Source of the DNA: Heterotrichella gracilis
Taxonomy: Eukaryota; Sar; Xanthophyceae; Tribonematales; Xanthonemataceae
NCBI GenBank assembly: GCA_032358255.1
Contig: JAULBX010014092.1
Location: 32,751-96,750 of the forward strand
Direction: 5' to 3'
Length of the DNA stretch: 64,000 nt
Made by a program: the position numbers and the translations under genes. Numbering within the stretch: position 1 is the first letter of the stretch; each line of letters opens with the position of its first letter. Positions 1 through 64,000 of the stretch are shown here, one piece after another. The notes under the pieces are model-generated. The model worked only from the letters and a program-made list of their open reading frames with translations. It had not been told where the DNA came from and did no database searches.

Positions 1-1065
1 CGCAAGGCTAGCGTCAGGAGACTTAACGAGGCTAGTGTTTAGCGCTAGTGTAAGGGGCAGTGACCCACCGAGGGCTTGGCCATGGCAGAATGGGGAAGCG
101 CGCTCAAGCAGTAAAGCCCGAAACTGCAAGCTTGAGAGCTCTGCCTAAGAGTAATGCCAGGCGTGGGAGTGTGTGGCAAGGTGTATTGCTGACTATATGG
201 TTGCAGGTGGTCTTAGCTAGGGGCTGTATGCCCCAAGCCAAACGTATGTATCACGATGCGTTGCAGGGGCCAGTGCAAAAGTGATGGCATTGCCGTTGGT
301 GGTCAACGCTGCTTTAAATAAAACGAATGCGAGTCTTTTTCTCAACTAGCACGTATGCATCCTTGCCCACAACGCGAGGTGAGTGAGCCTCACATGCATG
401 CATATTCGGGTGTGCCATGCATGCACGACGGTTACCGACGGGTTTTTCCTTATCGCTAGTCGTCTACAACCCCAAAGAAGAAAAGGTCTTTTGGCATGGG
501 TTGTGAGGGCAGGCGCCCGTTTATATATCGTCAAACAACCCATCACTCGCGGTCAGTCGAGTTGCAAAAAATGGGTTTCAAAACCTTGAACCCGCTCGTG
601 ATAAGTAAGACACAGTTCTTCCGCGACCTCGAAACCTTGCCGTGGTGTCAGAAACTGGTGTTTGACTGCTCCACTATCAAACGTTTCTCAGATTGCTGAG
701 TGACCTGCCAACTGGAATTTCATGGGTAGGCTTTCTTGGCTGGGACACATGGAGTCAGGTCGAAGCTGACTGGCAGTAGCTACTCAAAGCACAGGCCCAG
801 GAATGCCCACCTGGTTTGTTTCTTGCAACCCTTCTTGAACCCCCTTTCACGGCTGTGTGCGCAGCAGTGTGCGTTGTGGGACATCAGGACATCGCCTTAC
901 AACCTCCTTTCGCAAGTCAAGAGTTTTTGACAGGCCTGGGGCCCACTTTGGTACCCCTGAGGCAGGTTGCAGTCAGCAAACGAAACACGAGCATTTTCTT
1001 CCTCCCTGTAACGCCTGTGAAGGACCCACATCCTGTCTGCGTCCAGCCAAAGCAGCGCCAGGGCG
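1..1065. other. Left-edge non-coding stretch
   Basis: No exon chain could be built here. Short open frames occur on both strands but show no domain, no splice-consistent continuation and no codon pattern distinct from background. It may hold the promoter and 5' UTR of the membrane-protein gene that starts at 1066. Confidence 0.4.
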
Positions 1066-2686
1066 ATGAGCCCTGGGGCTGGCCCAAGCAACGCTCCCAT
1101 GGTTCCATCCAACGGCGTGAACGGGGTGTCGACCCTGTGGTTTTCCCCGTCAGCCGTGCTCCTCCACCTCATCCACACGCTCAGCAACAGCGCCCTGCTC
1201 CCATGGCGGATCTTCCTCTACACCATGTCGCTTTTCAGTGCGTTCCTGCTCTCTGCCCTCTCAGCCATCGGAGCTCAGCCTCTGGGATACGTCAGCCAGC
1301 GAAAGGTGGGTGGGTGTGGTGGCTGGGGCAGCGGGATGATTTTGCCAGACCTTTATATGGGCGTTGGGTGCCTGATTGAAGTGGCTTACACTGCGAGCAT
1401 TGGCCTGGGTGTAAGTCCATGAGCTGGCAGATCCACTCACCATGGACACAGTGTCCTTGATTTGACTACTTTCGAAATGCCCTTCTAGCTATTTGGCTGC
1501 ACCCAATTAAACGGGGATGCTGGCTGGCGCAGGTGAGGGAGGTGCAGACTGTGGTGGAGCACATGCACGCCCGGGAGGAAGCATACAGACGGAAGATGAA
1601 GGTATGAAATGCTCCTGCCCAAGTCAAAGGGTTTACTTGGGTTAATTGATGACCTACAAAATGTCTATGATGTGTGCCTAGATTGACAAGGTATTGTAGG
1701 TGGAACAGCAGATGTGTCCCCAGGTTGTGCTTGGTACCATAGCTGAAACAACATATTGACGTGCAGGAGCTGCTGAATGAAGCTGAAGCCATAGACAAAG
1801 ACAAGAAGCGGGCGCTGCTCAAGATACACAAGGTGCGTGCAGCAAGCACCACCCTCCCTGCACACCACCCCACACACCCGGCATGCGCACCCTGCTGCCA
1901 CACCACACCACAACCGTAGCCGCGCCGCGTCGCCCACCAGCGCCCCCCTTGCACCGCAGTTGCGTGGCGAGATCGGCGAGATGCGCCACCAGATGGAGGA
2001 GGTGTCGATGGAGGCGCACCTGCACAACAGGCGGATGGACACTGAGGACCTGCAGCTGCGGGAGCCCACCTCCCGCCTGGGGATGCACCTGAGCATGGTG
2101 GTGCTGGCGTTGGCGGTGTGGTTCTTCATGCAGCAGGAGCAGCCCAGCTTGCACAGGAAGCTGGTGTTCACCGTCCTCTCCCCGGTGAGTGTTTTGCAAA
2201 CCCTTCCCAAGGGCTTTGCATGGGAAGCTGGTGCTCACTGTCCTCTCCCCGGTGAGTGTGGTCTGCACGCTGAACATTTGATGGTGCTGTTTCTGGTTTA
2301 TGTTGTGCAAACCCTTCCCGAGGGTTTTGGGCATGGGAAGCTGGTTTTCCCTGTACTCTTCCCAGTAAGCAGAAGTATGTATGTGGAGTAGAAGTCAGGC
2401 ACTGCTGCTGTATTGCCATCTATGGTATCCCTGGTATCCATCTGTTCCAAGAATATCTGGAACTTTGACTACAGCAGCAGACTGAAGCGCCCTTTGCAGC
2501 GATGAGAAAGGTCTTATGGCGCTCCACTCCTGAGTAGTCTTCATAATTTGCTCGCAGGTGGCGTGGATCTACCTTTCAGCTGCCTTGCAACGGCGGGGCA
2601 TGTGGAACCCTTCGATCATTTTCAGCTTGACGTGGTTCTTGGTTGGCTTCATCATCAGCCAATCCATGCTGTCGGTCAGCCTATAG
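1066..2686 (+). CDS. Coiled-coil multi-pass membrane protein, GET1/TMCO1-like topology
   Basis: Five exons, 1066-1305, 1533-1601, 1767-1832, 1960-2184 and 2558-2686, join entirely in phase 0 to give 242 aa ending in TAG. The N-terminal third holds a hydrophobic span around LFSAFLLSALSAIGA. A charged heptad-like stretch over exons 2-4 (REVQTVVEHM, then EIGEMRHQMEEV) follows, then two or three further hydrophobic spans (MVVLALAVWFF, then FSLTWFLVGFII). A membrane span, a cytosolic coiled coil and a membrane pair is the layout of GET1/WRB, the tail-anchored-protein insertase subunit, and of TMCO1/EMC3 relatives. The sequence match to either is weak, so only the topology is claimed. ATG 1066 is the first in frame; ATG 1099 is an alternative. 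The exon 4 donor is followed by two decayed copies of itself. Confidence 0.6.
2157..2369 (+). repeat. Triplicated exon 3' end with splice donor (membrane-protein gene)
   Basis: The last ~28 bases of exon 4 plus the donor (2157-2190, CTCTCCCCGGTGAGTG) recur at 2222-2258 and, more decayed, at 2335-2369 (CTCTTCCCAGTAAG). Between the copies lies a repeated linker containing AAACCCTTCCC. Copy 2 keeps an intact GTGAGTG donor but in another phase. The exon frame stays open through all three copies until about 2391. Confidence 0.85.
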
Positions 2687-4918
2687 CAGCCTGCATTCGG
2701 TGCTTTTGGGGGGGAGCTTTCACTGGTGGCACCATCTCATAGCGGCATCACTCTCATCCCTGCTGGCTAGATGCATATTTGAGGGCAATGCAGCTTGGGA
2801 GTGGTAGGTGGCAATTTGGTCATGCAAAATACTTTATGAGCTGGTCGCAAGCAGCGCATGGCAGCGAGTAAATGACTGACAGGACAAGGCTAATAGCTGA
2901 CGTGAATGGTTTGGCTCAGCGCCGTGAAAATGCTAGCTCAGACGAGGTCACAGCTGAATTACATTTGCTTGACTTACCTTTTTGTGCAGTGTGACCAGAC
3001 TACAATTTGCAGTTGCCATGTGGCTGTCCATTTATTTGTGGCGAATTTCAAAAGGGGTGAAATTTTGCTATGTCCAGCCGAACCACGTTCTATTGTATGT
3101 GAATGACCTGCCGTAAGTGATTTTCTTTGCGCCTGACATCAGCTGCCTCGCAAGTGAGAGGAGACCATGCTGAATTTTGCCAGCCATCGTCCTTTGCTGT
3201 GGTGTTACTACCATGCATATCTGCAAACCTTTAGGTTGCAGCGTCAAACTTGTTCAACGTGAGTCCTCATGGCCCTTGGCCCAGTGCACAGTTTTTGCTT
3301 GGGCCTGGCCCATATAAGGTCAGCAGGTGGTGAGGATAGGCCATTGTAGAGGAGGCTTGGTGTTTCAGGCGTTGCTTTAAACACATCTTGTTTTCATAGG
3401 GGATATGGGTAGTTGCTGTTCCATCGTATGCATGCTTTTAGCGTTGGTTTTCTTTTTTTGTAGTTGTGCACGACAGTCCTTATGGTGAGCATCAAGCTTG
3501 GCTGTTCAACATGACGATTTTCATATCCTGTCACGTTGCTGCATGCTTGCCCACAGTGGTGAACGTTTGTTTGTGGATTGGAGGTCGCAATGCCCTGCAA
3601 GTCTCTTCCTACACTTTCCAGCTTGTAGAGATTGAAGCCAGCCCAGGGTTGGGTTTGCTCGAACATGGCACTGCAAGCTATTGTGCCTGGCCATCAGCTC
3701 TATCACGTGAGGACAGGACAACACTGCCGGGTAGTAACTACCCATATTTTAAAATTGCGGCACGGTTTTTGAAAACTGGCTTGGGAAAGTTTGAGTTGCG
3801 TGCAGCGGAAGACGTGCACGCTGTGAGGAAGCACTTGCAGTTGCTGCAGCAGTGCATGCCCTCAACAAGCAGGAGCCTGCAAAGCTTCAATCCAGTGGCT
3901 ACAGCTTCAAACCTGCAACCTGCGGGGTACCCACCACCAAATGGCTGGAAAATCAACGCTCTTTCAGGATTTCAGCATTTTTGTGTGAATCCCCGCAGCC
4001 GTGCCGGCGTGTGTCCCCAGCTTAGGCCAGACTGAAAATACGAAACATAACTGTCATTGCAAAACCCTTTTTCATTACGGTAAGACTGGCCGTCGCTTAA
4101 CTTACCAGGTGACATGTTGGGCTGCTTAACAAGGTGTTGCAACGTCCGTGAGACAGTTTTGGGTTGGCCAGTCGACAGACAGTCTGCTCGCATGTGTGCA
4201 TGTGGTACCAGTGCCGGTTCTCCTTTAGCCATAGAGCAGTCAGTTTTCGCGGAGCGTGTTGACGGCATTCGTTGACAACCAATAATAAGGCGTGATGTTA
4301 GGTTCAAAGTCCCCCACGCCTTCGCCAAGCAAGGTTGCTCGTCAACAAACGTAAGTGAAAGTGACTTGGTCAACCGGTGGCAGCCTGGCCTAGCTACACT
4401 TAGGGAAATATTGGCTAGCCAATCGCACTGCTTACGACCACATATATTATATGACTAATTAAATCCTCCTTCTATGTATCTTACTGCGGCTATGGCTGCG
4501 AACCCCCGTCGCAATGCATTCTGCGATTGAGCATGTGTGTGTGGAGCCCTGCTGGCGTGTTGCAAGCAAAGTCAGATACATTGCCGGATCAAAAGGGCGA
4601 CGGACTCAGTTATTTTGCCGTTTTTTTTGTTGGGCAGCTGTTTCTTGCACTGTCACTGCCTACTCACCTGGTTCCATTGCACAAGTCTGACTTGAAACTC
4701 TGTCAACCCAAAGCGCTAGTGGATGCAAGAGCCTTACTGTGGCTCGGTGCCACATGCTGGTACCACCACTTGCAACAAAGCAGTTAAGCGTCAAAGCAGC
4801 ATTCCATCAGCACCTCGCGAGTCCAGGCAGAGCCCTCCCTCTAACCCCACCCAACCCCCTCATCCACACACACACACACGCCCAAACCCTCCCACCCACA
4901 CCTCTCCCATTGTTCCAG
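2687..4918 (+). other. Intergenic region and probable unrecognised 5' exons of the CFAP65-like gene
   Basis: The first recognisable exon of the downstream ciliary gene starts at 4919 with one base completing a split codon. At least one upstream exon ending in phase 2 must therefore lie to the left. I could not identify it. Open frames here (for example 3466-4035) have no ASH-domain features. A short CA-rich run sits near 4867-4879. Confidence 0.4.
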
Positions 4919-7900
4919 GCCCTGGGCCAGCCTGAAGCTCCCAGAGGCAGTCAAGTGGACCCAGTGGTCCCAAGACAGCAACAACTACCAGGCTTTCGTG
5001 GTGCAGAATGTGGCCGGCAGGCCAATCACTGTGAGGTTTCAGCAGCCCAGCTCCCCTCACTTCCTGCTGTGCTGCCCCCCCTCGGTGAAGCTGGTGCCTG
5101 GAAAGTCACGCACGCTCAAGGTGAGTCATGTTGCAGAGTGCGGTATCCCCACAGCTCCTGCTGTGCTGCCCTCCCGCAGTGAAAGCTGCTGCCTGGCAAA
5201 TCGCGGACGCTGAAGGAGAGTTCTTTCAAATATTGTGTTACATTCCTTTGTAATCGTCTCCTTCCTCCAAGATCCAAAGATTCAAAAAGCATGTAAAAAT
5301 TAGTAGAGGGGTTCAAGTTTGTGTGGTATTGGGTTGAGCGTAGATAGCAAGGGGGTGAAGGAAACAAACACGACCCCGCAGGTGCTTTTTACCCCAGAGG
5401 AAGAGGTGGATTGCACAGCCAAGCTGCAGCTCTTCACAGACCAAAACGAAGCCTTCAGCATTGCCCTCCATGCCGTTGCGCCAAAACCCTCCCTCAGGGT
5501 TCCCACCCAACTCACTTTCGGTCCGGCAACAGCGCTCAACCACACAGCGCGTGTGCCCTTCACCATCTCCAACACTGGGAACAAGGCAGTGCAGGTCCAC
5601 CTCGAAACCTTGGCTCCTTTCAGCATCAACCCAGCAGCTGCCACCATCAACCCTGCCGAGGAGGTGCACTTTGGGGCGGAGTTTGTCCCTGAAGGGGAGG
5701 GCGAGTGCTTGGCAAAGCTGTACGTGGTGGAGGACACGGGGAGGTCGCATGTGGTGGAGGTAGGTCCCTGGCTATTTAAGGTTCAGGGTTTAGGGTTGAG
5801 GACATGGGAAGGTCCCGGGTGGTGGAGGTAGGTCCCTTGTATTGACACATACTGAACATGCCTGCCCGGCTTTTGCATTTGGCTGCTCCTGATGCAAGGT
5901 GTAGCCGGCACCGCATGTGACGTTACTTCTGTTCGAACAGAACTGGTGGCCAAATATGCATTGATGGTCAGACACATATTCATTATTTGTTCACTTATGT
6001 TTAAAAGTTTCTAATTTTCATGCAGCTGTCAGGCATGGGAGTGGCAGCAGGCTTTGAGCTGGACACCAATGAGCTCGAGTTTGGTTCTGTGTATGTGGGC
6101 CACCAGGCAACCCGAAGGGTTCGGATCAGAAGCACCTGCAGCACACCGATTGACCTCACAGTGCATCCCCAACAGCAGCCAATCACAGGCAGATTTGATG
6201 TGCGCCTGGCAAAGTGAGTAAAACACAGCATGCTTACTTGGGAACGCTGTGGTTGGGTTGAGTCAGTGATTGGCTCAAATACACCCTGCATGGATGCCCC
6301 TACTGCGCACAATGCAGGCTATACACAGAGCATGCAAGCCACTAGTAGGGTGTTGGGAATGCACCCCAATGGCAGTGGCTGGCAGCAGCTGTGTCCCAAC
6401 GCGTTCACATGCCAAAATACCACCCCTTGCAGGTCCACGATAGGCCCAGGCGAGTCCTCCTATGCTCTAGTCACTTGTGAGCCATGCGTGGGGGGGTCAA
6501 CTGCTCAGGAGTTTAGCATCACCTGCCAAGGAGGACAGGTGCGCCTAGCAGCACGATTACCGTATCAGGGTTTAGGATCCTATCACTGCTAATCTTGAGC
6601 AAGTGTGGCTTGCTTACTCATATGCCCTATCATCTCTTTCAAATGACTCTGGTCCCATATCTATGTGTGCAACACATATTGCTGGCCAGGTTTTCTAAGC
6701 AATTCCTGTCAGTACTCCGGACTGTCCGCCGTGATGCCAATTGCAATGCTGTATGTCACAGTCACAGCAGCATACATTGATTGACTGCACGTCAGTGTCA
6801 TAATCAGCTTCTGATATTTAAAAACACACATGATTACTGTGGATTTACAGGTGACCCAGCGTCTGCGATGCCATGTGACTGGCAAGTGTCCAGGCTTGAC
6901 CCTCAGCAGCACAGCACTCACCTTTGGGTCCTGCCAGCTGGGCAGCCAGTCATGCCCCCACAGTGTCACCTTGACCAACCTGTGCGATGTGCCGGCATAC
7001 TACCAGCTGCAGGGAGGCAGCCCCGTGTTTGTGTTTGACAGGTAAGGACACGAGAGGGTTTAGGGTCAGGGTTTTGTTCACTAGCTAGTGCACTAGGATT
7101 AGGGTCACTAAGGGTAAGGTCGCTAGGCTTAGGGTCACTAGGGTGGATACACGGACCAGGCTGGCTCTCAAATCTGGCATTTTCCTCATCCTGTGCCCTC
7201 ATTCTTGAAATGAGAGGGTGCTTACTTGTTTTGGTGTGGTTTGCCAGGCGGGAGGGCAGCATAGCACGGGGCGGCAGTGAGCGCATCAGCATCAGCTTCA
7301 ACCCCAGGCATGCCCTGGCCTTCCGAGAGGAGGTGCAGTGCTTGGTAGAGGTGAGGGTGTGGCTGCCGTTCATGGTGCATGCAGGGTGCACCTGAGCGCA
7401 CTTGCCATTAGCTTAATAGTACCGCAGGTCCAATATGATGCATGACCCATTTACAAAAATAATGTAATAACAGCCAAAATAATTATCATGTTGTTATTAA
7501 CGTGCAAGATGTAGTTCCTAATTGTGGCTTTGACCCTTGGCAGGGCTCAACAGACCCTCCTCTGAACTTGTCACTGGAGGGTGCGGCTTTTGACGCCAAT
7601 GAGCAAAGCTCAGGGTCAGGCTGCCAGGATGGCGTTCCTGCGCTGGCTCACCCGCAGTTGCAGGGCCCTGTCGTGGAAGTGAGGCCCCAGAGGCTGTGCT
7701 TTGGGGAGGCCCTTGTGGCCCCAGTGACACGGGTGGTCAGCGTACATAACACAACAGGCAAGGCTGAGTCTGTAAAAATGCGGCGTGCGATCCGTTCTGG
7801 CATCTGTTCATGCCGCAGTATGTGCTGTGCGCACGTGGTACTGAACCCACATACAGCCTGCAATTTGCGTACATGGCTTGCCCAGAACCAAATGGCAAAT

Positions 7901-10900
7901 GTGCATCATGCTTCATGGACTTCACAGCAGATTACAAAGCATTATCTCAAACATTAACATGTTGTTGCGTGCAGGAGCTACGCTCCACATCCATGCTGTG
8001 CTGTGTGCACAGTCTGTGCCGGAGGGCGCCCTGAGCATGTACCCAGCTCAAGCCGTTGCGGGACCACACGGCCAGACAGCCTTCCAAGTGGTGTTTGATC
8101 CCTGCACAGCCGGGACAAAGGACTTGTGTGGCGATAAGGTCCACTTCTTTGCACATGACGCCAAAGATCCCCAGCGGTTGGCGCATAGCGCGGAAATCAT
8201 GGTGCGCAATGCTTTGCATTTGACAGCAATTTGACTTTCAAAAACAAACTGTCCCAATATTGCAAACGTACATTTTATTGATTGCACACTTACCCGTGCA
8301 ACATTGTGCTTTCTCAAGGTTATAGCCACAAAAGCGACTTGTCCTAATTGCTCTCAACCCTAAACCCTTACCACTCACCCCTGTCGTGCAGCTTTCTGGG
8401 TATCTACAGCCCTGCAAAAAATCCGACATCAGCGTCTCCTGGTCTCCCCAGTCTATCATCCTGCCACCAGCTGCACAGCATGACACAGTTTCCCATGTAA
8501 CATCGCTCTGCAACAATGGGAAATCTCCTGTACATTATGTGGCCACTGACAGTCACGATGGTGAAGGGGATGACTCTTTGATTTTGGTCAGCCCTCCAAA
8601 AGGCAGCGTGGCTCCAGGGTCCAAGGCGCTGTTCCTCGTGTCGAGCAGTTCCAGCAAAGCACGCAGGTAGGGACGCGCAAGGGATTGACCGGCCTCTGGG
8701 GCTGGGTGCTGTCTCTTCCTCAGCCTGCGGCCCATACTTAAGATGAGGAGGGTACCATACTTTTTTTGGAAAAATGACCAAAATATTTCACATTATTCAA
8801 AGTAATTATTTATTCATTGCATGCAGGCTCCAGGGCCACGTGAGGCTCCAGCTTGCCACATTGCCGAATGATACAACAGACACAGCCGTGCCAGTATTTG
8901 CAGACGTGTATGATGCCACAGGCTGCGTGGTGTGTGAAACGCAAGAGCTCAACATGCCATCCTGCTGTATTGGCAATGTTTGCCAGCAGGACGTGTATGT
9001 TTGCAACACACGCCCAGTGCCAGTATTCTGCCAGGTATGTTTGCATACCACAGTGATTAGCTTGCCAATAAGAAAGAAAAATATGTTACGTCAATAACCG
9101 CAGTGCAAATGAAAAATAATATTCATTTTAGTGCATTTACTTGCTTACTACTGTAATACATGCGTTTCCAGAAATTTTAGTGCATTTGATTCAATTTATT
9201 CTTCTATTTGTGCTGAATCTGCAAACTTCTGTACTCTGTGAACCAACTTCAACATGTGATGATGTTGCAGTGGCAGTTACCGGTCACAGCAGCGGGCATA
9301 CTGGCTATACAACCGTCGTCTGCACAGATACCTCCTATGCAACAGCATGCATTCACTGCAACTTTCACGCCTAAGAATGCACAGCAGCACTCTTTCCAAG
9401 CCCAATGCATTGCAAAGTTGCACACCGGTACTGCTGCAGACACTGCCATGAACTTAGCAGCCTCTCATGGTGAAAATGCAACTGCCACCTGTCGAGAAGA
9501 GGAACCCAACTGTCAAGGGATAGGATCCTATCTTGATCACAACACTGTAAGTCCTCTGCATCCACCAATTTCCAAATCAAGTTTGTTCCATTTCCGTTTC
9601 AATTGCTGCAGAGCCGTGCCCATCTTGTGATGCTCTCATTCTCTGGTTGCTGGCCCATGGGGTTGGGAATATTGCATGAGAAGAATAATGCACGTGAAAG
9701 TCATTCAGTATAGTACAGGCGACAAACCAGGCCACGGCAGCCAGTCTTGATGACGAGGACGGAAATCGCATGTCGCCCCATGCTGCATGTCAACATGTTG
9801 CATGTCGCCATGCATCATGGGAACGGTCTTGCATCAATGATAAAATTAAATTTTGCACATGCTGAGTACATTTTTTTAATTTGAGACATTTATGAGAGGA
9901 GGAATATGAGTCAAATTCATCTACATTTTGTCTTTGTAATTTGTATTTAGTCTGCCTATTGAAGAATTCCAAGCAAAAAGCAACAACAAAATGGCTTTAA
10001 TTTGCAAGTTGTTTGACATCAGCTGGAAAGCAACTATAATAGTCCTGTCAGCCATGCACCCCCTTGGTGGGCCATGCAGCAGCAGCTTGACTGGTATGGT
10101 GAACGCAACCATTATGCCAGCAGGAGACCGTCCTTTGCTTTCAAATCATGGCAGATGCTGTTAGCCCACAGCTAACGACAGATGTGGAGCATTTAGCCTT
10201 TCTGGATATCCACGCGGGGGAGCGGCAATTGCAGCAGCTGCAGGTGCACAACCCCAGCTGTGCCCCAGTGAGGTGTAGGGTGGTAGTGTGCGATGAGAGC
10301 GGCGAGGCGGTGGAATCCAGCCAAGCGGTGAGTGCGCGGCATGGCGCCGGCCAGCTGCTGTGAACATCTGCGATTGTACTGCGGTGAAATCCGAGAAATT
10401 TTGAACGGTTGCACGACATGTCTTGCTGAAGTGCGTATTCAGCATGTGTACTTGAAGATTCAAAAGTGTTTTTGATTACTGACGATTTGGATGACACCCA
10501 CTGCAGGAGCCAGGATCATCTACAACTTACCAGCTTGGCAGTTGTAAGATTGAGGTCAGCCAGGAACGCAATTTGGTGGATCCAAACAGCACATGTGTCA
10601 TTGGCATCACTGCTTGCCCGTCAGCTGCAGGGCAGGAATCGAAAGGGCGGATCGCGATTGTACATGATGCATCAGCAGACATAGCTAGCTGCGATCGACC
10701 TGGAGCTTGTGATGAGCCATCATGTGCAATTCCCAGGGACCAGGACCTGGTGCAGTCACAAGAGCACATCCTTGCCAGCTGGCCATGTATTATCACAGCA
10801 GTGCACCCATTGCTGCAAGTGGCAGATGCCTTCATAAGCGGCGTCCCCCGCCACTGGACGTGGGAGCAGCTGTCATGCCATGAGCTGAATACGCAGCTCC

Positions 10901-12935
10901 AACAGCCACCTAGTGAGGTGGATGTCAGCCTCCAGCAGCAGATGACATCTGGAAATTTCAAGGTCATGAAAGCCTTGCGCCGACTTCCGCCAATCAAGCT
11001 CACGCTGCCAGACAACGTCATGGGAGGAGCATGCACCCAGGTGTCAATCACCCTGCACAATCCACTGGCCACAGCAGTGGGGTATGACATCAGCTGGCCA
11101 GCTGCTGCAGATGTCAAGCGGGGGAGCAAGATGTCAATCAGGGAGAAAGCGCCAACATACGAGGAGCTCGAAACCCAGGCTGTTTTGGAAAGTGGCATTT
11201 TCAGCATCCAACCTCAGCAGTCATGCATACCACCGAAGAGTTCAATGAATGTCACCGTCATTCACAGGTGATTCCGCACACATGTTCTTTGATGAGGCAA
11301 TACATGGCATTATTGCATTAGATGTTGGATATTTCTTATCATTCAATGGTGAAATAAATCAAATGTAATCACCTGGCTGTGCGTCATCCCTAATTATTGT
11401 TACAGCACCTGTTGCGCTGGCAACGTGTCCTGATATCTGTCACGCGCATCCGTTTGCACGCAGTCGAATTTACTATGTAAACCAGCCACCACACGTGCAG
11501 GCCGTCTCTTTATGGCGTGCACTGCCTACCTCTACTGCTGAGGGTCAACGCCAAAAAGCACATCAGGCTTGACCTGCAAGCAGCTACAAAGGTGGCTGGA
11601 TCAAGCAACCTGCAGTTCTGGGACAACCCTGTAGTGCTGCACCCCATGCCCATGGGTCGCCCCACAGCCCTGCAGCAGACGCTGTGCGTCCACAACTCCA
11701 GCAGAACAGCCTGCTCTGTGACCCTGGATGACAGCGTCCTGCACACCCTGAACCAAGCCAACTACGATTTCAAGGTCATGGAAGTGGTGGGGCCCAGATG
11801 CATGGCCATCCCGGGGAACAGCAGTGGGTACTTCAGGGTGATGTTCAACCCCATTGAACCCAAGCTGTACCAGGTGTGCATGCCTGTGTGCGCAGAGCCT
11901 GGAAGCACCAGCACATATATGCAGTTGGAGGGGGCTGGGTACGATCCACGGCAGCCAGCTTCGTCAGGGCAGCAGGTTCCTTTGGAGTCTGCGTGCGCAG
12001 CATACACTGCCCCTCAACAGACTTTGCAACACTTGGATGTTACCGGTGGGGGCGCAACCTTTGCCAGCTTCAGTCAGCAGGTAATGATGAGCCCTGCGCA
12101 GCGACACAGAATTATATTATAAAACCTATGCCATTGCATTGCATTTTATACCTCAGTTACTGGGAATGTGACACTGTCTGGCAGACTGCAGGATGTGCAT
12201 GCCATGTTGCCAAAGGCTTTTGGACTGCATGACATCGTTTCCATAAATGTACCAAATTTATTGCATTTAACACGCATGTTCCTTATGCGTGCGTATGCGT
12301 GCGTATGCGTGCGTATGTTCCTTAAAATAATATATCAACAAAATTTACATGAATTTGCTTTCTACCTGACTGCGTGTTATGCTCAACAGGTCCTTGACTT
12401 TGGCGACCAGCCTCTCGACGGCACCAGCATCAAGCTGCAGGTGGTGACAAACACGTCAGACAGACCCACCTCCTTCAGCTGGAAGCATGACATCCCGAAT
12501 GTGGCCCTGACCTTCAGCCCTAAGCAAGGTGATGTTGCGCCTGGCTCCAGCAGGGTGTGCTTCCTCACATTTCACCCAGGCCTCACGCCTCAGATCATCT
12601 CAGGCTACGTGTCGTGCCAGTTACATCAGGCTAGTAGCTGTAGTACAAGCACTGGCAGCAGAAAGGGCTCAGAGGCAAGGAGGTCTGGGCTCAAGGTCAG
12701 GAGGTCAAGCAGCAGTGTTGCTGAGCAGGCCCTGGATGCATATGGCCTGAGCAGTATGGCATGTGATGTCGTTGACGGTGATTTTCCTGCCATTAGGGGA
12801 TTTTTCCCCATCAGGCTCCGTGGGTCAATGCGCCGCAGAGCAACGAGAGCTTCAAACGGTGATGTTCAAGCTGAACAGCATCAGGCAATAGCTTGCCGCA
12901 CAACAGTGGGCTGTCCAGTGCAATACTTGAACTGA
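4919..12935 (+). CDS. Ciliary ASH/MSP-repeat protein, CFAP65-like (5' end not found)
   Basis: Fifteen exons chain in frame to about 1,479 aa ending at 12933-12935: 4919-5120, 5382-5759, 6026-6213, 6433-6538, 6851-7041, 7248-7350, 7544-7784, 7975-8201, 8392-8666, 8827-9034, 9271-9546, 10172-10327, 10507-11267, 11501-12080 and 12390-12935. Repeated Ig-like ASH/MSP signatures are visible: LEFGSVYVGHQATRRVRI, LTFGSCQLGSQSCPHSVTLT, LDFGDQPLDGTSIKLQV and several IxPxxxxxF turns. The order of segments (VKWTQW start, a GPGESS turn, FREEVQCLVE before LNLSLEG) resembles remembered CFAP65/CCDC108 proteins of motile cilia, which build the central-pair apparatus. DLEC1, CFAP74 and HYDIN are the alternatives. 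Human CFAP65 is near 1,900 aa, so several hundred N-terminal residues are missing. The 7784 donor (GTGCGA) is weak and chosen on phase. Confidence 0.72.
5059..5215 (+). repeat. Duplicated exon 3' end (CFAP65-like exon 1)
   Basis: The exon end 5059-5120 (CTGCTGTGCTGCC, GTGAAGCTGGTGCC, ACGCTCAAG) is repeated at 5150-5215 with scattered changes (GTGAAAGCTGCTGCC, ACGCTGAAG). The copy lies inside the intron 30 bp after the real donor. Its donor is lost. Confidence 0.85.
5726..5837 (+). repeat. Duplicated exon 3' end with donor and TTTAGGG linker (CFAP65-like exon 2)
   Basis: Exon end plus donor at 5726-5768 (GTGGTGGAGGTAGGTCCCT) recurs at 5796-5837 with the donor GTAGGTCCCT intact. The linker is GGTTCAGGGTTTAGGGTT, a telomere-like run. 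Confidence 0.88.
7054..7145 (+). repeat. Degenerate TTAGGG-like intronic repeat
   Basis: An intron of the CFAP65-like gene carries repeated TTTAGGGTCA, TTAGGGTCACTA and TAGGGT units with CTAGCTAGTGCACTAG in between. It resembles a decayed interstitial telomere-like tract. Confidence 0.7.
12287..12317 (+). repeat. Short tandem repeat, unit near GCGTGCGTAT
   Basis: About three units of a 10-bp GCGTGCGTAT-like motif lie in the last intron of the CFAP65-like gene. Simple-sequence expansion, no function inferred. Confidence 0.75.
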
Positions 12936-13274
12936 TGACAAACAATTTTACAAGCAAGCTTCAGTCATTGTTTCAAATTCAAGGTACAATTTTGTACAAA
13001 ATACACTAGCCTGAGCATTAGGAGCCTGAGCGTTGGAGGACTACAGGTGTGTGCCAGCTCATGCACGGTGCCAATGTTCAGTTGTTATCCTTTCAATTGT
13101 ATATGACAAGACAGTCTATCGAGAAAGATTTCAGTTGCCAGGTACGTTGCGCAATAAAATATCATTCCAACCATCAAGCGTGTACGACCGGTGCGGCACA
13201 ATTGCTAAGTATGTAGGCTTGCAGTAGCTTAGCTGGTAGATATCTTTGAAAAAATAGGATGTGATCTCATGTAA
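12936..13274. other. Convergent intergenic spacer
   Basis: A 339-bp AT-richer gap separates the stop codons of the CFAP65-like gene (+) and the HEAT-like gene (-), so both 3' UTRs must end here or overlap. On the minus strand a TGTAA, the usual green-algal polyadenylation element, occurs at 12949-12953 and could serve the HEAT-like gene. Confidence 0.35.
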
Positions 13275-15743
13275 TCAATCAATAAATGTTTGGCTAGATG
13301 CATAATACCATTGCTGCAGGGCCGAGGGTTGAATGCTGCCCAAATCATCGGCACTCAATTCATTGCACACATGCGCAAGCAAGTGGTTAATTCCATTTCC
13401 CTCTGAAACCTTTCCAATGTATCGAACTTTCTTGAACAATAGACTGGCCAGATGCAATTTTGATGGGTTGCTGACAACGCACTGTTGCCCGTCGTTATGG
13501 CCTATGCTCAATGTGCCGTTGTCCAGTGCTTCACCGACCAGGACCACAGCTGTCCTTGGGAAGTCAAAAGCATTTTCAGCTTTGTACTCTGTGAAAAAGG
13601 TGTGCAAGATTTGCTGTAAATTTTGATAATGTGGTGCTGGCTCGGAGGCTGTTGCATTGGCAGTGGCGTCATTGCTGCTAGGTGAAACATAGATCGAAAA
13701 CAATACTCCAAGAAGCATCTCAATGCAGCCTTGTTCCACACACGCGTCATGCCTCCACAGCAGAAGTCTGCAGACTCCGAGCACTGCTGTCGCCTGCGCC
13801 TGATGCAAATTTGGGTTCTTGCTCAACTCGGCGATCCATTGCATCAATTCTACCAGTGTATTGCTTGGCAGCTTGTCAATGTGCACGAAGATTGCATCAA
13901 GGCAGGCACTGAGGGCGCTGTGTGCCAAGGCGTAAAGCCCTGGGTCCCCACTTCTTGTCAGTGATAGCCTTTGCAGGTGCGGAAAGCAATACGCCAGGCC
14001 CTCGGTGCTTCCCATGCAGCAGGTGCTCAGGAGATTGATGAGCTCAATCTGGAGGGGCTTGATGTTTGAATCCGTCCCATTGCCGCATTGCAGAAGTGTG
14101 CCAAGCTTGGATCCAGGGGATACATGGTTTGCAAGGAAAGACTCATCCAACACAGTCACACCTGCACATTTGGAGTGTTTGTATAATAAAGTGACTAGGG
14201 CCATGGGTGCAGCACATGGTGGGGCACCCAAGGCCATGCTCAGGCATAGTGCAGTGCACGTCTCCTATTGTCTTCAACCAGGGTGAAGTTAATCAGCCTT
14301 GCGCCGGTGTACTATGCCGGTGTATTATGCGCATAGTACATCGGCGTAAGTATGATTTTATTTCTGCCTGCCAGGGGGCTGTTCACACATCCAATTGGAA
14401 CCTTGCAAGCTGGTGCAACACACAACTGAGGTTAAAATTCTCGTGCACAATATCATTTATATCTAAAATGGAAAAATTGAATGCATGAAACCATTTTTAT
14501 TTTTCACGGTATTACATAGTTGGATATTGAATGCTTCTAAAATAAAATATATCAACAACAAATTCAAGCACGCAACTGTAACAGGTTCAAGCTGTTAATT
14601 AATCATCAATTATAATTACCTGGCATAACAGATTGTTGCTGAATGTCTCCAACTTGGAGCAAGCATGACACAAGATCAGATTGGCCCAGCCATGGTGTTT
14701 CAAGGATGGCTTTGTATACCGTAGCTTCCTTCAGCATAGCAAGGTTATCCTGCAACAGTACACATATTAGTCAAACTTTGGGTTGCGCATCATGATAAAA
14801 TTAATACAAATGCATGAAGGGTGGCTGTCCGTAGTAATGCACATGCACTGTCCAACCTAAGCAAGGTGCATGATCAACACATTGCTCAAAGAGTGCTTTG
14901 CTGATATTTGCGTGACGGATCCCCGCTCCTTGGCACGACGCACGAGATTATCCTGTGCAAATAACTGCGCAATCATGGCAATTAATGCTTTCTGCAATGC
15001 AATATTATTCACCTTCAGCTCTGTTAATTGCCGTCCATTTGCCCGCCAGTTGCTGTTGCAATCCTCTGATGTTATTCTGGCAAATTCTGCGACTGTCGAG
15101 AAAATGAAGTTGCCCAAGGAGGCGCAAGGAATATCCAAGAGCTTGGCATTGTGTACGCCGCAGGTGATGAGTTCATGCGCTGTGTCTGGAGAAACCTCGC
15201 TTTTGAAACTGCAGTCCACACAAATGGTCAATTGTCCATTCATGTTGTACCCACAGCAACCTGGGCTGCGGCATGTTGTTGGGAGAGGCCTGTGCTTGGC
15301 TTCTGCTCGGCAAGGGTTGTGCAGCAGCTGGCTGGGTCTTGCCAATGACGTGGCTGTGCAGTAGTACTACGTCATTGGGCAGTGCAGCATTGGCAGTTAT
15401 TGGCAGTGCAGCCATTGGCAGTATATTTCAAAACTAACCAGTGCTGGATAATAGCTGAAATGATGGCCTTGCACAGTTTCTTCCCAGGTCCTGTCATTTC
15501 TTCAGACTCTGAGCATGTGCTTGCAACCAGGAAGCGCAGTACCTCACCAATCACCTCCCCAGAGCATGTGGCAATGCAGTTCCTCCAGTGTGTGGTGATG
15601 GTGTCAAGGCACCGTCTCATATGCGTGCTGGGGATGCTTTTGTAGCCATTTGCTCCCAGTCTTGCTGTCTCCAGCAGGTGTGAAGTCAGGAGCCACCATG
15701 TTGGGCATGGGGGCTCAGCACCTGTGATACCTGTGACCACCAT
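13275..15743 (-). CDS. HEAT/ARM-like helical protein, weakly condensin CAP-G-like
   Basis: Four exons read leftward, 15743-15439, 15208-14944, 14749-14620 and 14161-13275, join in frame to 528 aa. The product is almost wholly amphipathic helix. A C-terminal stretch (LGVCRLLLWRH, then LQQILHTFFTEYKAEN) resembles the conserved segment of condensin subunit CAP-G/Cnd3 that includes an LRQCLxVFFxxY-like helix. CAP-G is about 1,000 aa, so this would be a short relative or only its C-terminal half. The start at ATG 15743 is a guess, because the ORF continues upstream without an ATG. The exon 2 donor at 14944 is chosen on phase. It lies head-to-head with an SMC ATPase gene, which suits a chromosome-organisation role. 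Identity is not secure; another HEAT-repeat family is possible. Confidence 0.5.
14301..14347. repeat. Intronic inverted repeat
   Basis: GCGCCGGTGTACTATG at 14301-14316 pairs with CATAGTACATCGGCGT at 14332-14347, one mismatch, with a short loop that contains a near-copy CCGGTGTATTATGCG. It lies in the last intron of the HEAT-like gene. It could be a very small MITE remnant. Confidence 0.7.
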
Positions 15744-16510
15744 TGCAACACCACAGGACCTGCCCAAGGGCCTTAAGAGTCGTTTGTGAGACCAATATCA
15801 GTTGGGCTTGCAAAAATTAACGAAATGCGACATGGGTATCCATCCTAAAGGGTTTTATCACCACCTGTTGGCCTTTGGTGCAGACCGTTCAACTTGGTCA
15901 CAACACATCACTTCCATGTTTGACATCGCTTCGAGAAGCAGTTCTTTGGTTTATGAGCCTAGGAAGGAAATGGTCGAAATAATGCGTCGTTGGCTGTGCT
16001 GGCACCACCGTGACGGTAAATTTTACACAGTGTGAGCTGAAAACACATACGTTACTGCATTTTGAATGTTAATGGGGACCTGAGGGCCAGCACACTCCTC
16101 GTTCAATATGTTCATCTATTCCTATAAGCTTGTCGTGGTGCAACCATTTGGCAAGTGAGCTTCAGAAGAATAGCGAACCTGGGTTCTACAGTCTTCTTTA
16201 CTCCCGTCTAGCGGTTATATGTCATATCAGATTATTCTAGTCGGCTGTAGCAGGGAGCTGTCAAATGCATGCATATGCATATAGCATCCATGTAGCCTGT
16301 GGGTGGGCTCAACCGCCTGTGAGACATTTTAATGTCGCAGTGCATGTGGGTCGTGCTGAAATTCACTGATATCAAGGTTGCCAACTGGTAGCGGCTGTAT
16401 GACAAAGTGGGTCCCTATAAAGCGAGTTGCAACGGGATAAATGAGCAGTGAGGGTACAGAGCAGTCGCGAAGAACCTTGTGAACCAGGCTCAACACAGCA
16501 ACACAGGACC
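15744..16510. promoter_or_regulatory. Divergent intergenic region between HEAT-like and SMC genes
   Basis: The two start codons face away from each other across 767 bp, so both promoters must lie here. No clear TATA box or repeated operator was recognised. The arrangement allows co-regulation but does not prove it. Confidence 0.4.
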
Positions 16511-19500
16511 ATGGCTTTCTACATTGCACATCTGAAAGCGAAAGCATTCAAGTCAATAGGAGGAGACTGGGTGGAAGCAACCCTCAAGCCTGGTCTTGTG
16601 GGCATTGTGGGACCCAACGGCTGCGGCAAATCAAACCTGGTATGTGGTTGGACGCCAGGTGCAAGTGCAATCAAGGTTGTTGTGTGTAGGATTGCATCCC
16701 ATGGCACACGAGAAAGTGGCTGTCTAGTGCCAGTGCCACCACGGTTGATTGGTGTAGGGCACCCGCATGCCGCCATGCATGGGTATGTGGCTGCACAGGG
16801 CCAGTGGCACCATGTCACATGTTGGACTAGGTGGAAGGTGGCCAGGGCCTTACTCCCGTAGTGACCATGGTTCAAAGGTTGCTGGCTCTAGTATGTGCTG
16901 ACGATGCATGGTAACTGCCAATGTTGTTCAATCCCCACCCAGACCCCGGGTCCCCACACAGATATCAGGCATTTGCTTTGCGCTGGCCTGCAGTCACCAG
17001 CAGTTGGGAGTAAGCAACCTTGCTGAGCTTCACAACACAGAGGCCAATGAGGTATGGCCAATGTTCAAGGGTGTGACCACCACAAGCATCGCCATGGCAA
17101 GCACAATAGGATCAACCCTGTAGGTCGAGCTGCAGCATGACTTGTTATGCAGTACTGCACGTTGGTTGGGGCCGCATGAGCCGATGCACAGTAATGTGTT
17201 TTGGAAATATTCATGCTGCCTCCTGAATGTACAGTGGCCCCCTATTAACACCCTTTGGAAAATTGTCATACAACATAATATTATCGTTGGTATGCAAGTG
17301 GGTACCCTGTACGCATGCTTGTGGCGTTGCCAACTGCTTTGGGCTATATATTGTGTTTGCTGTGATATGCAGTAGGGTCAACCTATTCATCCACAACACA
17401 GGTATGTGAAGTGCATGTGACGCTCCGAAGCGCAGCAACTTCAGAAAGCCGCTGCATCAGTGCAACTCTGCGGAAATCTGGACAAGATGTGTCGAGAGAG
17501 TACAAAATTGATGGGAAATGCAAGACTGCAAAAGAGGTCAAGGTGAGCTTGTGCATTACAGATGCCTGAACAGTAGCCTACGGTACCCTATTTCCATCTT
17601 GAAAAAGTGCATTTTGTGGACCACAATGAGGTGGCCACTAAATGTGTCAGTGCGGCACTAATGGAAGGTGGTTTTGTATTGTAGGAGCACTTGCGGAGCA
17701 TGGACATCATCATTGACTCAGCATGCGCAGTGATCAAGCAAGCTCAAGTGACCAGGCTTGCGGATGTAAACAGTAAGTCGCAAGCAGTGCAATATGCCTT
17801 GATCAGAGTTGCAATGCGTATGGTAAATTTGAAGGAATCCTTGTGTGTACTGACAGGTTTCTTGAGCAAAATAGACATCTTGATTACAGCATGACCTCAT
17901 AGCACGTTGAGAACATTACGTCAGAGCATGGGTGCCCACAGCAATTTAGTATTTAACTTGCTGTGGTGCCGCAGATCCTACAGATATTGCGGCAGTCATA
18001 GGGGAGTCAAGCGGCTACAAAAGGTAACAGAGCGGGTAAATTTATATTTTCTCTCTCAATTTCCACCCTGGTTTACAGCAGCTAGTATTGACTAAAGACG
18101 AGGCTGCTGTACTGGCGGTGGCCGGTGGTGGTGGGTGGAAGATCTTAAGGCACTGACCATGGCACTGGGAACCAACTTTCTGCGTCCTGATGTTGTGCAG
18201 GTGGCAAACAGAGACACAGCTGGCAGCTGATGAGGTCTCAAAAACCCAGAAAGTTTGCCAAGATGTCAATCAGAAGATCTGTGTTCTGGTAATGCCCTCT
18301 GAGTCAGATTTACGCACCTGCATTGAGTAGTGAGATTCCTTTACAAGTTTGCAAGAAACAAACCATTATTGCAATCTGATTCAGTCTCTCTTGGTAAGTT
18401 CTCATTTATTTTTACCAACTTTGCATGCAAGGAGAAAACAATTGCAAGTGATGATGCCAAACACAAGGCGCTTGAACGGGCAGAATATATCGACACAGAG
18501 CTGCAAGACGTTGCCCGCAGGATGTTTCAGAACCTATCACAGACAAAAGCCCAGCTGGACTCCTGCATTTCAGCCACTGAACAACAATCAGATAGATTGA
18601 AGGTAAGGATACACATAATCATATAATTCCCACAGTATTCAGCAGGATGTTATAGTACTCTTTGTTGCACTTCTTCATGGTTGCACATTTGACTGTAGAG
18701 GTAGCATGGTAAACAGCATTGACAAGTATTTTTTTTGGGGTCAAATTTCAGTCAATAGAAAGGTAAAATTTTGCTGTGATGTTTTGAACACGTCATTTTA
18801 TGGATACAGTCAACCCTTGGAGTCCACTGGACAATTAATTGTGTGCAGGCTACACAAGCAACCACTGATGCAAAGATAGCGAAGCTTCAGGAAGAATATG
18901 ACAATGTGCGGAAATCTCTTGCTGCGGCCGACCCAAGCTCAAGCACATTGGCACTGCGTCAGAATATTGCTAAGCTGGAAGAAGAGGTAGGCAGAACAGT
19001 ACTGTCATCAAACAAATCAGAAATAAATCCATGTTTGCAAATTGTGTTATAAACACATGCGCAGAACCTGACTTGTTTCATCGACCATTACATGGCTACA
19101 TACATTGTCCAATGTACCCATTCTCCCTTGCTGACATATGTGCAGTGCCCCAATCGTGGGGTCAAGGGAAAGGGCTGGGGACTTTGTTTGGTACCACGCA
19201 CCAAGGCGGCATGCAATTTGCATCGATGATCCACCCTAGTTGCCTGTAACAATCTCCCCCTCAATACTATTGCAGCAAACTCGATTTATGATTGTGCAGA
19301 TGAAAGTCCTCGAGGAGCAACTCGCCAAGTCCCACCTGGTACAATCAACCATCCAGGACTTGCGCAGCACTATCAAATGCCTCCAAACGCAAATGGAAGG
19401 CATTGGGTCTCAGCGGAAACAGCAAGATGAGGCAATTCACCAGTTGCAGACTGACTTGGACCTCTGTCTGACAGGTGGTTTTCTGCACCGTTCCCTAGCA

Positions 19501-22500
19501 TGCTAAAGAATGTTTTCTGAAAAGTGGGAGATCGCAGCAGTCCTGACTAGGCTTGCGCACTCTGCAATTTGGAACGCCACAATGCCATTCGTTTTTTTGA
19601 GCTTGATATGAAACGGCACATTTTCATGAATCTTGAGCAATGTCTGACGGCCATGTTCTATGCACCCTCCTTTCTGCTACCCTTGCGTGACATGCCCTCC
19701 CCCTTTCACTGTAACTATCAAGGATACACACTGCAGATTTGCAGTATCCACGCGAGGCCCCAGGCTGAAATGACAACTTGAAACTGCGTTGCTACTTGGA
19801 AACCTTGTCTTCCCTGGGTATGCACTTAATGACTAAGCTAGGTGAATCATCGTCAGCAGGGGCACAAACCACACAGCGGCAAGCGTACTACAGGAAAGAG
19901 CTGCAAACGTTACAAGACTCATGCGCGGCTATTGAGCAAGAAGCAGCTGTCTTGCGTGACAAACATGCTGGGCTGGTACAAGCGCTGACAACTCATCAAA
20001 CTGAACAGCAGCGGTGGGTCGTTGGATGAGTTGGATATTGAACATGGCAGTGACAACTGTGCGCAGAAAATTTTCATTGGCTGTTTTATTACACTCCAAT
20101 TTTTACACATGCACAGTTCTCTTATAGAAAGGCGTGCATATTGGGCTGTACACGCAAACCTGATTACGGGTCTGTTTGAAGTGTATGACTATACACTGAC
20201 AAGCCTCTGCTTGAGTCACTGCAGAAGCAGGCATGGAAGCATTTGGATGTACTTAAATGGTAAATCTTGAATTAAACTGTGTGATGTTGCAGGATCAGTC
20301 AGCAGTGTGCGGCGCATTGTGGCATGATGGAGGAACAGCAGGGCCGCATCCACCAGACCCATGTGCGCCTGTACACAATTGAGGAGCAGATAAAAAAACA
20401 GCAATGCGTGGTGAATCAGCTATCAGCCACAATCAACTGCACCAGAATGGGCCTGGGAGTAATCCACCAGAACAGCTCTGGTCAAGTGCCCTCCTGCATG
20501 CTTCACGACTGCTTTGCGTTCAAGCCAGATGCGTTTGATTGGGTGGCGGAGGCTTGCCAGGCGCTTGACAACATCGCAGGGCCAAAGCTACAGATTGCCG
20601 TGGTGCAAACCAAGAGGCAAGCTGTGCAGTTGTTGGGCAGCGCTGTGCCTGTCCAAAACTGTGCGCAGTCAAAGATACGGATATGGCCACTGGATACAAT
20701 CACCTTTGTAGACAACGCACGCAGTCATCATGCAGTCTTGAGCAAGTTCCAACCAGGCAAGTGGCATTGACTCAGCACATTTCTACTGCAGTGCCCCCTA
20801 GCATGGAGGTCACTAAAGGGTTATCCGTTGAATATTTTACATAATGCTGGATGATAAATGATTGATTTGCTTCAAAGCCTGGCTGCAATTTTACCGTTTT
20901 CCACTCCTGTGCAGGTGACGTAATGGTTCCACTAGACTTCATGCAGTACGAAGCAAGATACGAGAACGCATTGAAGAGGGCATTGGGAGGGTATTTGATT
21001 GCCCGCAATGACAGCGTGGCAGACAAACTGGCAGAGATGGGGGTGTCATCTGTCACACTGGATGGGACAATTAGCCGCATTGGCTCTGTCCAGGTACTCC
21101 TGGTTTTAGGTCTGTTCACAGAGAAAATGCGCACTCCATCCTGCAGCGAAAGCTAAGCGGCACAGACACCACCAGCATCCCGCAGCCTGCTTTAATAAAG
21201 CAGTGGGGTACTGGTCACCAATGGCCCTTGCCTGCCTGTGGAAACCCTAAACCCTAAAACCCTTGGCCATCCTCGATCCAGCCTACTACCAAGGCTGTGC
21301 TGGTGGATTGCAGCAACCTGGTCACCGTTGGTCCAAGGGTCAATAGAGGCATCTTGATTCACAGGAATTGTATAAAAAATGCGTCATCATCTTCCGAGCA
21401 GTGCAGTGATTGTCCAGACTCTAAATTAAAAGTTACATGAATTTAAATGCAGGGAGGCTGGAGAGAAGGCAAATCAACGACAGCATCCCTCATGCAGCAG
21501 AAACTTTGCCTTGACAAGCTCCAGGTCAGTAAATTGGGCGCATGTCTAACTTTGGCCACACACAGGCCCCTTGTACTCATTTCCAATGCTCCCACCGCGT
21601 GCGTGATGGTGCTAAAAAACAATTGCATTATTTTTACATAAATGTGAATGCAGTGTACCGGGTACTGGATTGTGCAAAATGGACAGTCGCATTGGGATCC
21701 CAGTGCAGCAGTTTTATTGTCCAGCTCCTGTACAAGCTCCACACACGCATGGAACCACTTAAAAGGCAGGGAAAGGTTGAGAACAGGGTTACTATGCAAG
21801 ACTATGGGAGCCACTGGCTTTGGAATCACTGTGAATCCTGCACTGAAACACCTTCTGATGGTGTACCTAGGTAGAGTTGCATACTGCCAAGGACGTCCTG
21901 CTGCAGCTGCAACAAGAGGCACAAACTCTGCAAACACAGAAGGCTGATGGCGAGAGCTTTTTGGAGAACTGCCGGGCTCTGGAGGAGCAACGGGCAGCAA
22001 TTGAAAGGGTAAAATACATTATTAAATATTTTGGTGCACAACGCGGATTGTCAGTGTACTTTGATTGCAATGTGTACAAATAGCACATTGTGACCATTTC
22101 AATGGCCTTCGACATTGTCATTGTATGACCAGAAGATTTTAATGCAATTGCCGACCGCTTTATTTTTTTGGTGCAAATTCTTGCCACAGGAAATCAAAGA
22201 CCTCCAGCACCAGCTGGCGGAGGCACAGATGGAGATGGATGCAAATCAAAAGGCACAGCAGCACACTGCAGCCCTGACCCAGACGAGGCAGCAGTTCCTG
22301 GCGAACTGCAAATCAGAGAGGCAGTTCCATGACAGCCAACAAGGCCTTGTGCTTGCAAACAGCATCAAACAGCAGCTTCAGTCGGCCAAGTACGTGTCAT
22401 GATGTGCTCTTTACATGCACCCGTACATACGGGTGGTAAATATTGCAATTGCATTAATGCATTCATGGCATTGATGGGGATTTACGTATTTCTTCTGATT

Positions 22501-25500
22501 GCTGCCACTTCATTATCTCCTGCTATGATCACTTCCCTGTGATATTCCAGCCATCAAAAGACCATGTGCCGTACACATGTTGCACACCATGCAAATCAGA
22601 ATCCCCACCAATTGTATGTATAAACATAAATGTACTAGTAGTACGTTTAGTAAAGGTACATTGATGGCTGCCAGCCCAAGCACCACGGGTGCACTCAAAA
22701 TGATGGATGAACCACCCCAGGTTGCATCAAGCAACGCTTCAAGCAGAGCTAGATAGGGCGACAGCAGGGCTGGATGAAGCAACCACCAAGCTGCTGTTGG
22801 CTGAGGATGACCAGCAAGATGTTGAGCAGGAGTCATCAAGTGTTGCTGAGCAACTTGCCTACAAGCAGGAGGAGCACATGGATTGCCTTGCCACGCTGGC
22901 AAGGGTCTTGGTACTTGTTGCTGGCTGATGTGGAGTTGTAGGCGTCATTTTGAATGTTGTTGCCATCTGAGATGCGCATGTGCATCAGAAAAATCTTGGA
23001 ATGCAGAGCTTGGACTTTGCACAGCGAGCAATGTGCCAAACTATGGCTATTAGCAGGCCAAATGGCTGATCAGCATTTCATTGTTACTCCAACCAGGCTG
23101 AGCAGGCTCTGAAAGAAGAAGGAAGAAGGGTCAACGAGAAGAATGTACAAGCATTGGATGCAGAGATCAGCCAGTTGGAGAAGTCAATTGTGGAGGTAAA
23201 TGGCCACAGTGACAATGGCTTGGTGGCAAAGGCTGCTTGATCTTGCTTGATTCATTGTCACAAGTGTTATTGCTCTCTTCATGCCATCAGGGGTGTTGAT
23301 ATATAAAGCAAGAATTCCTTTTTATATATTAACACCCCTGATGTCATGTCACAGCACATGTGAGCATGCGCACGCCACCAGGGTATTATCCGTTGCCGCA
23401 GCAAACTTTGCAGTCAATTTGCTGGTACTATGCTGTGTGCTGTATGATGGCCATCCCCGCGCATTGTACTGGTATTGCGCCGCCCAGTGTCGCAAATATA
23501 ATTCCACGCATCCCGGAATGAAAATTTCGACACTGGGCGGCTTGCAGACTTTTGTATTCCACCAGAGCTACAGCGCGTCAAGGAAAAGTAGCACATCATG
23601 CCATAAGCTGAATTTGAAAACAGTAATCGCATTGATATATCCAATGCATACAGGTGCAGAAGGAGTTGAAAACCGCTGCTGAGCAGACAAGCAAGCTGCG
23701 GAAACAAGTGCATCAGCTGCAACAGGAAGAAACCAAACTAAAGCAGAAGCTGCCGCCCGCATGGGATGGGATAATCGAAGATCACACAGAAATGGAGATG
23801 ATGGATGTGGATGCATCCTATGAGCAGCTGCAAGAAGAATACAAGGAGCTGACCCGGAGTTGGAAAGCTCTGCAGGTAGGCGCATGTTGACTTTCATGTT
23901 GGGACCATACTTGCCATGGTGCATGCAGCTTATAATGCCTTTCAGGAACTGTGCATGCAGCTCACGGTTCTGACCTGATTGGAAAAGACGGCGCAGCTGC
24001 AATCAATCATAACCACATGCACTCCCGCAGGAGGAGTTGCGCAAATGCTCCCACCAGCAGCACCCAGTGTCTGCTGCAGAGCATCTGCTGCATGAGGATA
24101 GAAAGAAGCTGCGCCAGACTTTACAGGTAATCAGCACTCGCTGTGGGAACCGTGGCCAAGCTCTGTCTGACCTGAATATCAGTGCACAAATGACCATATT
24201 TAATGACAAGGACCATTATGGCATGCCCACATCATGGCTATGACCACACTATGCTGTTCATAGGATCCGTCCTATGACCACATTATTGCTATGACTACAT
24301 CAATGGCTGTGCTGCAGGCCAGGGCAGACGCACTGTCCACCGCCGTGACTTGCCTCCAGGAGGGCATTGCTGCATCCTCACAGCAGGTGGTGGAGATCAA
24401 TGAAACTGTGTTTGAAGCAGTCCAGCTCACGTTTGGCAGCCTGGTCAGGTCGCTGCTTCCCACCAAGGTGCCTATACAAACCCTAAACCATCAACCCTAA
24501 CCAGCTGACGTATGGTAGCCTGGTCAGCTCACTGCTCCCCACCAAGGTGCATACATAAACCCCAAACCCTAACCAGCTGACTTTTGGCAGCCTGGTCAGG
24601 TCATTGCTCCCCACCAAGGTGCCTATTCAAACCCTAAGCCATAAAATCTAAACCCAAGCTTTCATGAAAAAATATTGATGGTAAATCACAGAAATATCGC
24701 GTGGCTTTCCATCTGGGACCTCCTGCTATTTCCTGTGTTTCCACCCATGCAGAGTATACGGCTGGCAAAGACGCAGTCCCTGGCACATGAGGGGGTCAGG
24801 CTCGAGATGGCCAACCGCATGGCGGGTGCTAGCAGCAGGCACACATCAGGCGCTGGCCCCAGTGCTGATGGGCGCCAGGCTGAGCAAAGCTGGAGCAGTC
24901 GCCTGGATATGCTGTCTGGTGGCCAGGTAGGGAAAATACACAGATGTAAACGCCTGGGTCCTGGGTAGCTTTGGAGCACTCATAAAATAAATGAAAGAAA
25001 TAAATCACTTTCCTTTTGCATACTGATCAGCGCAAGGTGGTGTTTCTGGCGCTGGTGTTGGTGCTGGTGCTGGTGCGTACTCATTTATATTTGTTTGTCA
25101 TTTCTATTTTCTTTTTGTATAGGAACGTACTTACCTATAAGCTTTGTTTATATATTAATATTTCTCTCTTCACCTGTTCAGCGCACGCTGGTGTCCCTGG
25201 CGCTGGTGCTGGCAGCTGCACGGGCCGGCCTGCAGACCTCGCTCTTCCTGCTGGATGAGGTGGACGCAGCCCTGGATGAGCACAACCAGCAGCTGGTGGC
25301 CAAGCTGCTGCGGGACATTGTGGCTGACAGCGACGGCGGCTGCCAGGTGGTCTGCGTGACCCACAACAAGGCCTTCCAAGCCATCTGCCACCAGATCATT
25401 CAGGTGCGGCAACAGTGTACACCATCTGTAGGTTTGTCCATCAGCGACGGGAGTGCACTACATGATGCGCTTGTCTTGGTAATTTGAATTGCCCCAGTTG

Positions 25501-26058
25501 TTGCAAGGGTGTGCAGCAGAAAAGCCGGTGACCGCATTCTTGAAGTTGACACATTTGTCAAATGATTACAATAATATCGTATTTTGCCTGGAACAATATT
25601 TGCAAATTGTAGTCACTACCATTGTTGCCATTGCATGTAACAGTTGCACACACCCTGCTCAGCCCAGTCTTGCAGCAACAGCTAGCATCAATGCCAGCCT
25701 GGTACCGGGTACTGTGTCCGCTGATATTGTTTTAGAAAATGTCCAAATCCCTGACACACGACAATCTCATTAAAAGTAATTCCCAGTTGAACTGCTGAGC
25801 AAGTGCGAGCCTACAACCTAATTTAGGCTAGCTAGCTGATTTCAACCTAACCTAGCTCATCTAAGGACCATCGGGTCCCACAGTACATCAACATCCAATT
25901 TCACCAACCTGCTGCTATTAGCCTCATAACGTCACGCAGTACGTCGTTAGTTCGCTGATTCAGACACTGCTTGCAAAAAACAAAGGTACCTCACTATTTT
26001 CCTTATGACGCAGGTTTCCAAGGACTCTGTGTCGGGCACAAGCATTCACCCGCAATAG
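16511..26058 (+). CDS. Divergent SMC-family ATPase (SMC2-like hinge and C-head)
   Basis: Twenty-three exons close exactly in frame to 1,157 aa: 16511-16639, 16962-17051, 17402-17542, 17685-17772, 17975-18023, 18201-18288, 18432-18602, 18849-18986, 19300-19474, 19860-20013, 20293-20756, 20915-21093, 21453-21524, 21871-22008, 22190-22389, 22721-22910, 23097-23195, 23654-23875, 24031-24126, 24318-24467, 24753-24926, 25182-25403, 26014-26058. The Walker A is GPNGCGKS at aa 34-41, followed by coiled coil. A hinge at about 475-646 (ALGGYLIARN, VTLDGTISRIG then GGWREGKS) precedes a second coiled coil. The ABC signature is LSGGQRTLVSLALVL and the Walker B LFLLDEVDAALD (about 1091). The total is normal SMC2 size, and FGSLVRSLLP before the signature is SMC2-like. 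The N-head (AFKSIGGDWVEATLKPG) fits no SMC1-4 well and recalls prokaryotic SMC. It should entrap or extrude DNA with a partner SMC. The exon 11 intron is GC-AG. Confidence 0.88.
20757..20914 (+). other. Non-canonical GC-AG intron in the SMC gene
   Basis: Exon 11 ends CCAG followed by GCAAGT, and the next exon starts after CTGTGCAG. The only nearby GT would put a TGA at the start of the following exon. The GC donor gives the continuous hinge reading FQPGDVMVPLDF. The GCAAGT context is the usual form of GC donors. Confidence 0.8.
21241..21264 (+). repeat. Interstitial telomere-like unit
   Basis: Tandem AAACCCTAAACCCTAAAACCCTT in an SMC intron: two exact AAACCCT units followed by a variant. Confidence 0.85.
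23285..23344. repeat. Intronic inverted repeat (MITE-like hairpin 1)
   Basis: CATCAGGGGTGTT with its AT-rich inner stem is mirrored by AACACCCCTGATG, arms about 22 bp with a loop near 14 bp around GCAAGAATTCC. It lies in the intron between SMC exons 17 and 18. Confidence 0.82.
23480..23540. repeat. Intronic inverted repeat (MITE-like hairpin 2)
   Basis: CCGCCCAGTGTCG at 23480-23492 is matched by CGACACTGGGCGG at 23528-23540, a perfect 13-bp terminal inverted repeat. The inner sequence pairs further (AATTCC with GGAAT). It sits about 140 bp from hairpin 1 in the same SMC intron. Confidence 0.82.
24422..24636 (+). repeat. Triplicated exon end plus donor plus AAACCCT (SMC exon 20)
   Basis: Three tandem units of 65-79 bp: 24422-24500, 24501-24571 and 24572-24636. 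Each contains the coding end of exon 20, the donor ACCAAGGTGC and a telomere-like tail (AAACCCTAAACC, AAACCCTAACC, AAACCCTAAGCC). Copy 3 still encodes QLTFGSLVRSLLPTK exactly. Copy 2 differs by two residues. Confidence 0.93.
25027..25226 (+). repeat. Decoy copy of the start of SMC exon 22
   Basis: 25027-25074 (CAGCGCAAGGTGGTG, CTGGCGCTGGTG) repeats the acceptor and first ~45 bases of exon 22 at 25179-25226 (CAGCGCACGCTGGTG, CTGGCGCTGGTG). The copy lies about 150 bp upstream in the intron, keeps CAG, and drifts into a GGTGCT run. Confidence 0.85.
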
Positions 26059-26405
26059 CCAATGGACTACAAGTATGATACAGACTGCGTACAGATCTCC
26101 ATTCTCCTACTACCACGTACATATGTTGCGGGAACATCCCCATCAAATAACAAGTACTAGATTGTTGTTTTTAGTGACAAAGTGCGGATTTGTTGCTTAT
26201 GCAGGCATTCGTTGCAGTGCTGACTGACAGAACTTAATTTGACATTTGCTAGTAATATTGCGTCCATGCGGACTCTGCCCCCCATGACCAATCAGCATTT
26301 AATAATTCCAAGACTGCTCTGCTCCTTCCCACACAATGGCACCATGCCAGTGATCGCCCAAAGCGACCTGTCTGTAAGCTCCTTGCACCGCAGTCCACTG
26401 CCAGT
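26059..26405. other. Convergent intergenic spacer
   Basis: 347 bp between the SMC stop codon and the stop codon of the minus-strand hydrolase. No gene or structured element was seen. Confidence 0.5.
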
Positions 26406-28114
26406 TCATGCATTTTGAGCAAATCCCCGCTGCGCCAGTTGCTGCGCCCGCTGCATGTGGATGTCCGGCGTCGTCCCAAACGAGGGCGCCAAGATGTCAA
26501 ACAGGCCGTCGGGGTTGTCGCTGTGCACCCAGTGCCCAGAGTCCGCCAGCTCATGCACCCTGTGGCCAAACGCCCTGATCATGTCCTCGTCGCGCCCGCC
26601 CCACCGGAAGGTGCTGCGGTCCGCCTTGACAAAGTCCACCGTCACGCCCTTGGGAGGGTCCTTCAGGAAGGACCACAGCTGCGTGCTCTCGTAGGACTGG
26701 TACATCTGCGTGATGCCCTCCAGGTCAAACACCCAGTTGAGGTGGTTGTTGCTGCCGTTGATCGGCCGCAGGTTGGTGATGGCCCACCGGGCAATGGGCA
26801 GGCTGAACCCCGTAGCTACCAGGTAGTCCACCACCGCGTGCCGATTGGCAATGGGCAGTGGCAGGCTGCGCAGGGTGGTGATGAGGTCGGCTGGGTGGTC
26901 TTGGCGCCCAAAGTCTCCTGCCCGCACGTCCCCGGGGAGCGCATCCAGCACCCACACCTGCACAGCGGCACACAGGGGTTCAGGGGCCGCACAGGAAGGC
27001 TGTGAAGAACACTCACAGGATAAGAAAACCTTTGTCAATGTTTCAGGGTTGAATGGGTGGTGACATCCATATTTAATGATTTATTGATTTATTTACTTTT
27101 ATTGTGCACGGGTGGTGACGTACCTTGACAGGCCTGGGGAGGTGCATGCTCACTCTGCCAAACAGCTCCGCCATGCTCATGACCACCTTGCCGCCAAAGG
27201 AGTGGCCAATCAGCATCTCAGGGAACAGCTTCAGCTGCTGCAGCAGGCGCAGCACGTCCTCTGCCGCGCTGTGCACCGTGTGGGGCCCGGTTGGCCTTTG
27301 CGGGAGGGTTGCAGACTCCCCATGGCAGCGCAAGTCCACGATCAGCACTTGCCACGAGGGGAAGCCCTGCAAAAGGTGTGGTAAACAAGTGGTTGGAGAC
27401 ACGGTGGCGTGAAGCATAAGGTATATATACACAACCCGCTGGGGACAAGTTGTCCAAAGGTGTGGTTTTGAGGCAAAAATACCTGGCAGGCATGCCGTGC
27501 AGTAGAAGCAAGACAGGTGGGTGCGTGCCCTAGTGCTGTACCGTACCTCAACTAGCCTGTGGGCAAAGGAGAGCATGTTCCTGCGCGAGCCCAGTATGCC
27601 ATGGACCAGCACGGCTGTGGGTGGCGCCCTTGAACGGTGGTTCTCGCTCCACCTCACCTGCAGCACCGTGAACACAGCCAGTTCAGCAACTGCACAGGCA
27701 CCTGTTACAGGCATGAAGGAATGCCACACCACATAGACCACAGGCTGTACTCACCAAAGGGCCTTGCACCAGCTCGTATGCCACAGTGGGTGCAGACAGC
27801 TCAGCTGGTTTTGATCTGGAGGTTGGGTTCACCACTGGGCGTTCCAGCAGTGTTGCACCGAGGCATTGAACCTTCGTTATGACGCTCCTGGTACGCTGCA
27901 GCAGGACAACACGTTGGTCAGGTAGGTGGCAACCAAGCTGCAGCATGCAGGTACAGGGTCCAACAATCCAAGCACCACTTCACCGACGAAAACTTACAGT
28001 GTTGGCTTGCTTGCTCAGAAGCCCGATGGACGCATGGCTGTGCTTCTGACACAGCAGGCGTGGGAGGTTGACGGACGCGTGCAGGGCTGGCAACCGGTTC
28101 TGGACGGACAACAT
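26406..28114 (-). CDS. Alpha/beta hydrolase, ABHD11-like, probably organelle-targeted
   Basis: Five exons, 28114-27998, 27895-27755, 27657-27547, 27366-27124 and 26957-26406, all phase 0, give 387 aa. The first ~40 residues are basic, Ser/Ala-rich and lack acidic residues (MLSVQNRLPALHASVN), as in a mitochondrial or plastid presequence. The core carries the oxyanion-loop motif VLVHGILGS (about aa 103), the DLRCHGES strand-4 motif, and the nucleophile elbow GHSFGGK (about aa 177-183). A late Asp lies in VKADRS and the catalytic His in SGHWVHSD (about aa 351). HGILGSxxN together with DLRxHGxS and GHSxGGK is typical of the ABHD11/YbfF esterase group. The substrate is not predictable from sequence. 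The long minus-strand ORF overlaps a plus-strand shadow frame, which has no domain. Confidence 0.87.
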
Positions 28115-29535
28115 CTTTTCCTTGGTGTGACGCCCCACCCCCCCAGGGTCGCCCTCAAGCTGCGATGGGCCTAACGCCGGACCCAAGGAGCAAGTAAACT
28201 GTACCAGCAGGTGTTTAAAGGCAAACGCAGCAGCACATATGCTTTCCTGGCCGTTTCTAAGTCCAGATCAGCTGGCAAATAAGTTGGTTCGCTGGCACTA
28301 TCGCTGTCCTCGAGGCACCTTGTAAGGCAACGATTGGGTCCCCGCGCGACACTTGAACAAGCAACAACACTGTATGCACTAAGAAAGACCGTAACCCTGC
28401 ACTCCACACGCTGACATCCAAGCTATGGCACGCAAAGCTGCATAAATATCTCAGAACAGGTTGTGCCAAACTTGAACGAAGGGAAATTGATCAGTGCGTC
28501 CAATTGGGGCCGTCCAGTGGGGGGAATGTTATGTCACGAAAACACAGAGTCTCTTCAGGACCCAGTCAGCAGCAAACAGGCGTTTTCAATTGGCCTTAAC
28601 AGGTGGGCAAAGCTCACAGGAAAACCTGTTTGGAAGGTTGTTACTGAGTGGGAGTCTAGAGGAGACATGGGCACCGTTGCTGCCCCTGTCAAAATGGGGC
28701 ACTTGATCAACTGTGCACTGCCATGGCTGCCAATAGCGAGCCTGGCCACAGCGTTGCAACACACTGCAAACTGCCTAGGATAGTTGAAGGCATTCCACAG
28801 CACTGCAAGCCCCTTATCTGGCCTGGGTAATTTCCTCCAAGCACCACCTTGGGCCAGATACCCAGGTAAGTGCCTTGCTGACAACCACATCTGAATTGGC
28901 CATGTGTCAAGGGCGATTTGTTGCATCACTGCCTTGCTGAGAAGCAAAGGACAGCAGCCACAACGTCGAGTTGTCAGGTTGATTGCTTACAGCACATTGC
29001 TATAAGCCACTTGAACAAGATAGACAATACAATCAAGGAGCTGGAACAGAAAACCACTGCTTGCACTAACCACAATTCCCACCCTCATTGACCACGCAAC
29101 TGCTGTGACACAACTCGCGGCATAATCCACAGCACTCTAGGAGCTGGGAAGGAACAGTCCAACTGATAACCATAAACCCACTACTATTGCCTGTGTGCCT
29201 GACCAACAACGCTGGTGATTTTACTGGGCTTGAACCCTTTTTTTCGCTTGGTATCACGTCATATCAAACTGCTGATACTCTCCACCCAGCCGCCGCCTTG
29301 ACAGGCAAGGCACACTACTAGCTTATTCCCGGCTACCCCGCACGTGTCACCCACAGCCGTGTGGCTGCCACAAGCAGTGCTGCACTGCCAAAACATCCTG
29401 CAAGATAATAGCTGAGGGTTCGAAGTGCACACCACCTACTTGAGCAGCTGCTGGCAAGCACTGAGAAGGCTACAGCTACCAACGGGCTGACAACAAACTG
29501 TTCCCTCCCATTTGCATCCATGGGACTGAACCCGC
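28115..29535. other. Intergenic region
   Basis: 1.4 kb between the hydrolase start (-) and the stop of the SERBP1-type gene (-). Open frames here (28463-28783 +, 28555-28947 -) have no recognisable motif or exon partners. A minus-strand TGTAA at 28987-28991 could be a poly(A) element for the SERBP1-type gene. Confidence 0.4.
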
Positions 29536-31163
29536 TCACAGGGCTGGGAAGGCAGTGCTGTCGTTGATGCTGATGGTGCTCTTGCTCCCGTCGCGGGGGG
29601 CGTAGGACTCGCGTGGCGCATAGGACTCGCGGGGGGCGTACCCCTCACGTGGGGCATACCCGCCGCGCCCGCGCCCGCCCTCGCCGCGGCCCTCACCGCG
29701 ACCCTCGCCACGCCCGCCTCTCCTGCCGCCGCCCCCCCGTGGCGCCGACGTGGGCGCGCTGCCCCTGAAGCCCACCTCGATGGTCTGCTTCTCCTTGATC
29801 GCCTTGTCCTTGGTGCCCTTGACCTTGGTCTTGGCCCCCGGCAGCTCCAGCCCAGTGGCCTCCTCCTCCTTCTCCTTGGGCAGCGCCTGCATGCCCTTGA
29901 ACTGGCCCAGGTCCACATTGACCACCACTGGGTCCTTCTTCTTGTTCAGCTTGGCTTTCTGCTCCTCGACAATCTTCTCGTACTCCTCCAGGCTCATCTG
30001 GATCTCCTCCTCCTCCTTGGAAGGGGCCTCCACAGGGGCGGGGGCCTCAGCCTCAGTCTCGGCTGCTGGAGAGGGAGGGGTGGGGTGAGGAGGGGTGGCT
30101 GGGACAGGTGTATAAGGGTTTGGGTGGGTGACATGGGCGAATGCTTGGCGCGCTGGTGTGCGCGCAATGGGTGCTACTATGTAGGTGTTGAAGAGGAGCA
30201 AAGGTGGTTGTACATGCAGTGGCCACTATGCAGCTGCTGCTATAGCCAGCAATGGAGCTGACTGCACGCGTGTGGGCAACCCCGGGTTGCAGATGTATGC
30301 ACAAAGCACACAGACGGCTGTGACCATCAACACTGCGACTGCGCATTTGCACGCGCGCTAGCGCAACGTGTAAACAACTGTTATCTGGGACTACAGTAGG
30401 ACACAAAACGCTGCTGTATGGAACACCGCACCAGGGCAAGGCAAGGCAACAACAAATCTGCACACTCAATGTCCCATCACTTGATGCCCACAGGCCAATC
30501 AAACCACCCACGTATATATGTGCATTTGATACCAAACCAAAGAGGGACAACGCTAACAGACAAAACCTTCAAATACACACCCAACCGCTATGTATAGGCA
30601 GCGATGCACCGGCTGCATGCTGGGTGCATCATCGTCGCCTTACCTGGTGGGGCATCGGCTGGTGCACCGGTGTCAGACACCCTCACGCTCTCAAGCTGGG
30701 CCTGCAGGTCGTCATCCTCAGTGCCCCAGTTGCCCCTACCAGCGCCACCGCGCTTCTCGCCCTCATGTCCACGCCCAGTGGCATCACGCCTGTCATACTC
30801 CCGCCTGGGGCCCCTGCCTTCGCCACGGCCTCCCCTGCCCCTGCCCTCGCCACGGCCCCTGCCCTCCCCACGCCCACGGCTGCTCCTGCCGCGGCCGCCG
30901 TTGAAGGAATCTGTTTGCTCGCCATCGGTGGCCCTGGGGGCTGCGTCCCTGTCGTAGCCACGGCCTCCACGCCCCCCGCGAGGAGCACCACGGTCTCCCC
31001 CACGGCCTCCACGGGCAGCAACCGGTGCCTCCTTGGCTGGTGCGGCCGCCTTAGCGGGCTTCTCCTCCGCCTTGGGGGCGGCCTTGGCCACTACTGGCGC
31101 GGTGGGTGTGGTCTCGTCCTCATCAAGCAAGGCAAAGAGGTTTGTTGATATCACCCCTGCCAT
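29536..31163 (-). CDS. SERBP1/HABP4/Stm1-family RGG RNA- and ribosome-binding protein
   Basis: Two exons, 31163-30644 and 30062-29536, joined in phase 1, give 348 aa. The N-terminus MAGVISTNLFALLDEDE is the Stm1/RGGA ribosome-binding signature. It is followed by an Ala/Lys-rich linker and an RGG/RGRGEGRG block. The central acidic-basic region (MSLEEYEKIVEEQKAKLN, then LGQFKGMQALPKE) is the HABP4_PAI-RBP1 domain that clamps inactive 80S ribosomes and binds mRNA. The C-terminus has a second RGG block and a YAPRESYAPRE repeat. Family members act in the cytosol, stabilise mRNA and park idle ribosomes during stress. It shares a divergent spacer with the gene at 31797. Confidence 0.95.
29576..29720 (-). 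repeat. In-frame YAPRE/RGG coding repeats
   Basis: Short direct repeats inside exon 2 of the SERBP1-type gene encode tandem SYAPRE and GEGRGEGR units. Low-complexity disordered sequence, probably prone to length change. Confidence 0.8.
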
Positions 31164-31796
31164 TGCGCACTGGGCTTGGTGCCTTCACCCAGACACCAAG
31201 GAGGACCGATGGACCACTGGATTGGCTTCTCTGCGACCCCTGGGCTACTGTAAGTAATGCATCATGTCAGCTTTGGGGAAGGAATAAGTGAACTGGTCGA
31301 CACAAACGCCCAGGCAGCGCAGGGCAGATGCCTTGTATACTGATTTCGGAGAGGGTGGCGGCGAAATCCTGTGCTGAGCCGCCGGGGGTGCCATTCCATT
31401 AACCAACACCGGGGAGGTCAAGCCCTATCCGAAAAGTGGACGCACTGTAGCAGCAAAACGCTTTGTCGATGGTATTAGGCCCAACGGCCAGGCATTTCCC
31501 ACACAGTCGACACCAAGTGTTGAACGTTAGTGCGTCGGAACAGTTTGACTGAGCCCTGTAACGCACCAGGAGGTTGCGCAGTGTTTGAAACGTGACCGTG
31601 GCGTTGGTGCAGCATTGGCAAAGCAGTGGTCCTTCCTGTGTCTAAAACCCTTCTTGGGCTGTCGCTCTAGGTCACTAAGGGGACTGCTTTATTGGGTTGT
31701 TGTCCGAACGCTTGGGTGTTGCACTTCCAGTTTCTTGTGGTGGTGCACACAGCAAATTGCACGTGGTGTGAACACGAGCAACAGAGTTTTGACACC
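31164..31796. promoter_or_regulatory. Divergent intergenic region
   Basis: 633 bp between the start codons of the SERBP1-type gene (-) and the glycine-run protein gene (+). Both promoters must lie here. No motif is confidently recognised. Confidence 0.4.
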
Positions 31797-33126
31797 ATGG
31801 CCCTGGCAACCTCCTGTTCCTGCAGCACATCAAGGCCGTTGCAACTCGAGGGAAAGCAAAACACTCTGCGGAGCCGGAACGCTGGTGCTCCGTCCCTGCC
31901 TGTAAGTCCATCGGAGGCCACGGGATGTATGTGTCCAGTAGTTTCCTGCAGTGCTTGGTGTGCCGACAAGCTCCTGTGAACCGTAGTTAATATGCTAGAA
32001 TTGCAGCCTCTGTTGGTATACGCACCCTGTCTGGTTGTTCTGCTTTGGCAGTTGTTTCTTGATGCACATGCAATGCATGCCACCTGTGCAGTTTTGAGAC
32101 CAGCCACACATGGTTAGGTTTCAACTCAGTTTCCTGTTGCTGCAGGCACGCAACCGCCTGCGTGTACTTCCCATAGTGGCTGGGGAGTCTCAGCGCGGCA
32201 ACCAAGCGACCAGGAAGAGGTTGCAAGGGCCTCCAAACCTGCCACCAATCAACAACAATGTGAGTGTTTGTGGTGGAAGGAGCTGCTGCATTGCTTGCAC
32301 TTGGGTACCTGTGGTTCACTTGGATATAATATGTTGCAAGCTGTGTTGCCTGCTGCAGGGTATCTTTGTTGTATGGTCACTGTGGTGCATTGGTTTTGCA
32401 GGACGGCAGTGGCGGTGGCGGTGGCGGTTGGGACGCCGGCAAGATCATCAGGAATGTGTTTCTGAATGGAGCATTCCTGGGCCTGTACTTCCTCCTTGAC
32501 AACGGTGGTGGCGGTGGTGGTGGCGGCGGCGGCGGCGGTGGAGGTGGTGGTGGAGGTGGTGGCGGCGGCGGTGGCGGCGGTGGCAACAACCACTTTGATC
32601 CTAACGAGCCACAAATACGCATGCGGGACCTCGATTCGGTAAGAGCTCAGTAAAAACCTGTGTCTTAGGTGCCTTAGCGCCCCATTCATCGTTGCACCAA
32701 CTGCTACGCAATCCGCTTGCCCCTGTATGCTTTCTTGGAGATGCCGTAGTCAAGTCAATTCCTTGTGGTTTCAGCAACACAGCCAGATTGGCGGTCAGTC
32801 AGCCCTATATGCCTTGTGCCTACCAGCTATTCTTGGCGCTGCTGAGTTCCATCCCTGGGCTGGCAGTTGCAATGCAGCTTAATAGCATATACCTAGCTTG
32901 CAATTAAGTTATGTGAGGGTTGCTACTGTGTCGTTGTCGCACAACACAGCGCAACTGTATCGAGCCAGCGCAGGTTGCTGTTGCTGGTGCTGCCCCTAGC
33001 ACGGTGCTGCTGGTATTTATTGCAAGTACTGCTTTGCTGTAGGAGGACGATGATGAGCAGAGTGGGAACAACAGGAGGAGAAGAAGCGGCGGCAAGAAGC
33101 GCCTTGCAACCGCCAAAGCGCTGTGA
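31797..33126 (+). CDS. Small glycine-run protein with one membrane span, likely plastid-targeted
   Basis: Four exons, 31797-31901, 32146-32259, 32402-32638 and 33043-33126, all phase 0, give 179 aa. The first ~60 residues are Ser/Arg-rich with a Cys/Ser cluster (MALATSCSCSTSRP, then ARNRLRVLP), like a chloroplast transit peptide. Exon 3 encodes GWDAGKIIRNVFLNGAF and a single hydrophobic span (FLGLYFLL), then 27 consecutive Gly codons, then NNHFDPNEPQIRMRDLD. The last exon is short, acidic then strongly basic (EDDDEQSGNNRRRRSGGKK). I do not recognise the family. The charged ends and one span suggest a membrane-anchored organellar protein. Confidence 0.75.
32504..32584 (+). repeat. Coding GGN run: 27 glycines
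   Basis: An uninterrupted run of GGT/GGC/GGA codons within exon 3 of the glycine-run protein. The codon mix is interrupted enough to be partly stabilised. The protein length probably varies between strains. Confidence 0.9.
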
Positions 33127-34898
33127 ACCAAACTTGCTATGTACGGCTAGCGATTTTCTTGGCTGGTCTTGAGTGACAGCCTTATTCCACCCGCCGGATG
33201 GGCTTTTAGCGCAACTGATGATCTGCACAGTTTTGGGCTGCTACAGTTGGGCAGCATAGCCACCACAAAGTGAGGATACAAGGATAATGCAGCAGCAGCA
33301 GGCACTGTCGTACCGTTGTGGCGGCTTTCTTTTCCTGAATGAACAGGATGTGCAACGCTGTGTTTCAGTGCGAGTTGTGTGCATTTTTATCTGCTGTTTT
33401 CTGTTTTCTGCTGCGGCCTTATGCTAGATCCAGCCAGCTTGCTTTCTCTTGGCAGCCACAGCTTTCCAAGTGTACGGGGAACAGGCACCCGCGCAGAGTT
33501 ATCAGTCGAATGAACGGGCGTACTTGTGTTTTTACTAGGTTGATTGAAAAAGCACAAAAAACTTGTTTCATTAACCTTTGAAGGTAGGCAGGCAGTTCAG
33601 TGGACTTCGTGTGTGTGGCAATGAGGCTGATGCGTTTATAAAAGATGAATAATTGTGTAGCTGGGAGACAGGTCAGTGCAACGGATGAAACATTTGCAGG
33701 GTTTGTGCTAGCTTTATCGCTTGCAGAATGCACAATAGAGTTCCAGACCTTGCACCCCTAGTCTTGTTTCCTGATTGGTATGCCCCTTTCCAAGAGCAAA
33801 CTGTGACCCTTGGCTAGGGCGGGGTGGGTGGGGCTGCGCTACTGGCATGGCTTCTTTCCCTCCCACGTGGGGTCCCAGTGATGAACCGGACAGTGTGGGG
33901 TTGGTTTGTGCTGTTGGCTTGTACTGACACTTTGCAAGGCAGGAAGAGGGTTTACGTCGCCCACATGGGTACCACAATCAGATTTGCCTCTCGTGGCTGC
34001 CTGGGCATGTGACGTCCTCGTGGCGTTGAATGCCAGCCCTCACCTCAAAAAGGTCCAGTCATCACCGGGGGAGTCAGCAAGGGAGGCAAGGGTGGTGGCC
34101 CCAGATTTCAGCTGCTCCCCTTGCCATTTTCTGGCCTGACTTGGCGAGTTCAGGCGTTCTCGTTATCTGGAGAGAGGCGTAACTGGGCCGCCCTGCTGGT
34201 ACCTTTCAGGTTTTAGGTTGGACAAGCCAAGAGAGGGAGTGCATTCGTTGCCAGCATCTGCGTCTTTAGCTGCGTAGGTAGCCTGGGGGTTGTGCAGGCT
34301 GACATCTCAAGTTGCCGTGCTGAAAAGCACCAGCTGCAGGTACACAAGGTGACATTGTTTCGTTCCGGTAGAATGTTCCAGCATTAAACGGCAAAAGGGG
34401 ATCGTGCCAGCTTGCGTTTGCTGATAGCTGCGGGGCACAAGCAGTGAAGGAGACGGCGGGCGTTGGCCAAGTTTTCAGCTGTCGTGATTTATTCCCGAGT
34501 GGCACTCCGACCCCATTGCCCAAGTCCAAGGTGGGGACCCATTCGTGGCGTCCGTTCGCTGGTTGCATTGTCAAATCCAAGAAAACGCTGCTTTTCTACC
34601 GTCAGAAGGGCAACCTGCTTTTTGTTGTGCAGCATTTGTCCCGACTTGCCCCAACCTGTCACGTTACCCTGCTCTGTGCACGAAAGCCAAACCTCGCACT
34701 GAGAGTCCCAGCAAGCAACAGCACGTTATGCAAGGTTGAACCTAACCCCATAGACGTTCCACACGACGCCCCAGTGGGTGTGCCGTAACACATCATCGTC
34801 GCAACCTGCTCTCCGGCTCAGTACACACTGTCGTGTGCATCGCAGAGGCAACACCTGGCAACACCGTGTCTGGCACATAGTGGGAAGGTTGCTGCACC
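33127..34898. other. Intergenic region
   Basis: 1.8 kb between the glycine-run gene and the CCT-domain gene. Short frames on both strands lack domains or splice partners. It should contain a 3' UTR and the CCT-gene promoter, but no element stands out. Confidence 0.4.
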
Positions 34899-37800
34899 AT
34901 GAGCAGCACCACCGCCCCTCTAGACGTAGGCATGCGTCAACTCTCCGGTGGCTTCAACCCAAAAGATTGGCTTGAGCCTGAGTGGAACGATGACCTCCTC
35001 AATGGCCCTGCCAACTACGATTTGGGTGGCTCACTGTCAGGTATGTGGTGAAGCCCATAGGCCTCCCTCGTCGTGGTTGTGCCTTACCACAGGTTGCACC
35101 GTGCTGCAACCGCTTGTTGGCCAGCCTCTGGTTTTTCTTGTCGGCGTCCCAGCTTGCATGCATGGGTATACAAAACAGACACTGGTGCATGGGTATGCAA
35201 ACCAGACACAAAAGCAGACACAAAGCAGACAAGGGGTTAACATGTTGAGCTGGGCCTTTTAACCCCTTGTCTGTTTTGTGTCCAGCTGTCGTTGTCCCTG
35301 TGGGCGTGGTCCTGTGTTGTTTCGGGCTTGCTGCTTTGGTAGGACCATGTGGGTGCCCAGTTGGATGAAGTGGCTGCAGTTCTGGAAACCTGGTGTGTGC
35401 TGTGTGTTCCAGCTGAGGATGAGAGGCTGCTTGCCTGCCTGGCAGACGGGCCAACCTTCAACGACCCTATCAACAACAGCTTGGAGGCGCTCCTAGATGG
35501 CGACCTAGATGGCAAACAGGTGAACACAGCTGGAAACTGCCTTTGTTATTTGTGCGGGCTGTGTATTTAAAGCTGGGAGCAAGCGTGCTCTACAAGCAAA
35601 TTGGGGAGCTGACGTCAACATGTGTGTTCACAGGCCATTTTGGACAGCATGAACTCCAGCGGCACAGGCCACCGGGGGCTCATGCGAGCGGCGTTCAGCA
35701 TGGGTGACTTGACAACCCTCCAAGGCAGTTCCAACTTCTCAAGCTCTGACACAGACTCACCCAGTGAGAGCTTTTCTGCGAAGCTGGAGACGGTGCCAGA
35801 GTACGAGCCTGCACCCACCTCGCAGCCAATGCCGCAGGTGCAGCACGTGGCAATGAGCCAGCCACAAGTCACGTACCTACAGCAGGTGGTGCCAGGGCAG
35901 CCGCTGACTCTTCCCATGATGAGGTGGGTTGATGCGTGCAAGCCCTCCCCCACCCTATCCAACAGCCTGCTGTGGGTTTCAAGTGCTGCGGCGGGTACAT
36001 TCTTCCTCCTCCTCTCGTTTTGCCTGCTGCAGCAGTTGCGTCACTCTAATCGCGGAAATCTTTGTGCACAGGTCAATAAGCTGTCGTCGGCTTGGAACAC
36101 CTTTCACTGTTACTGTCACTTGTACGCACAATGAACCTGAGTGTCATTTGCTGTAGGCCTCCAACTGATGTGGCAGGCCAGCCAGCGTACCATGTCACCT
36201 ACTATCAGCCAGCGCCTGGCTTCTTCCAGCCTCAAGCACAGCTAATGCCTGTGGGAACTAGCCCCGGCGGCCTCCCAGCCTATCAGACCTTCACCGTTAC
36301 GTACACCACTGACCCGAAGGGGCAGCCTGTCCAGCAGTTGACAGCTGTCCCGCAGATGGCTAACACAAATGTCACTGGCCAAGGTACCGTCTCCTCTTGT
36401 TTCGGTTACTTTGCAGAATGCGATTTGCACCCAAAGTTGTTGTTGGGTATTGCCATGCGCAGCAATGCTGATGCAGGTTTTGGGTGCAGGCTCAAGCCAG
36501 GGGCCAAACCACACAGCAGAGTCTGCGCCTCCTGCCAGCCATGCACTTTCTGCGCCGATGGCTGTGATGCCACCCATGCTGAGTCAGCTAGCTGCCCCGA
36601 ACGGCGCGCCTGTTATGTATCAACTGCCGGGGCATCCCAACCCAATGCAGGTGCGTGACAGTTCTGCTGCGTTTCATGTTACCAACAACGCTCTGGGAAG
36701 CAGGCTTCCCTTGTACCAGCTGAATCACACGTCACCCCATGTGCGCACGCCCGTGTACTTACCGTATGGTGACAATGCAGGGCTTCGTCCAGTACGCCTA
36801 CCCGCCTGGCAGCACGCTGCAGATGGCGCCACCCATGCCCGCCGTCACCATGGCCAGTGCCGCGCCACCCACCAGGCTGGTCACCACGCCTGGCACACCC
36901 CCTGAGCAGCAGCAGCAGCAAGCGCAGCAGCAGGCACAGCAGCAAGCGCAGCAACAGGCGCAGCAACAAGCGCAACAGCAGCAGCAGCAGCAGCAAGCGG
37001 TAGTGAAGCAAGAACCAGGCCTTGGGCAGCAAGCGGAGTCAACCGGCCCGGTGACCTTCACAGGCGTCTCGCCAGCAGCAGCCGCCACCGCCGCCGCCGC
37101 CGCGGCCCCGCAGATGCCACGCCAGCTCAGCGCCCTGGGCATGCGAAGGTGCCAGAGCGCGCTGGAGCTGCGGTCGGTGGGGCAGACGGGGTACTCCCAG
37201 GAGTTCCGGGAGTACGAGCGTGTGGCTGTGGAGCTGGTGACCCCCGAGGGGCACGTTTACACAGTGCCTGGCAGGCTGTCTAATGAGGACCGTGGCCAGA
37301 AGATCGCCAGGTAATCCTAAGCGCTGAACCCTGAGAGATACATGCATGCCAAGTGGCATTTTAATAAAGGCAGCATAAATGCACGCACGCCAAGTTGCCG
37401 GTGTGGGCATACTCCAACCTTTGTCTGGGTTATGACAGCGGCTGTGGCAAAGTGTCGCTAAATCTTAAAGGGGCATGTCCACCCATGCAGCCCTGTCTAT
37501 GCATGCAAGGCAAACTTTCACCGTTGAATTCAAAGGGGGCATGTCACCCAGGCAGCTCTGTACCCATGGCAGGGCACAATGCTGGCATCGCATTTAAAAT
37601 GGGCTGTACCTGATTGCAAAATCCGCTCTACAGGTACCGCCAGAAGCGCACCGAGCGCAACTTCCAGAAGCGCATCAAGTACATGTGCCGCAAAACGCTC
37701 GCTGACAGCCGGCCGCGTGTGAGGGGGCGGTTTGCAAGGAACGATGATGCGGGTGCTGTGCCACCGGATCAAACCAAGAAGGCACTGGCAGAGAAAGCCA

Positions 37801-38616
37801 AGGCCCAGGAGGGCCCTTTCATAGGTGGGCAGTGCTAAACCCTGACATGAACCCTCATGCTGGTAAACAAAGGGCCTACATAAGGCTTTTGTCATTGGTG
37901 GGCGGTAATGGCGATGTTGCGTCCCTCGCACCTGCATGTATATCTCAAATGGAAGCAGGGCATCCATCGGACAAGGTAAAAATGGTGATAATGAATGGCA
38001 TCGCAGCTGCATGCCCATAGTCAACGCAAGCTGCAGCCCATGGTCAAATCCACAGCCCAGCGCACCGTCACCCCTGCAGCTGGCCCCATAAATCAGTGCA
38101 TGGCTCAGACGCCGCCACTCGCACCCCCGTGGCACACAAGGCGCTGGCGCAGCATGGTTGCCACTGCAGGTCATCCTTTGCTTTCCCCTCGTCATTGATC
38201 GTTCAGGGACAGGCTGCATAGTTGCTTCTCCATCTACCCATGCATAGTCACTTCTTCATCTACCCATGCTTTTTGTCGCTGCAGGCAAGGACTCTGGGTC
38301 TGAAGGCCAGTACATGGGCGTGGTGGCCCATCAGCCAGGAGGCCCCAGCCCCAACTCCAGCGAGTCTGAGCACTCGTGCAACAGCGACTCGGTGGGGGCC
38401 TTCCAGCAGCACCACATCCAGCAGCACCAGCAGCAGCAGATGCAGCAGCAGCAATTCCACCACATGATGCCGCCCGGCTACGCTGCGGTGCAGGCGTTCC
38501 CGGGGTTGCCGCCCCCGGGTGGGTACGCCAACACGTACATCGTGCAAGCGGTGCCCCACAGCGGCGCCATGCCAATGCAGCAGATGCAGTTCACAAACAG
38601 CGTGACGCAGCAATGA
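34899..38616 (+). CDS. CCT-domain transcriptional regulator with polyQ tract
   Basis: Eight exons: 34899-35040, about 35371-35519, 35634-35923, 36157-36383, 36490-36650, 36781-37310, 37634-37824 and 38285-38616, 673 aa if exon 2 starts at 35371. The CCT motif lies in exon 7 (YRQKRTERNFQKRIKYMCRK, then PRVRGRFARND), the signature of CONSTANS/TOC1/PRR/CMF proteins that bind DNA with NF-Y in light, clock and metabolic control. No B-box or receiver domain is visible, so it is a CCT-only (CMF-like) type. Most of the rest is disordered: Pro/Gln-rich, a Q-A tract at 36907-37002, an Ala run after it, and a Gln/His-rich tail. A better acceptor at 35343 breaks the frame, so the exon 1-2 join is uncertain. 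Confidence 0.88.
35174..35281. repeat. Direct repeats and a 23-bp hairpin in intron 1 of the CCT gene
   Basis: ACACAAAGCAGACAAGGGG at 35218-35236 with its TTAA extension is mirrored at 35259-35281 (CCCCTTGTCTGTTTTGTGT), about 23-bp arms with one mismatch and an 18-bp loop. Just upstream, GCATGGGTATNCAAANCAGACAC is present twice. The block looks like a small hairpin element with duplicated flanks. Confidence 0.8.
36907..37002 (+). repeat. Coding CAG/CAA repeat (polyQ with Ala interruptions)
   Basis: A run of CAG/CAA codons with regular GCG/GCA interruptions encodes QQQA units in the CCT-domain protein. It is compatible with expansion and contraction. Confidence 0.9.
37464..37573 (+). repeat. 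Intronic direct repeat in the CCT gene
   Basis: GGGGCATGTCCACCCATGCAG with following CCCTGTCTATG near 37469 is echoed by GGGGGCATGTCACCCAGGCAG and CTCTGTACCCATG near 37535. Copies are about 45 bp, diverged. A second pair (CTTCTCCATCTACCCATGC) lies at 38225-38271. Confidence 0.65.
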
Positions 38617-40522
38617 GCGGGCTTTGGCGGGGGCGCTTCACAGGCGGGCAACGCCTGGTTGGCCCAGCTGCCTTCAGTGGAGAAGCTTTGTGCAATCATT
38701 GTGGCAACAGCTGTAGAAGGGCAGAGAGCAAGCTGGCGTTGGCTGAACAGCTGCAAGGGTGTAGTGACAGCATCAAGTAGTCTGCTGGCTGCTTGTGGTG
38801 GAATATGTATTTGACGATCTAGCAAGGTACCATTGCTCTAGCAAATTTACGCTGCACTGGCGGCAGCTTGCCTCCCTCCCTCCCTGGGTCGAGTTGTGCA
38901 CTATTCATGAGGCCCCACTCTTCTTTTCCTGTACACTGCCAAATTTTCAAAGTAATGGTGCCGATGATTGCTTCAACAGTTTTATGGAAGACTGCTTTTA
39001 CCAGACCTTGTTTCACGATTTGTTGTGTTGAGCGGGCGACAGACGTGGTATTCTAGCACTGGCAATGGGTGGCAAGTAGAAGCAGGGGGTGCAACAAAAA
39101 GGGGAACGAGTTGGACAGCTTTTTTCCCGGAATTTGTAGATGAGCTGCGCCCTGTGGCCACCTCCTCTCTTTTGTGTGCTTTGCTGCTGTTGTCTTTGCT
39201 TGCTGGTTTCTAGTCGTTTGGACACACTGCAGCCCAATTCTTTGCTGCAATAATGGCCAAGACGCGACACACCCAGCAGCCTATATACATGACCTTATGC
39301 TGCTGGTCCCTGTGCTAGCTGTGTCGCTAAAAACAAAAAACCTTTCTTTACTTCCCACTGTTCTGGGGGTGCGCTAGCAGTGGCGTGCGCGGCCACTGCA
39401 AGAAGCACAAATGACTCGTATATTTGCCCTGAAGTGGAGGTGCATACCTTGTGCAACCAGTCAGGCATGTTGTACAAAATATCCCTGGGAAGTCCTTATG
39501 GCCTGCTTTTTTTTGTTTTGGTGTGTGAGTTTGCGGGTACTAAGAGAGTACATGCTGTCTATGGGTGGACAAGCATGGGGATATGCACATGTGGCACTGT
39601 GTCACCCAATTTTGCTTTTTTTTGCCAAGCAAAGTTGTACAAGCCACTTGCGGGTCTTGCAAGCTCACTCCTTGACACTGCACGCTGTGGGATTGGGTTC
39701 AATGGGACTGAGTGCTTGCTCCGAGATGGTGTGATGCTCGGGATTATTTGCAGTTGTATTGGTGGACACCTGAACAGGTGGGGTAGTGGCCAATAATAAA
39801 CCTACGACAGGGTGTGTGTGTAACCAATTGGCGCAATTCCTTGTCTCACTGCTCACAGACTTTTCGTGGCACTGCTGCTGGAACCGATTGGGCAGTTGCA
39901 GAAAACTGTTTTCTCAGACTGGAGCTGTTTAAATGGAAGTCCTGCCAACGTCGGATGCTCAGAGTCTTAACTTTGGGGCATCTATTCCACAGGCCCATGA
40001 GGCACACTGCAGTACTGACAAGGCACACTTGCACGTGGATACCCAAGTGTGTCAAAACATTGCTGTTGAACATTGCGATGTCAGTAAAATTGGTGAAGTC
40101 ACCAATGTTACTTTGAGCTTCAGCCTAGGTTATGTGTGCAGCTGCAATTCAACCCACCTCAACCACAGCTGCCAGGGGGATGTGGCAGACATCCTTCTAG
40201 CCTTGAATACTCTAGCCTTGTATACTAGTTTGGCTGTTCACTGGTGAAAAGTGCCTGGGTTATGGGCTGTTTGTGAGCAGCCTCTTCCTTCCAAGGTGCC
40301 CTGCAAGCTGGTCAAGGTTAGCTAACCCTAACCCAACCCTAGGAGTTACTAGGCATTGGGATACGTCACCTCATGCGACAGACCCAGTAAACGCCAACCA
40401 CCGCTCTGCCGTCGTTGCAGATGGCGTCGGGTGGGAGCGCGTCTGCCTAGTAGCTCGTTGGACCTACGTCCCACTAGCCTCTCCCCGCCCCGCTCTGCCG
40501 GTGGCTCGCATCCCGCGTCAGC
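38617..40522. other. Intergenic region with telomere-like unit
   Basis: 1.9 kb between the CCT gene and the LARP6-type gene. No supported exon. A GCTAACCCTAACCCAACCCTAG run lies at about 40320-40342, 180 bp before the LARP6 start. Confidence 0.45.
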
Positions 40523-43500
40523 ATGGCATCCCAGTCGCTGACCATGCCGCCAGTTGGCCCTGATCCCATGGAGGCTGAAGCAGCCGAGGTCCTGACGGAC
40601 CCCTCTCCCCCTCCGTCGGTGGTCATCACCAGCCCTGACACCCCATCAGCCCTGGCTGCAACCGCACCACCCAAACCCAAAGCCTTGACGGAGCAGAAGC
40701 GAGCTCAGCTCATCAAGCAGGTGGAGTACTACTTCAGCGACGAGAACCTGCCCACGGACTACTTCCTGCTGAAGGCGATCCGTGGCAAGGACAGCTTCGG
40801 TAAGCAGCCTTGTTGCGTATGCATGCATAGGGAATCCCATCTTGGACGTAGACCAGCCACCCACGACCAGCACCTTGACGAGGCCTTGCCGTAACAACGC
40901 TCGCCTCCTTACTGCTCCTCATCTGCTAGCCCTGCAGTGGTTGTAGCTCTGATCCCCTTGACCACCGGCTTGTGCATTGCAGTGCCCACCTCCACCATCT
41001 GCACCTTCAACAAGCTGTAGAAACCTTTTTGCAGAACTGCAGGAAACCTAAAACCCAAAACCTGAAACCCCTCTCCTGCCACAGTGCCCACCTCCACCGT
41101 CTGCACCTTCAACAAGGTCAAGAACCCCTTCCAGGTCCTGCAGGAAACCTACCACCTGAAACCCACCCTTGACCCCCATCCTCCTGCCGTGCAGTGCCCA
41201 CCTCCACCATCTGCACCTTCAACAAGGTGAAGAAGGTGACCAAGGACGTGTACCAGCTGGCTGACGCACTGCGTGGCTCCCAGCAGCTGGAGGTGAGCGA
41301 GGACGGGCTCAAAGTGCGCCGCAAGGTGCCCCTCACAGACGCTGACGTCCTGGCTGCACAGCAGCGCATCGTGCTGGTAGACAACATACCACTGGACAAC
41401 CCGGAAGGTAGGTGGCTGTGCAACCGCACCATATCAAGGCACCACAGCAACCCAAGCCCATCTTCCCACCTGACTTAACCCTATGTTGTCTAGCCAAATG
41501 GCAACGGGCGCCTCAACACTTGCCTTGCTGCACCCATCAACCTTAGGCAAAAACCGGATGTTATTACACCCAAAGCTTGCCATGAGCTTGAGGTGTCCCA
41601 CCTGTCAAAAAATAGAACACCGATCTAGTGGCACGGCCCGTGCAGAGAAGCTGAAACAGCTGCTGAGTCAGTTCGGCCCAGTGGTGAGGGTGCAGATGAA
41701 GCGCGCAGAGGTAGCAGTCATAAAGTCGCCCTTTGAGAGCTGCTCACGGGAGCATGCGCTGGTTGAGTTTGAGACAGCAGAGGCGGCGCAGCGCGCGGTG
41801 ACGGGCTCTGGCGCTGGAGACAACTGGTAAGCTAGGGTTTGGGTCAGGGTTCAAGGAACAAATCCCTAGTCAGCTGAAGCCTAGTCGGCCCTAGGGGAAG
41901 GGGTCCGGGACCAATGGTGGGTTAGGGTTGGGGCTGGGGTTAGGGTTAGGGTTGGGGTTAGGGTTGGGGCTGAGGCAGCAGCCGAGGCAATGCGAGTGCA
42001 CTTCAAGGTTGATTGTGAAAGCCTGCCGCATCCCTTGGGTGGGTTGGAGGAAGTGCATGCAGTTGACTGACTCCCTTGCCAACCCTTGTTCAAAGTGCGG
42101 TAAGCAGCACGACTGCTTGGCCAACATCTGCCACACTAATAACAGTGTCAGACAAGCCTTGGCGCTTGGACTGGGGTGAGGCATACCCAGGCCTGCAAAG
42201 CTGGAACGCACATACTAACTGACTCCCATGGCCCCCCTACAGGCGCACAGCCCTCCGAGTGAAGCACCTGCTCAAGCACGGGGCACGCACACCACCGCCC
42301 GCCAAGCACCCCCACCACCCACCCGCCCACCACCCACCGCACAAGCAGGACAAGGGGGGGGCGCCAGACAGGGGGCAGGGGCCACACAAGGGGAGGGCAG
42401 GGGAGGTCAAGGAGTGGGGTGGGCGTGCGAGGGAGTCGGCACTGGTACGAATCACTGATATTCTCATAAATGATTTTCCTCTGCAATGGGGGATGGAAGT
42501 AAAGTCTTGCTCGCCCATGTGGTGCAATAAGAAGGCATTGACACTTGCACACATCCAGACCCCATTAATCCCCCCACCCACCCGCCACCCCTCCACCCGC
42601 CACCCCTCCACCCGCAGCCCCACCCCGATATCCGCCCCAGCACCGGCCTCAGCACCCACACCATCAGCCTACCCGGCAGCCGCGCCCCCAGCGAGGCCGG
42701 CGATGACGTGGCGCGATCTGATTCGCCCATCGCCCCGAGGGTCCCGCAGGCTGTGGATGAGCTGGTGCGCCGCATGGGTGGGGCCAGGCTGGCAGACAGT
42801 GGCGAGGAGGAGGGGGAAGTACCTGGTGGGGTAACGGCAGGTGGGTGGGATGGTGGTGGTGGTGGTGGTGGTAGTGGTTGGTGTGGTGGTTGGTGTGGTG
42901 GTTGGTGAACTTGTGCGCCGCATCGGTGGGGCGAGGCTGGAGGACAGTGCGAGGAGGAGTTGGCGGTGGTGGCAACGACAAGTGGGTGGGATGGTGGTGG
43001 CTGCTGTGGGGGTGGCTGCTGTGGTGGTGGGGGGGGCGGGGGCACATTTGGGGTCTGCTCATTGTCTGCATGGCACCTACAGCACATTTTAGCCCTGCAG
43101 TACGTTTTTAACAAAAAAAATGTAAGTACTCACCAAAGTTGCATGCGCACCAGCAGTGCAGCCAGATGAACAGTAACTATGTGGATCAAAGTCATAGGAA
43201 TAATAAGCATGATTACAGATACATATTATGTATCTATAGATGTCATTTATTGCAATGAATGACATTAATTATCCTTGTGGTTTTAATGATGGGAGATTCT
43301 TATCATTTCGTCTGATCTATTATTTCCCCGACGCGCAGACGACGCTTGCGGCGAGGCGCACAAGCGGCGGAGGCGGAGGCGCCACCGGGGCCGCGCCCAC
43401 CACAGCGACAGCGAGCTGGAGGACGCACGCGCGGCGCCGCGCCCCGCCGCCTTCCCGCCGCTGCCCCGGGGGCCGCATGCGGCAGCCGCGCTGGCGCTGG

Positions 43501-44736
43501 CGCAGGAGGGGGGCAAGGTGCGGTGCAAAATATCTATAATAAAATTTATGAGCAGACATAAATGGGGAAACCAAAACAAATCTGGCATATTTTAAACCCA
43601 TGGGGGCTGGTGAGTGTGCAGTGGAGTTTTGGGCTGTGGTTGATGAGTGGTCGTCAGTTTGATGGATTCGTGCAAGTTCCAACCCATGTAGAACCATATT
43701 CAAGGGTAACGGCCTCCATCAGGAGGTCCAGGCTCACAAGTCCCGTTTGAACCCCAATGTACACATTTCCCCCTGAACCCCGTCCCCTGGTCATCCCCCA
43801 CAGGACGGCGCCACCCCTTCACCCGCCCGCCGCGGCCGCCAGTCTTTGGACGAAACCCGCCTGCTCCCGGGGACCCTTCCTGGCGCCAGGGGTGCGCACC
43901 ACGATGAAAAACGGGGGGATCCTGACAAGGACGCGCGCAGGCAGCGGGGCAGGTCTCAGGGGGAGGATGGTGTGCATGGAAGGAGGGAGAGGGAGGGTGC
44001 GCCAGGTGGCGCCAGGGTGCGCGCGCAGCAGGCCAGGGGGGCGGCGTCCGATGGGGAGACGCACAGGTGGGTGGGGGGTGGGGTGTGTTGCGAGGGGGGA
44101 GATACGGTGTGTCTAGGTGAGCAAGTGATGCGTGGCATATCCTGCGCACAAGGGGTGGGCTGCAAGAGAGGGGAGGACCGCTGTGGGTGGCAGATGCTGG
44201 TGGTCATTGCCTGCGAGCCACTGGTGTGTGGCCCCACAGGCTTTGTAGGGTCATGCAGCCGTGAAGCTGTGAATGACCCTTTCTATGCACCCATCCGTGC
44301 GCGTCCATGTTGGTCCTGAAAGTGCGTATGAATCCACACCTCCCGTGACGCCCACCTCACCCCTTCCCCCACCCCTTGCAGCCCCACAGCCAACACCACC
44401 CCCACCCATGCCCCCGCACACAAGGACGACATGGAGGTGGGCAAGACCAGTACCCACACCCCGCCCGGCACCCACACACCCCCCAGGCGCCGCGACTACT
44501 CCACCTGGGCTAGGGCATCGGGCGGGGTGCACAACCACAGCCACAACCACAGCCACACACCCTCCCCCCTGGCCCCCACCGCAGCACCAGCCGAGAAGGA
44601 GGAGTGGCACTCGAGGCTGCACCACCAGCCGCACCACCACCACCACCACCAGGCGGAGGTGGCCACCCCGCGCATGCCGGATGGTACGCGGGGCTTTGGG
44701 CTGGGCAGGGGTAAGCCTCTGACACAGCCCAGCTGA
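40523..44736 (+). CDS. LARP6: La-related protein, LARP6 type (La motif, RRM-like, SUZ-C)
   Basis: Eight exons close exactly in frame to 630 aa: 40523-40799, 41195-41407, 41646-41826, 42243-42444, 42618-42840, 43339-43517, 43804-44066 and 44382-44736. The La motif is clear: QVEYYFSDENLPTDYFLLKA, then VPTSTICTFNKVKKVT. It is followed by an RRM-like fold (IVLVDNIPLD, then LLSQFGPVVRVQMK and HALVEFETAEAAQRA). A long His/Pro/Arg-rich disordered region follows. The C-terminal MPDGTRGFGLGRGKP is a SUZ-C motif, the hallmark of LARP6 rather than LARP1, 4 or 7. LARP6 proteins bind structured or U-rich mRNA elements and steer localised translation. Exons 5-7 are strongly GC-rich. Edges of exons 2 and 5 are duplicated in adjoining introns. 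Confidence 0.93.
40979..41240 (+). repeat. Three copies of the acceptor end of LARP6 exon 2
   Basis: The acceptor plus about 36 coding bases (CAGTGCCCACCTCCACC, TGCACCTTCAACAAG) occur at 40979-41019, 41081-41127 and, as the true exon, at 41191-41240. All three keep CAG. Copy 1 would encode VPTSTICTFNKL then stop. Copy 2 reads VPTSTVCTFNKVKN. Linkers are AAACCTAAAACCC and ACCTGAAACCC, telomere-like variants. Confidence 0.93.
41915..41972 (+). repeat. Interstitial telomere-like tract, (T/G)TAGGG/TGGGG variants
   Basis: GGTTAGGGTTGGGGCTGGGG followed by further TTAGGG/TTGGGG units, about nine, in a LARP6 intron. It is the longest such tract in the window. Confidence 0.9.
42755..43003 (+). repeat. 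Duplicated 3' end of LARP6 exon 5 with donor region
   Basis: The block 42755-42856 (CTGGTGCGCCGCATGGGTGG, then GAGGAGG and CAGGTGGGTGGGATGGTGG) recurs at 42903-43003 (CTTGTGCGCCGCATCGGTGG, then CAAGTGGGTGGGATGGTGG). The linker is a GTGGTG/GTTGGTGTGGTG run. The copy's donor is changed from AGGTGGGT to AAGTGGGT. Confidence 0.9.
43240..43265. repeat. 26-bp near-palindrome in a LARP6 intron
   Basis: ATGTCATT and AATGACAT flank TATTGCAATG, with further pairing inside. Small and possibly coincidental in AT-rich DNA. Confidence 0.55.
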
Positions 44737-45972
44737 GGAGTGCGTCTCAGTATGGGTAGATAACAGTAGTGGCAGCCTGGTGTGATGAGGTGATGGGGGT
44801 GCAGTTGGCGATTGGGAAGACGCGGGCATGGTCTACATAGGGTTGACTTTTTCTGCCAGGGCTTTATATGTTTCTCCCCTTTGCTTCATTTTGCATCCCT
44901 CTCTGAGGGTGAGGTGGCTTAGTTGTTAAGTTATGGGTGCGTATCGTCAGGAGGGAGGAAAAGTCTCGATTATTGTAGGTCTAACCATGTGCGGTTGAGC
45001 ACAGGAATGCGCAGATCCCCTGTATGCACCCTGTTAGAGCAGTGCATGCACACGAAGTGGGGAGACTGGTGTAGTGTTGTGACGGGTGTGCAGGTGGCGA
45101 GTGGAAAATCATGCGTATGTGGGCGTGGAAGCGGTGTTTTGTACCAAAAGGTGTGCCAAGGCAAAGGACAAGACAGTGGATGACATGCGTGCGTGCGCGC
45201 AAGGTGTGGGGCTGGGCTGAGTTGCCCGCATGTTTCCTATCATGCGGCGCAGCGCCCACAGGGGTTGGGGGTCTGTGATGTGGGGTGCAGGGGCCAGGAG
45301 GGTGCGTGCAGGTTATGCTGTGGGGAAGTCACCGTTGGATGCGTGTAGGTGTAGCCTAAGGAGCAGTGGGGATAGGCAGATGCAGCACGAGTTGAGAGGA
45401 AAATGTACAGGCGGTATCAGTAGGTATAGGTTGTGAGCAGAACCAGTTGATGACGGGCTACCAGGGCAAGGGCAAGATTGATCAAAGCATCATATGTAGC
45501 TTGAGGCGTGCCAACTTTTGAAGCGTGGATATTGAATAGGCTGCTGCAGCAGTGTGGTGCTGGTCATCTTTGAATTTCTTCCGATGGCACCTGCATTGAT
45601 TCTTGCACCATGATCCTTTCAAATTCAGGACCCATCGAATGTTTTAATCAGCGGATTCCGAAGGGCACCCTCAATGCCAGTATTTGATATTTTGTCTTGT
45701 AATATTAAACACAGGGCATTGTACCTTGACGCCGCTTGGGCTTGAAGCATGTAAGTTACGCGTTAAATCTGTTGTACCTAGCTAGCTAAGCCTTAAGCCA
45801 TACCGGGCAAGGGCAACATAGTCTATTGTTGAAAACAATCCACTGGAGACCCGCACCAAGTCAGTTATTGGCCCACATCGCCCAGCATGATGCCACTGGC
45901 CAAGTATAGGATGATCTTGGACCATGGACAGTCCATGGATTTTGAAGTTACTTCAAAATCCATATCCTAAGC
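44737..45972. other. Convergent intergenic region
   Basis: 1.2 kb between the LARP6 stop (+) and the end of the F-box/LRR pseudogene (-). GTGATGAGGTG / GTGTTGTGACG related blocks near 44760 and 45075 hint at an old local duplication. No exon was found. Confidence 0.45.
45935..45963. repeat. 29-bp palindrome at the 3' end of the F-box/LRR pseudogene
   Basis: ATGGATTTTGAAGT and ACTTCAAAATCCAT flank a single T: a near-perfect palindrome 10 bp beyond the minus-strand stop codon. It is preceded by GGACCATGGACAGTCC. It may form a 3'-UTR hairpin. Confidence 0.8.
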
Positions 45973-48665
45973 TTACTCATATCCATCCGGTACTCCACAT
46001 GGGGCAGGCCCTGGGTAATAATCATAATAATTATGAACAGGCACCCCCCACGGCGCCTCATCTCTAGCTGCCGCTAACCCCGGTGCCGCCAACCTCACCA
46101 GCCAACTCAGCTTGGCAGCCAGCTCAGTGGGAGGGCACCACAACGCCTCATACGCAGCGGCATCAAATGAGTGCACCCACAAGCCTAGCATCTTCTTGCT
46201 GCCTTGATAGCGCGAGCAGTAACAATTGGAGTGCTGCCTTGGTGCCAGCAGAGCTGGCAATATTGCAGCAGACATATTGACTCGTTCTGGGCACCCCTCG
46301 AATCGCCCCCACAGCCACAGTAACATGTCCACCACGCCCTGCCAATCCTCCATGTTCAGCTCCCCAAGAGCATTACCATCAATGTAGCAGTAGCTGGCAT
46401 CACCAGCAAAGGCCTCAGCAAAGACCACCCCCACCGTCACGCCAGAGTCCTCTTCCTCAATACAGAGCGCCGGGTCCGCATCCTGCCCAACTGGGCCCTT
46501 GACGATCAGGCGCTGCAGGGCAGTGAGGGTGGTGATGGAATCTGGAAGATTGATGGTGGCTTGTTCATTAACGCCACAGTCTATAAGGTACGCTGTGTGT
46601 CCCAAGACTAGCATAGTGAGGCACGTGAGCGCGGTGATCCCAGCTGCACTGCGTCATCAGCATTGACCAACCACTGCTCCAGCTCAACCAGGCCTGTCAA
46701 CGCAGCGACGCCATCTGGCATCAGCGGCGGGCTGGCAATGACGGCAGCATCCACAAAACCATCATCATATTCATCCCCGCCCTCATCATACTGAAACCAC
46801 TGCCTCAAACACAATGCTGTAAGGCCGGACAACCGGCTCAGTGCTGCCAAGCTGGCTGCGCTGTCAACATCTGGCCTGACACCCTCCAATGTGAGGGTGG
46901 AGAGGTTGGGAAGAGTGAAGATGAGGGCGTCTACCGAGGGAAGCACCAGGGAAAATTTGTTATCGCAGCCGCTGCCAAAGGTCAGGCTGCGAATGGAGGT
47001 GCTGGCGCCAACAGGCAGCGGGGATGGGCCAATCCTGTTGTCGATTTTTCCAAACTTCATCAGCCGCAAGCCAAGTAGCATTTGCAGGCAGTTCAGCTTG
47101 GGGAAGCATGTGGCATCAGACGGGGAGGGCAGGTGTGTCAGGTGCAGGCGCTTCAGCAGGGTGAGGGCTTGCAGGTGGTTGGACACCCGCTGCAAATCTG
47201 CAGCCTGGGCTGTCAGGTTGAGGAAGGGAAGCATGATGCCGTCCTCGTCGCTGGGGAGGAACTCTGGGACACTGAGCTTCAGGCCTTGCAGGGACTTGAG
47301 CGCCGCCAAGTGCAACACCGCTGCATCCAGCTGGTTCATCGCTGCATCCCATGGCACGTCAGCTTCATGGGCAACCCTGATGTGCACCTTGAGCTGCGTC
47401 AGGTGCACGCATGGCGCCAGGGCAGCCAGCGCACTGGGCGCCACGCTGTCGAGGTGCAGCCGGTGCAGCATGGAGCCGCAGGTGAAGATGGAGGCGATTG
47501 GCCAGCTGTGCCCGTTGGTGGCAGTGGGGTGATGGAGTGATAGTAAATTCAGACTGTATTAACATTAGGTGTTCACCCCCTAAAGCCTAACGAGTCTACG
47601 CCCTCCAGATGTCGTACTGAAGGCATGCGCGGAAGCAGCCAGCGCACCAGGAGGGCGTAGTAGGTGTCTGGTGAGCGCGACATGCGAATGTAGACTGTGC
47701 ATCCACTCCCAATCTTGGAGGAAGTGGCCTCCGGGTCCACAGGATTGGAGCAAGGTCTTCCCAGAAAACCCTTGTGAGCTTCGTGTGTGTGTGTCACCTG
47801 TGCACGGGGCGTATAAGATGACAATGACTAGATGAAGGGAGTATCGCGTTATGCCATGACATTGTCAGTCATCAAGCAGCTGAGTAGTACAATTTTAGGA
47901 ATTGCTATAATTAGTGCGTCATGCATTTTTGTCATTAATGCAATATTGCAAGGACGGTGTCAATCAGCCAGCAGAGGCAAAGGATATGACAAAAGTGTCA
48001 TAAGGCAAAACCCTACAGAACCCTTGTCAGGACATCTATGACACTTGGCCCAATTCAATGGGTAAAAACACATTTGCGGCCACAAGTGAGACGGCAACAA
48101 ACCCATAAAAGTGTGCATTTACGCGCATCAGGGTGGAAGTAATCATTTACTGTATGCTCTGGTGCATCTTCAGAAAAGCACCACATGCTAGGTCACGAGA
48201 AAGTGCTTTGCAGTGGAAGACATGTGCATGGAGCCAATTACTGCGTGATACTGAAAGGTACAGGTATGGAGCCTCAAGTAAAGTCCTCTCTCAGTGGTAG
48301 TGAGGATTAATTACCAGGCTGGCAACTATCACCAATGTATTGGTCATCTAAGCCGTTTAAAAAAGGTTGACTGACAAGAGTGCAAACAGACGACACATGA
48401 CATGGCAGTACATTCTGTGCATTCAGGAAGGTGTGCCCTTGCACGAGCCTGTTCTCCACACACTAGGGCTGCAGCTCACCTGCATGTCCTCCCACATGGC
48501 TGAGGGGCCCTGGCTGAGGCGGTGCCATGCCTTGCACACCAGAGGGAGAGTCCGAACTCTGTCTCCCAGTCCTGTACGGCCCAGTATGGACTGGAGGACG
48601 TCAGGTGGCAGCGACTGGATGGTTGTGGTGGCCCCAGGGGCTTCCAGCTGGGATGGATCAGCCAT
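45973..48665 (-). pseudogene. F-box/LRR gene copy A, disrupted
   Basis: Exon 1 (48665-48480, 62 codons) encodes an F-box (LPPDVLQSILGRTGLGDRVR, then LPLVCKAWHRLS) and splices in phase 0 to a long LRR exon starting at 47797. Compared with copy B, two lesions break it. An extra ~50 bp around 47540-47600 brings TGA and TAA stops after MPSVRHLEG. A net 7-base loss near 46635 shifts the frame, so the LRR part is split into 47471-46608 and 46614-45973. The 3' part, however, preserves a C-terminal frame (APWGVPVHN to DGYE) that copy B has lost. An unrecognised intron over the first lesion cannot be fully excluded, but no phase-correct GT-AG pair was found. F-box/LRR proteins are substrate receptors of SCF ubiquitin ligases. 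Confidence 0.78.
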
Positions 48666-50179
48666 GCTGCCCCTGCACATGCAAGAGAATCTTGAAACAA
48701 CATGCAAGGGGACCGTGGGTGTATCAGTCACTGGCATGGTGATGGGTGCAATTGGTCCAGGAGTGACCTGTAATGTGGAATGCATTATAGGTGGCTTTTA
48801 GAACCTGTGTCAAGTTGTAAACCTTTCAACTGGCCAGTGACTTTACAAAGAAGCTGCCTACCACACAAAACACTGGCCGGCCTGGACTGCAGCCCTTGTG
48901 TAACGCCACCACGTTCAACCTTTTTTGGAAGGCATCCAAAGCAGGTTACCTGGCTACCTTCTCGGGCTAGGCAAGGAGCTATCCAATATGGCTGCCGACT
49001 GCCAACTAGACTTCTAACGAAGATATCTTGTGGCCTCGTGTAAAAGAGCCCTGTCTGTGATGGACCTTGGAGACCGGGTTTGGAAAAAATGCATACGTTG
49101 GCAACGCAGACCGTTCTGTCCGACAAGAGTAGAGCTATCAAGTTGGGGTAGACCCTCTTATCTGCTTGAAATTTCAAGTCGGAGACTCACCACTCTTGAC
49201 TCAGAGGACTTCTGAGTTATTAGGGTTCCATAATGGTACCGGGTGTTCCACCCTATCAGGGTTCCAAGTTGAAAAGCAATCACTGCATTGTAATTAGGGG
49301 AGAGTATTCATTTTAAATTAATCTTCCAGTCCTGCTTTTATACCTTGCAAACAAGCAGTGCCAGGACACTGGCAGTTAGCGCAAGGCACAGGGCTGATTC
49401 GGTCAAGCTGGCGGGGCAGTGGTAACACACGCTGTCCAGTGTAGAGGTCACAGCATGCGGAGTGCCTGGCAGTAAGCGTACCAAGCAGCTACTGAAACAG
49501 ACAAGCAAGTTTGTCAAAAAAACAGCCACATTGCAAGCCAAATCACAAACAACACTCCCTTATTCAATTCTCTATCACATTTTACCTTGATGGTCATCAC
49601 TGCCACCCTAATCAAAACCCTAAATGTTCAATACATCCACAAGCAGTGCCGCATCAAGGGCTGACTGCTGATGTAGCTCACCTTGTCACAAAGAAATGCA
49701 GCTTTTCTTTTAGGTACATATTTCGAAAAATATGACAAAGTCTATCAATCAAACATAAATGACGCACAAAACAGTACTAGCATTTCAGGCATTGCCACCC
49801 AGTGTCAGCAAATCACTTTCTTGAAGCTCTAAAGCAAGAACTACACAAGTGTAATGCTGAAACTCTAAAGGTGTAGTTATCTGACTTCACCCCTGTGCTT
49901 GAGAGGGGCCTTGCATGCGCAAGCGCACTAATGAAGTTGCTGCTTAAAGTGCTGTACGCCAAATCTAATTGAAGGCAAATGAACTTTGGATGCTAGCCAA
50001 AAAATCTCTCTTGTACATGTACATCTGTACATGAAAATACCTTCCTGCCACGTGGTGCCCAATACGTCTTGAAGGCAAGCGCAAAATGACCCACATTGAC
50101 AATGCATGTGGCAATAAAACATGATCAAATTGTGAAACAGACAGTTTGTAGCCTACCCTATGATCAGGATTCATTGGCC
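48666..50179. other. Spacer between the two F-box/LRR copies
   Basis: 1.5 kb with the promoter of copy A and the 3' end of copy B. A 130-codon minus frame at 48785-49177 has no recognisable feature. AAACCCTAAATG occurs near 49615. Confidence 0.45.
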
Positions 50180-52709
50180 TTATTTTGATCTCATTAGGAT
50201 AAGTGGAACTGCTATTCCTGAAGGGTGAGGAAAGCGTCCCATCGTAAGCTCACGCCGCATCCAAGAATATGCACTGCAAGCACCACCGAGTTGCATATCT
50301 AAGCATATCCATGTAGCGGCCCTGGTTGCCCCAAACCAGCATAAAATGGATCTTCTGGCTCCACCACACCCCATGGCGCACCCTGCCACCAATCCCAGCG
50401 CCGCCACCTTCACCACACAGCTTAACTTGGCAGCCAGCTCACCGGGGGGGCACCACAATTTCTCATGAGTGATGGCATCGAACGAGTGGACCCAGAAACC
50501 TCCCATCTCAGGCTCATTGTTACCGTAGCAGCACTTGCACCAACCACAGCGCTGGCAGTAGTGCATGCCGCCCTCGCATTCCTCCAGCAGCTCAGCCGGC
50601 GTGCTGACCCTTGGTGCGCACCCCTCCAGCCGCTCCCACAGCCACAGCAGCGGATCCGTAACGCCCTGCCAGTCACCCGTGTCAAGCCGTCCATCAATGT
50701 AGCAGTAGGAGTCGGGGCAGGTAGGGTCTGGTGGCTGACTGACGACTGCTCCCACTGTCAAATGAGAGCTCTCTATTTTGATGGAGAGAGCTGTGTCTCC
50801 ATCCCTGTCTGGTGGGCCCTTGACAACCAAGCGCTGCAGCGCAGTGAGAGAGGTGATGCTTTCTGGGAGATTCACTGTGCCTTTTTCTTTCCAGCATGTG
50901 TGAGCATACATGACATTGGGGACATCCGCTATGTATCCCAAGACTAGCAAAGTGAAGCGCGTAAGCGCAAGGATGTCGCTCCCCAGCTCCACTGTATCAA
51001 GTCCCCACCCTGCCCTCCAGAGTTCCAGCTCCACCAGGCCTGACAATGCGGCAACACCATCTGGCATCAGGGGCAAAGAAAACGCGTCCTCCATAAAATC
51101 CTCATCATCATGATCCTCGTCATGCATTGTCTGCCCGACGCACAATGACGTGAGGCCAGACAAGCGACTCAATGCTGCAAAGCTGGCTGCGCTGTCAACA
51201 TCTGGCCTGACATTCTCCAGTGTCAGCATGGAGAGCTTGGGAAGAGTGGAGATGAGCGCATTTGCCATGGGAAGCGCCATTTCAAAATTGTGCTGGCAGC
51301 TGGTTCCAAATGTCAGGCTGCGAATGGAGGTGTTGGCGCCGATCGGTAGCGGGGATGGGCCATGCTCGTTGTTTTTCTTGGCAACCTTTGTCAACCGCAA
51401 GCCAAGTAGAATTTGCAGGAATTGCAGGTTGGAAAAGCATGTGACATCAGAAGGGGAGGGCAGGTGCGTCATGTGGAGGCGCTCCAGCAGCGTGAGGGCT
51501 TGCAGACGGTTGGACGCCCGCTGTAGATCTGCAGCCTGTGCTGTCAGATCGGGAAATGGGCCGCCTTGAACGCTGGGGAGGAATTCTGGGATACTGAGCT
51601 CCAAGCTGCCCAGGGATGTGTGCGCCGCCAGGTGCAACATCGCTGCATCCAGCTGACGCACTGCAGCATCCCATGCCGTGTCAAGCTCATTGGCGACCCT
51701 GATGTGTACCTCCAGCTGCGTCAGGTGCACGCATGCCGCCAGAGCAGTCACCACATCAGGCGCCACGCTGCCAAGGTGCAGCTGACGCAGCGTAGAGCCG
51801 TACGCAAAGATGGAGGAAATTGGATAGCTGTGCCCGTTGGTGGCAGTGGGGTGGGAGGAGAGCATGCGTGGGAGCCATAGCTGCTGTACAGAAGGCATGC
51901 GGGGGAGCAGCCAGCTGGCAAGGGAGGTGTAGTAGGTGTCTGGTGAGCGGGACATGCGAATGTAGACTGCGCATCCACTCCCAAATTTAGAGGTAGGGCT
52001 TAGCAGGAAACCCCTGTGAGCTTTATGTACTTCGATCACCTGTACAGGAGGGGTATAAGATTATCACCGCGTGCACAGGCTGTTGAACAATGCTGTAAGG
52101 GACAGCCTATGCACCAGAGATCTGGGAGGACATGTATGTCCACCCATATGATTCCTTAGTGCCACACTAGATGCATGTTTTTCAAACAGCACAATGTGCT
52201 GGTGCACAGCAACGTTCCTGAGGCACATGCACCGCAAGGCTTGCAGTGCACGAGGAGCCCCTCACTCACTGATCAGAAGGGTGCGCAAGTATGAAACTCA
52301 GGGAGGTCATCATGGTGAACTCATTCGAAGTGCATTATTGGTACTCGTTACTCTCAGAGTAACAAGGCTTCACTCATGTGGCTATAGCCTTGACGTTGCA
52401 GCTGCCAGTGTAATTGATGGCATCTTATTGAACAGACATGATATGACAGCACATTGCTATCATATGATATGCCCATTGGGTGCTATTGCACGAGCCTGTC
52501 CTCCACATCAGGATTCCCCTCACCTGCACGTCCTCCCACATGGCTGAGGGGCCTAGGCTGACGGAGTGCCAGGCTTTGCACACCAGAGGGAGACACCGGA
52601 CCCTGTGCCCCAGGTCTGAAAGACCCAATATGGTCTGTAGCACGTCAGATGGCAGCGCATAGATGGTTGTGGTGGCCCCAGGGGCTTCCAGCTTAGGTGT
52701 ATCAGCCAT
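50180..52709 (-). CDS. F-box/LRR protein, copy B (C-terminally frameshifted)
   Basis: Two exons, 52709-52524 and 52039-50180, join in phase 0 to 681 aa. Exon 1 is the F-box (LPSDVLQTILGLSDLGHRVR, then LPLVCKAWHSVS), which would dock on SKP1 in an SCF ligase. Exon 2 carries irregular leucine-rich repeats (LTQLEVHIRV, LTLLERLHMTHLPS, LSRLSGLTSLCV, LTALQRLVVKGP) and a WVHSFDAITHEKLWCPPGEL block shared with copy A. Near 50380-50388 it lacks a net 8 bases present in copy A. The reading therefore leaves the shared frame and runs through an ancestral TAG at 50299-50301 to a new stop at 50180, adding about 65 unrelated residues. The alternative frame here encodes APWGVVEPEDPFYAG, clearly homologous to copy A. 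The F-box and LRRs remain intact, so function is possible. Confidence 0.85.
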
Positions 52710-54973
52710 GTGGACCACAAGGTGGAGTGCAGCCCAGCCCAGTGTGTTGTCCAGTACGATACCCTGTGGTGAAAGCAGAATGGGTTTAGGACAGCTCCGA
52801 GCGTCGGCGAAGTATTGAGATTTGAACACGGATAAGGGCAAATCCACTGTTCTATTTTGAAACGGAGCGAAGTCCAACTGTTAGCCCTTGGTGATGTGCC
52901 TAAGAGGACTTACCATGCTTGTGATCATGATGTATAATAAGCTCGTAGGTACTCGCTTCTTTTATAGAGGGAAGGAATGATACAGAAGTGCTTGTGAATA
53001 TTATACAGCAGTTAGGGGTTTGATAAGGTAGTATATTAGTAGACTGAAATAGAGGAAGTTACCAAGGCACCATATTCTTATCTGTGCGAATCTACTTATG
53101 CTTTCGCTGTGTGCTCTTGACGTCAGTTGTTGGGTACGGTTTCTACCCAACACTCCCACACGTTTGTAACCAATACTTTCTAGTCTTGGACTACGTGTGG
53201 TATTCCAAAACCCCAGCCTGTTATATGACTGGTGCCGTATCATAGGATCATCCCCATCATGGGTTTGGGAGCAACTGTGAAAGAAGGCCTGTCTACACCA
53301 TGACTCATAGGCAGAGCAAGACCCACTGTCGAGTTTCAAAGCATCCCTACTGCCAGGGGCTGGGGAATGACCAGGCAGGTGTTACAGTAACTTACCTTAG
53401 TAGCTACTGTCTCAGACAGCCTCCAAGACTACGAGCGTTACTGTGCGTGAGCGTTACTGTGCGTGAGCACACCATTACTGCGTTAAACTTTATAAACGAG
53501 CCCAAGTTTGAAAAACGTGTTATTTCCAATGACTACTGTTCGCTGAGCTGCAGAGTTTCATGCATCCATATAGGAGTCGTTGCAGACGTTTCTTGCCCAG
53601 TCCTGTCAAAATCGGTTACATGTTCATGTCCTTGCCCTAATTTAGGATTCTCAGATCATCGCCACAATGGTGTCATCAATTGTACCTGGTCAGTACAGTA
53701 ACTGTCAATACATGGAGACCACTATTACCTGGAGGGAATGCATACAGTGTGCATATAGTAGCATGTTCAGGTCAGAGCTTGGACGGCTGTGTAGTGGAGT
53801 TTGTGACCGCTAACCACTGATCAGTTCATGAACAGTTACGACGGACAGTAACGATTCACCATAACTATTATAGCGTTTTCTCCATCCGATTCGGCAACCT
53901 GGGCAGTGATTGCCACAGTTTGAATGACAGATGGGAACGTTTAGGTACAGCACACAGCGTCACACAGAGTGTGCTCCAGCTGCTGGTTCACCCAATATAA
54001 TAATTATATGCGTATTGTGCGAGTGGCCGAAAGCCTCGTGTTTAACTTAGAGTCTTAGTCTGACTAAGTTACAGCCAATCAGTCGCAATCATTGTGGTAG
54101 ATATGTTACAGTACCATGGATGGCAAAATTAAGTATGGTTTGTCAATATATTCTGTTTTCCTCAGATTGAATGTGATGCATCAAGGCCACAGCGGCTGCT
54201 ATAGCCTCTTATGCCATCCTAATATGTAATACTTGCTTACTATCCATAGAACCATAATGGCATGCAAGTGCAAATACATGCCGAGCAACTGCAGTGCATT
54301 GACTGGCATTTTGCATTGAAGGGATTAGCAGTATCAGGCAATGAATGTCAAACAAGCGCAGGTCAATTCCAGAGGAAAAGTACCAACAGTTGATCTCCTC
54401 CCCCCCCTTTCCCTAAAGATACCAGGATTATTGGCAATAGGCGTAAGATGTGCCAACGTTTGCCAACAGTGGCATCCGTTTGTGGCTGTGGAACAATACA
54501 AATATCAATAAAAGATTTGTTTTTGCTGCGTGCTATTAGGCTTATTCTCTCCTTGGATGATAAATGTGTGGCTAGCTAGCTCATAATGCCTCGCTCACTC
54601 AGGAGTACCCCGCTCCCCCATGCACCAGCATGATGCACCCGACTACTCTGGCCAAGCATGCGCACCCCACCAACTGCCACCCGCCAAAAAGTGATCCCCA
54701 GAAATTGGTCCATACCACATCCAGGCCTGCTACAATTGGACGATGCTTTATAAGGGCGCCTTGTTGGGCATCACACAGTGTGCATAGTATAATCGCGCGT
54801 ACACAGATGTGTGTCTAAACCCTGGATGAGTGCGCCCACTGCCAAGCCACATTTGGTGCGACAGGTAGGAGGTGTCCGCTCCATGCTGCATATGGCCAGG
54901 CCCAGACTCCGCTGCCACTGTTGCAACCCTACAAAGGGGTTTCGCTGCTGCTGGTGACACCCTACGATAGGGT
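52710..54973. other. Long intergenic region
   Basis: 2.3 kb, AT-richer, between copy B of the F-box/LRR gene and the second hydrolase. No exon chain, tRNA or structured RNA was recognised. A tandem pair GCGTTACTGTGCGTGA lies at about 53436-53466. Confidence 0.5.
53436..53466 (+). repeat. Tandem duplication of a 16-bp unit
   Basis: GCGTTACTGTGCGTGA occurs twice head-to-tail. Confidence 0.85.
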
Positions 54974-57900
54974 TCAGCTGCTGGGCTGAGGGCTGCTGAC
55001 CACATACTGCTTGAGCCACTCATCCAGGGTCTCTGCTACCCTATCCCACCTCGTGTCCTGCACACAACCAGGAGCATGAAAAACGGATAGTAGGGTTGTA
55101 GGGTTTAGGCTTCACATTTGAGGTAGGCCTTTTGTCTTGCCCCAAGTATGACATGCAGGGTAATGAGCAAACAAACAATGTCATACTTGGGGCAAGACAA
55201 TGTCATACATTCAAAGATTATCAAGCAAGAGACCATGTTGGCAAAATACCTCTTTTTCTCCTCAAGGGTTCTCATGGAATCTTATCTCAGGCTTAGGGTT
55301 TTGGTCCTCCACTCACCAGCATGAGGTCATGGGCCACCCCCGGGACAGTCATTGCCTGCACGCCAAACATCTCGGCGGTTGCCTTGACCTGGCAGGGCAT
55401 GATGAGCGCATCATCACCCGCTATCAGGACTGCGATAGGCGGCAGCGCCCCGCTGTCCAGCACAACTGGCTCAACCTGGGACGGCAGCAAACAAGGTTGA
55501 GCCATGGTTGGCGTGAGGGGTCTTTTTGATCCCATTTTTGCCGAGGCGAGGTTTGGAATGGCCGATTGTCTGGATTCAAGCTGAGATTTCAACCATCGAA
55601 GGCAACGCACCAGCAGTTGTAATCTTTGCCGTTTCTTTTCATCTACCTTTCGATATAGTATGAAACATGATTTACCATTCTACATATGGGCTATGGCATG
55701 AATTATATCGTATGCTACCCAACGCTGTTCAAAATCTAAAAAAATGACCATGACCAGCTCCAGCTGCATGAGGTGCTGGAATATCTCATATCACACAAAT
55801 TTCATTACCCATCATTTGCCCACAGTAAGTGTCTGGTATGCTACCCACCTTCTTCACATCAGGGAAGGAGACCATCATGACCCGCTCCTGCTGCGTGAGG
55901 TGCTTGTGGTAGCGCGCAAATTGGTGGTCCGGCAGGTCATGCGAGAACAGCATTTCGCGGGTGACAGCGCCGTGCTGGATGGCGCTGGAGGACATCCACC
56001 TGCAAACCACGTGGCAAGGGAGGCTTTAGGATCCAGATTTCTAAATTTGGGGTTTGCGCTCTTCATGGCAGCCCGAACAGGTATTCCTAACCAGCAGATG
56101 CTGACACTGATATGAGCATTTATCAATACTTCAGCACCCGTGCCAAAGCAATACCCTACACGCTAGCAAAAGCATTTCCCCCGGCGCCCCCACCCGTTCC
56201 CCCTTTCACCCGCACACGTACCATACCACCTTGAGCGAGTGGAAGAAGCCTCGCTGCTCCCTGAAGTACTGCATGGATGGCATGACAGCCGTCAGGGCTG
56301 CAGAGGCCATGAGCGAGGCGCCCGCAAGGGGGGGTAGTTGGCGCCCGCCGGACAGCTCCAGGAGGTATCTGTAACAAGGGTTTTAAGGTTGACATTTAGG
56401 CTTTTGGTGCTTGTGAGTTTAGAGTTTGGGGCCATATGACTTTGCAATAAATGGAGGCATGGAGACGAGTGGTGGGTGCGTGGCCCCACATGGAGAAAGT
56501 CAAGGATGAAGCAGCACCCTTCCCCCAAAGACGTACAAACAAGCAGCTTTTTACCCCTCCCTACCGTTGCAACACAATGCCCCCCAGCGAGTGCGCCACC
56601 ACTACCGGCGGGCAGCCCAGCTCCCGAATGAAGTGCGCCAGGTCATCAATGTTGTCGTCAAGCGACAGGTGCGCCTTGCCCTCGCTGTCGCTGCTGCCAT
56701 GTGATCGCAGGCTGATGGCGTAGGCATCAAACCCCTTGCTGGCAAAGAAGGGGAGGAAATGCTCCTGCAGGGTGGCAGGGTGGCAGTTGATGCTTGCCCA
56801 TGATCTCCCCCCAAACTGCGGCGGGCTGTTTCACCACTGCTGTGTTCTTGTGTGGGGGTTGATGTCTGCATGATTCCATGGTATCGACCCTCATGCGTAC
56901 AGAGTGATTGATTTTGGTGTGTCATGCCCCAGACCTGTGTCAATAAATGCCTCTCCGATTGACCATCAGGGTTAAGGTACCACATGATATAAAAGGGCAC
57001 ACCCACAAAGAGCCACACACCCATTCCTCCATGGGATTCCCATCCCACAAGATGCGCGCTTTTCTTCACCCCCAAGCTGCGCTTTACATCCCAGCACTGG
57101 CCCCCACCTGGCTGCATGGCCCCATGAGGAACTCAAAGAGAGGCAGATCTGTGCACAGCGGCTGTGCGGCACCACCGCTGGAACACAACCCTAGAAAGCC
57201 AACAGTCTCCACCACCTGCTCTTCCCACCCTTGCATCACTGCAGCAAAGGTGGTTGTGCGCAAACGCCCGTGACTAATTGGTTCACCACCCCCATGCATT
57301 ACCCCTCACCTCGTAGCACCAGGCTGCGTGCATTGCCCCGAGGAGGAACACCAGGGGAGCTGCGTGGCCAGGGGTTCGGTTCCACCACCGCTGGAACACA
57401 ATCCTAGAAAGCAAACATCACCGCCACCTGCTCGCCCTCAATTTGCATCATTGCAGCAGGTGCAACCACCTTGTGCTTGAATGAACCACCCACACCCAAT
57501 ACCCAATACATCCCCCTCACCTCGTAGCACCAGGCTGCGTGCATGGCCCCATGGAGGAACACCAGGGGAGGCAGCTGGGTGGCTGAAGCCTGTGAAGAGC
57601 TGCCTGGTCGGTGGAGTACCTCCAGGTGGAGGCCACAGGGCAGCGGGTGGCGGATGGATAGGCAGCCGGTGGGTAGCTCGTTCACCTGCGCAAGGCAGGT
57701 GGGGATTCGAAAGGTTTTTTTTCGTGCACCTCCTGCTCTGGTGATCCCGCTGCGCCCCATAGTTGAAACTTCTTCTTCCCATTTGCGAAGGGTTCCACTT
57801 CCAATCAGGCACTTTAGGTAGGGTCTTGTTCGTTGTAACCTAGTAGGTGCAGTGAGCAAACCCTAGGAGAGGGTTTGATGTCAGGTGGTGGGGATTTGAT

Positions 57901-58213
57901 GGTGGGTTGTATTGCTGTGATAAACGCGTGGAAGAAGCCTCCTAGGTGTGGTTTAAGGGGGGTTTGAACCTGGAGGTGTGGCAGGGTGGTGGTGTGTATA
58001 CAAGCGTACCTCCCAGGCGCTCCCCACTGCTTGCCTCGAGCTCACTGACGCCACCTCCATGCCCCGTTGCCTAGCGGCGGGTTTGTGTGCCAGTGGGTGG
58101 TGCTGCCGCCGCTCTGTTGACGTCCACGGCTTGCGCGCGCGTTCTGAGTGCCCAATTGGCTCCTGCGCATGTGCGGGGCCACATGGGTCGGAGGCATGCA
58201 CCGGTGCGCGCAT
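54974..58213 (-). CDS. Alpha/beta hydrolase (lysophospholipase/esterase-like), probable transit peptide
   Basis: Seven exons, 58213-58010, 57685-57521, 56764-56565, 56368-56222, 55999-55849, 55475-55317 and 55057-54974, close exactly in frame to 369 aa. The core motifs are VFLHGAMHAAWCYEEHFLPF (oxyanion loop, about aa 105-125), ISLRSHGSSD, the nucleophile elbow VVAHSLGGIV (Ser about aa 182), AGDDALIMP with the acidic residue (about aa 309) and PGVAHDLML with the His (about aa 336). A cap region of about 100 aa separates elbow and Asp. The basic, Ala/Pro-rich N-terminus (MRAPVHASDPCGPAHAQ) could be an organelle-targeting signal. The start is the first ATG in an otherwise open frame. The family fits plant and algal alpha/beta hydrolase-6/lysophospholipase-like proteins; the substrate is unknown. 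It is not a close paralogue of the hydrolase at 26406. A 55055-55316 intron contains a strong hairpin. Confidence 0.88.
55133..55199. repeat. Perfect 22-bp inverted repeat in the last hydrolase intron
   Basis: TGTCTTGCCCCAAGTATGAC at 55133-55152 (plus AT) is mirrored exactly at 55178-55199, with a 23-bp loop (GCAGGGTAATGAGC region). ATGTCATAC then occurs again right after it. It resembles a tiny foldback element. Confidence 0.92.
57172..57571 (-). repeat. Tandem ~210-bp duplication carrying the 3' end and donor of hydrolase exon 2
   Basis: Unit 57385-57571 includes the end of exon 2 (CTCACCTCGTAGCACCAGGC on the plus strand) and is repeated at 57172-57359 (same CTCACCTCGTAGCACC, GGAACACCAGGGGAGC). 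Both units begin CCACCGCTGGAACACAA(C/T)CCTAGAAAGC. The downstream copy retains the minus-strand GTGAGG donor. Confidence 0.93.
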
Positions 58214-59797
58214 AATACGGGCTAAACGCGCTGCACCCAAACGCTTGCTGGTACCCTAATTTCAAAGTGCAACGGAAGGGGATATGCTGATAGTGGTATT
58301 AGGGGTGTTTTAGCCAGCGAACCACTGCGTCGAGGTTGCGCTGGGCATCGTCACCATTGGGCCGGTGTAGGCCTCATATGCTGTGCACAGCCTAGCAACC
58401 ACGGATCAGCGCAGCAAGGGCAGCACAGGGAATTGAAAGGCGTGGCTAAAAAAGGCTATTAAAGGTGCTCAATACTCTCGTCTTTCAGTACATTGGGAGC
58501 AGCTGCAATGGAAGGTGGCACTGGCCACACAGGGCTTAAACTCTACCACCACCAGTTTTGAAACACATGGATGGGAACCCACAAGCGCAACTTGAAAGTT
58601 GCCGCCTTCAGAAGGGTCGAACATCTGACACATCAGCTTCAAAAGACAACGCATCGTGGAACTGCTTGGCTGTTGTGCTTGCCAAGGCACTGCGACGTTC
58701 ACATGGTCAATTGCAAATGCACTATATTTTCACCTGATGGGCCACCCCCACGATGTTGGCGTGGGCAGTCAAGCTGGATACGTGCATCATCTCCGTTTTG
58801 AAGAGCCACTGTGGGAAGACCAAAGCAAAAAAGGCTTTATACAGGCTCCAGCGCTGGGCTCTGCTCCTGATCGCTAGGCTGCACACCAGGCTCCAAAGCA
58901 GTGACACGATCTCCGGTAGGTTGTCGGGACGGGGGGCCTCAACCTCGAGCAAGGACGATGTCATCAACTCTCAGGACGTCCTTGGCAGCGTGTTGCACAA
59001 ACTTGGCGCTTGGATTGCTGCAGTGAATGGACTTGCAACAGCACTTGGGTTGTGTCCAGCGTGCCCTCTAAAGTTCGCCAATATTGTGTGTGGCTTGCAG
59101 CACAAGGGCGCAGGAGGAATGTGCCCTCTCGTATGCCACCATTTGCTGCACCCATTGAGGGGTCTTTAATCGAATTCGTGCTCGGAAATCCATGATGCAT
59201 TCTTGTGGCCCCTGTTCCATTCACCACAAATGTGCAAGATACCATACACATTTTGGCGGGAATGGTAAAGATATTTCAACGGGGAAGGTGGAACACGAAC
59301 CCTTCTGTAGGGTTTAGGAAACCTGGAACCAGGACCTCCCTTTCTGAGGCTCAGCGCTTTCCAACTGCTCAGCACAGTGGCTGGCTGTATGTGGGATGTG
59401 GTATTGGAACTCTGAATGCTGCTTCGCATTGCGATATCAAGCCCAAACAGCGGCTGACAACACGCGTGCACACAAGTGACACTGTGCAATCATTGGGGCA
59501 CTAAAAGAGAACCCCATCCATGTGTGCACTTCAAATCTCACCACTGGAGTGACTGTGGACAACTTATAAAGTACGATGTTGTACAGAGTTTGAAGCTCTC
59601 ATACACCCCCCCACCGGCCAACACTGGTGGTACATACAAAAAATGGAACTGTTCCAATACTCCCGCCCAGTGGAGGATCCCATACCCGTTTGTCGCACAG
59701 ACCTGGCACATCCTCCTTGCTATCTGACTTCTAGCCATGGTGGTACCTGCCATGGCAAAATGAGGTGCCAAACCTGGCAGGCAGGCACACCCAGTTA

Positions 59798-59984
59798 ACC
59801 CTAAACCCTAAACTAGGATTGTCCCCAACCATCCGCAGCTGGCTCTGAGCTGCCTAGCCCACCCAACGTAGGGTTACAATTGTCTGTATAGTAAATGTGC
59901 CCACAATTGCCCTTCTCTCCTGCAACTGCAGCTGGAGTCTATTCGAGTGCCGCTGGGCCACCCTTGAGCCCTAAACCCTAAACC
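59798..59984 (+). repeat. Two interstitial CCCTAAA units
   Basis: AACCCTAAACCCTAAACT near 59798 and GCCCTAAACCCTAAACCT near 59966. Each has two exact units and sits at the edge of the local duplication downstream of cullin-4. Confidence 0.9.
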
Positions 59985-60303
59985 TCCTGCGCTGTGCTGA
60001 CCACCACCATGCTGCGACTAGCAGTATTAGCCAGGGGTGTGGGTGCCGCGCTCGCTAGTTTTAGCTGCGGCTGCTCCCCCTGCTTGTTGACCACCACCAT
60101 GGAGCGGTTGGCAGGGGCTAGCCATCCCCCTGCCCCCTCCTTACCACGCCCTGATGCCTTGGCCTAGGCATGGGTGGGTGCTGTGCTCGAGGTGCTGGCT
60201 GTGGTGGCACTCCCCCTGCTGCGCTGACCAGATGTGCCCACAAACGCCCTTCTCTCCCGCAATTGCAGCTGGAGTCTACGAGTGCCGCTGGGCCACCACC
60301 TGC
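59898..60303. repeat. Direct repeat about 335 bp apart downstream of cullin-4
   Basis: About 70 bp, GTGCCCACAA then GCCCTTCTCTCC, CTGCAGCTGGAGTCT or TTGCAGCTGGAGTCT, GAGTGCCGCTGGGCCACC, present at 59898 and 60233. A smaller TTGACCACCACCATG / CTGACCACCACCATG pair lies between. Confidence 0.85.
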
Positions 60304-60675
60304 CCCAACCATTCAACTTCCTGCGCTGTGCAAGCCACCCCTAAGCTGGCAGCACTATGCTGCGGCTGGCAGTGCTTAGAGGCCCCTGCACCTGCTCCGC
60401 TGCCCCCGAAACCCCCCACCCCGCCACCAGACAGTACCCTCATGCCCTGACCTAGGCAAGGGTGTGTGGGAGTGCACTACTGTGCTTGCTGGTCCGGTGC
60501 GTCTGCTCCCAAAGGTGTGCCGACTGGCACATGCTGCCAGCCCCAGCGCAGAGCATGCTCCAGACAACATGGCCCCCCATCTCCCACCCCTCTTATACCA
60601 CCCCTTCACCACTGCTAGCGTCCCGATTGTGTGCATGGGAGGGCGCGGGTGGTCCAAGCTTCCTTTATACTCCTC

Positions 60676-60790
60676 TCAGGCCAGGTAGTGGTACACCTGT
60701 GCAGGCGTCAGCCAGGGATTAGGGCCTGCCTTTCAGGTTTAAAATTTAGGGGAAGGCGAGGGCAAGGTAGTGATACCACCAAGGATGCCC
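60676..60790 (-). repeat. Decoy copy of the 21-bp terminal cullin-4 exon
   Basis: The final exon (minus GTGTACCACTACCTGGCCTG) is echoed about 90 bp nearer the preceding exon at 60766-60786 (minus GTATCACTACCTTGCCCT). The copy lacks an AG acceptor in the right phase and would read through to a later stop. Confidence 0.7.
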
Positions 60791-63619
60791 TCCCCCCCTC
60801 CCCCCTAGCAAATTCGAAATGGTTACTGCAGGCCAGAGGTGATATGGAACGCCATGGAATAGCTGATGTGAAGCTTTTTCCCATCCACCCCCCTCACCTG
60901 CGAGTTCTTCTCGTCCCGCTCCAGGTACTCCCTCTCGATGAGCGACTCGATGCGCTTCTTGAGGTCCTGGGCGCGCATGGGGAACTTGAGGTGCAGCAGC
61001 AGCTCGGTGACCAGCAGCTTGTGGCTCAGCACCTTGCGCGTCTTCATGATGCGCACGATGGCGGCGTCGATCTGGTACTGCCGGTCTTGCAGGACCTGGG
61101 AATCGGGGGCAAGGGTAGGAATCGTGTGCATGCTTATGGCTCAGTAATGTGCGCGTTTTCATGATGTGCACGATGGAGGCATTGTGGTAGTGCCGGTCTT
61201 GCAGGACCTGCAAGGAGTGGGGCGGAGCGTGGGAGTCAATTCAACGCTTGTGGCTCAGTGATGTGCGCATCATGAAGACGCACATGACGAAGCATTGATC
61301 TGGTTCTGGCGGAGTGGAACATCAGTGACCAAAATGCCAATCTTGTGGCTGGCATGTTGTGCGCGTCATGCATGGCGGCATCAGCCTCACCACCCACCCC
61401 CAACTTCACCCACACAGCCACGCACCTGGTCGTTTGTCTTTGTGTTCTCCTCCACAGTCTCCTTCAGCTGCACAGTGTTGATGCGGATGCGGTACAGCGG
61501 CGCAGTGAAGCCGTGGTTGAAAGAAAACACGTCCCCGTCCTCCACATCCTTCCCCTTGGGCTCCTTGAGCAGCACGCGCGTCTTGCCGCAGGCCAGGGAC
61601 TGGAGCGTGCGCCGCAGCTCCTTATCCTCGATGCCTGATGGAGGGCGCAAAAATTGTCAATGCTGCCTGGCAAGGAGCGTGTTTATAACCAAAATGAGTC
61701 GGTTTTTAAAAGCGCAATTGCGCCAGTTGGGCTGTTTTCTTTGTTGCGTGATTCGTTTTTGGTCACCTCGACTCAAGGCTTGAGCAGCCCTACCCTCATC
61801 CCCACCCACCTGTTGCCTGCTTGACCTCTGTAAATGTCATGGTGTCTGTGTCGTTGAACAGCGCCAGCACCACCGCTTGGAACAGGGACACAGACAGCTC
61901 CTTGGCGCCCTTGGCAAAGTTGGCCTGCACGACAAAAAATATCCATTGTTTAGCCGCAGGTACAGAGAATAGCACTTGCCAACAATGCATCAGTAGATAA
62001 TAGATACAGTGCCTGGTAGAAATGGTTCCTACCAGTATGCAAATCAGTGATGAAATCAGTGTAATCAGAGCAGAGACACATGAACATCTATTTGCCCTTA
62101 CTTCACCAGCGCACCTGTTAACAGACAGGCTGCAATGTTTCATTTAGATGCCGCATGGACACACATGAACAAAAATATGCACAAATGCAAGGAACATTTC
62201 CAGAATATTGCATGCAATCCCCTCCTGTCCTCCCTGCCGCTACAAAAAAAGAATGGGAGCAAGCCAAAGTCAAACACCCCAATCCAAAAATGCCTCACCT
62301 TCATGACGCAGCTGCCCAGCCCGTTGTACCACACCAGCCGCCGCCCGCTGTGCTTTGACAGGTAAAAGTCCTTGAAGATCTGCTGGTACTGGTTCAGCTC
62401 CTGGGGCATGTTGGCCTCAACGATGGGGTAGGTGGGCCAGTAGCCAGAGGTCAACACATGCACGTTCATGTCAACACCCTGCAGTGGAGTGGGGCAGAAA
62501 CCTCGTGTCAATGATAACAATAAGCCCTTGATGGGCACAGCGGTTTCATTGTTCTGCAGTTGGGCTCATTTTGGCCTTTGCATTATTATTACAAGATTAC
62601 AAGATCTCCCTTTCCCAACAAGTTCTACGTCAGAATTCAGAAATTTTGAGCAATATTTTTACAATTTGTCATAGAGCTTTGATTCAGTTTGTACAATGAA
62701 AACACGCAATATACTACTTATATTACCTGCGGTGCCGTCTGCTTGACCATCGTCGACTGCTTGAAGCTAGCCATGACATCCCGCGACAGGTCAATGTCCT
62801 TGAACATGCCCTCAAGCTTGTTTGTGAACTGGCTCCCGCACTCCGCCTTGAGCTTGGTGATCATGGAGCGCTCCGCGTCGATGGAAGCGCTCTTGCCCAG
62901 CAGTAGGCGCTTGGCAAGGTCCTTTTTGTAGAAGGCCTCAAACACGTCCTTGCCCTGGATGTACCTGGAGGGGCAGGCTAGGGTTTAGGGCTTATTAGGG
63001 GTTATGCATAAGAGGGGTGGAGGGAAGCCTTGTACATTTCCTTTGCCCTGGATGTTCCTGAAAGGGGCATGTCAGGGTTAAGATTTAGAATTTAGGTTTT
63101 AGAGTTTGAGCTCTGCACCTTGGGAACCATTCTGTGGCAAAGTATGCTTATGGTAAGACCATTTACGAAATCGCTGTTTGGAGTTATGATTACCTGCACC
63201 TGAACACTGTGACCCTTTGTCAGCGTGGCCTCCAACTCCGTACGGTTTGGGGCCTAAGAATTTGGGTTTAGGGTTAAGGTCTAACATACTCTAGGGTAAT
63301 TAGAAACACTAAGCTCCACATTAATGAGGCTTACCTGAACAGTATGAGCGCCTTGTCCAGGGTGGCCTCCAGCTCCTCCTCCGTCTGCCCCTTGTTCCCC
63401 GCGCGCAGCTTGCTGTCCACAAACTTGGCAATCAGCTCCGCGGGCTTGTTCTGGCGCTGGTTGATGAAGTACTCAAACCCGTCCTTGAGCGCATTGCCAA
63501 AGGCCTCATTGCGCGCAAAGGCCTCGTGCAGCACGGTGTCCATGCGGGTCTTCATGCCCAGCAGCAGCTCCACCATGTCGGGGTCCTTTTCTTCATCCAA
63601 AATGAGCTCCCCGCCCGTC
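60676..63619 (-). CDS. CUL4: Cullin-4, C-terminal part (5' end outside the window)
   Basis: Seven exons, 63619-63335, 62964-62727, 62478-62299, 61924-61810, 61634-61426, 61095-60898 and 60696-60676, join in frame to 414 aa and a TGA. The reading begins in the cullin-repeat/4HB region ([19 protein letters not shown]) and passes [20 protein letters not shown]. It continues through the alpha/beta RBX1-binding part ([11 protein letters not shown]) and ends in the winged-helix neddylation domain with the NEDD8 lysine context [14 protein letters not shown]-type ([14 protein letters not shown]). The tail is [16 protein letters not shown] then VYHYLA. This tail and TRKVLSH are CUL4 rather than CUL1 or CUL3. 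CUL4 scaffolds CRL4 ligases with DDB1-DCAF receptors and RBX1 in DNA repair, replication licensing and light signalling. The final exon is only 21 bp. Edges of four exons are duplicated in introns. Confidence 0.96.
61018..61384 (-). repeat. Three decayed copies of the acceptor end of cullin-4 exon 6
   Basis: The true exon edge 61018-61098 (plus-strand CTTGTGGCTCAGC, CTTCATGATGCGCACGATGG, CCGGTCTTGCAGGACCTG) recurs at 61132-61210 with the same CCGGTCTTGCAGGACCTG and a minus-strand CAG acceptor. More decayed copies follow at 61247-61311 and 61341-61384. Divergence grows with distance from the exon. Confidence 0.88.
62943..63065 (-). repeat. Duplicated acceptor end of cullin-4 exon 2 of this part
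   Basis: Plus-strand CCTTGCCCTGGATGTACCTG at 62948-62967 recurs as CTTTGCCCTGGATGTTCCTG at 63041-63060. The linker contains CTAGGGTTTAGGGCTTATTA. The copy keeps a minus-strand CAG acceptor. Confidence 0.85.
63190..63385 (-). repeat. Duplicated donor end of the first cullin-4 exon in view
   Basis: Plus-strand TTACCTGAACAGTATGAGCG and GTGGCCTCCAGCTCC at 63331-63374 recur at 63190-63240 (TTACCTGCACCTGAACACTGTGAC, GTGGCCTCCAACTCC). The linker has GGGTTTAGGGTTAAGG. Confidence 0.85.
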
Positions 63620-64000
63620 CTGCAGATGTGCGGAATGCGCCTTTCAAATTATCTTCCAGAGGTTTGTGCTCAGAAAGGGTATACGGGCTGCGGATGTGTG
63701 GAGTCGCGCTGACAACAGATTTTGGAGTCACGAGTACTCGGAAGCAGTATTTGGAATGACACATGGCCTGCCAAGACAGAGCTTGCTGGCGCAAGCTGTG
63801 CGCTGCTAATCTGACTGACCACTTGCATGCATAGTTACATGCATTCCAGCAATACAGCCAGATTAGCAGTCGGTCTTGCATATGCGGCGCAACGTAGCTC
63901 TTTCCTGGCACTTTTTGAACCATCTATTGATCCCACGCGACTTGAGGTCCTGCTGGAGTAAGTCAGCCCATGTGGCCCTTGGCTTACCTACCCCCTTTGC
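63620..64000. other. Right edge, presumed cullin-4 intron
   Basis: The most upstream cullin-4 exon in view starts after a CTGCAG acceptor with one base completing a codon, so earlier exons must exist. None is recognisable in these 381 bp. Confidence 0.5.

Follow-up and report, generated by a model that had tools for sequence, protein, structure and literature searches.

The 64-kb window (the whole stretch of DNA that we analysed) contains modelled genes with matches to CFAP65/HYDIN-like, SMC, La-domain, alpha/beta hydrolase and CUL4 proteins, and self-comparison of its sequence identified 14 local direct-repeat families among the best 20 of 21 pair rows with scores of at least 40. Exon edges host 12 of the 14, eight on the donor side and four on the acceptor side. 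The copies are direct, adjacent and tandem, with units of 67-213 bp. The families and one marginal pair are as follows.

2149-2369, plus strand, family A: end of exon 1843-2184 with its donor; copy at 2216-2259, third copy within 2301-2369; gene-finder model.
5052-5221, plus strand, family B: end of CFAP65/HYDIN-like exon 4938-5120 with its donor; copy at 5146-5221.
5726-5837, plus strand, family B2: end of CFAP65/HYDIN-like exon 5352-5759 with its donor and ~16 nt of intron; copy at 5794-5837.
24422-24651, plus strand, family C: end of SMC exon 24328-24467 with its donor; three tandem units, telomere-like DNA after each.
25023-25212, plus strand, family Cacc: start of SMC exon 25182-25403 and its acceptor; upstream copy at 25023-25061.
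40955-41234, plus strand, family D: La-domain exon 41195-41407, from the intron just 5' through the acceptor into the exon start; copied twice in the upstream intron.
42758-43039, plus strand, family Lrp2: end of exon 42559-42840 with its donor; copy at 42906-43039; gene-finder model; low complexity in part.
44771-45107, no strand, family I (44771/45060): weak duplication, 48 bp at 77%, outside modelled exons.
55749-55904, minus strand, family H: donor-side part of alpha/beta hydrolase exon 55849-55999; copy downstream in the intron.
57113-57574, minus strand, family E: end of alpha/beta hydrolase exon 57521-57685 with ~130-140 nt of intron; positions 57170-57359 form a tandem copy and 57113-57146 a further fragment.
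59895-60348, minus strand (CUL4's strand, for display only), family G (59895/60232): outside modelled exons, beyond the CUL4 stop.
60676-60790, minus strand, marginal: start of the last CUL4 exon and an intronic 16-nt near-match; score 22, under threshold.
61017-61384, minus strand, family F1: start of CUL4 exon 60898-61095 and its acceptor; copied twice in the upstream intron, with more decay in the distant copy.
62950-63082, minus strand, family F2: start of CUL4 exon 62727-62964 and its acceptor; a single upstream copy, telomere-like DNA in both units.
63198-63376, minus strand, family F3: end of CUL4 exon 63335-63619 with its donor; one copy, in F2's intron, with a telomere tract between copies.

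Rows at the threshold score of at least 40 were merged into families by hand, with the pair 57113/57540 placed in family E, and the poly-Q repeat at 36905-36999 was excluded as a microsatellite. None of six simulated order-2 windows held any pair at this score, and chance or low complexity was rejected as the source of the 14 families; assembly error is unlikely, with exon and copy diverging by 5-28% over the exon part. At the same level we recovered 11 of the 12 intervals listed in a preliminary description, and its placement of copies inside introns on the donor or acceptor side was borne out. The remaining interval, 60676-60790, matches at 14 of 16 nt and exceeds shuffles of its own intron (P = 0.003), but falls below the window-wide threshold. 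Family H (55749-55777/55876-55904), absent from that description, has a best pair that begins 27 nt inside the exon from the donor.

Exon edges were taken from a gene finder blind to repeats, and homology matches of the joined exons run across eight of the 12 edges: 61095, 62964 and 63335 are crossed by a CUL4 match (six joined exons, E = 3.7e-164), 41195 by a La domain match, 57521 and 55849 by an alpha/beta hydrolase match, 25182 by an SMC match (E = 2.4e-9) and, more weakly, 24467 likewise. Edges 5120 and 5759 belong to exons of the CFAP65/HYDIN-like gene; none of its listed domain matches spans either edge, and the gene finder is the sole support for 2184 and 42840. Gene models were unedited in the pair scan against simulated windows. 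Predicted micro-exons at 25031-25072, 25856-25864, 29355-29364, 45865-45895, 54388-54412 and 63988-64000 were deleted before the counts; the first had been predicted on a copy, and its deletion affects family Cacc. Exon 60674-60700 was inserted by hand from the telomere-tract test onward. A middle SMC exon, also inserted by hand, was not part of the all-family tract test; it was set at 24760-24922 in the null model and in the per-family telomere, edge-only tract and 9 versus 9 intron tests, and at 24753-24925 in the edge-versus-centre test, while the sequence suggests 24753-24926.

The copying of exon edges, splice site included, into adjoining introns is confirmed as real in this window. Eight of the 12 edge families, whose units measure 68-213 bp, hold one additional full copy each, and two extra copies are found in the other four (2184, 24467, 41195 and 61095). 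In most families the repeated unit comprises exon, splice site and existing intron, the alignable intron being only 2-6 nt at 63335 and 5120; the copy at 5120 has no donor GT. The decay with distance described previously holds at 2184, where direct reading gives 2 then 6 differences in 28, and at 61095, but not at 24467 or 41195. The CUL4 intron 62965-63334 combines one copy from the donor side and one from the acceptor side with telomere-like tracts.

Telomere-like 7-mers number 166 in the whole window, against ~40 expected, and there are 11 perfect telomere tracts of at least 11 nt, with internal units exceeding chance. Duplication spans contain five of these 11 tracts compared with 0.62 expected (P = 2e-4), and the spans of edge families alone contain four compared with 0.46 (P = 8e-4). 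The preliminary description counted telomere-like units in at least six cases; the link is clear (P ≤ 0.018) in five, at 24467, 41195, 5759, 62964 and 63335, and borderline at 2184 (P ~0.06) and 57521 (P = 0.05-0.10), and the per-family test found none clear at the junctions of 5120 (where no telomere-like unit is seen), 25182, 42840, 61095 and 55849. At 5759 (a 13-nt tract at 5785-5797) and 63335 the tract lies between the copies only, and at 2184 AAACCCT faces AGGGTTT between copies, one perfect and one imperfect. At 24467, 41195 and 62964 the repeated unit itself includes the telomere-like DNA, and that DNA may therefore predate the duplication. The tracts are ~1-3 units long, and the window's tandem-repeat list includes no long telomere array. 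Telomerase-RNA-like flanks around 19 tracts were considered and rejected: 78 11-mers are shared, and all 30 of those listed are telomeric or come from the one SMC array. Eleven viral contigs with four perfect AAACCCT units have no similarity to the window at E = 1e-5 and were set aside; one of them, L008, has phage-like ORFs by eye. No CUL4 relatives were found in viral contigs.

We favor, as the probable explanation, a model in which these families are old short tandem duplications that arose from end-joining with fill-in, sometimes with telomere-type filler, and were tolerated at splice junctions. Staggered breaks or paired nicks would leave overhangs that are filled in before ligation, producing a tandem duplication of the observed unit length, and some events would add TTTAGGG/AAACCCT filler. 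A duplication straddling a splice junction would be nearly neutral because the mRNA does not change: the outer copy would be spliced and the spare copy would turn into intron. A duplication wholly within an exon would usually be lost. Since the exon stays fixed, the spare copy would remain recognisable longer than a pair of drifting intron stretches. From the scars we infer the break and its fill-in, and likewise where the telomere-like units came from. Break repair or slippage with telomerase-type fill-in, as first proposed, fits the anatomy (the unit lengths, the tract enrichment and the two tracts confined between copies), with break repair itself the conjectural part. Counting against the favored model are the five edge families with no clear telomere-like DNA at the junction and the two borderline ones, the three in which the tract lies inside the unit and is perhaps older, and the tract-bearing family 59895/60232, which is off-edge with its 16-nt tract inside one copy.

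Replication slippage or unequal exchange could yield identical arrays, and the families could then be minisatellite-like, with the telomere-like DNA as ordinary intron content. The three-copy arrays at 24467 and 2184, with telomere-like DNA in repeated positions, and the abundance of telomere-like 7-mers across the window speak for this reading, but the single extra full copy in eight edge families, the confinement of the tract between copies at 5759 and 63335 and the tract excess in duplication spans argue against it, and we consider it unlikely, if worth keeping in view.

The comparison of exon edges with exon centres had been set beforehand as a refuting test, and within the window it did not refute the proposal but revealed an edge excess: a local copy is present at 12 of 88 exon edges, whereas the 63 comparisons at exon centres gave none and the 180 noncoding segments gave 5. 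A null model in which duplications fall at random, those inside exons are lost and exon-anchored copies decay more slowly accounts for much of the edge bias. Within modelled genes its predicted edge share is 0.60, compared with 12 of 12 observed; by age band it predicts 0.52-0.71, and 12 of 12 then gives P = 0.0004-0.017, the upper values of both belonging to ages 0.1-0.2. Across the whole window at ages 0.05-0.2, 12 of 14 families lie at edges against a share of 0.24 expected (P = 2.4e-6), although the exon count is a lower bound and doubling the edge share raises P to 0.005; at ages 0.2-0.3 the null edge share is 0.82. Gene spans make up 32% of the window and contain 12 of the 14 families (P = 5e-5), a result that is partly circular because edge families lie in genes by definition. 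Under this model, selection, compact genes and the slower decay of exon-anchored copies explain part of the edge excess. A residual excess lies beyond the null, and neutral tolerance does not fully account for 12 of 12.

A mechanistic origin of the edge excess, with transcription or splicing, for instance, steering breaks or repair to exon-intron borders, could draw on the edge counts in the window and inside modelled genes and on the partly circular concentration in gene spans. However, the shares that the null gives by itself, both inside genes and window-wide at older ages, and the lower-bound exon count weigh against such targeting, which we regard as rather improbable. Equally doubtful is a scenario in which telomerase and C-strand fill-in repair would act on breaks favouring the exon-intron borders of transcribed genes, with introns growing stepwise by copying their own borders.

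The copies drift mostly like noncoding DNA. Between exon and copy, pN is 0.108 and pS 0.278 (overall pN/pS 0.39). Nonsynonymous changes are present in 14 of 15 copies compared, the exception being the far copy at 24467, whose five changes from the exon are all synonymous. Copies of seven of the 12 families have gaps and one copy, the far copy at 41195, has a stop. GT or AG is kept in the nearest copy of 10 of the 12 (alignments read by eye), and at 41195 and 57521 the exon parts have diverged less from their copies than expected of a simple neutral copy. The pooled counts of these alignments include one row (A2) comparing two intron copies. The decoy splice sites suggested earlier find no support in these data: the retained GT or AG and the synonymous far copy might point to retention as decoy or alternative exons or splice sites, but 10 of 12 is near neutral drift at ~13% per site (a hand estimate), the gaps and the stop argue against a function, a pN/pS of ~0.5 would be expected by our own estimate for a free copy beside a constrained exon, and the copies do not keep frame and constraint as mutually exclusive or alternative exon duplications would. 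We find this reading highly improbable.

In the intron-birth model, the intron copy is of the upstream exon and lies next to the acceptor, whereas the copies in this window bring a donor, or what is left of one, on the donor side and an acceptor on the acceptor side. Gain by tandem duplication of an AG/GT site has been proposed for some Drosophila introns (PMC2891723), and tandem duplication around splice motifs links that intron gain and sliding to our families, but in the parts of that paper covered an exonic motif makes a new intron, whereas here the intron pre-existed, and we give this reading the least credence of all. The preliminary description's route to new introns is contradicted for these families: the repeated unit holds the splice site plus intron sequence, so the intron predates the duplication. 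Judged from the sequence, the duplications appear to have lengthened old introns and not to have created new ones. Introns with families are longer (7 versus 9 introns in four genes, P = 0.016; 9 versus 9 with two SMC introns included, P = 0.014).

Tandem sequence duplications in plants reportedly arise from adjacent single-strand breaks, as a 2016 study by Schiml et al. is said to describe. Compared by title alone, that system resembles ours in linking tandem duplications in the plant lineage to paired nicks. In mouse and human cells, fill-in by CST and Pol alpha-primase generates small tandem duplications at 3'-protruding breaks (PMC8355091). The short, direct tandem copies are alike, and the complex also serves telomere maintenance; that work differs in concerning induced breaks in mouse and human cells, and the parts of the paper covered describe no telomere filler or exon-border pattern. 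Interstitial telomeric sequences formed by break repair likewise place short telomeric units in unique DNA, and some telomeric insertions in the horse carry direct target duplications (PMC7215372). In the covered parts of that paper duplication is the only change at 3 of 66 loci, whereas here duplications are the main feature. A literature search by title and abstract opening found no earlier description of the exon-border duplication pattern, which may still be in print.

Because exon-anchored copies survive longer than others, scans for such duplications will overstate edge bias unless this is modelled. The families described here provide a concrete, countable route for intron lengthening, of which the CUL4 intron 62965-63334 is an example. 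They also associate telomere-like filler with small tandem duplications in a natural genome, and a link seen in animal cells would thereby become testable across algal genomes.

The window has a GC content of 52.8% and its genes are multi-exon; 45 introns were predicted by a gene finder that took base-triplet statistics and splice signals as input, with starting splice matrices entered from general knowledge and repeats not used. Its genes include:
4.9-7.4 kb: CFAP65/HYDIN-like gene, domain matches
24.3-25.4 kb: SMC gene, match over joined exons
from 40.5 kb: La/RRM gene, domain match
55.3-57.7 kb, minus strand: alpha/beta hydrolase, domain match
about 60.7-63.6 kb, minus strand: CUL4, six joined exons giving a one-piece alignment to CUL4B

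Domain matches span the exon joints at 41195 (La domain) and at 57521 and 55849 (hydrolase domain), and the SMC match spans joint 25182 well and joint 24467 weakly. Among the matches listed, no CFAP65/HYDIN-type domain crosses joints 5120 and 5759, and the two exons whose ends are 2184 and 42840 come from the gene finder only, without homology support. Between 7375 and 24327 (about 17 kb) lie just two modelled exons and no local duplication reaching threshold; exons were probably missed there by the gene model. By eye, a CCT-like motif can be read at 37.6 kb; taken with the TTTAGGG-type units it suggests, as an inference, that the source is a green alga. Regions 46068-48666 and 50383-52710 are diverged tandem paralogues (about 72-86% identity in pieces by self-comparison), LRR-like by eye.

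Self-comparison for repeat pairs at most 500 bp apart returned 21 rows, 20 of them listed, at the cut-off score of at least 40, against none in six simulated windows. Merged by hand, with one poly-Q repeat left out, these rows form 14 families: 12 at exon edges, named here by edge position (eight donor-side, four acceptor-side), and two away from any modelled exon. The pair touches the exon edge in 11 of the 12, the best pair of 55849 lying 27 nt inside the exon. We then took 50-base exon edges, exon centres (each against each flank) and random noncoding segments and compared each with the adjacent noncoding sequence, to a maximum of 400 bases. Copies at P < 0.01 against shuffles were found for 12/88 edges, 0/63 centre comparisons and 5/180 noncoding segments, one of these five (2219) sitting within family 2184; at score 34 the counts were 9/88, 0/63 and 2/180 (edge versus noncoding, P 0.001). 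Within the window, the check proposed in the preliminary description, exon edges against exon centres, did not refute its claim of recurrent exon-edge duplication.

How much of this excess calls for a special explanation was assessed with a null built from tandem duplications that had the unit lengths seen in the data and random positions across the window. Cases lying within exons, covering an entire exon or reaching into two were removed, and survivors were aged, with exons limited to third-position change, and scored as in the real search (5384 cases). The edge share among detectable duplications was 0.22 overall, 0.18 at ages 0-0.1, 0.30 at ages 0.1-0.2 and 0.82 at ages 0.2-0.3, at which both kinds are seldom detected; it was 0.60 within modelled genes, and also about 0.22 in a variant with fewer indels (1334 cases). 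The observed shares exceed these values, both across the window (12/14 versus 0.24 for ages 0.05-0.2, P 2.4e-6; P 0.005 with the null share doubled) and inside genes (12/12, P 0.0004-0.017 by age band). There is therefore an edge excess, yet much of it is explained by geometry, by selection and by the fact that copies anchored in an exon decay more slowly. Twelve of 14 families also fall in gene spans, 32% of the window (P 5e-5), a value that is partly circular, since edge families are genic by definition and the spans were drawn knowing the duplications.

Across four genes, introns with families are longer than those without (7 versus 9, P 0.016; 9 versus 9, P 0.014, with two SMC introns added), and a single CUL4 intron contains both a donor-side and an acceptor-side family. 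In the alignments, repeated units extend past the splice site into intron sequence, over 128 nt in hydrolase family 57521 and, on the upstream side of the acceptor, over 28-45 nt in La-gene family 41195; alignable intron is only 2-6 nt in 63335 and 5120. The proposal that such duplications are a route to new introns is contradicted in the families where this can be judged, because the unit already includes intron sequence.

Local alignment, which is biased towards similar stretches, shows differences between original and copy at 121/778 aligned exon sites and 99/525 aligned intron sites, gaps extra. Codon comparison of exon and copy gave 48 synonymous and 56 nonsynonymous differences (pS 0.278, pN 0.108); the pN/pS of 0.39 is close to, though below, the roughly 0.5 that we estimate when the copy drifts freely and the exon is constrained. 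All five differences in the far SMC copy (within 24563-24670) are synonymous and none changes the protein, a hint from sequence that this copy may be under constraint. Divergence in families 41195 and 57521 is 5-7% for exon sequence and 18-25% for intron sequence, and this far lower exon divergence is not fully explained by our account.

Telomere-type seven-base words number 166 in the window, versus about 40 expected under a first-order model. Of 11 perfect tracts of at least 11 nt, five lie in duplication spans, which cover 5.7% of the noncoding sequence (0.62 expected, P 2e-4): four in edge families (0.46 expected, P 8e-4) and the fifth in 59895/60232, the non-edge family beyond the CUL4 stop (59895-60348), where a 16-nt tract is present in one copy and absent from the other. 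At 9 nt or more, 7/19 tracts lie in duplication spans, three of the seven from one array. Within gene introns the figure is 6/9 (1.82 expected, P 0.003), again with three from that array; for intronic tracts of at least 7 nt the excess is not significant (8/22, P 0.06). Junction scoring picks out a telomere-like signal at 24467, 41195, 5759, 62964 and 63335, is borderline at 2184 and 57521, and shows nothing clear at 5120, 25182, 42840, 61095 and 55849. Tracts also occur outside duplications, some very near donors (7055, 37835, 41833), but the overall closeness of tracts to exon edges is weak (P 0.03-0.2).

Facing units (AAACCCT ... AGGGTTT) occur at 2309-2327 and 57858-57876 (two matches versus 0.09 expected), and a G-rich GGGTTA/GGGTTG array, telomere-like though of different period, at 41919-41972 in a La-gene intron. 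Viral contigs L001-L011 carry AAACCCT units (at least four), with short local duplications in several; L008, the only one opened, has phage-like ORFs by eye.

Passages of PMC8355091 describe small tandem duplications made at breaks by CST/Pol alpha-primase fill-in in mouse and human cells, and passages of PMC7215372 describe telomeric insertions in the horse that sometimes duplicate their target. We infer the enzyme steps of a comparable repair here. The simplest account of the families is that overhangs at a break would be filled in during repair, yielding the duplication, that telomere-type filler would be added in some of these events, and that the copy may then persist neutrally.
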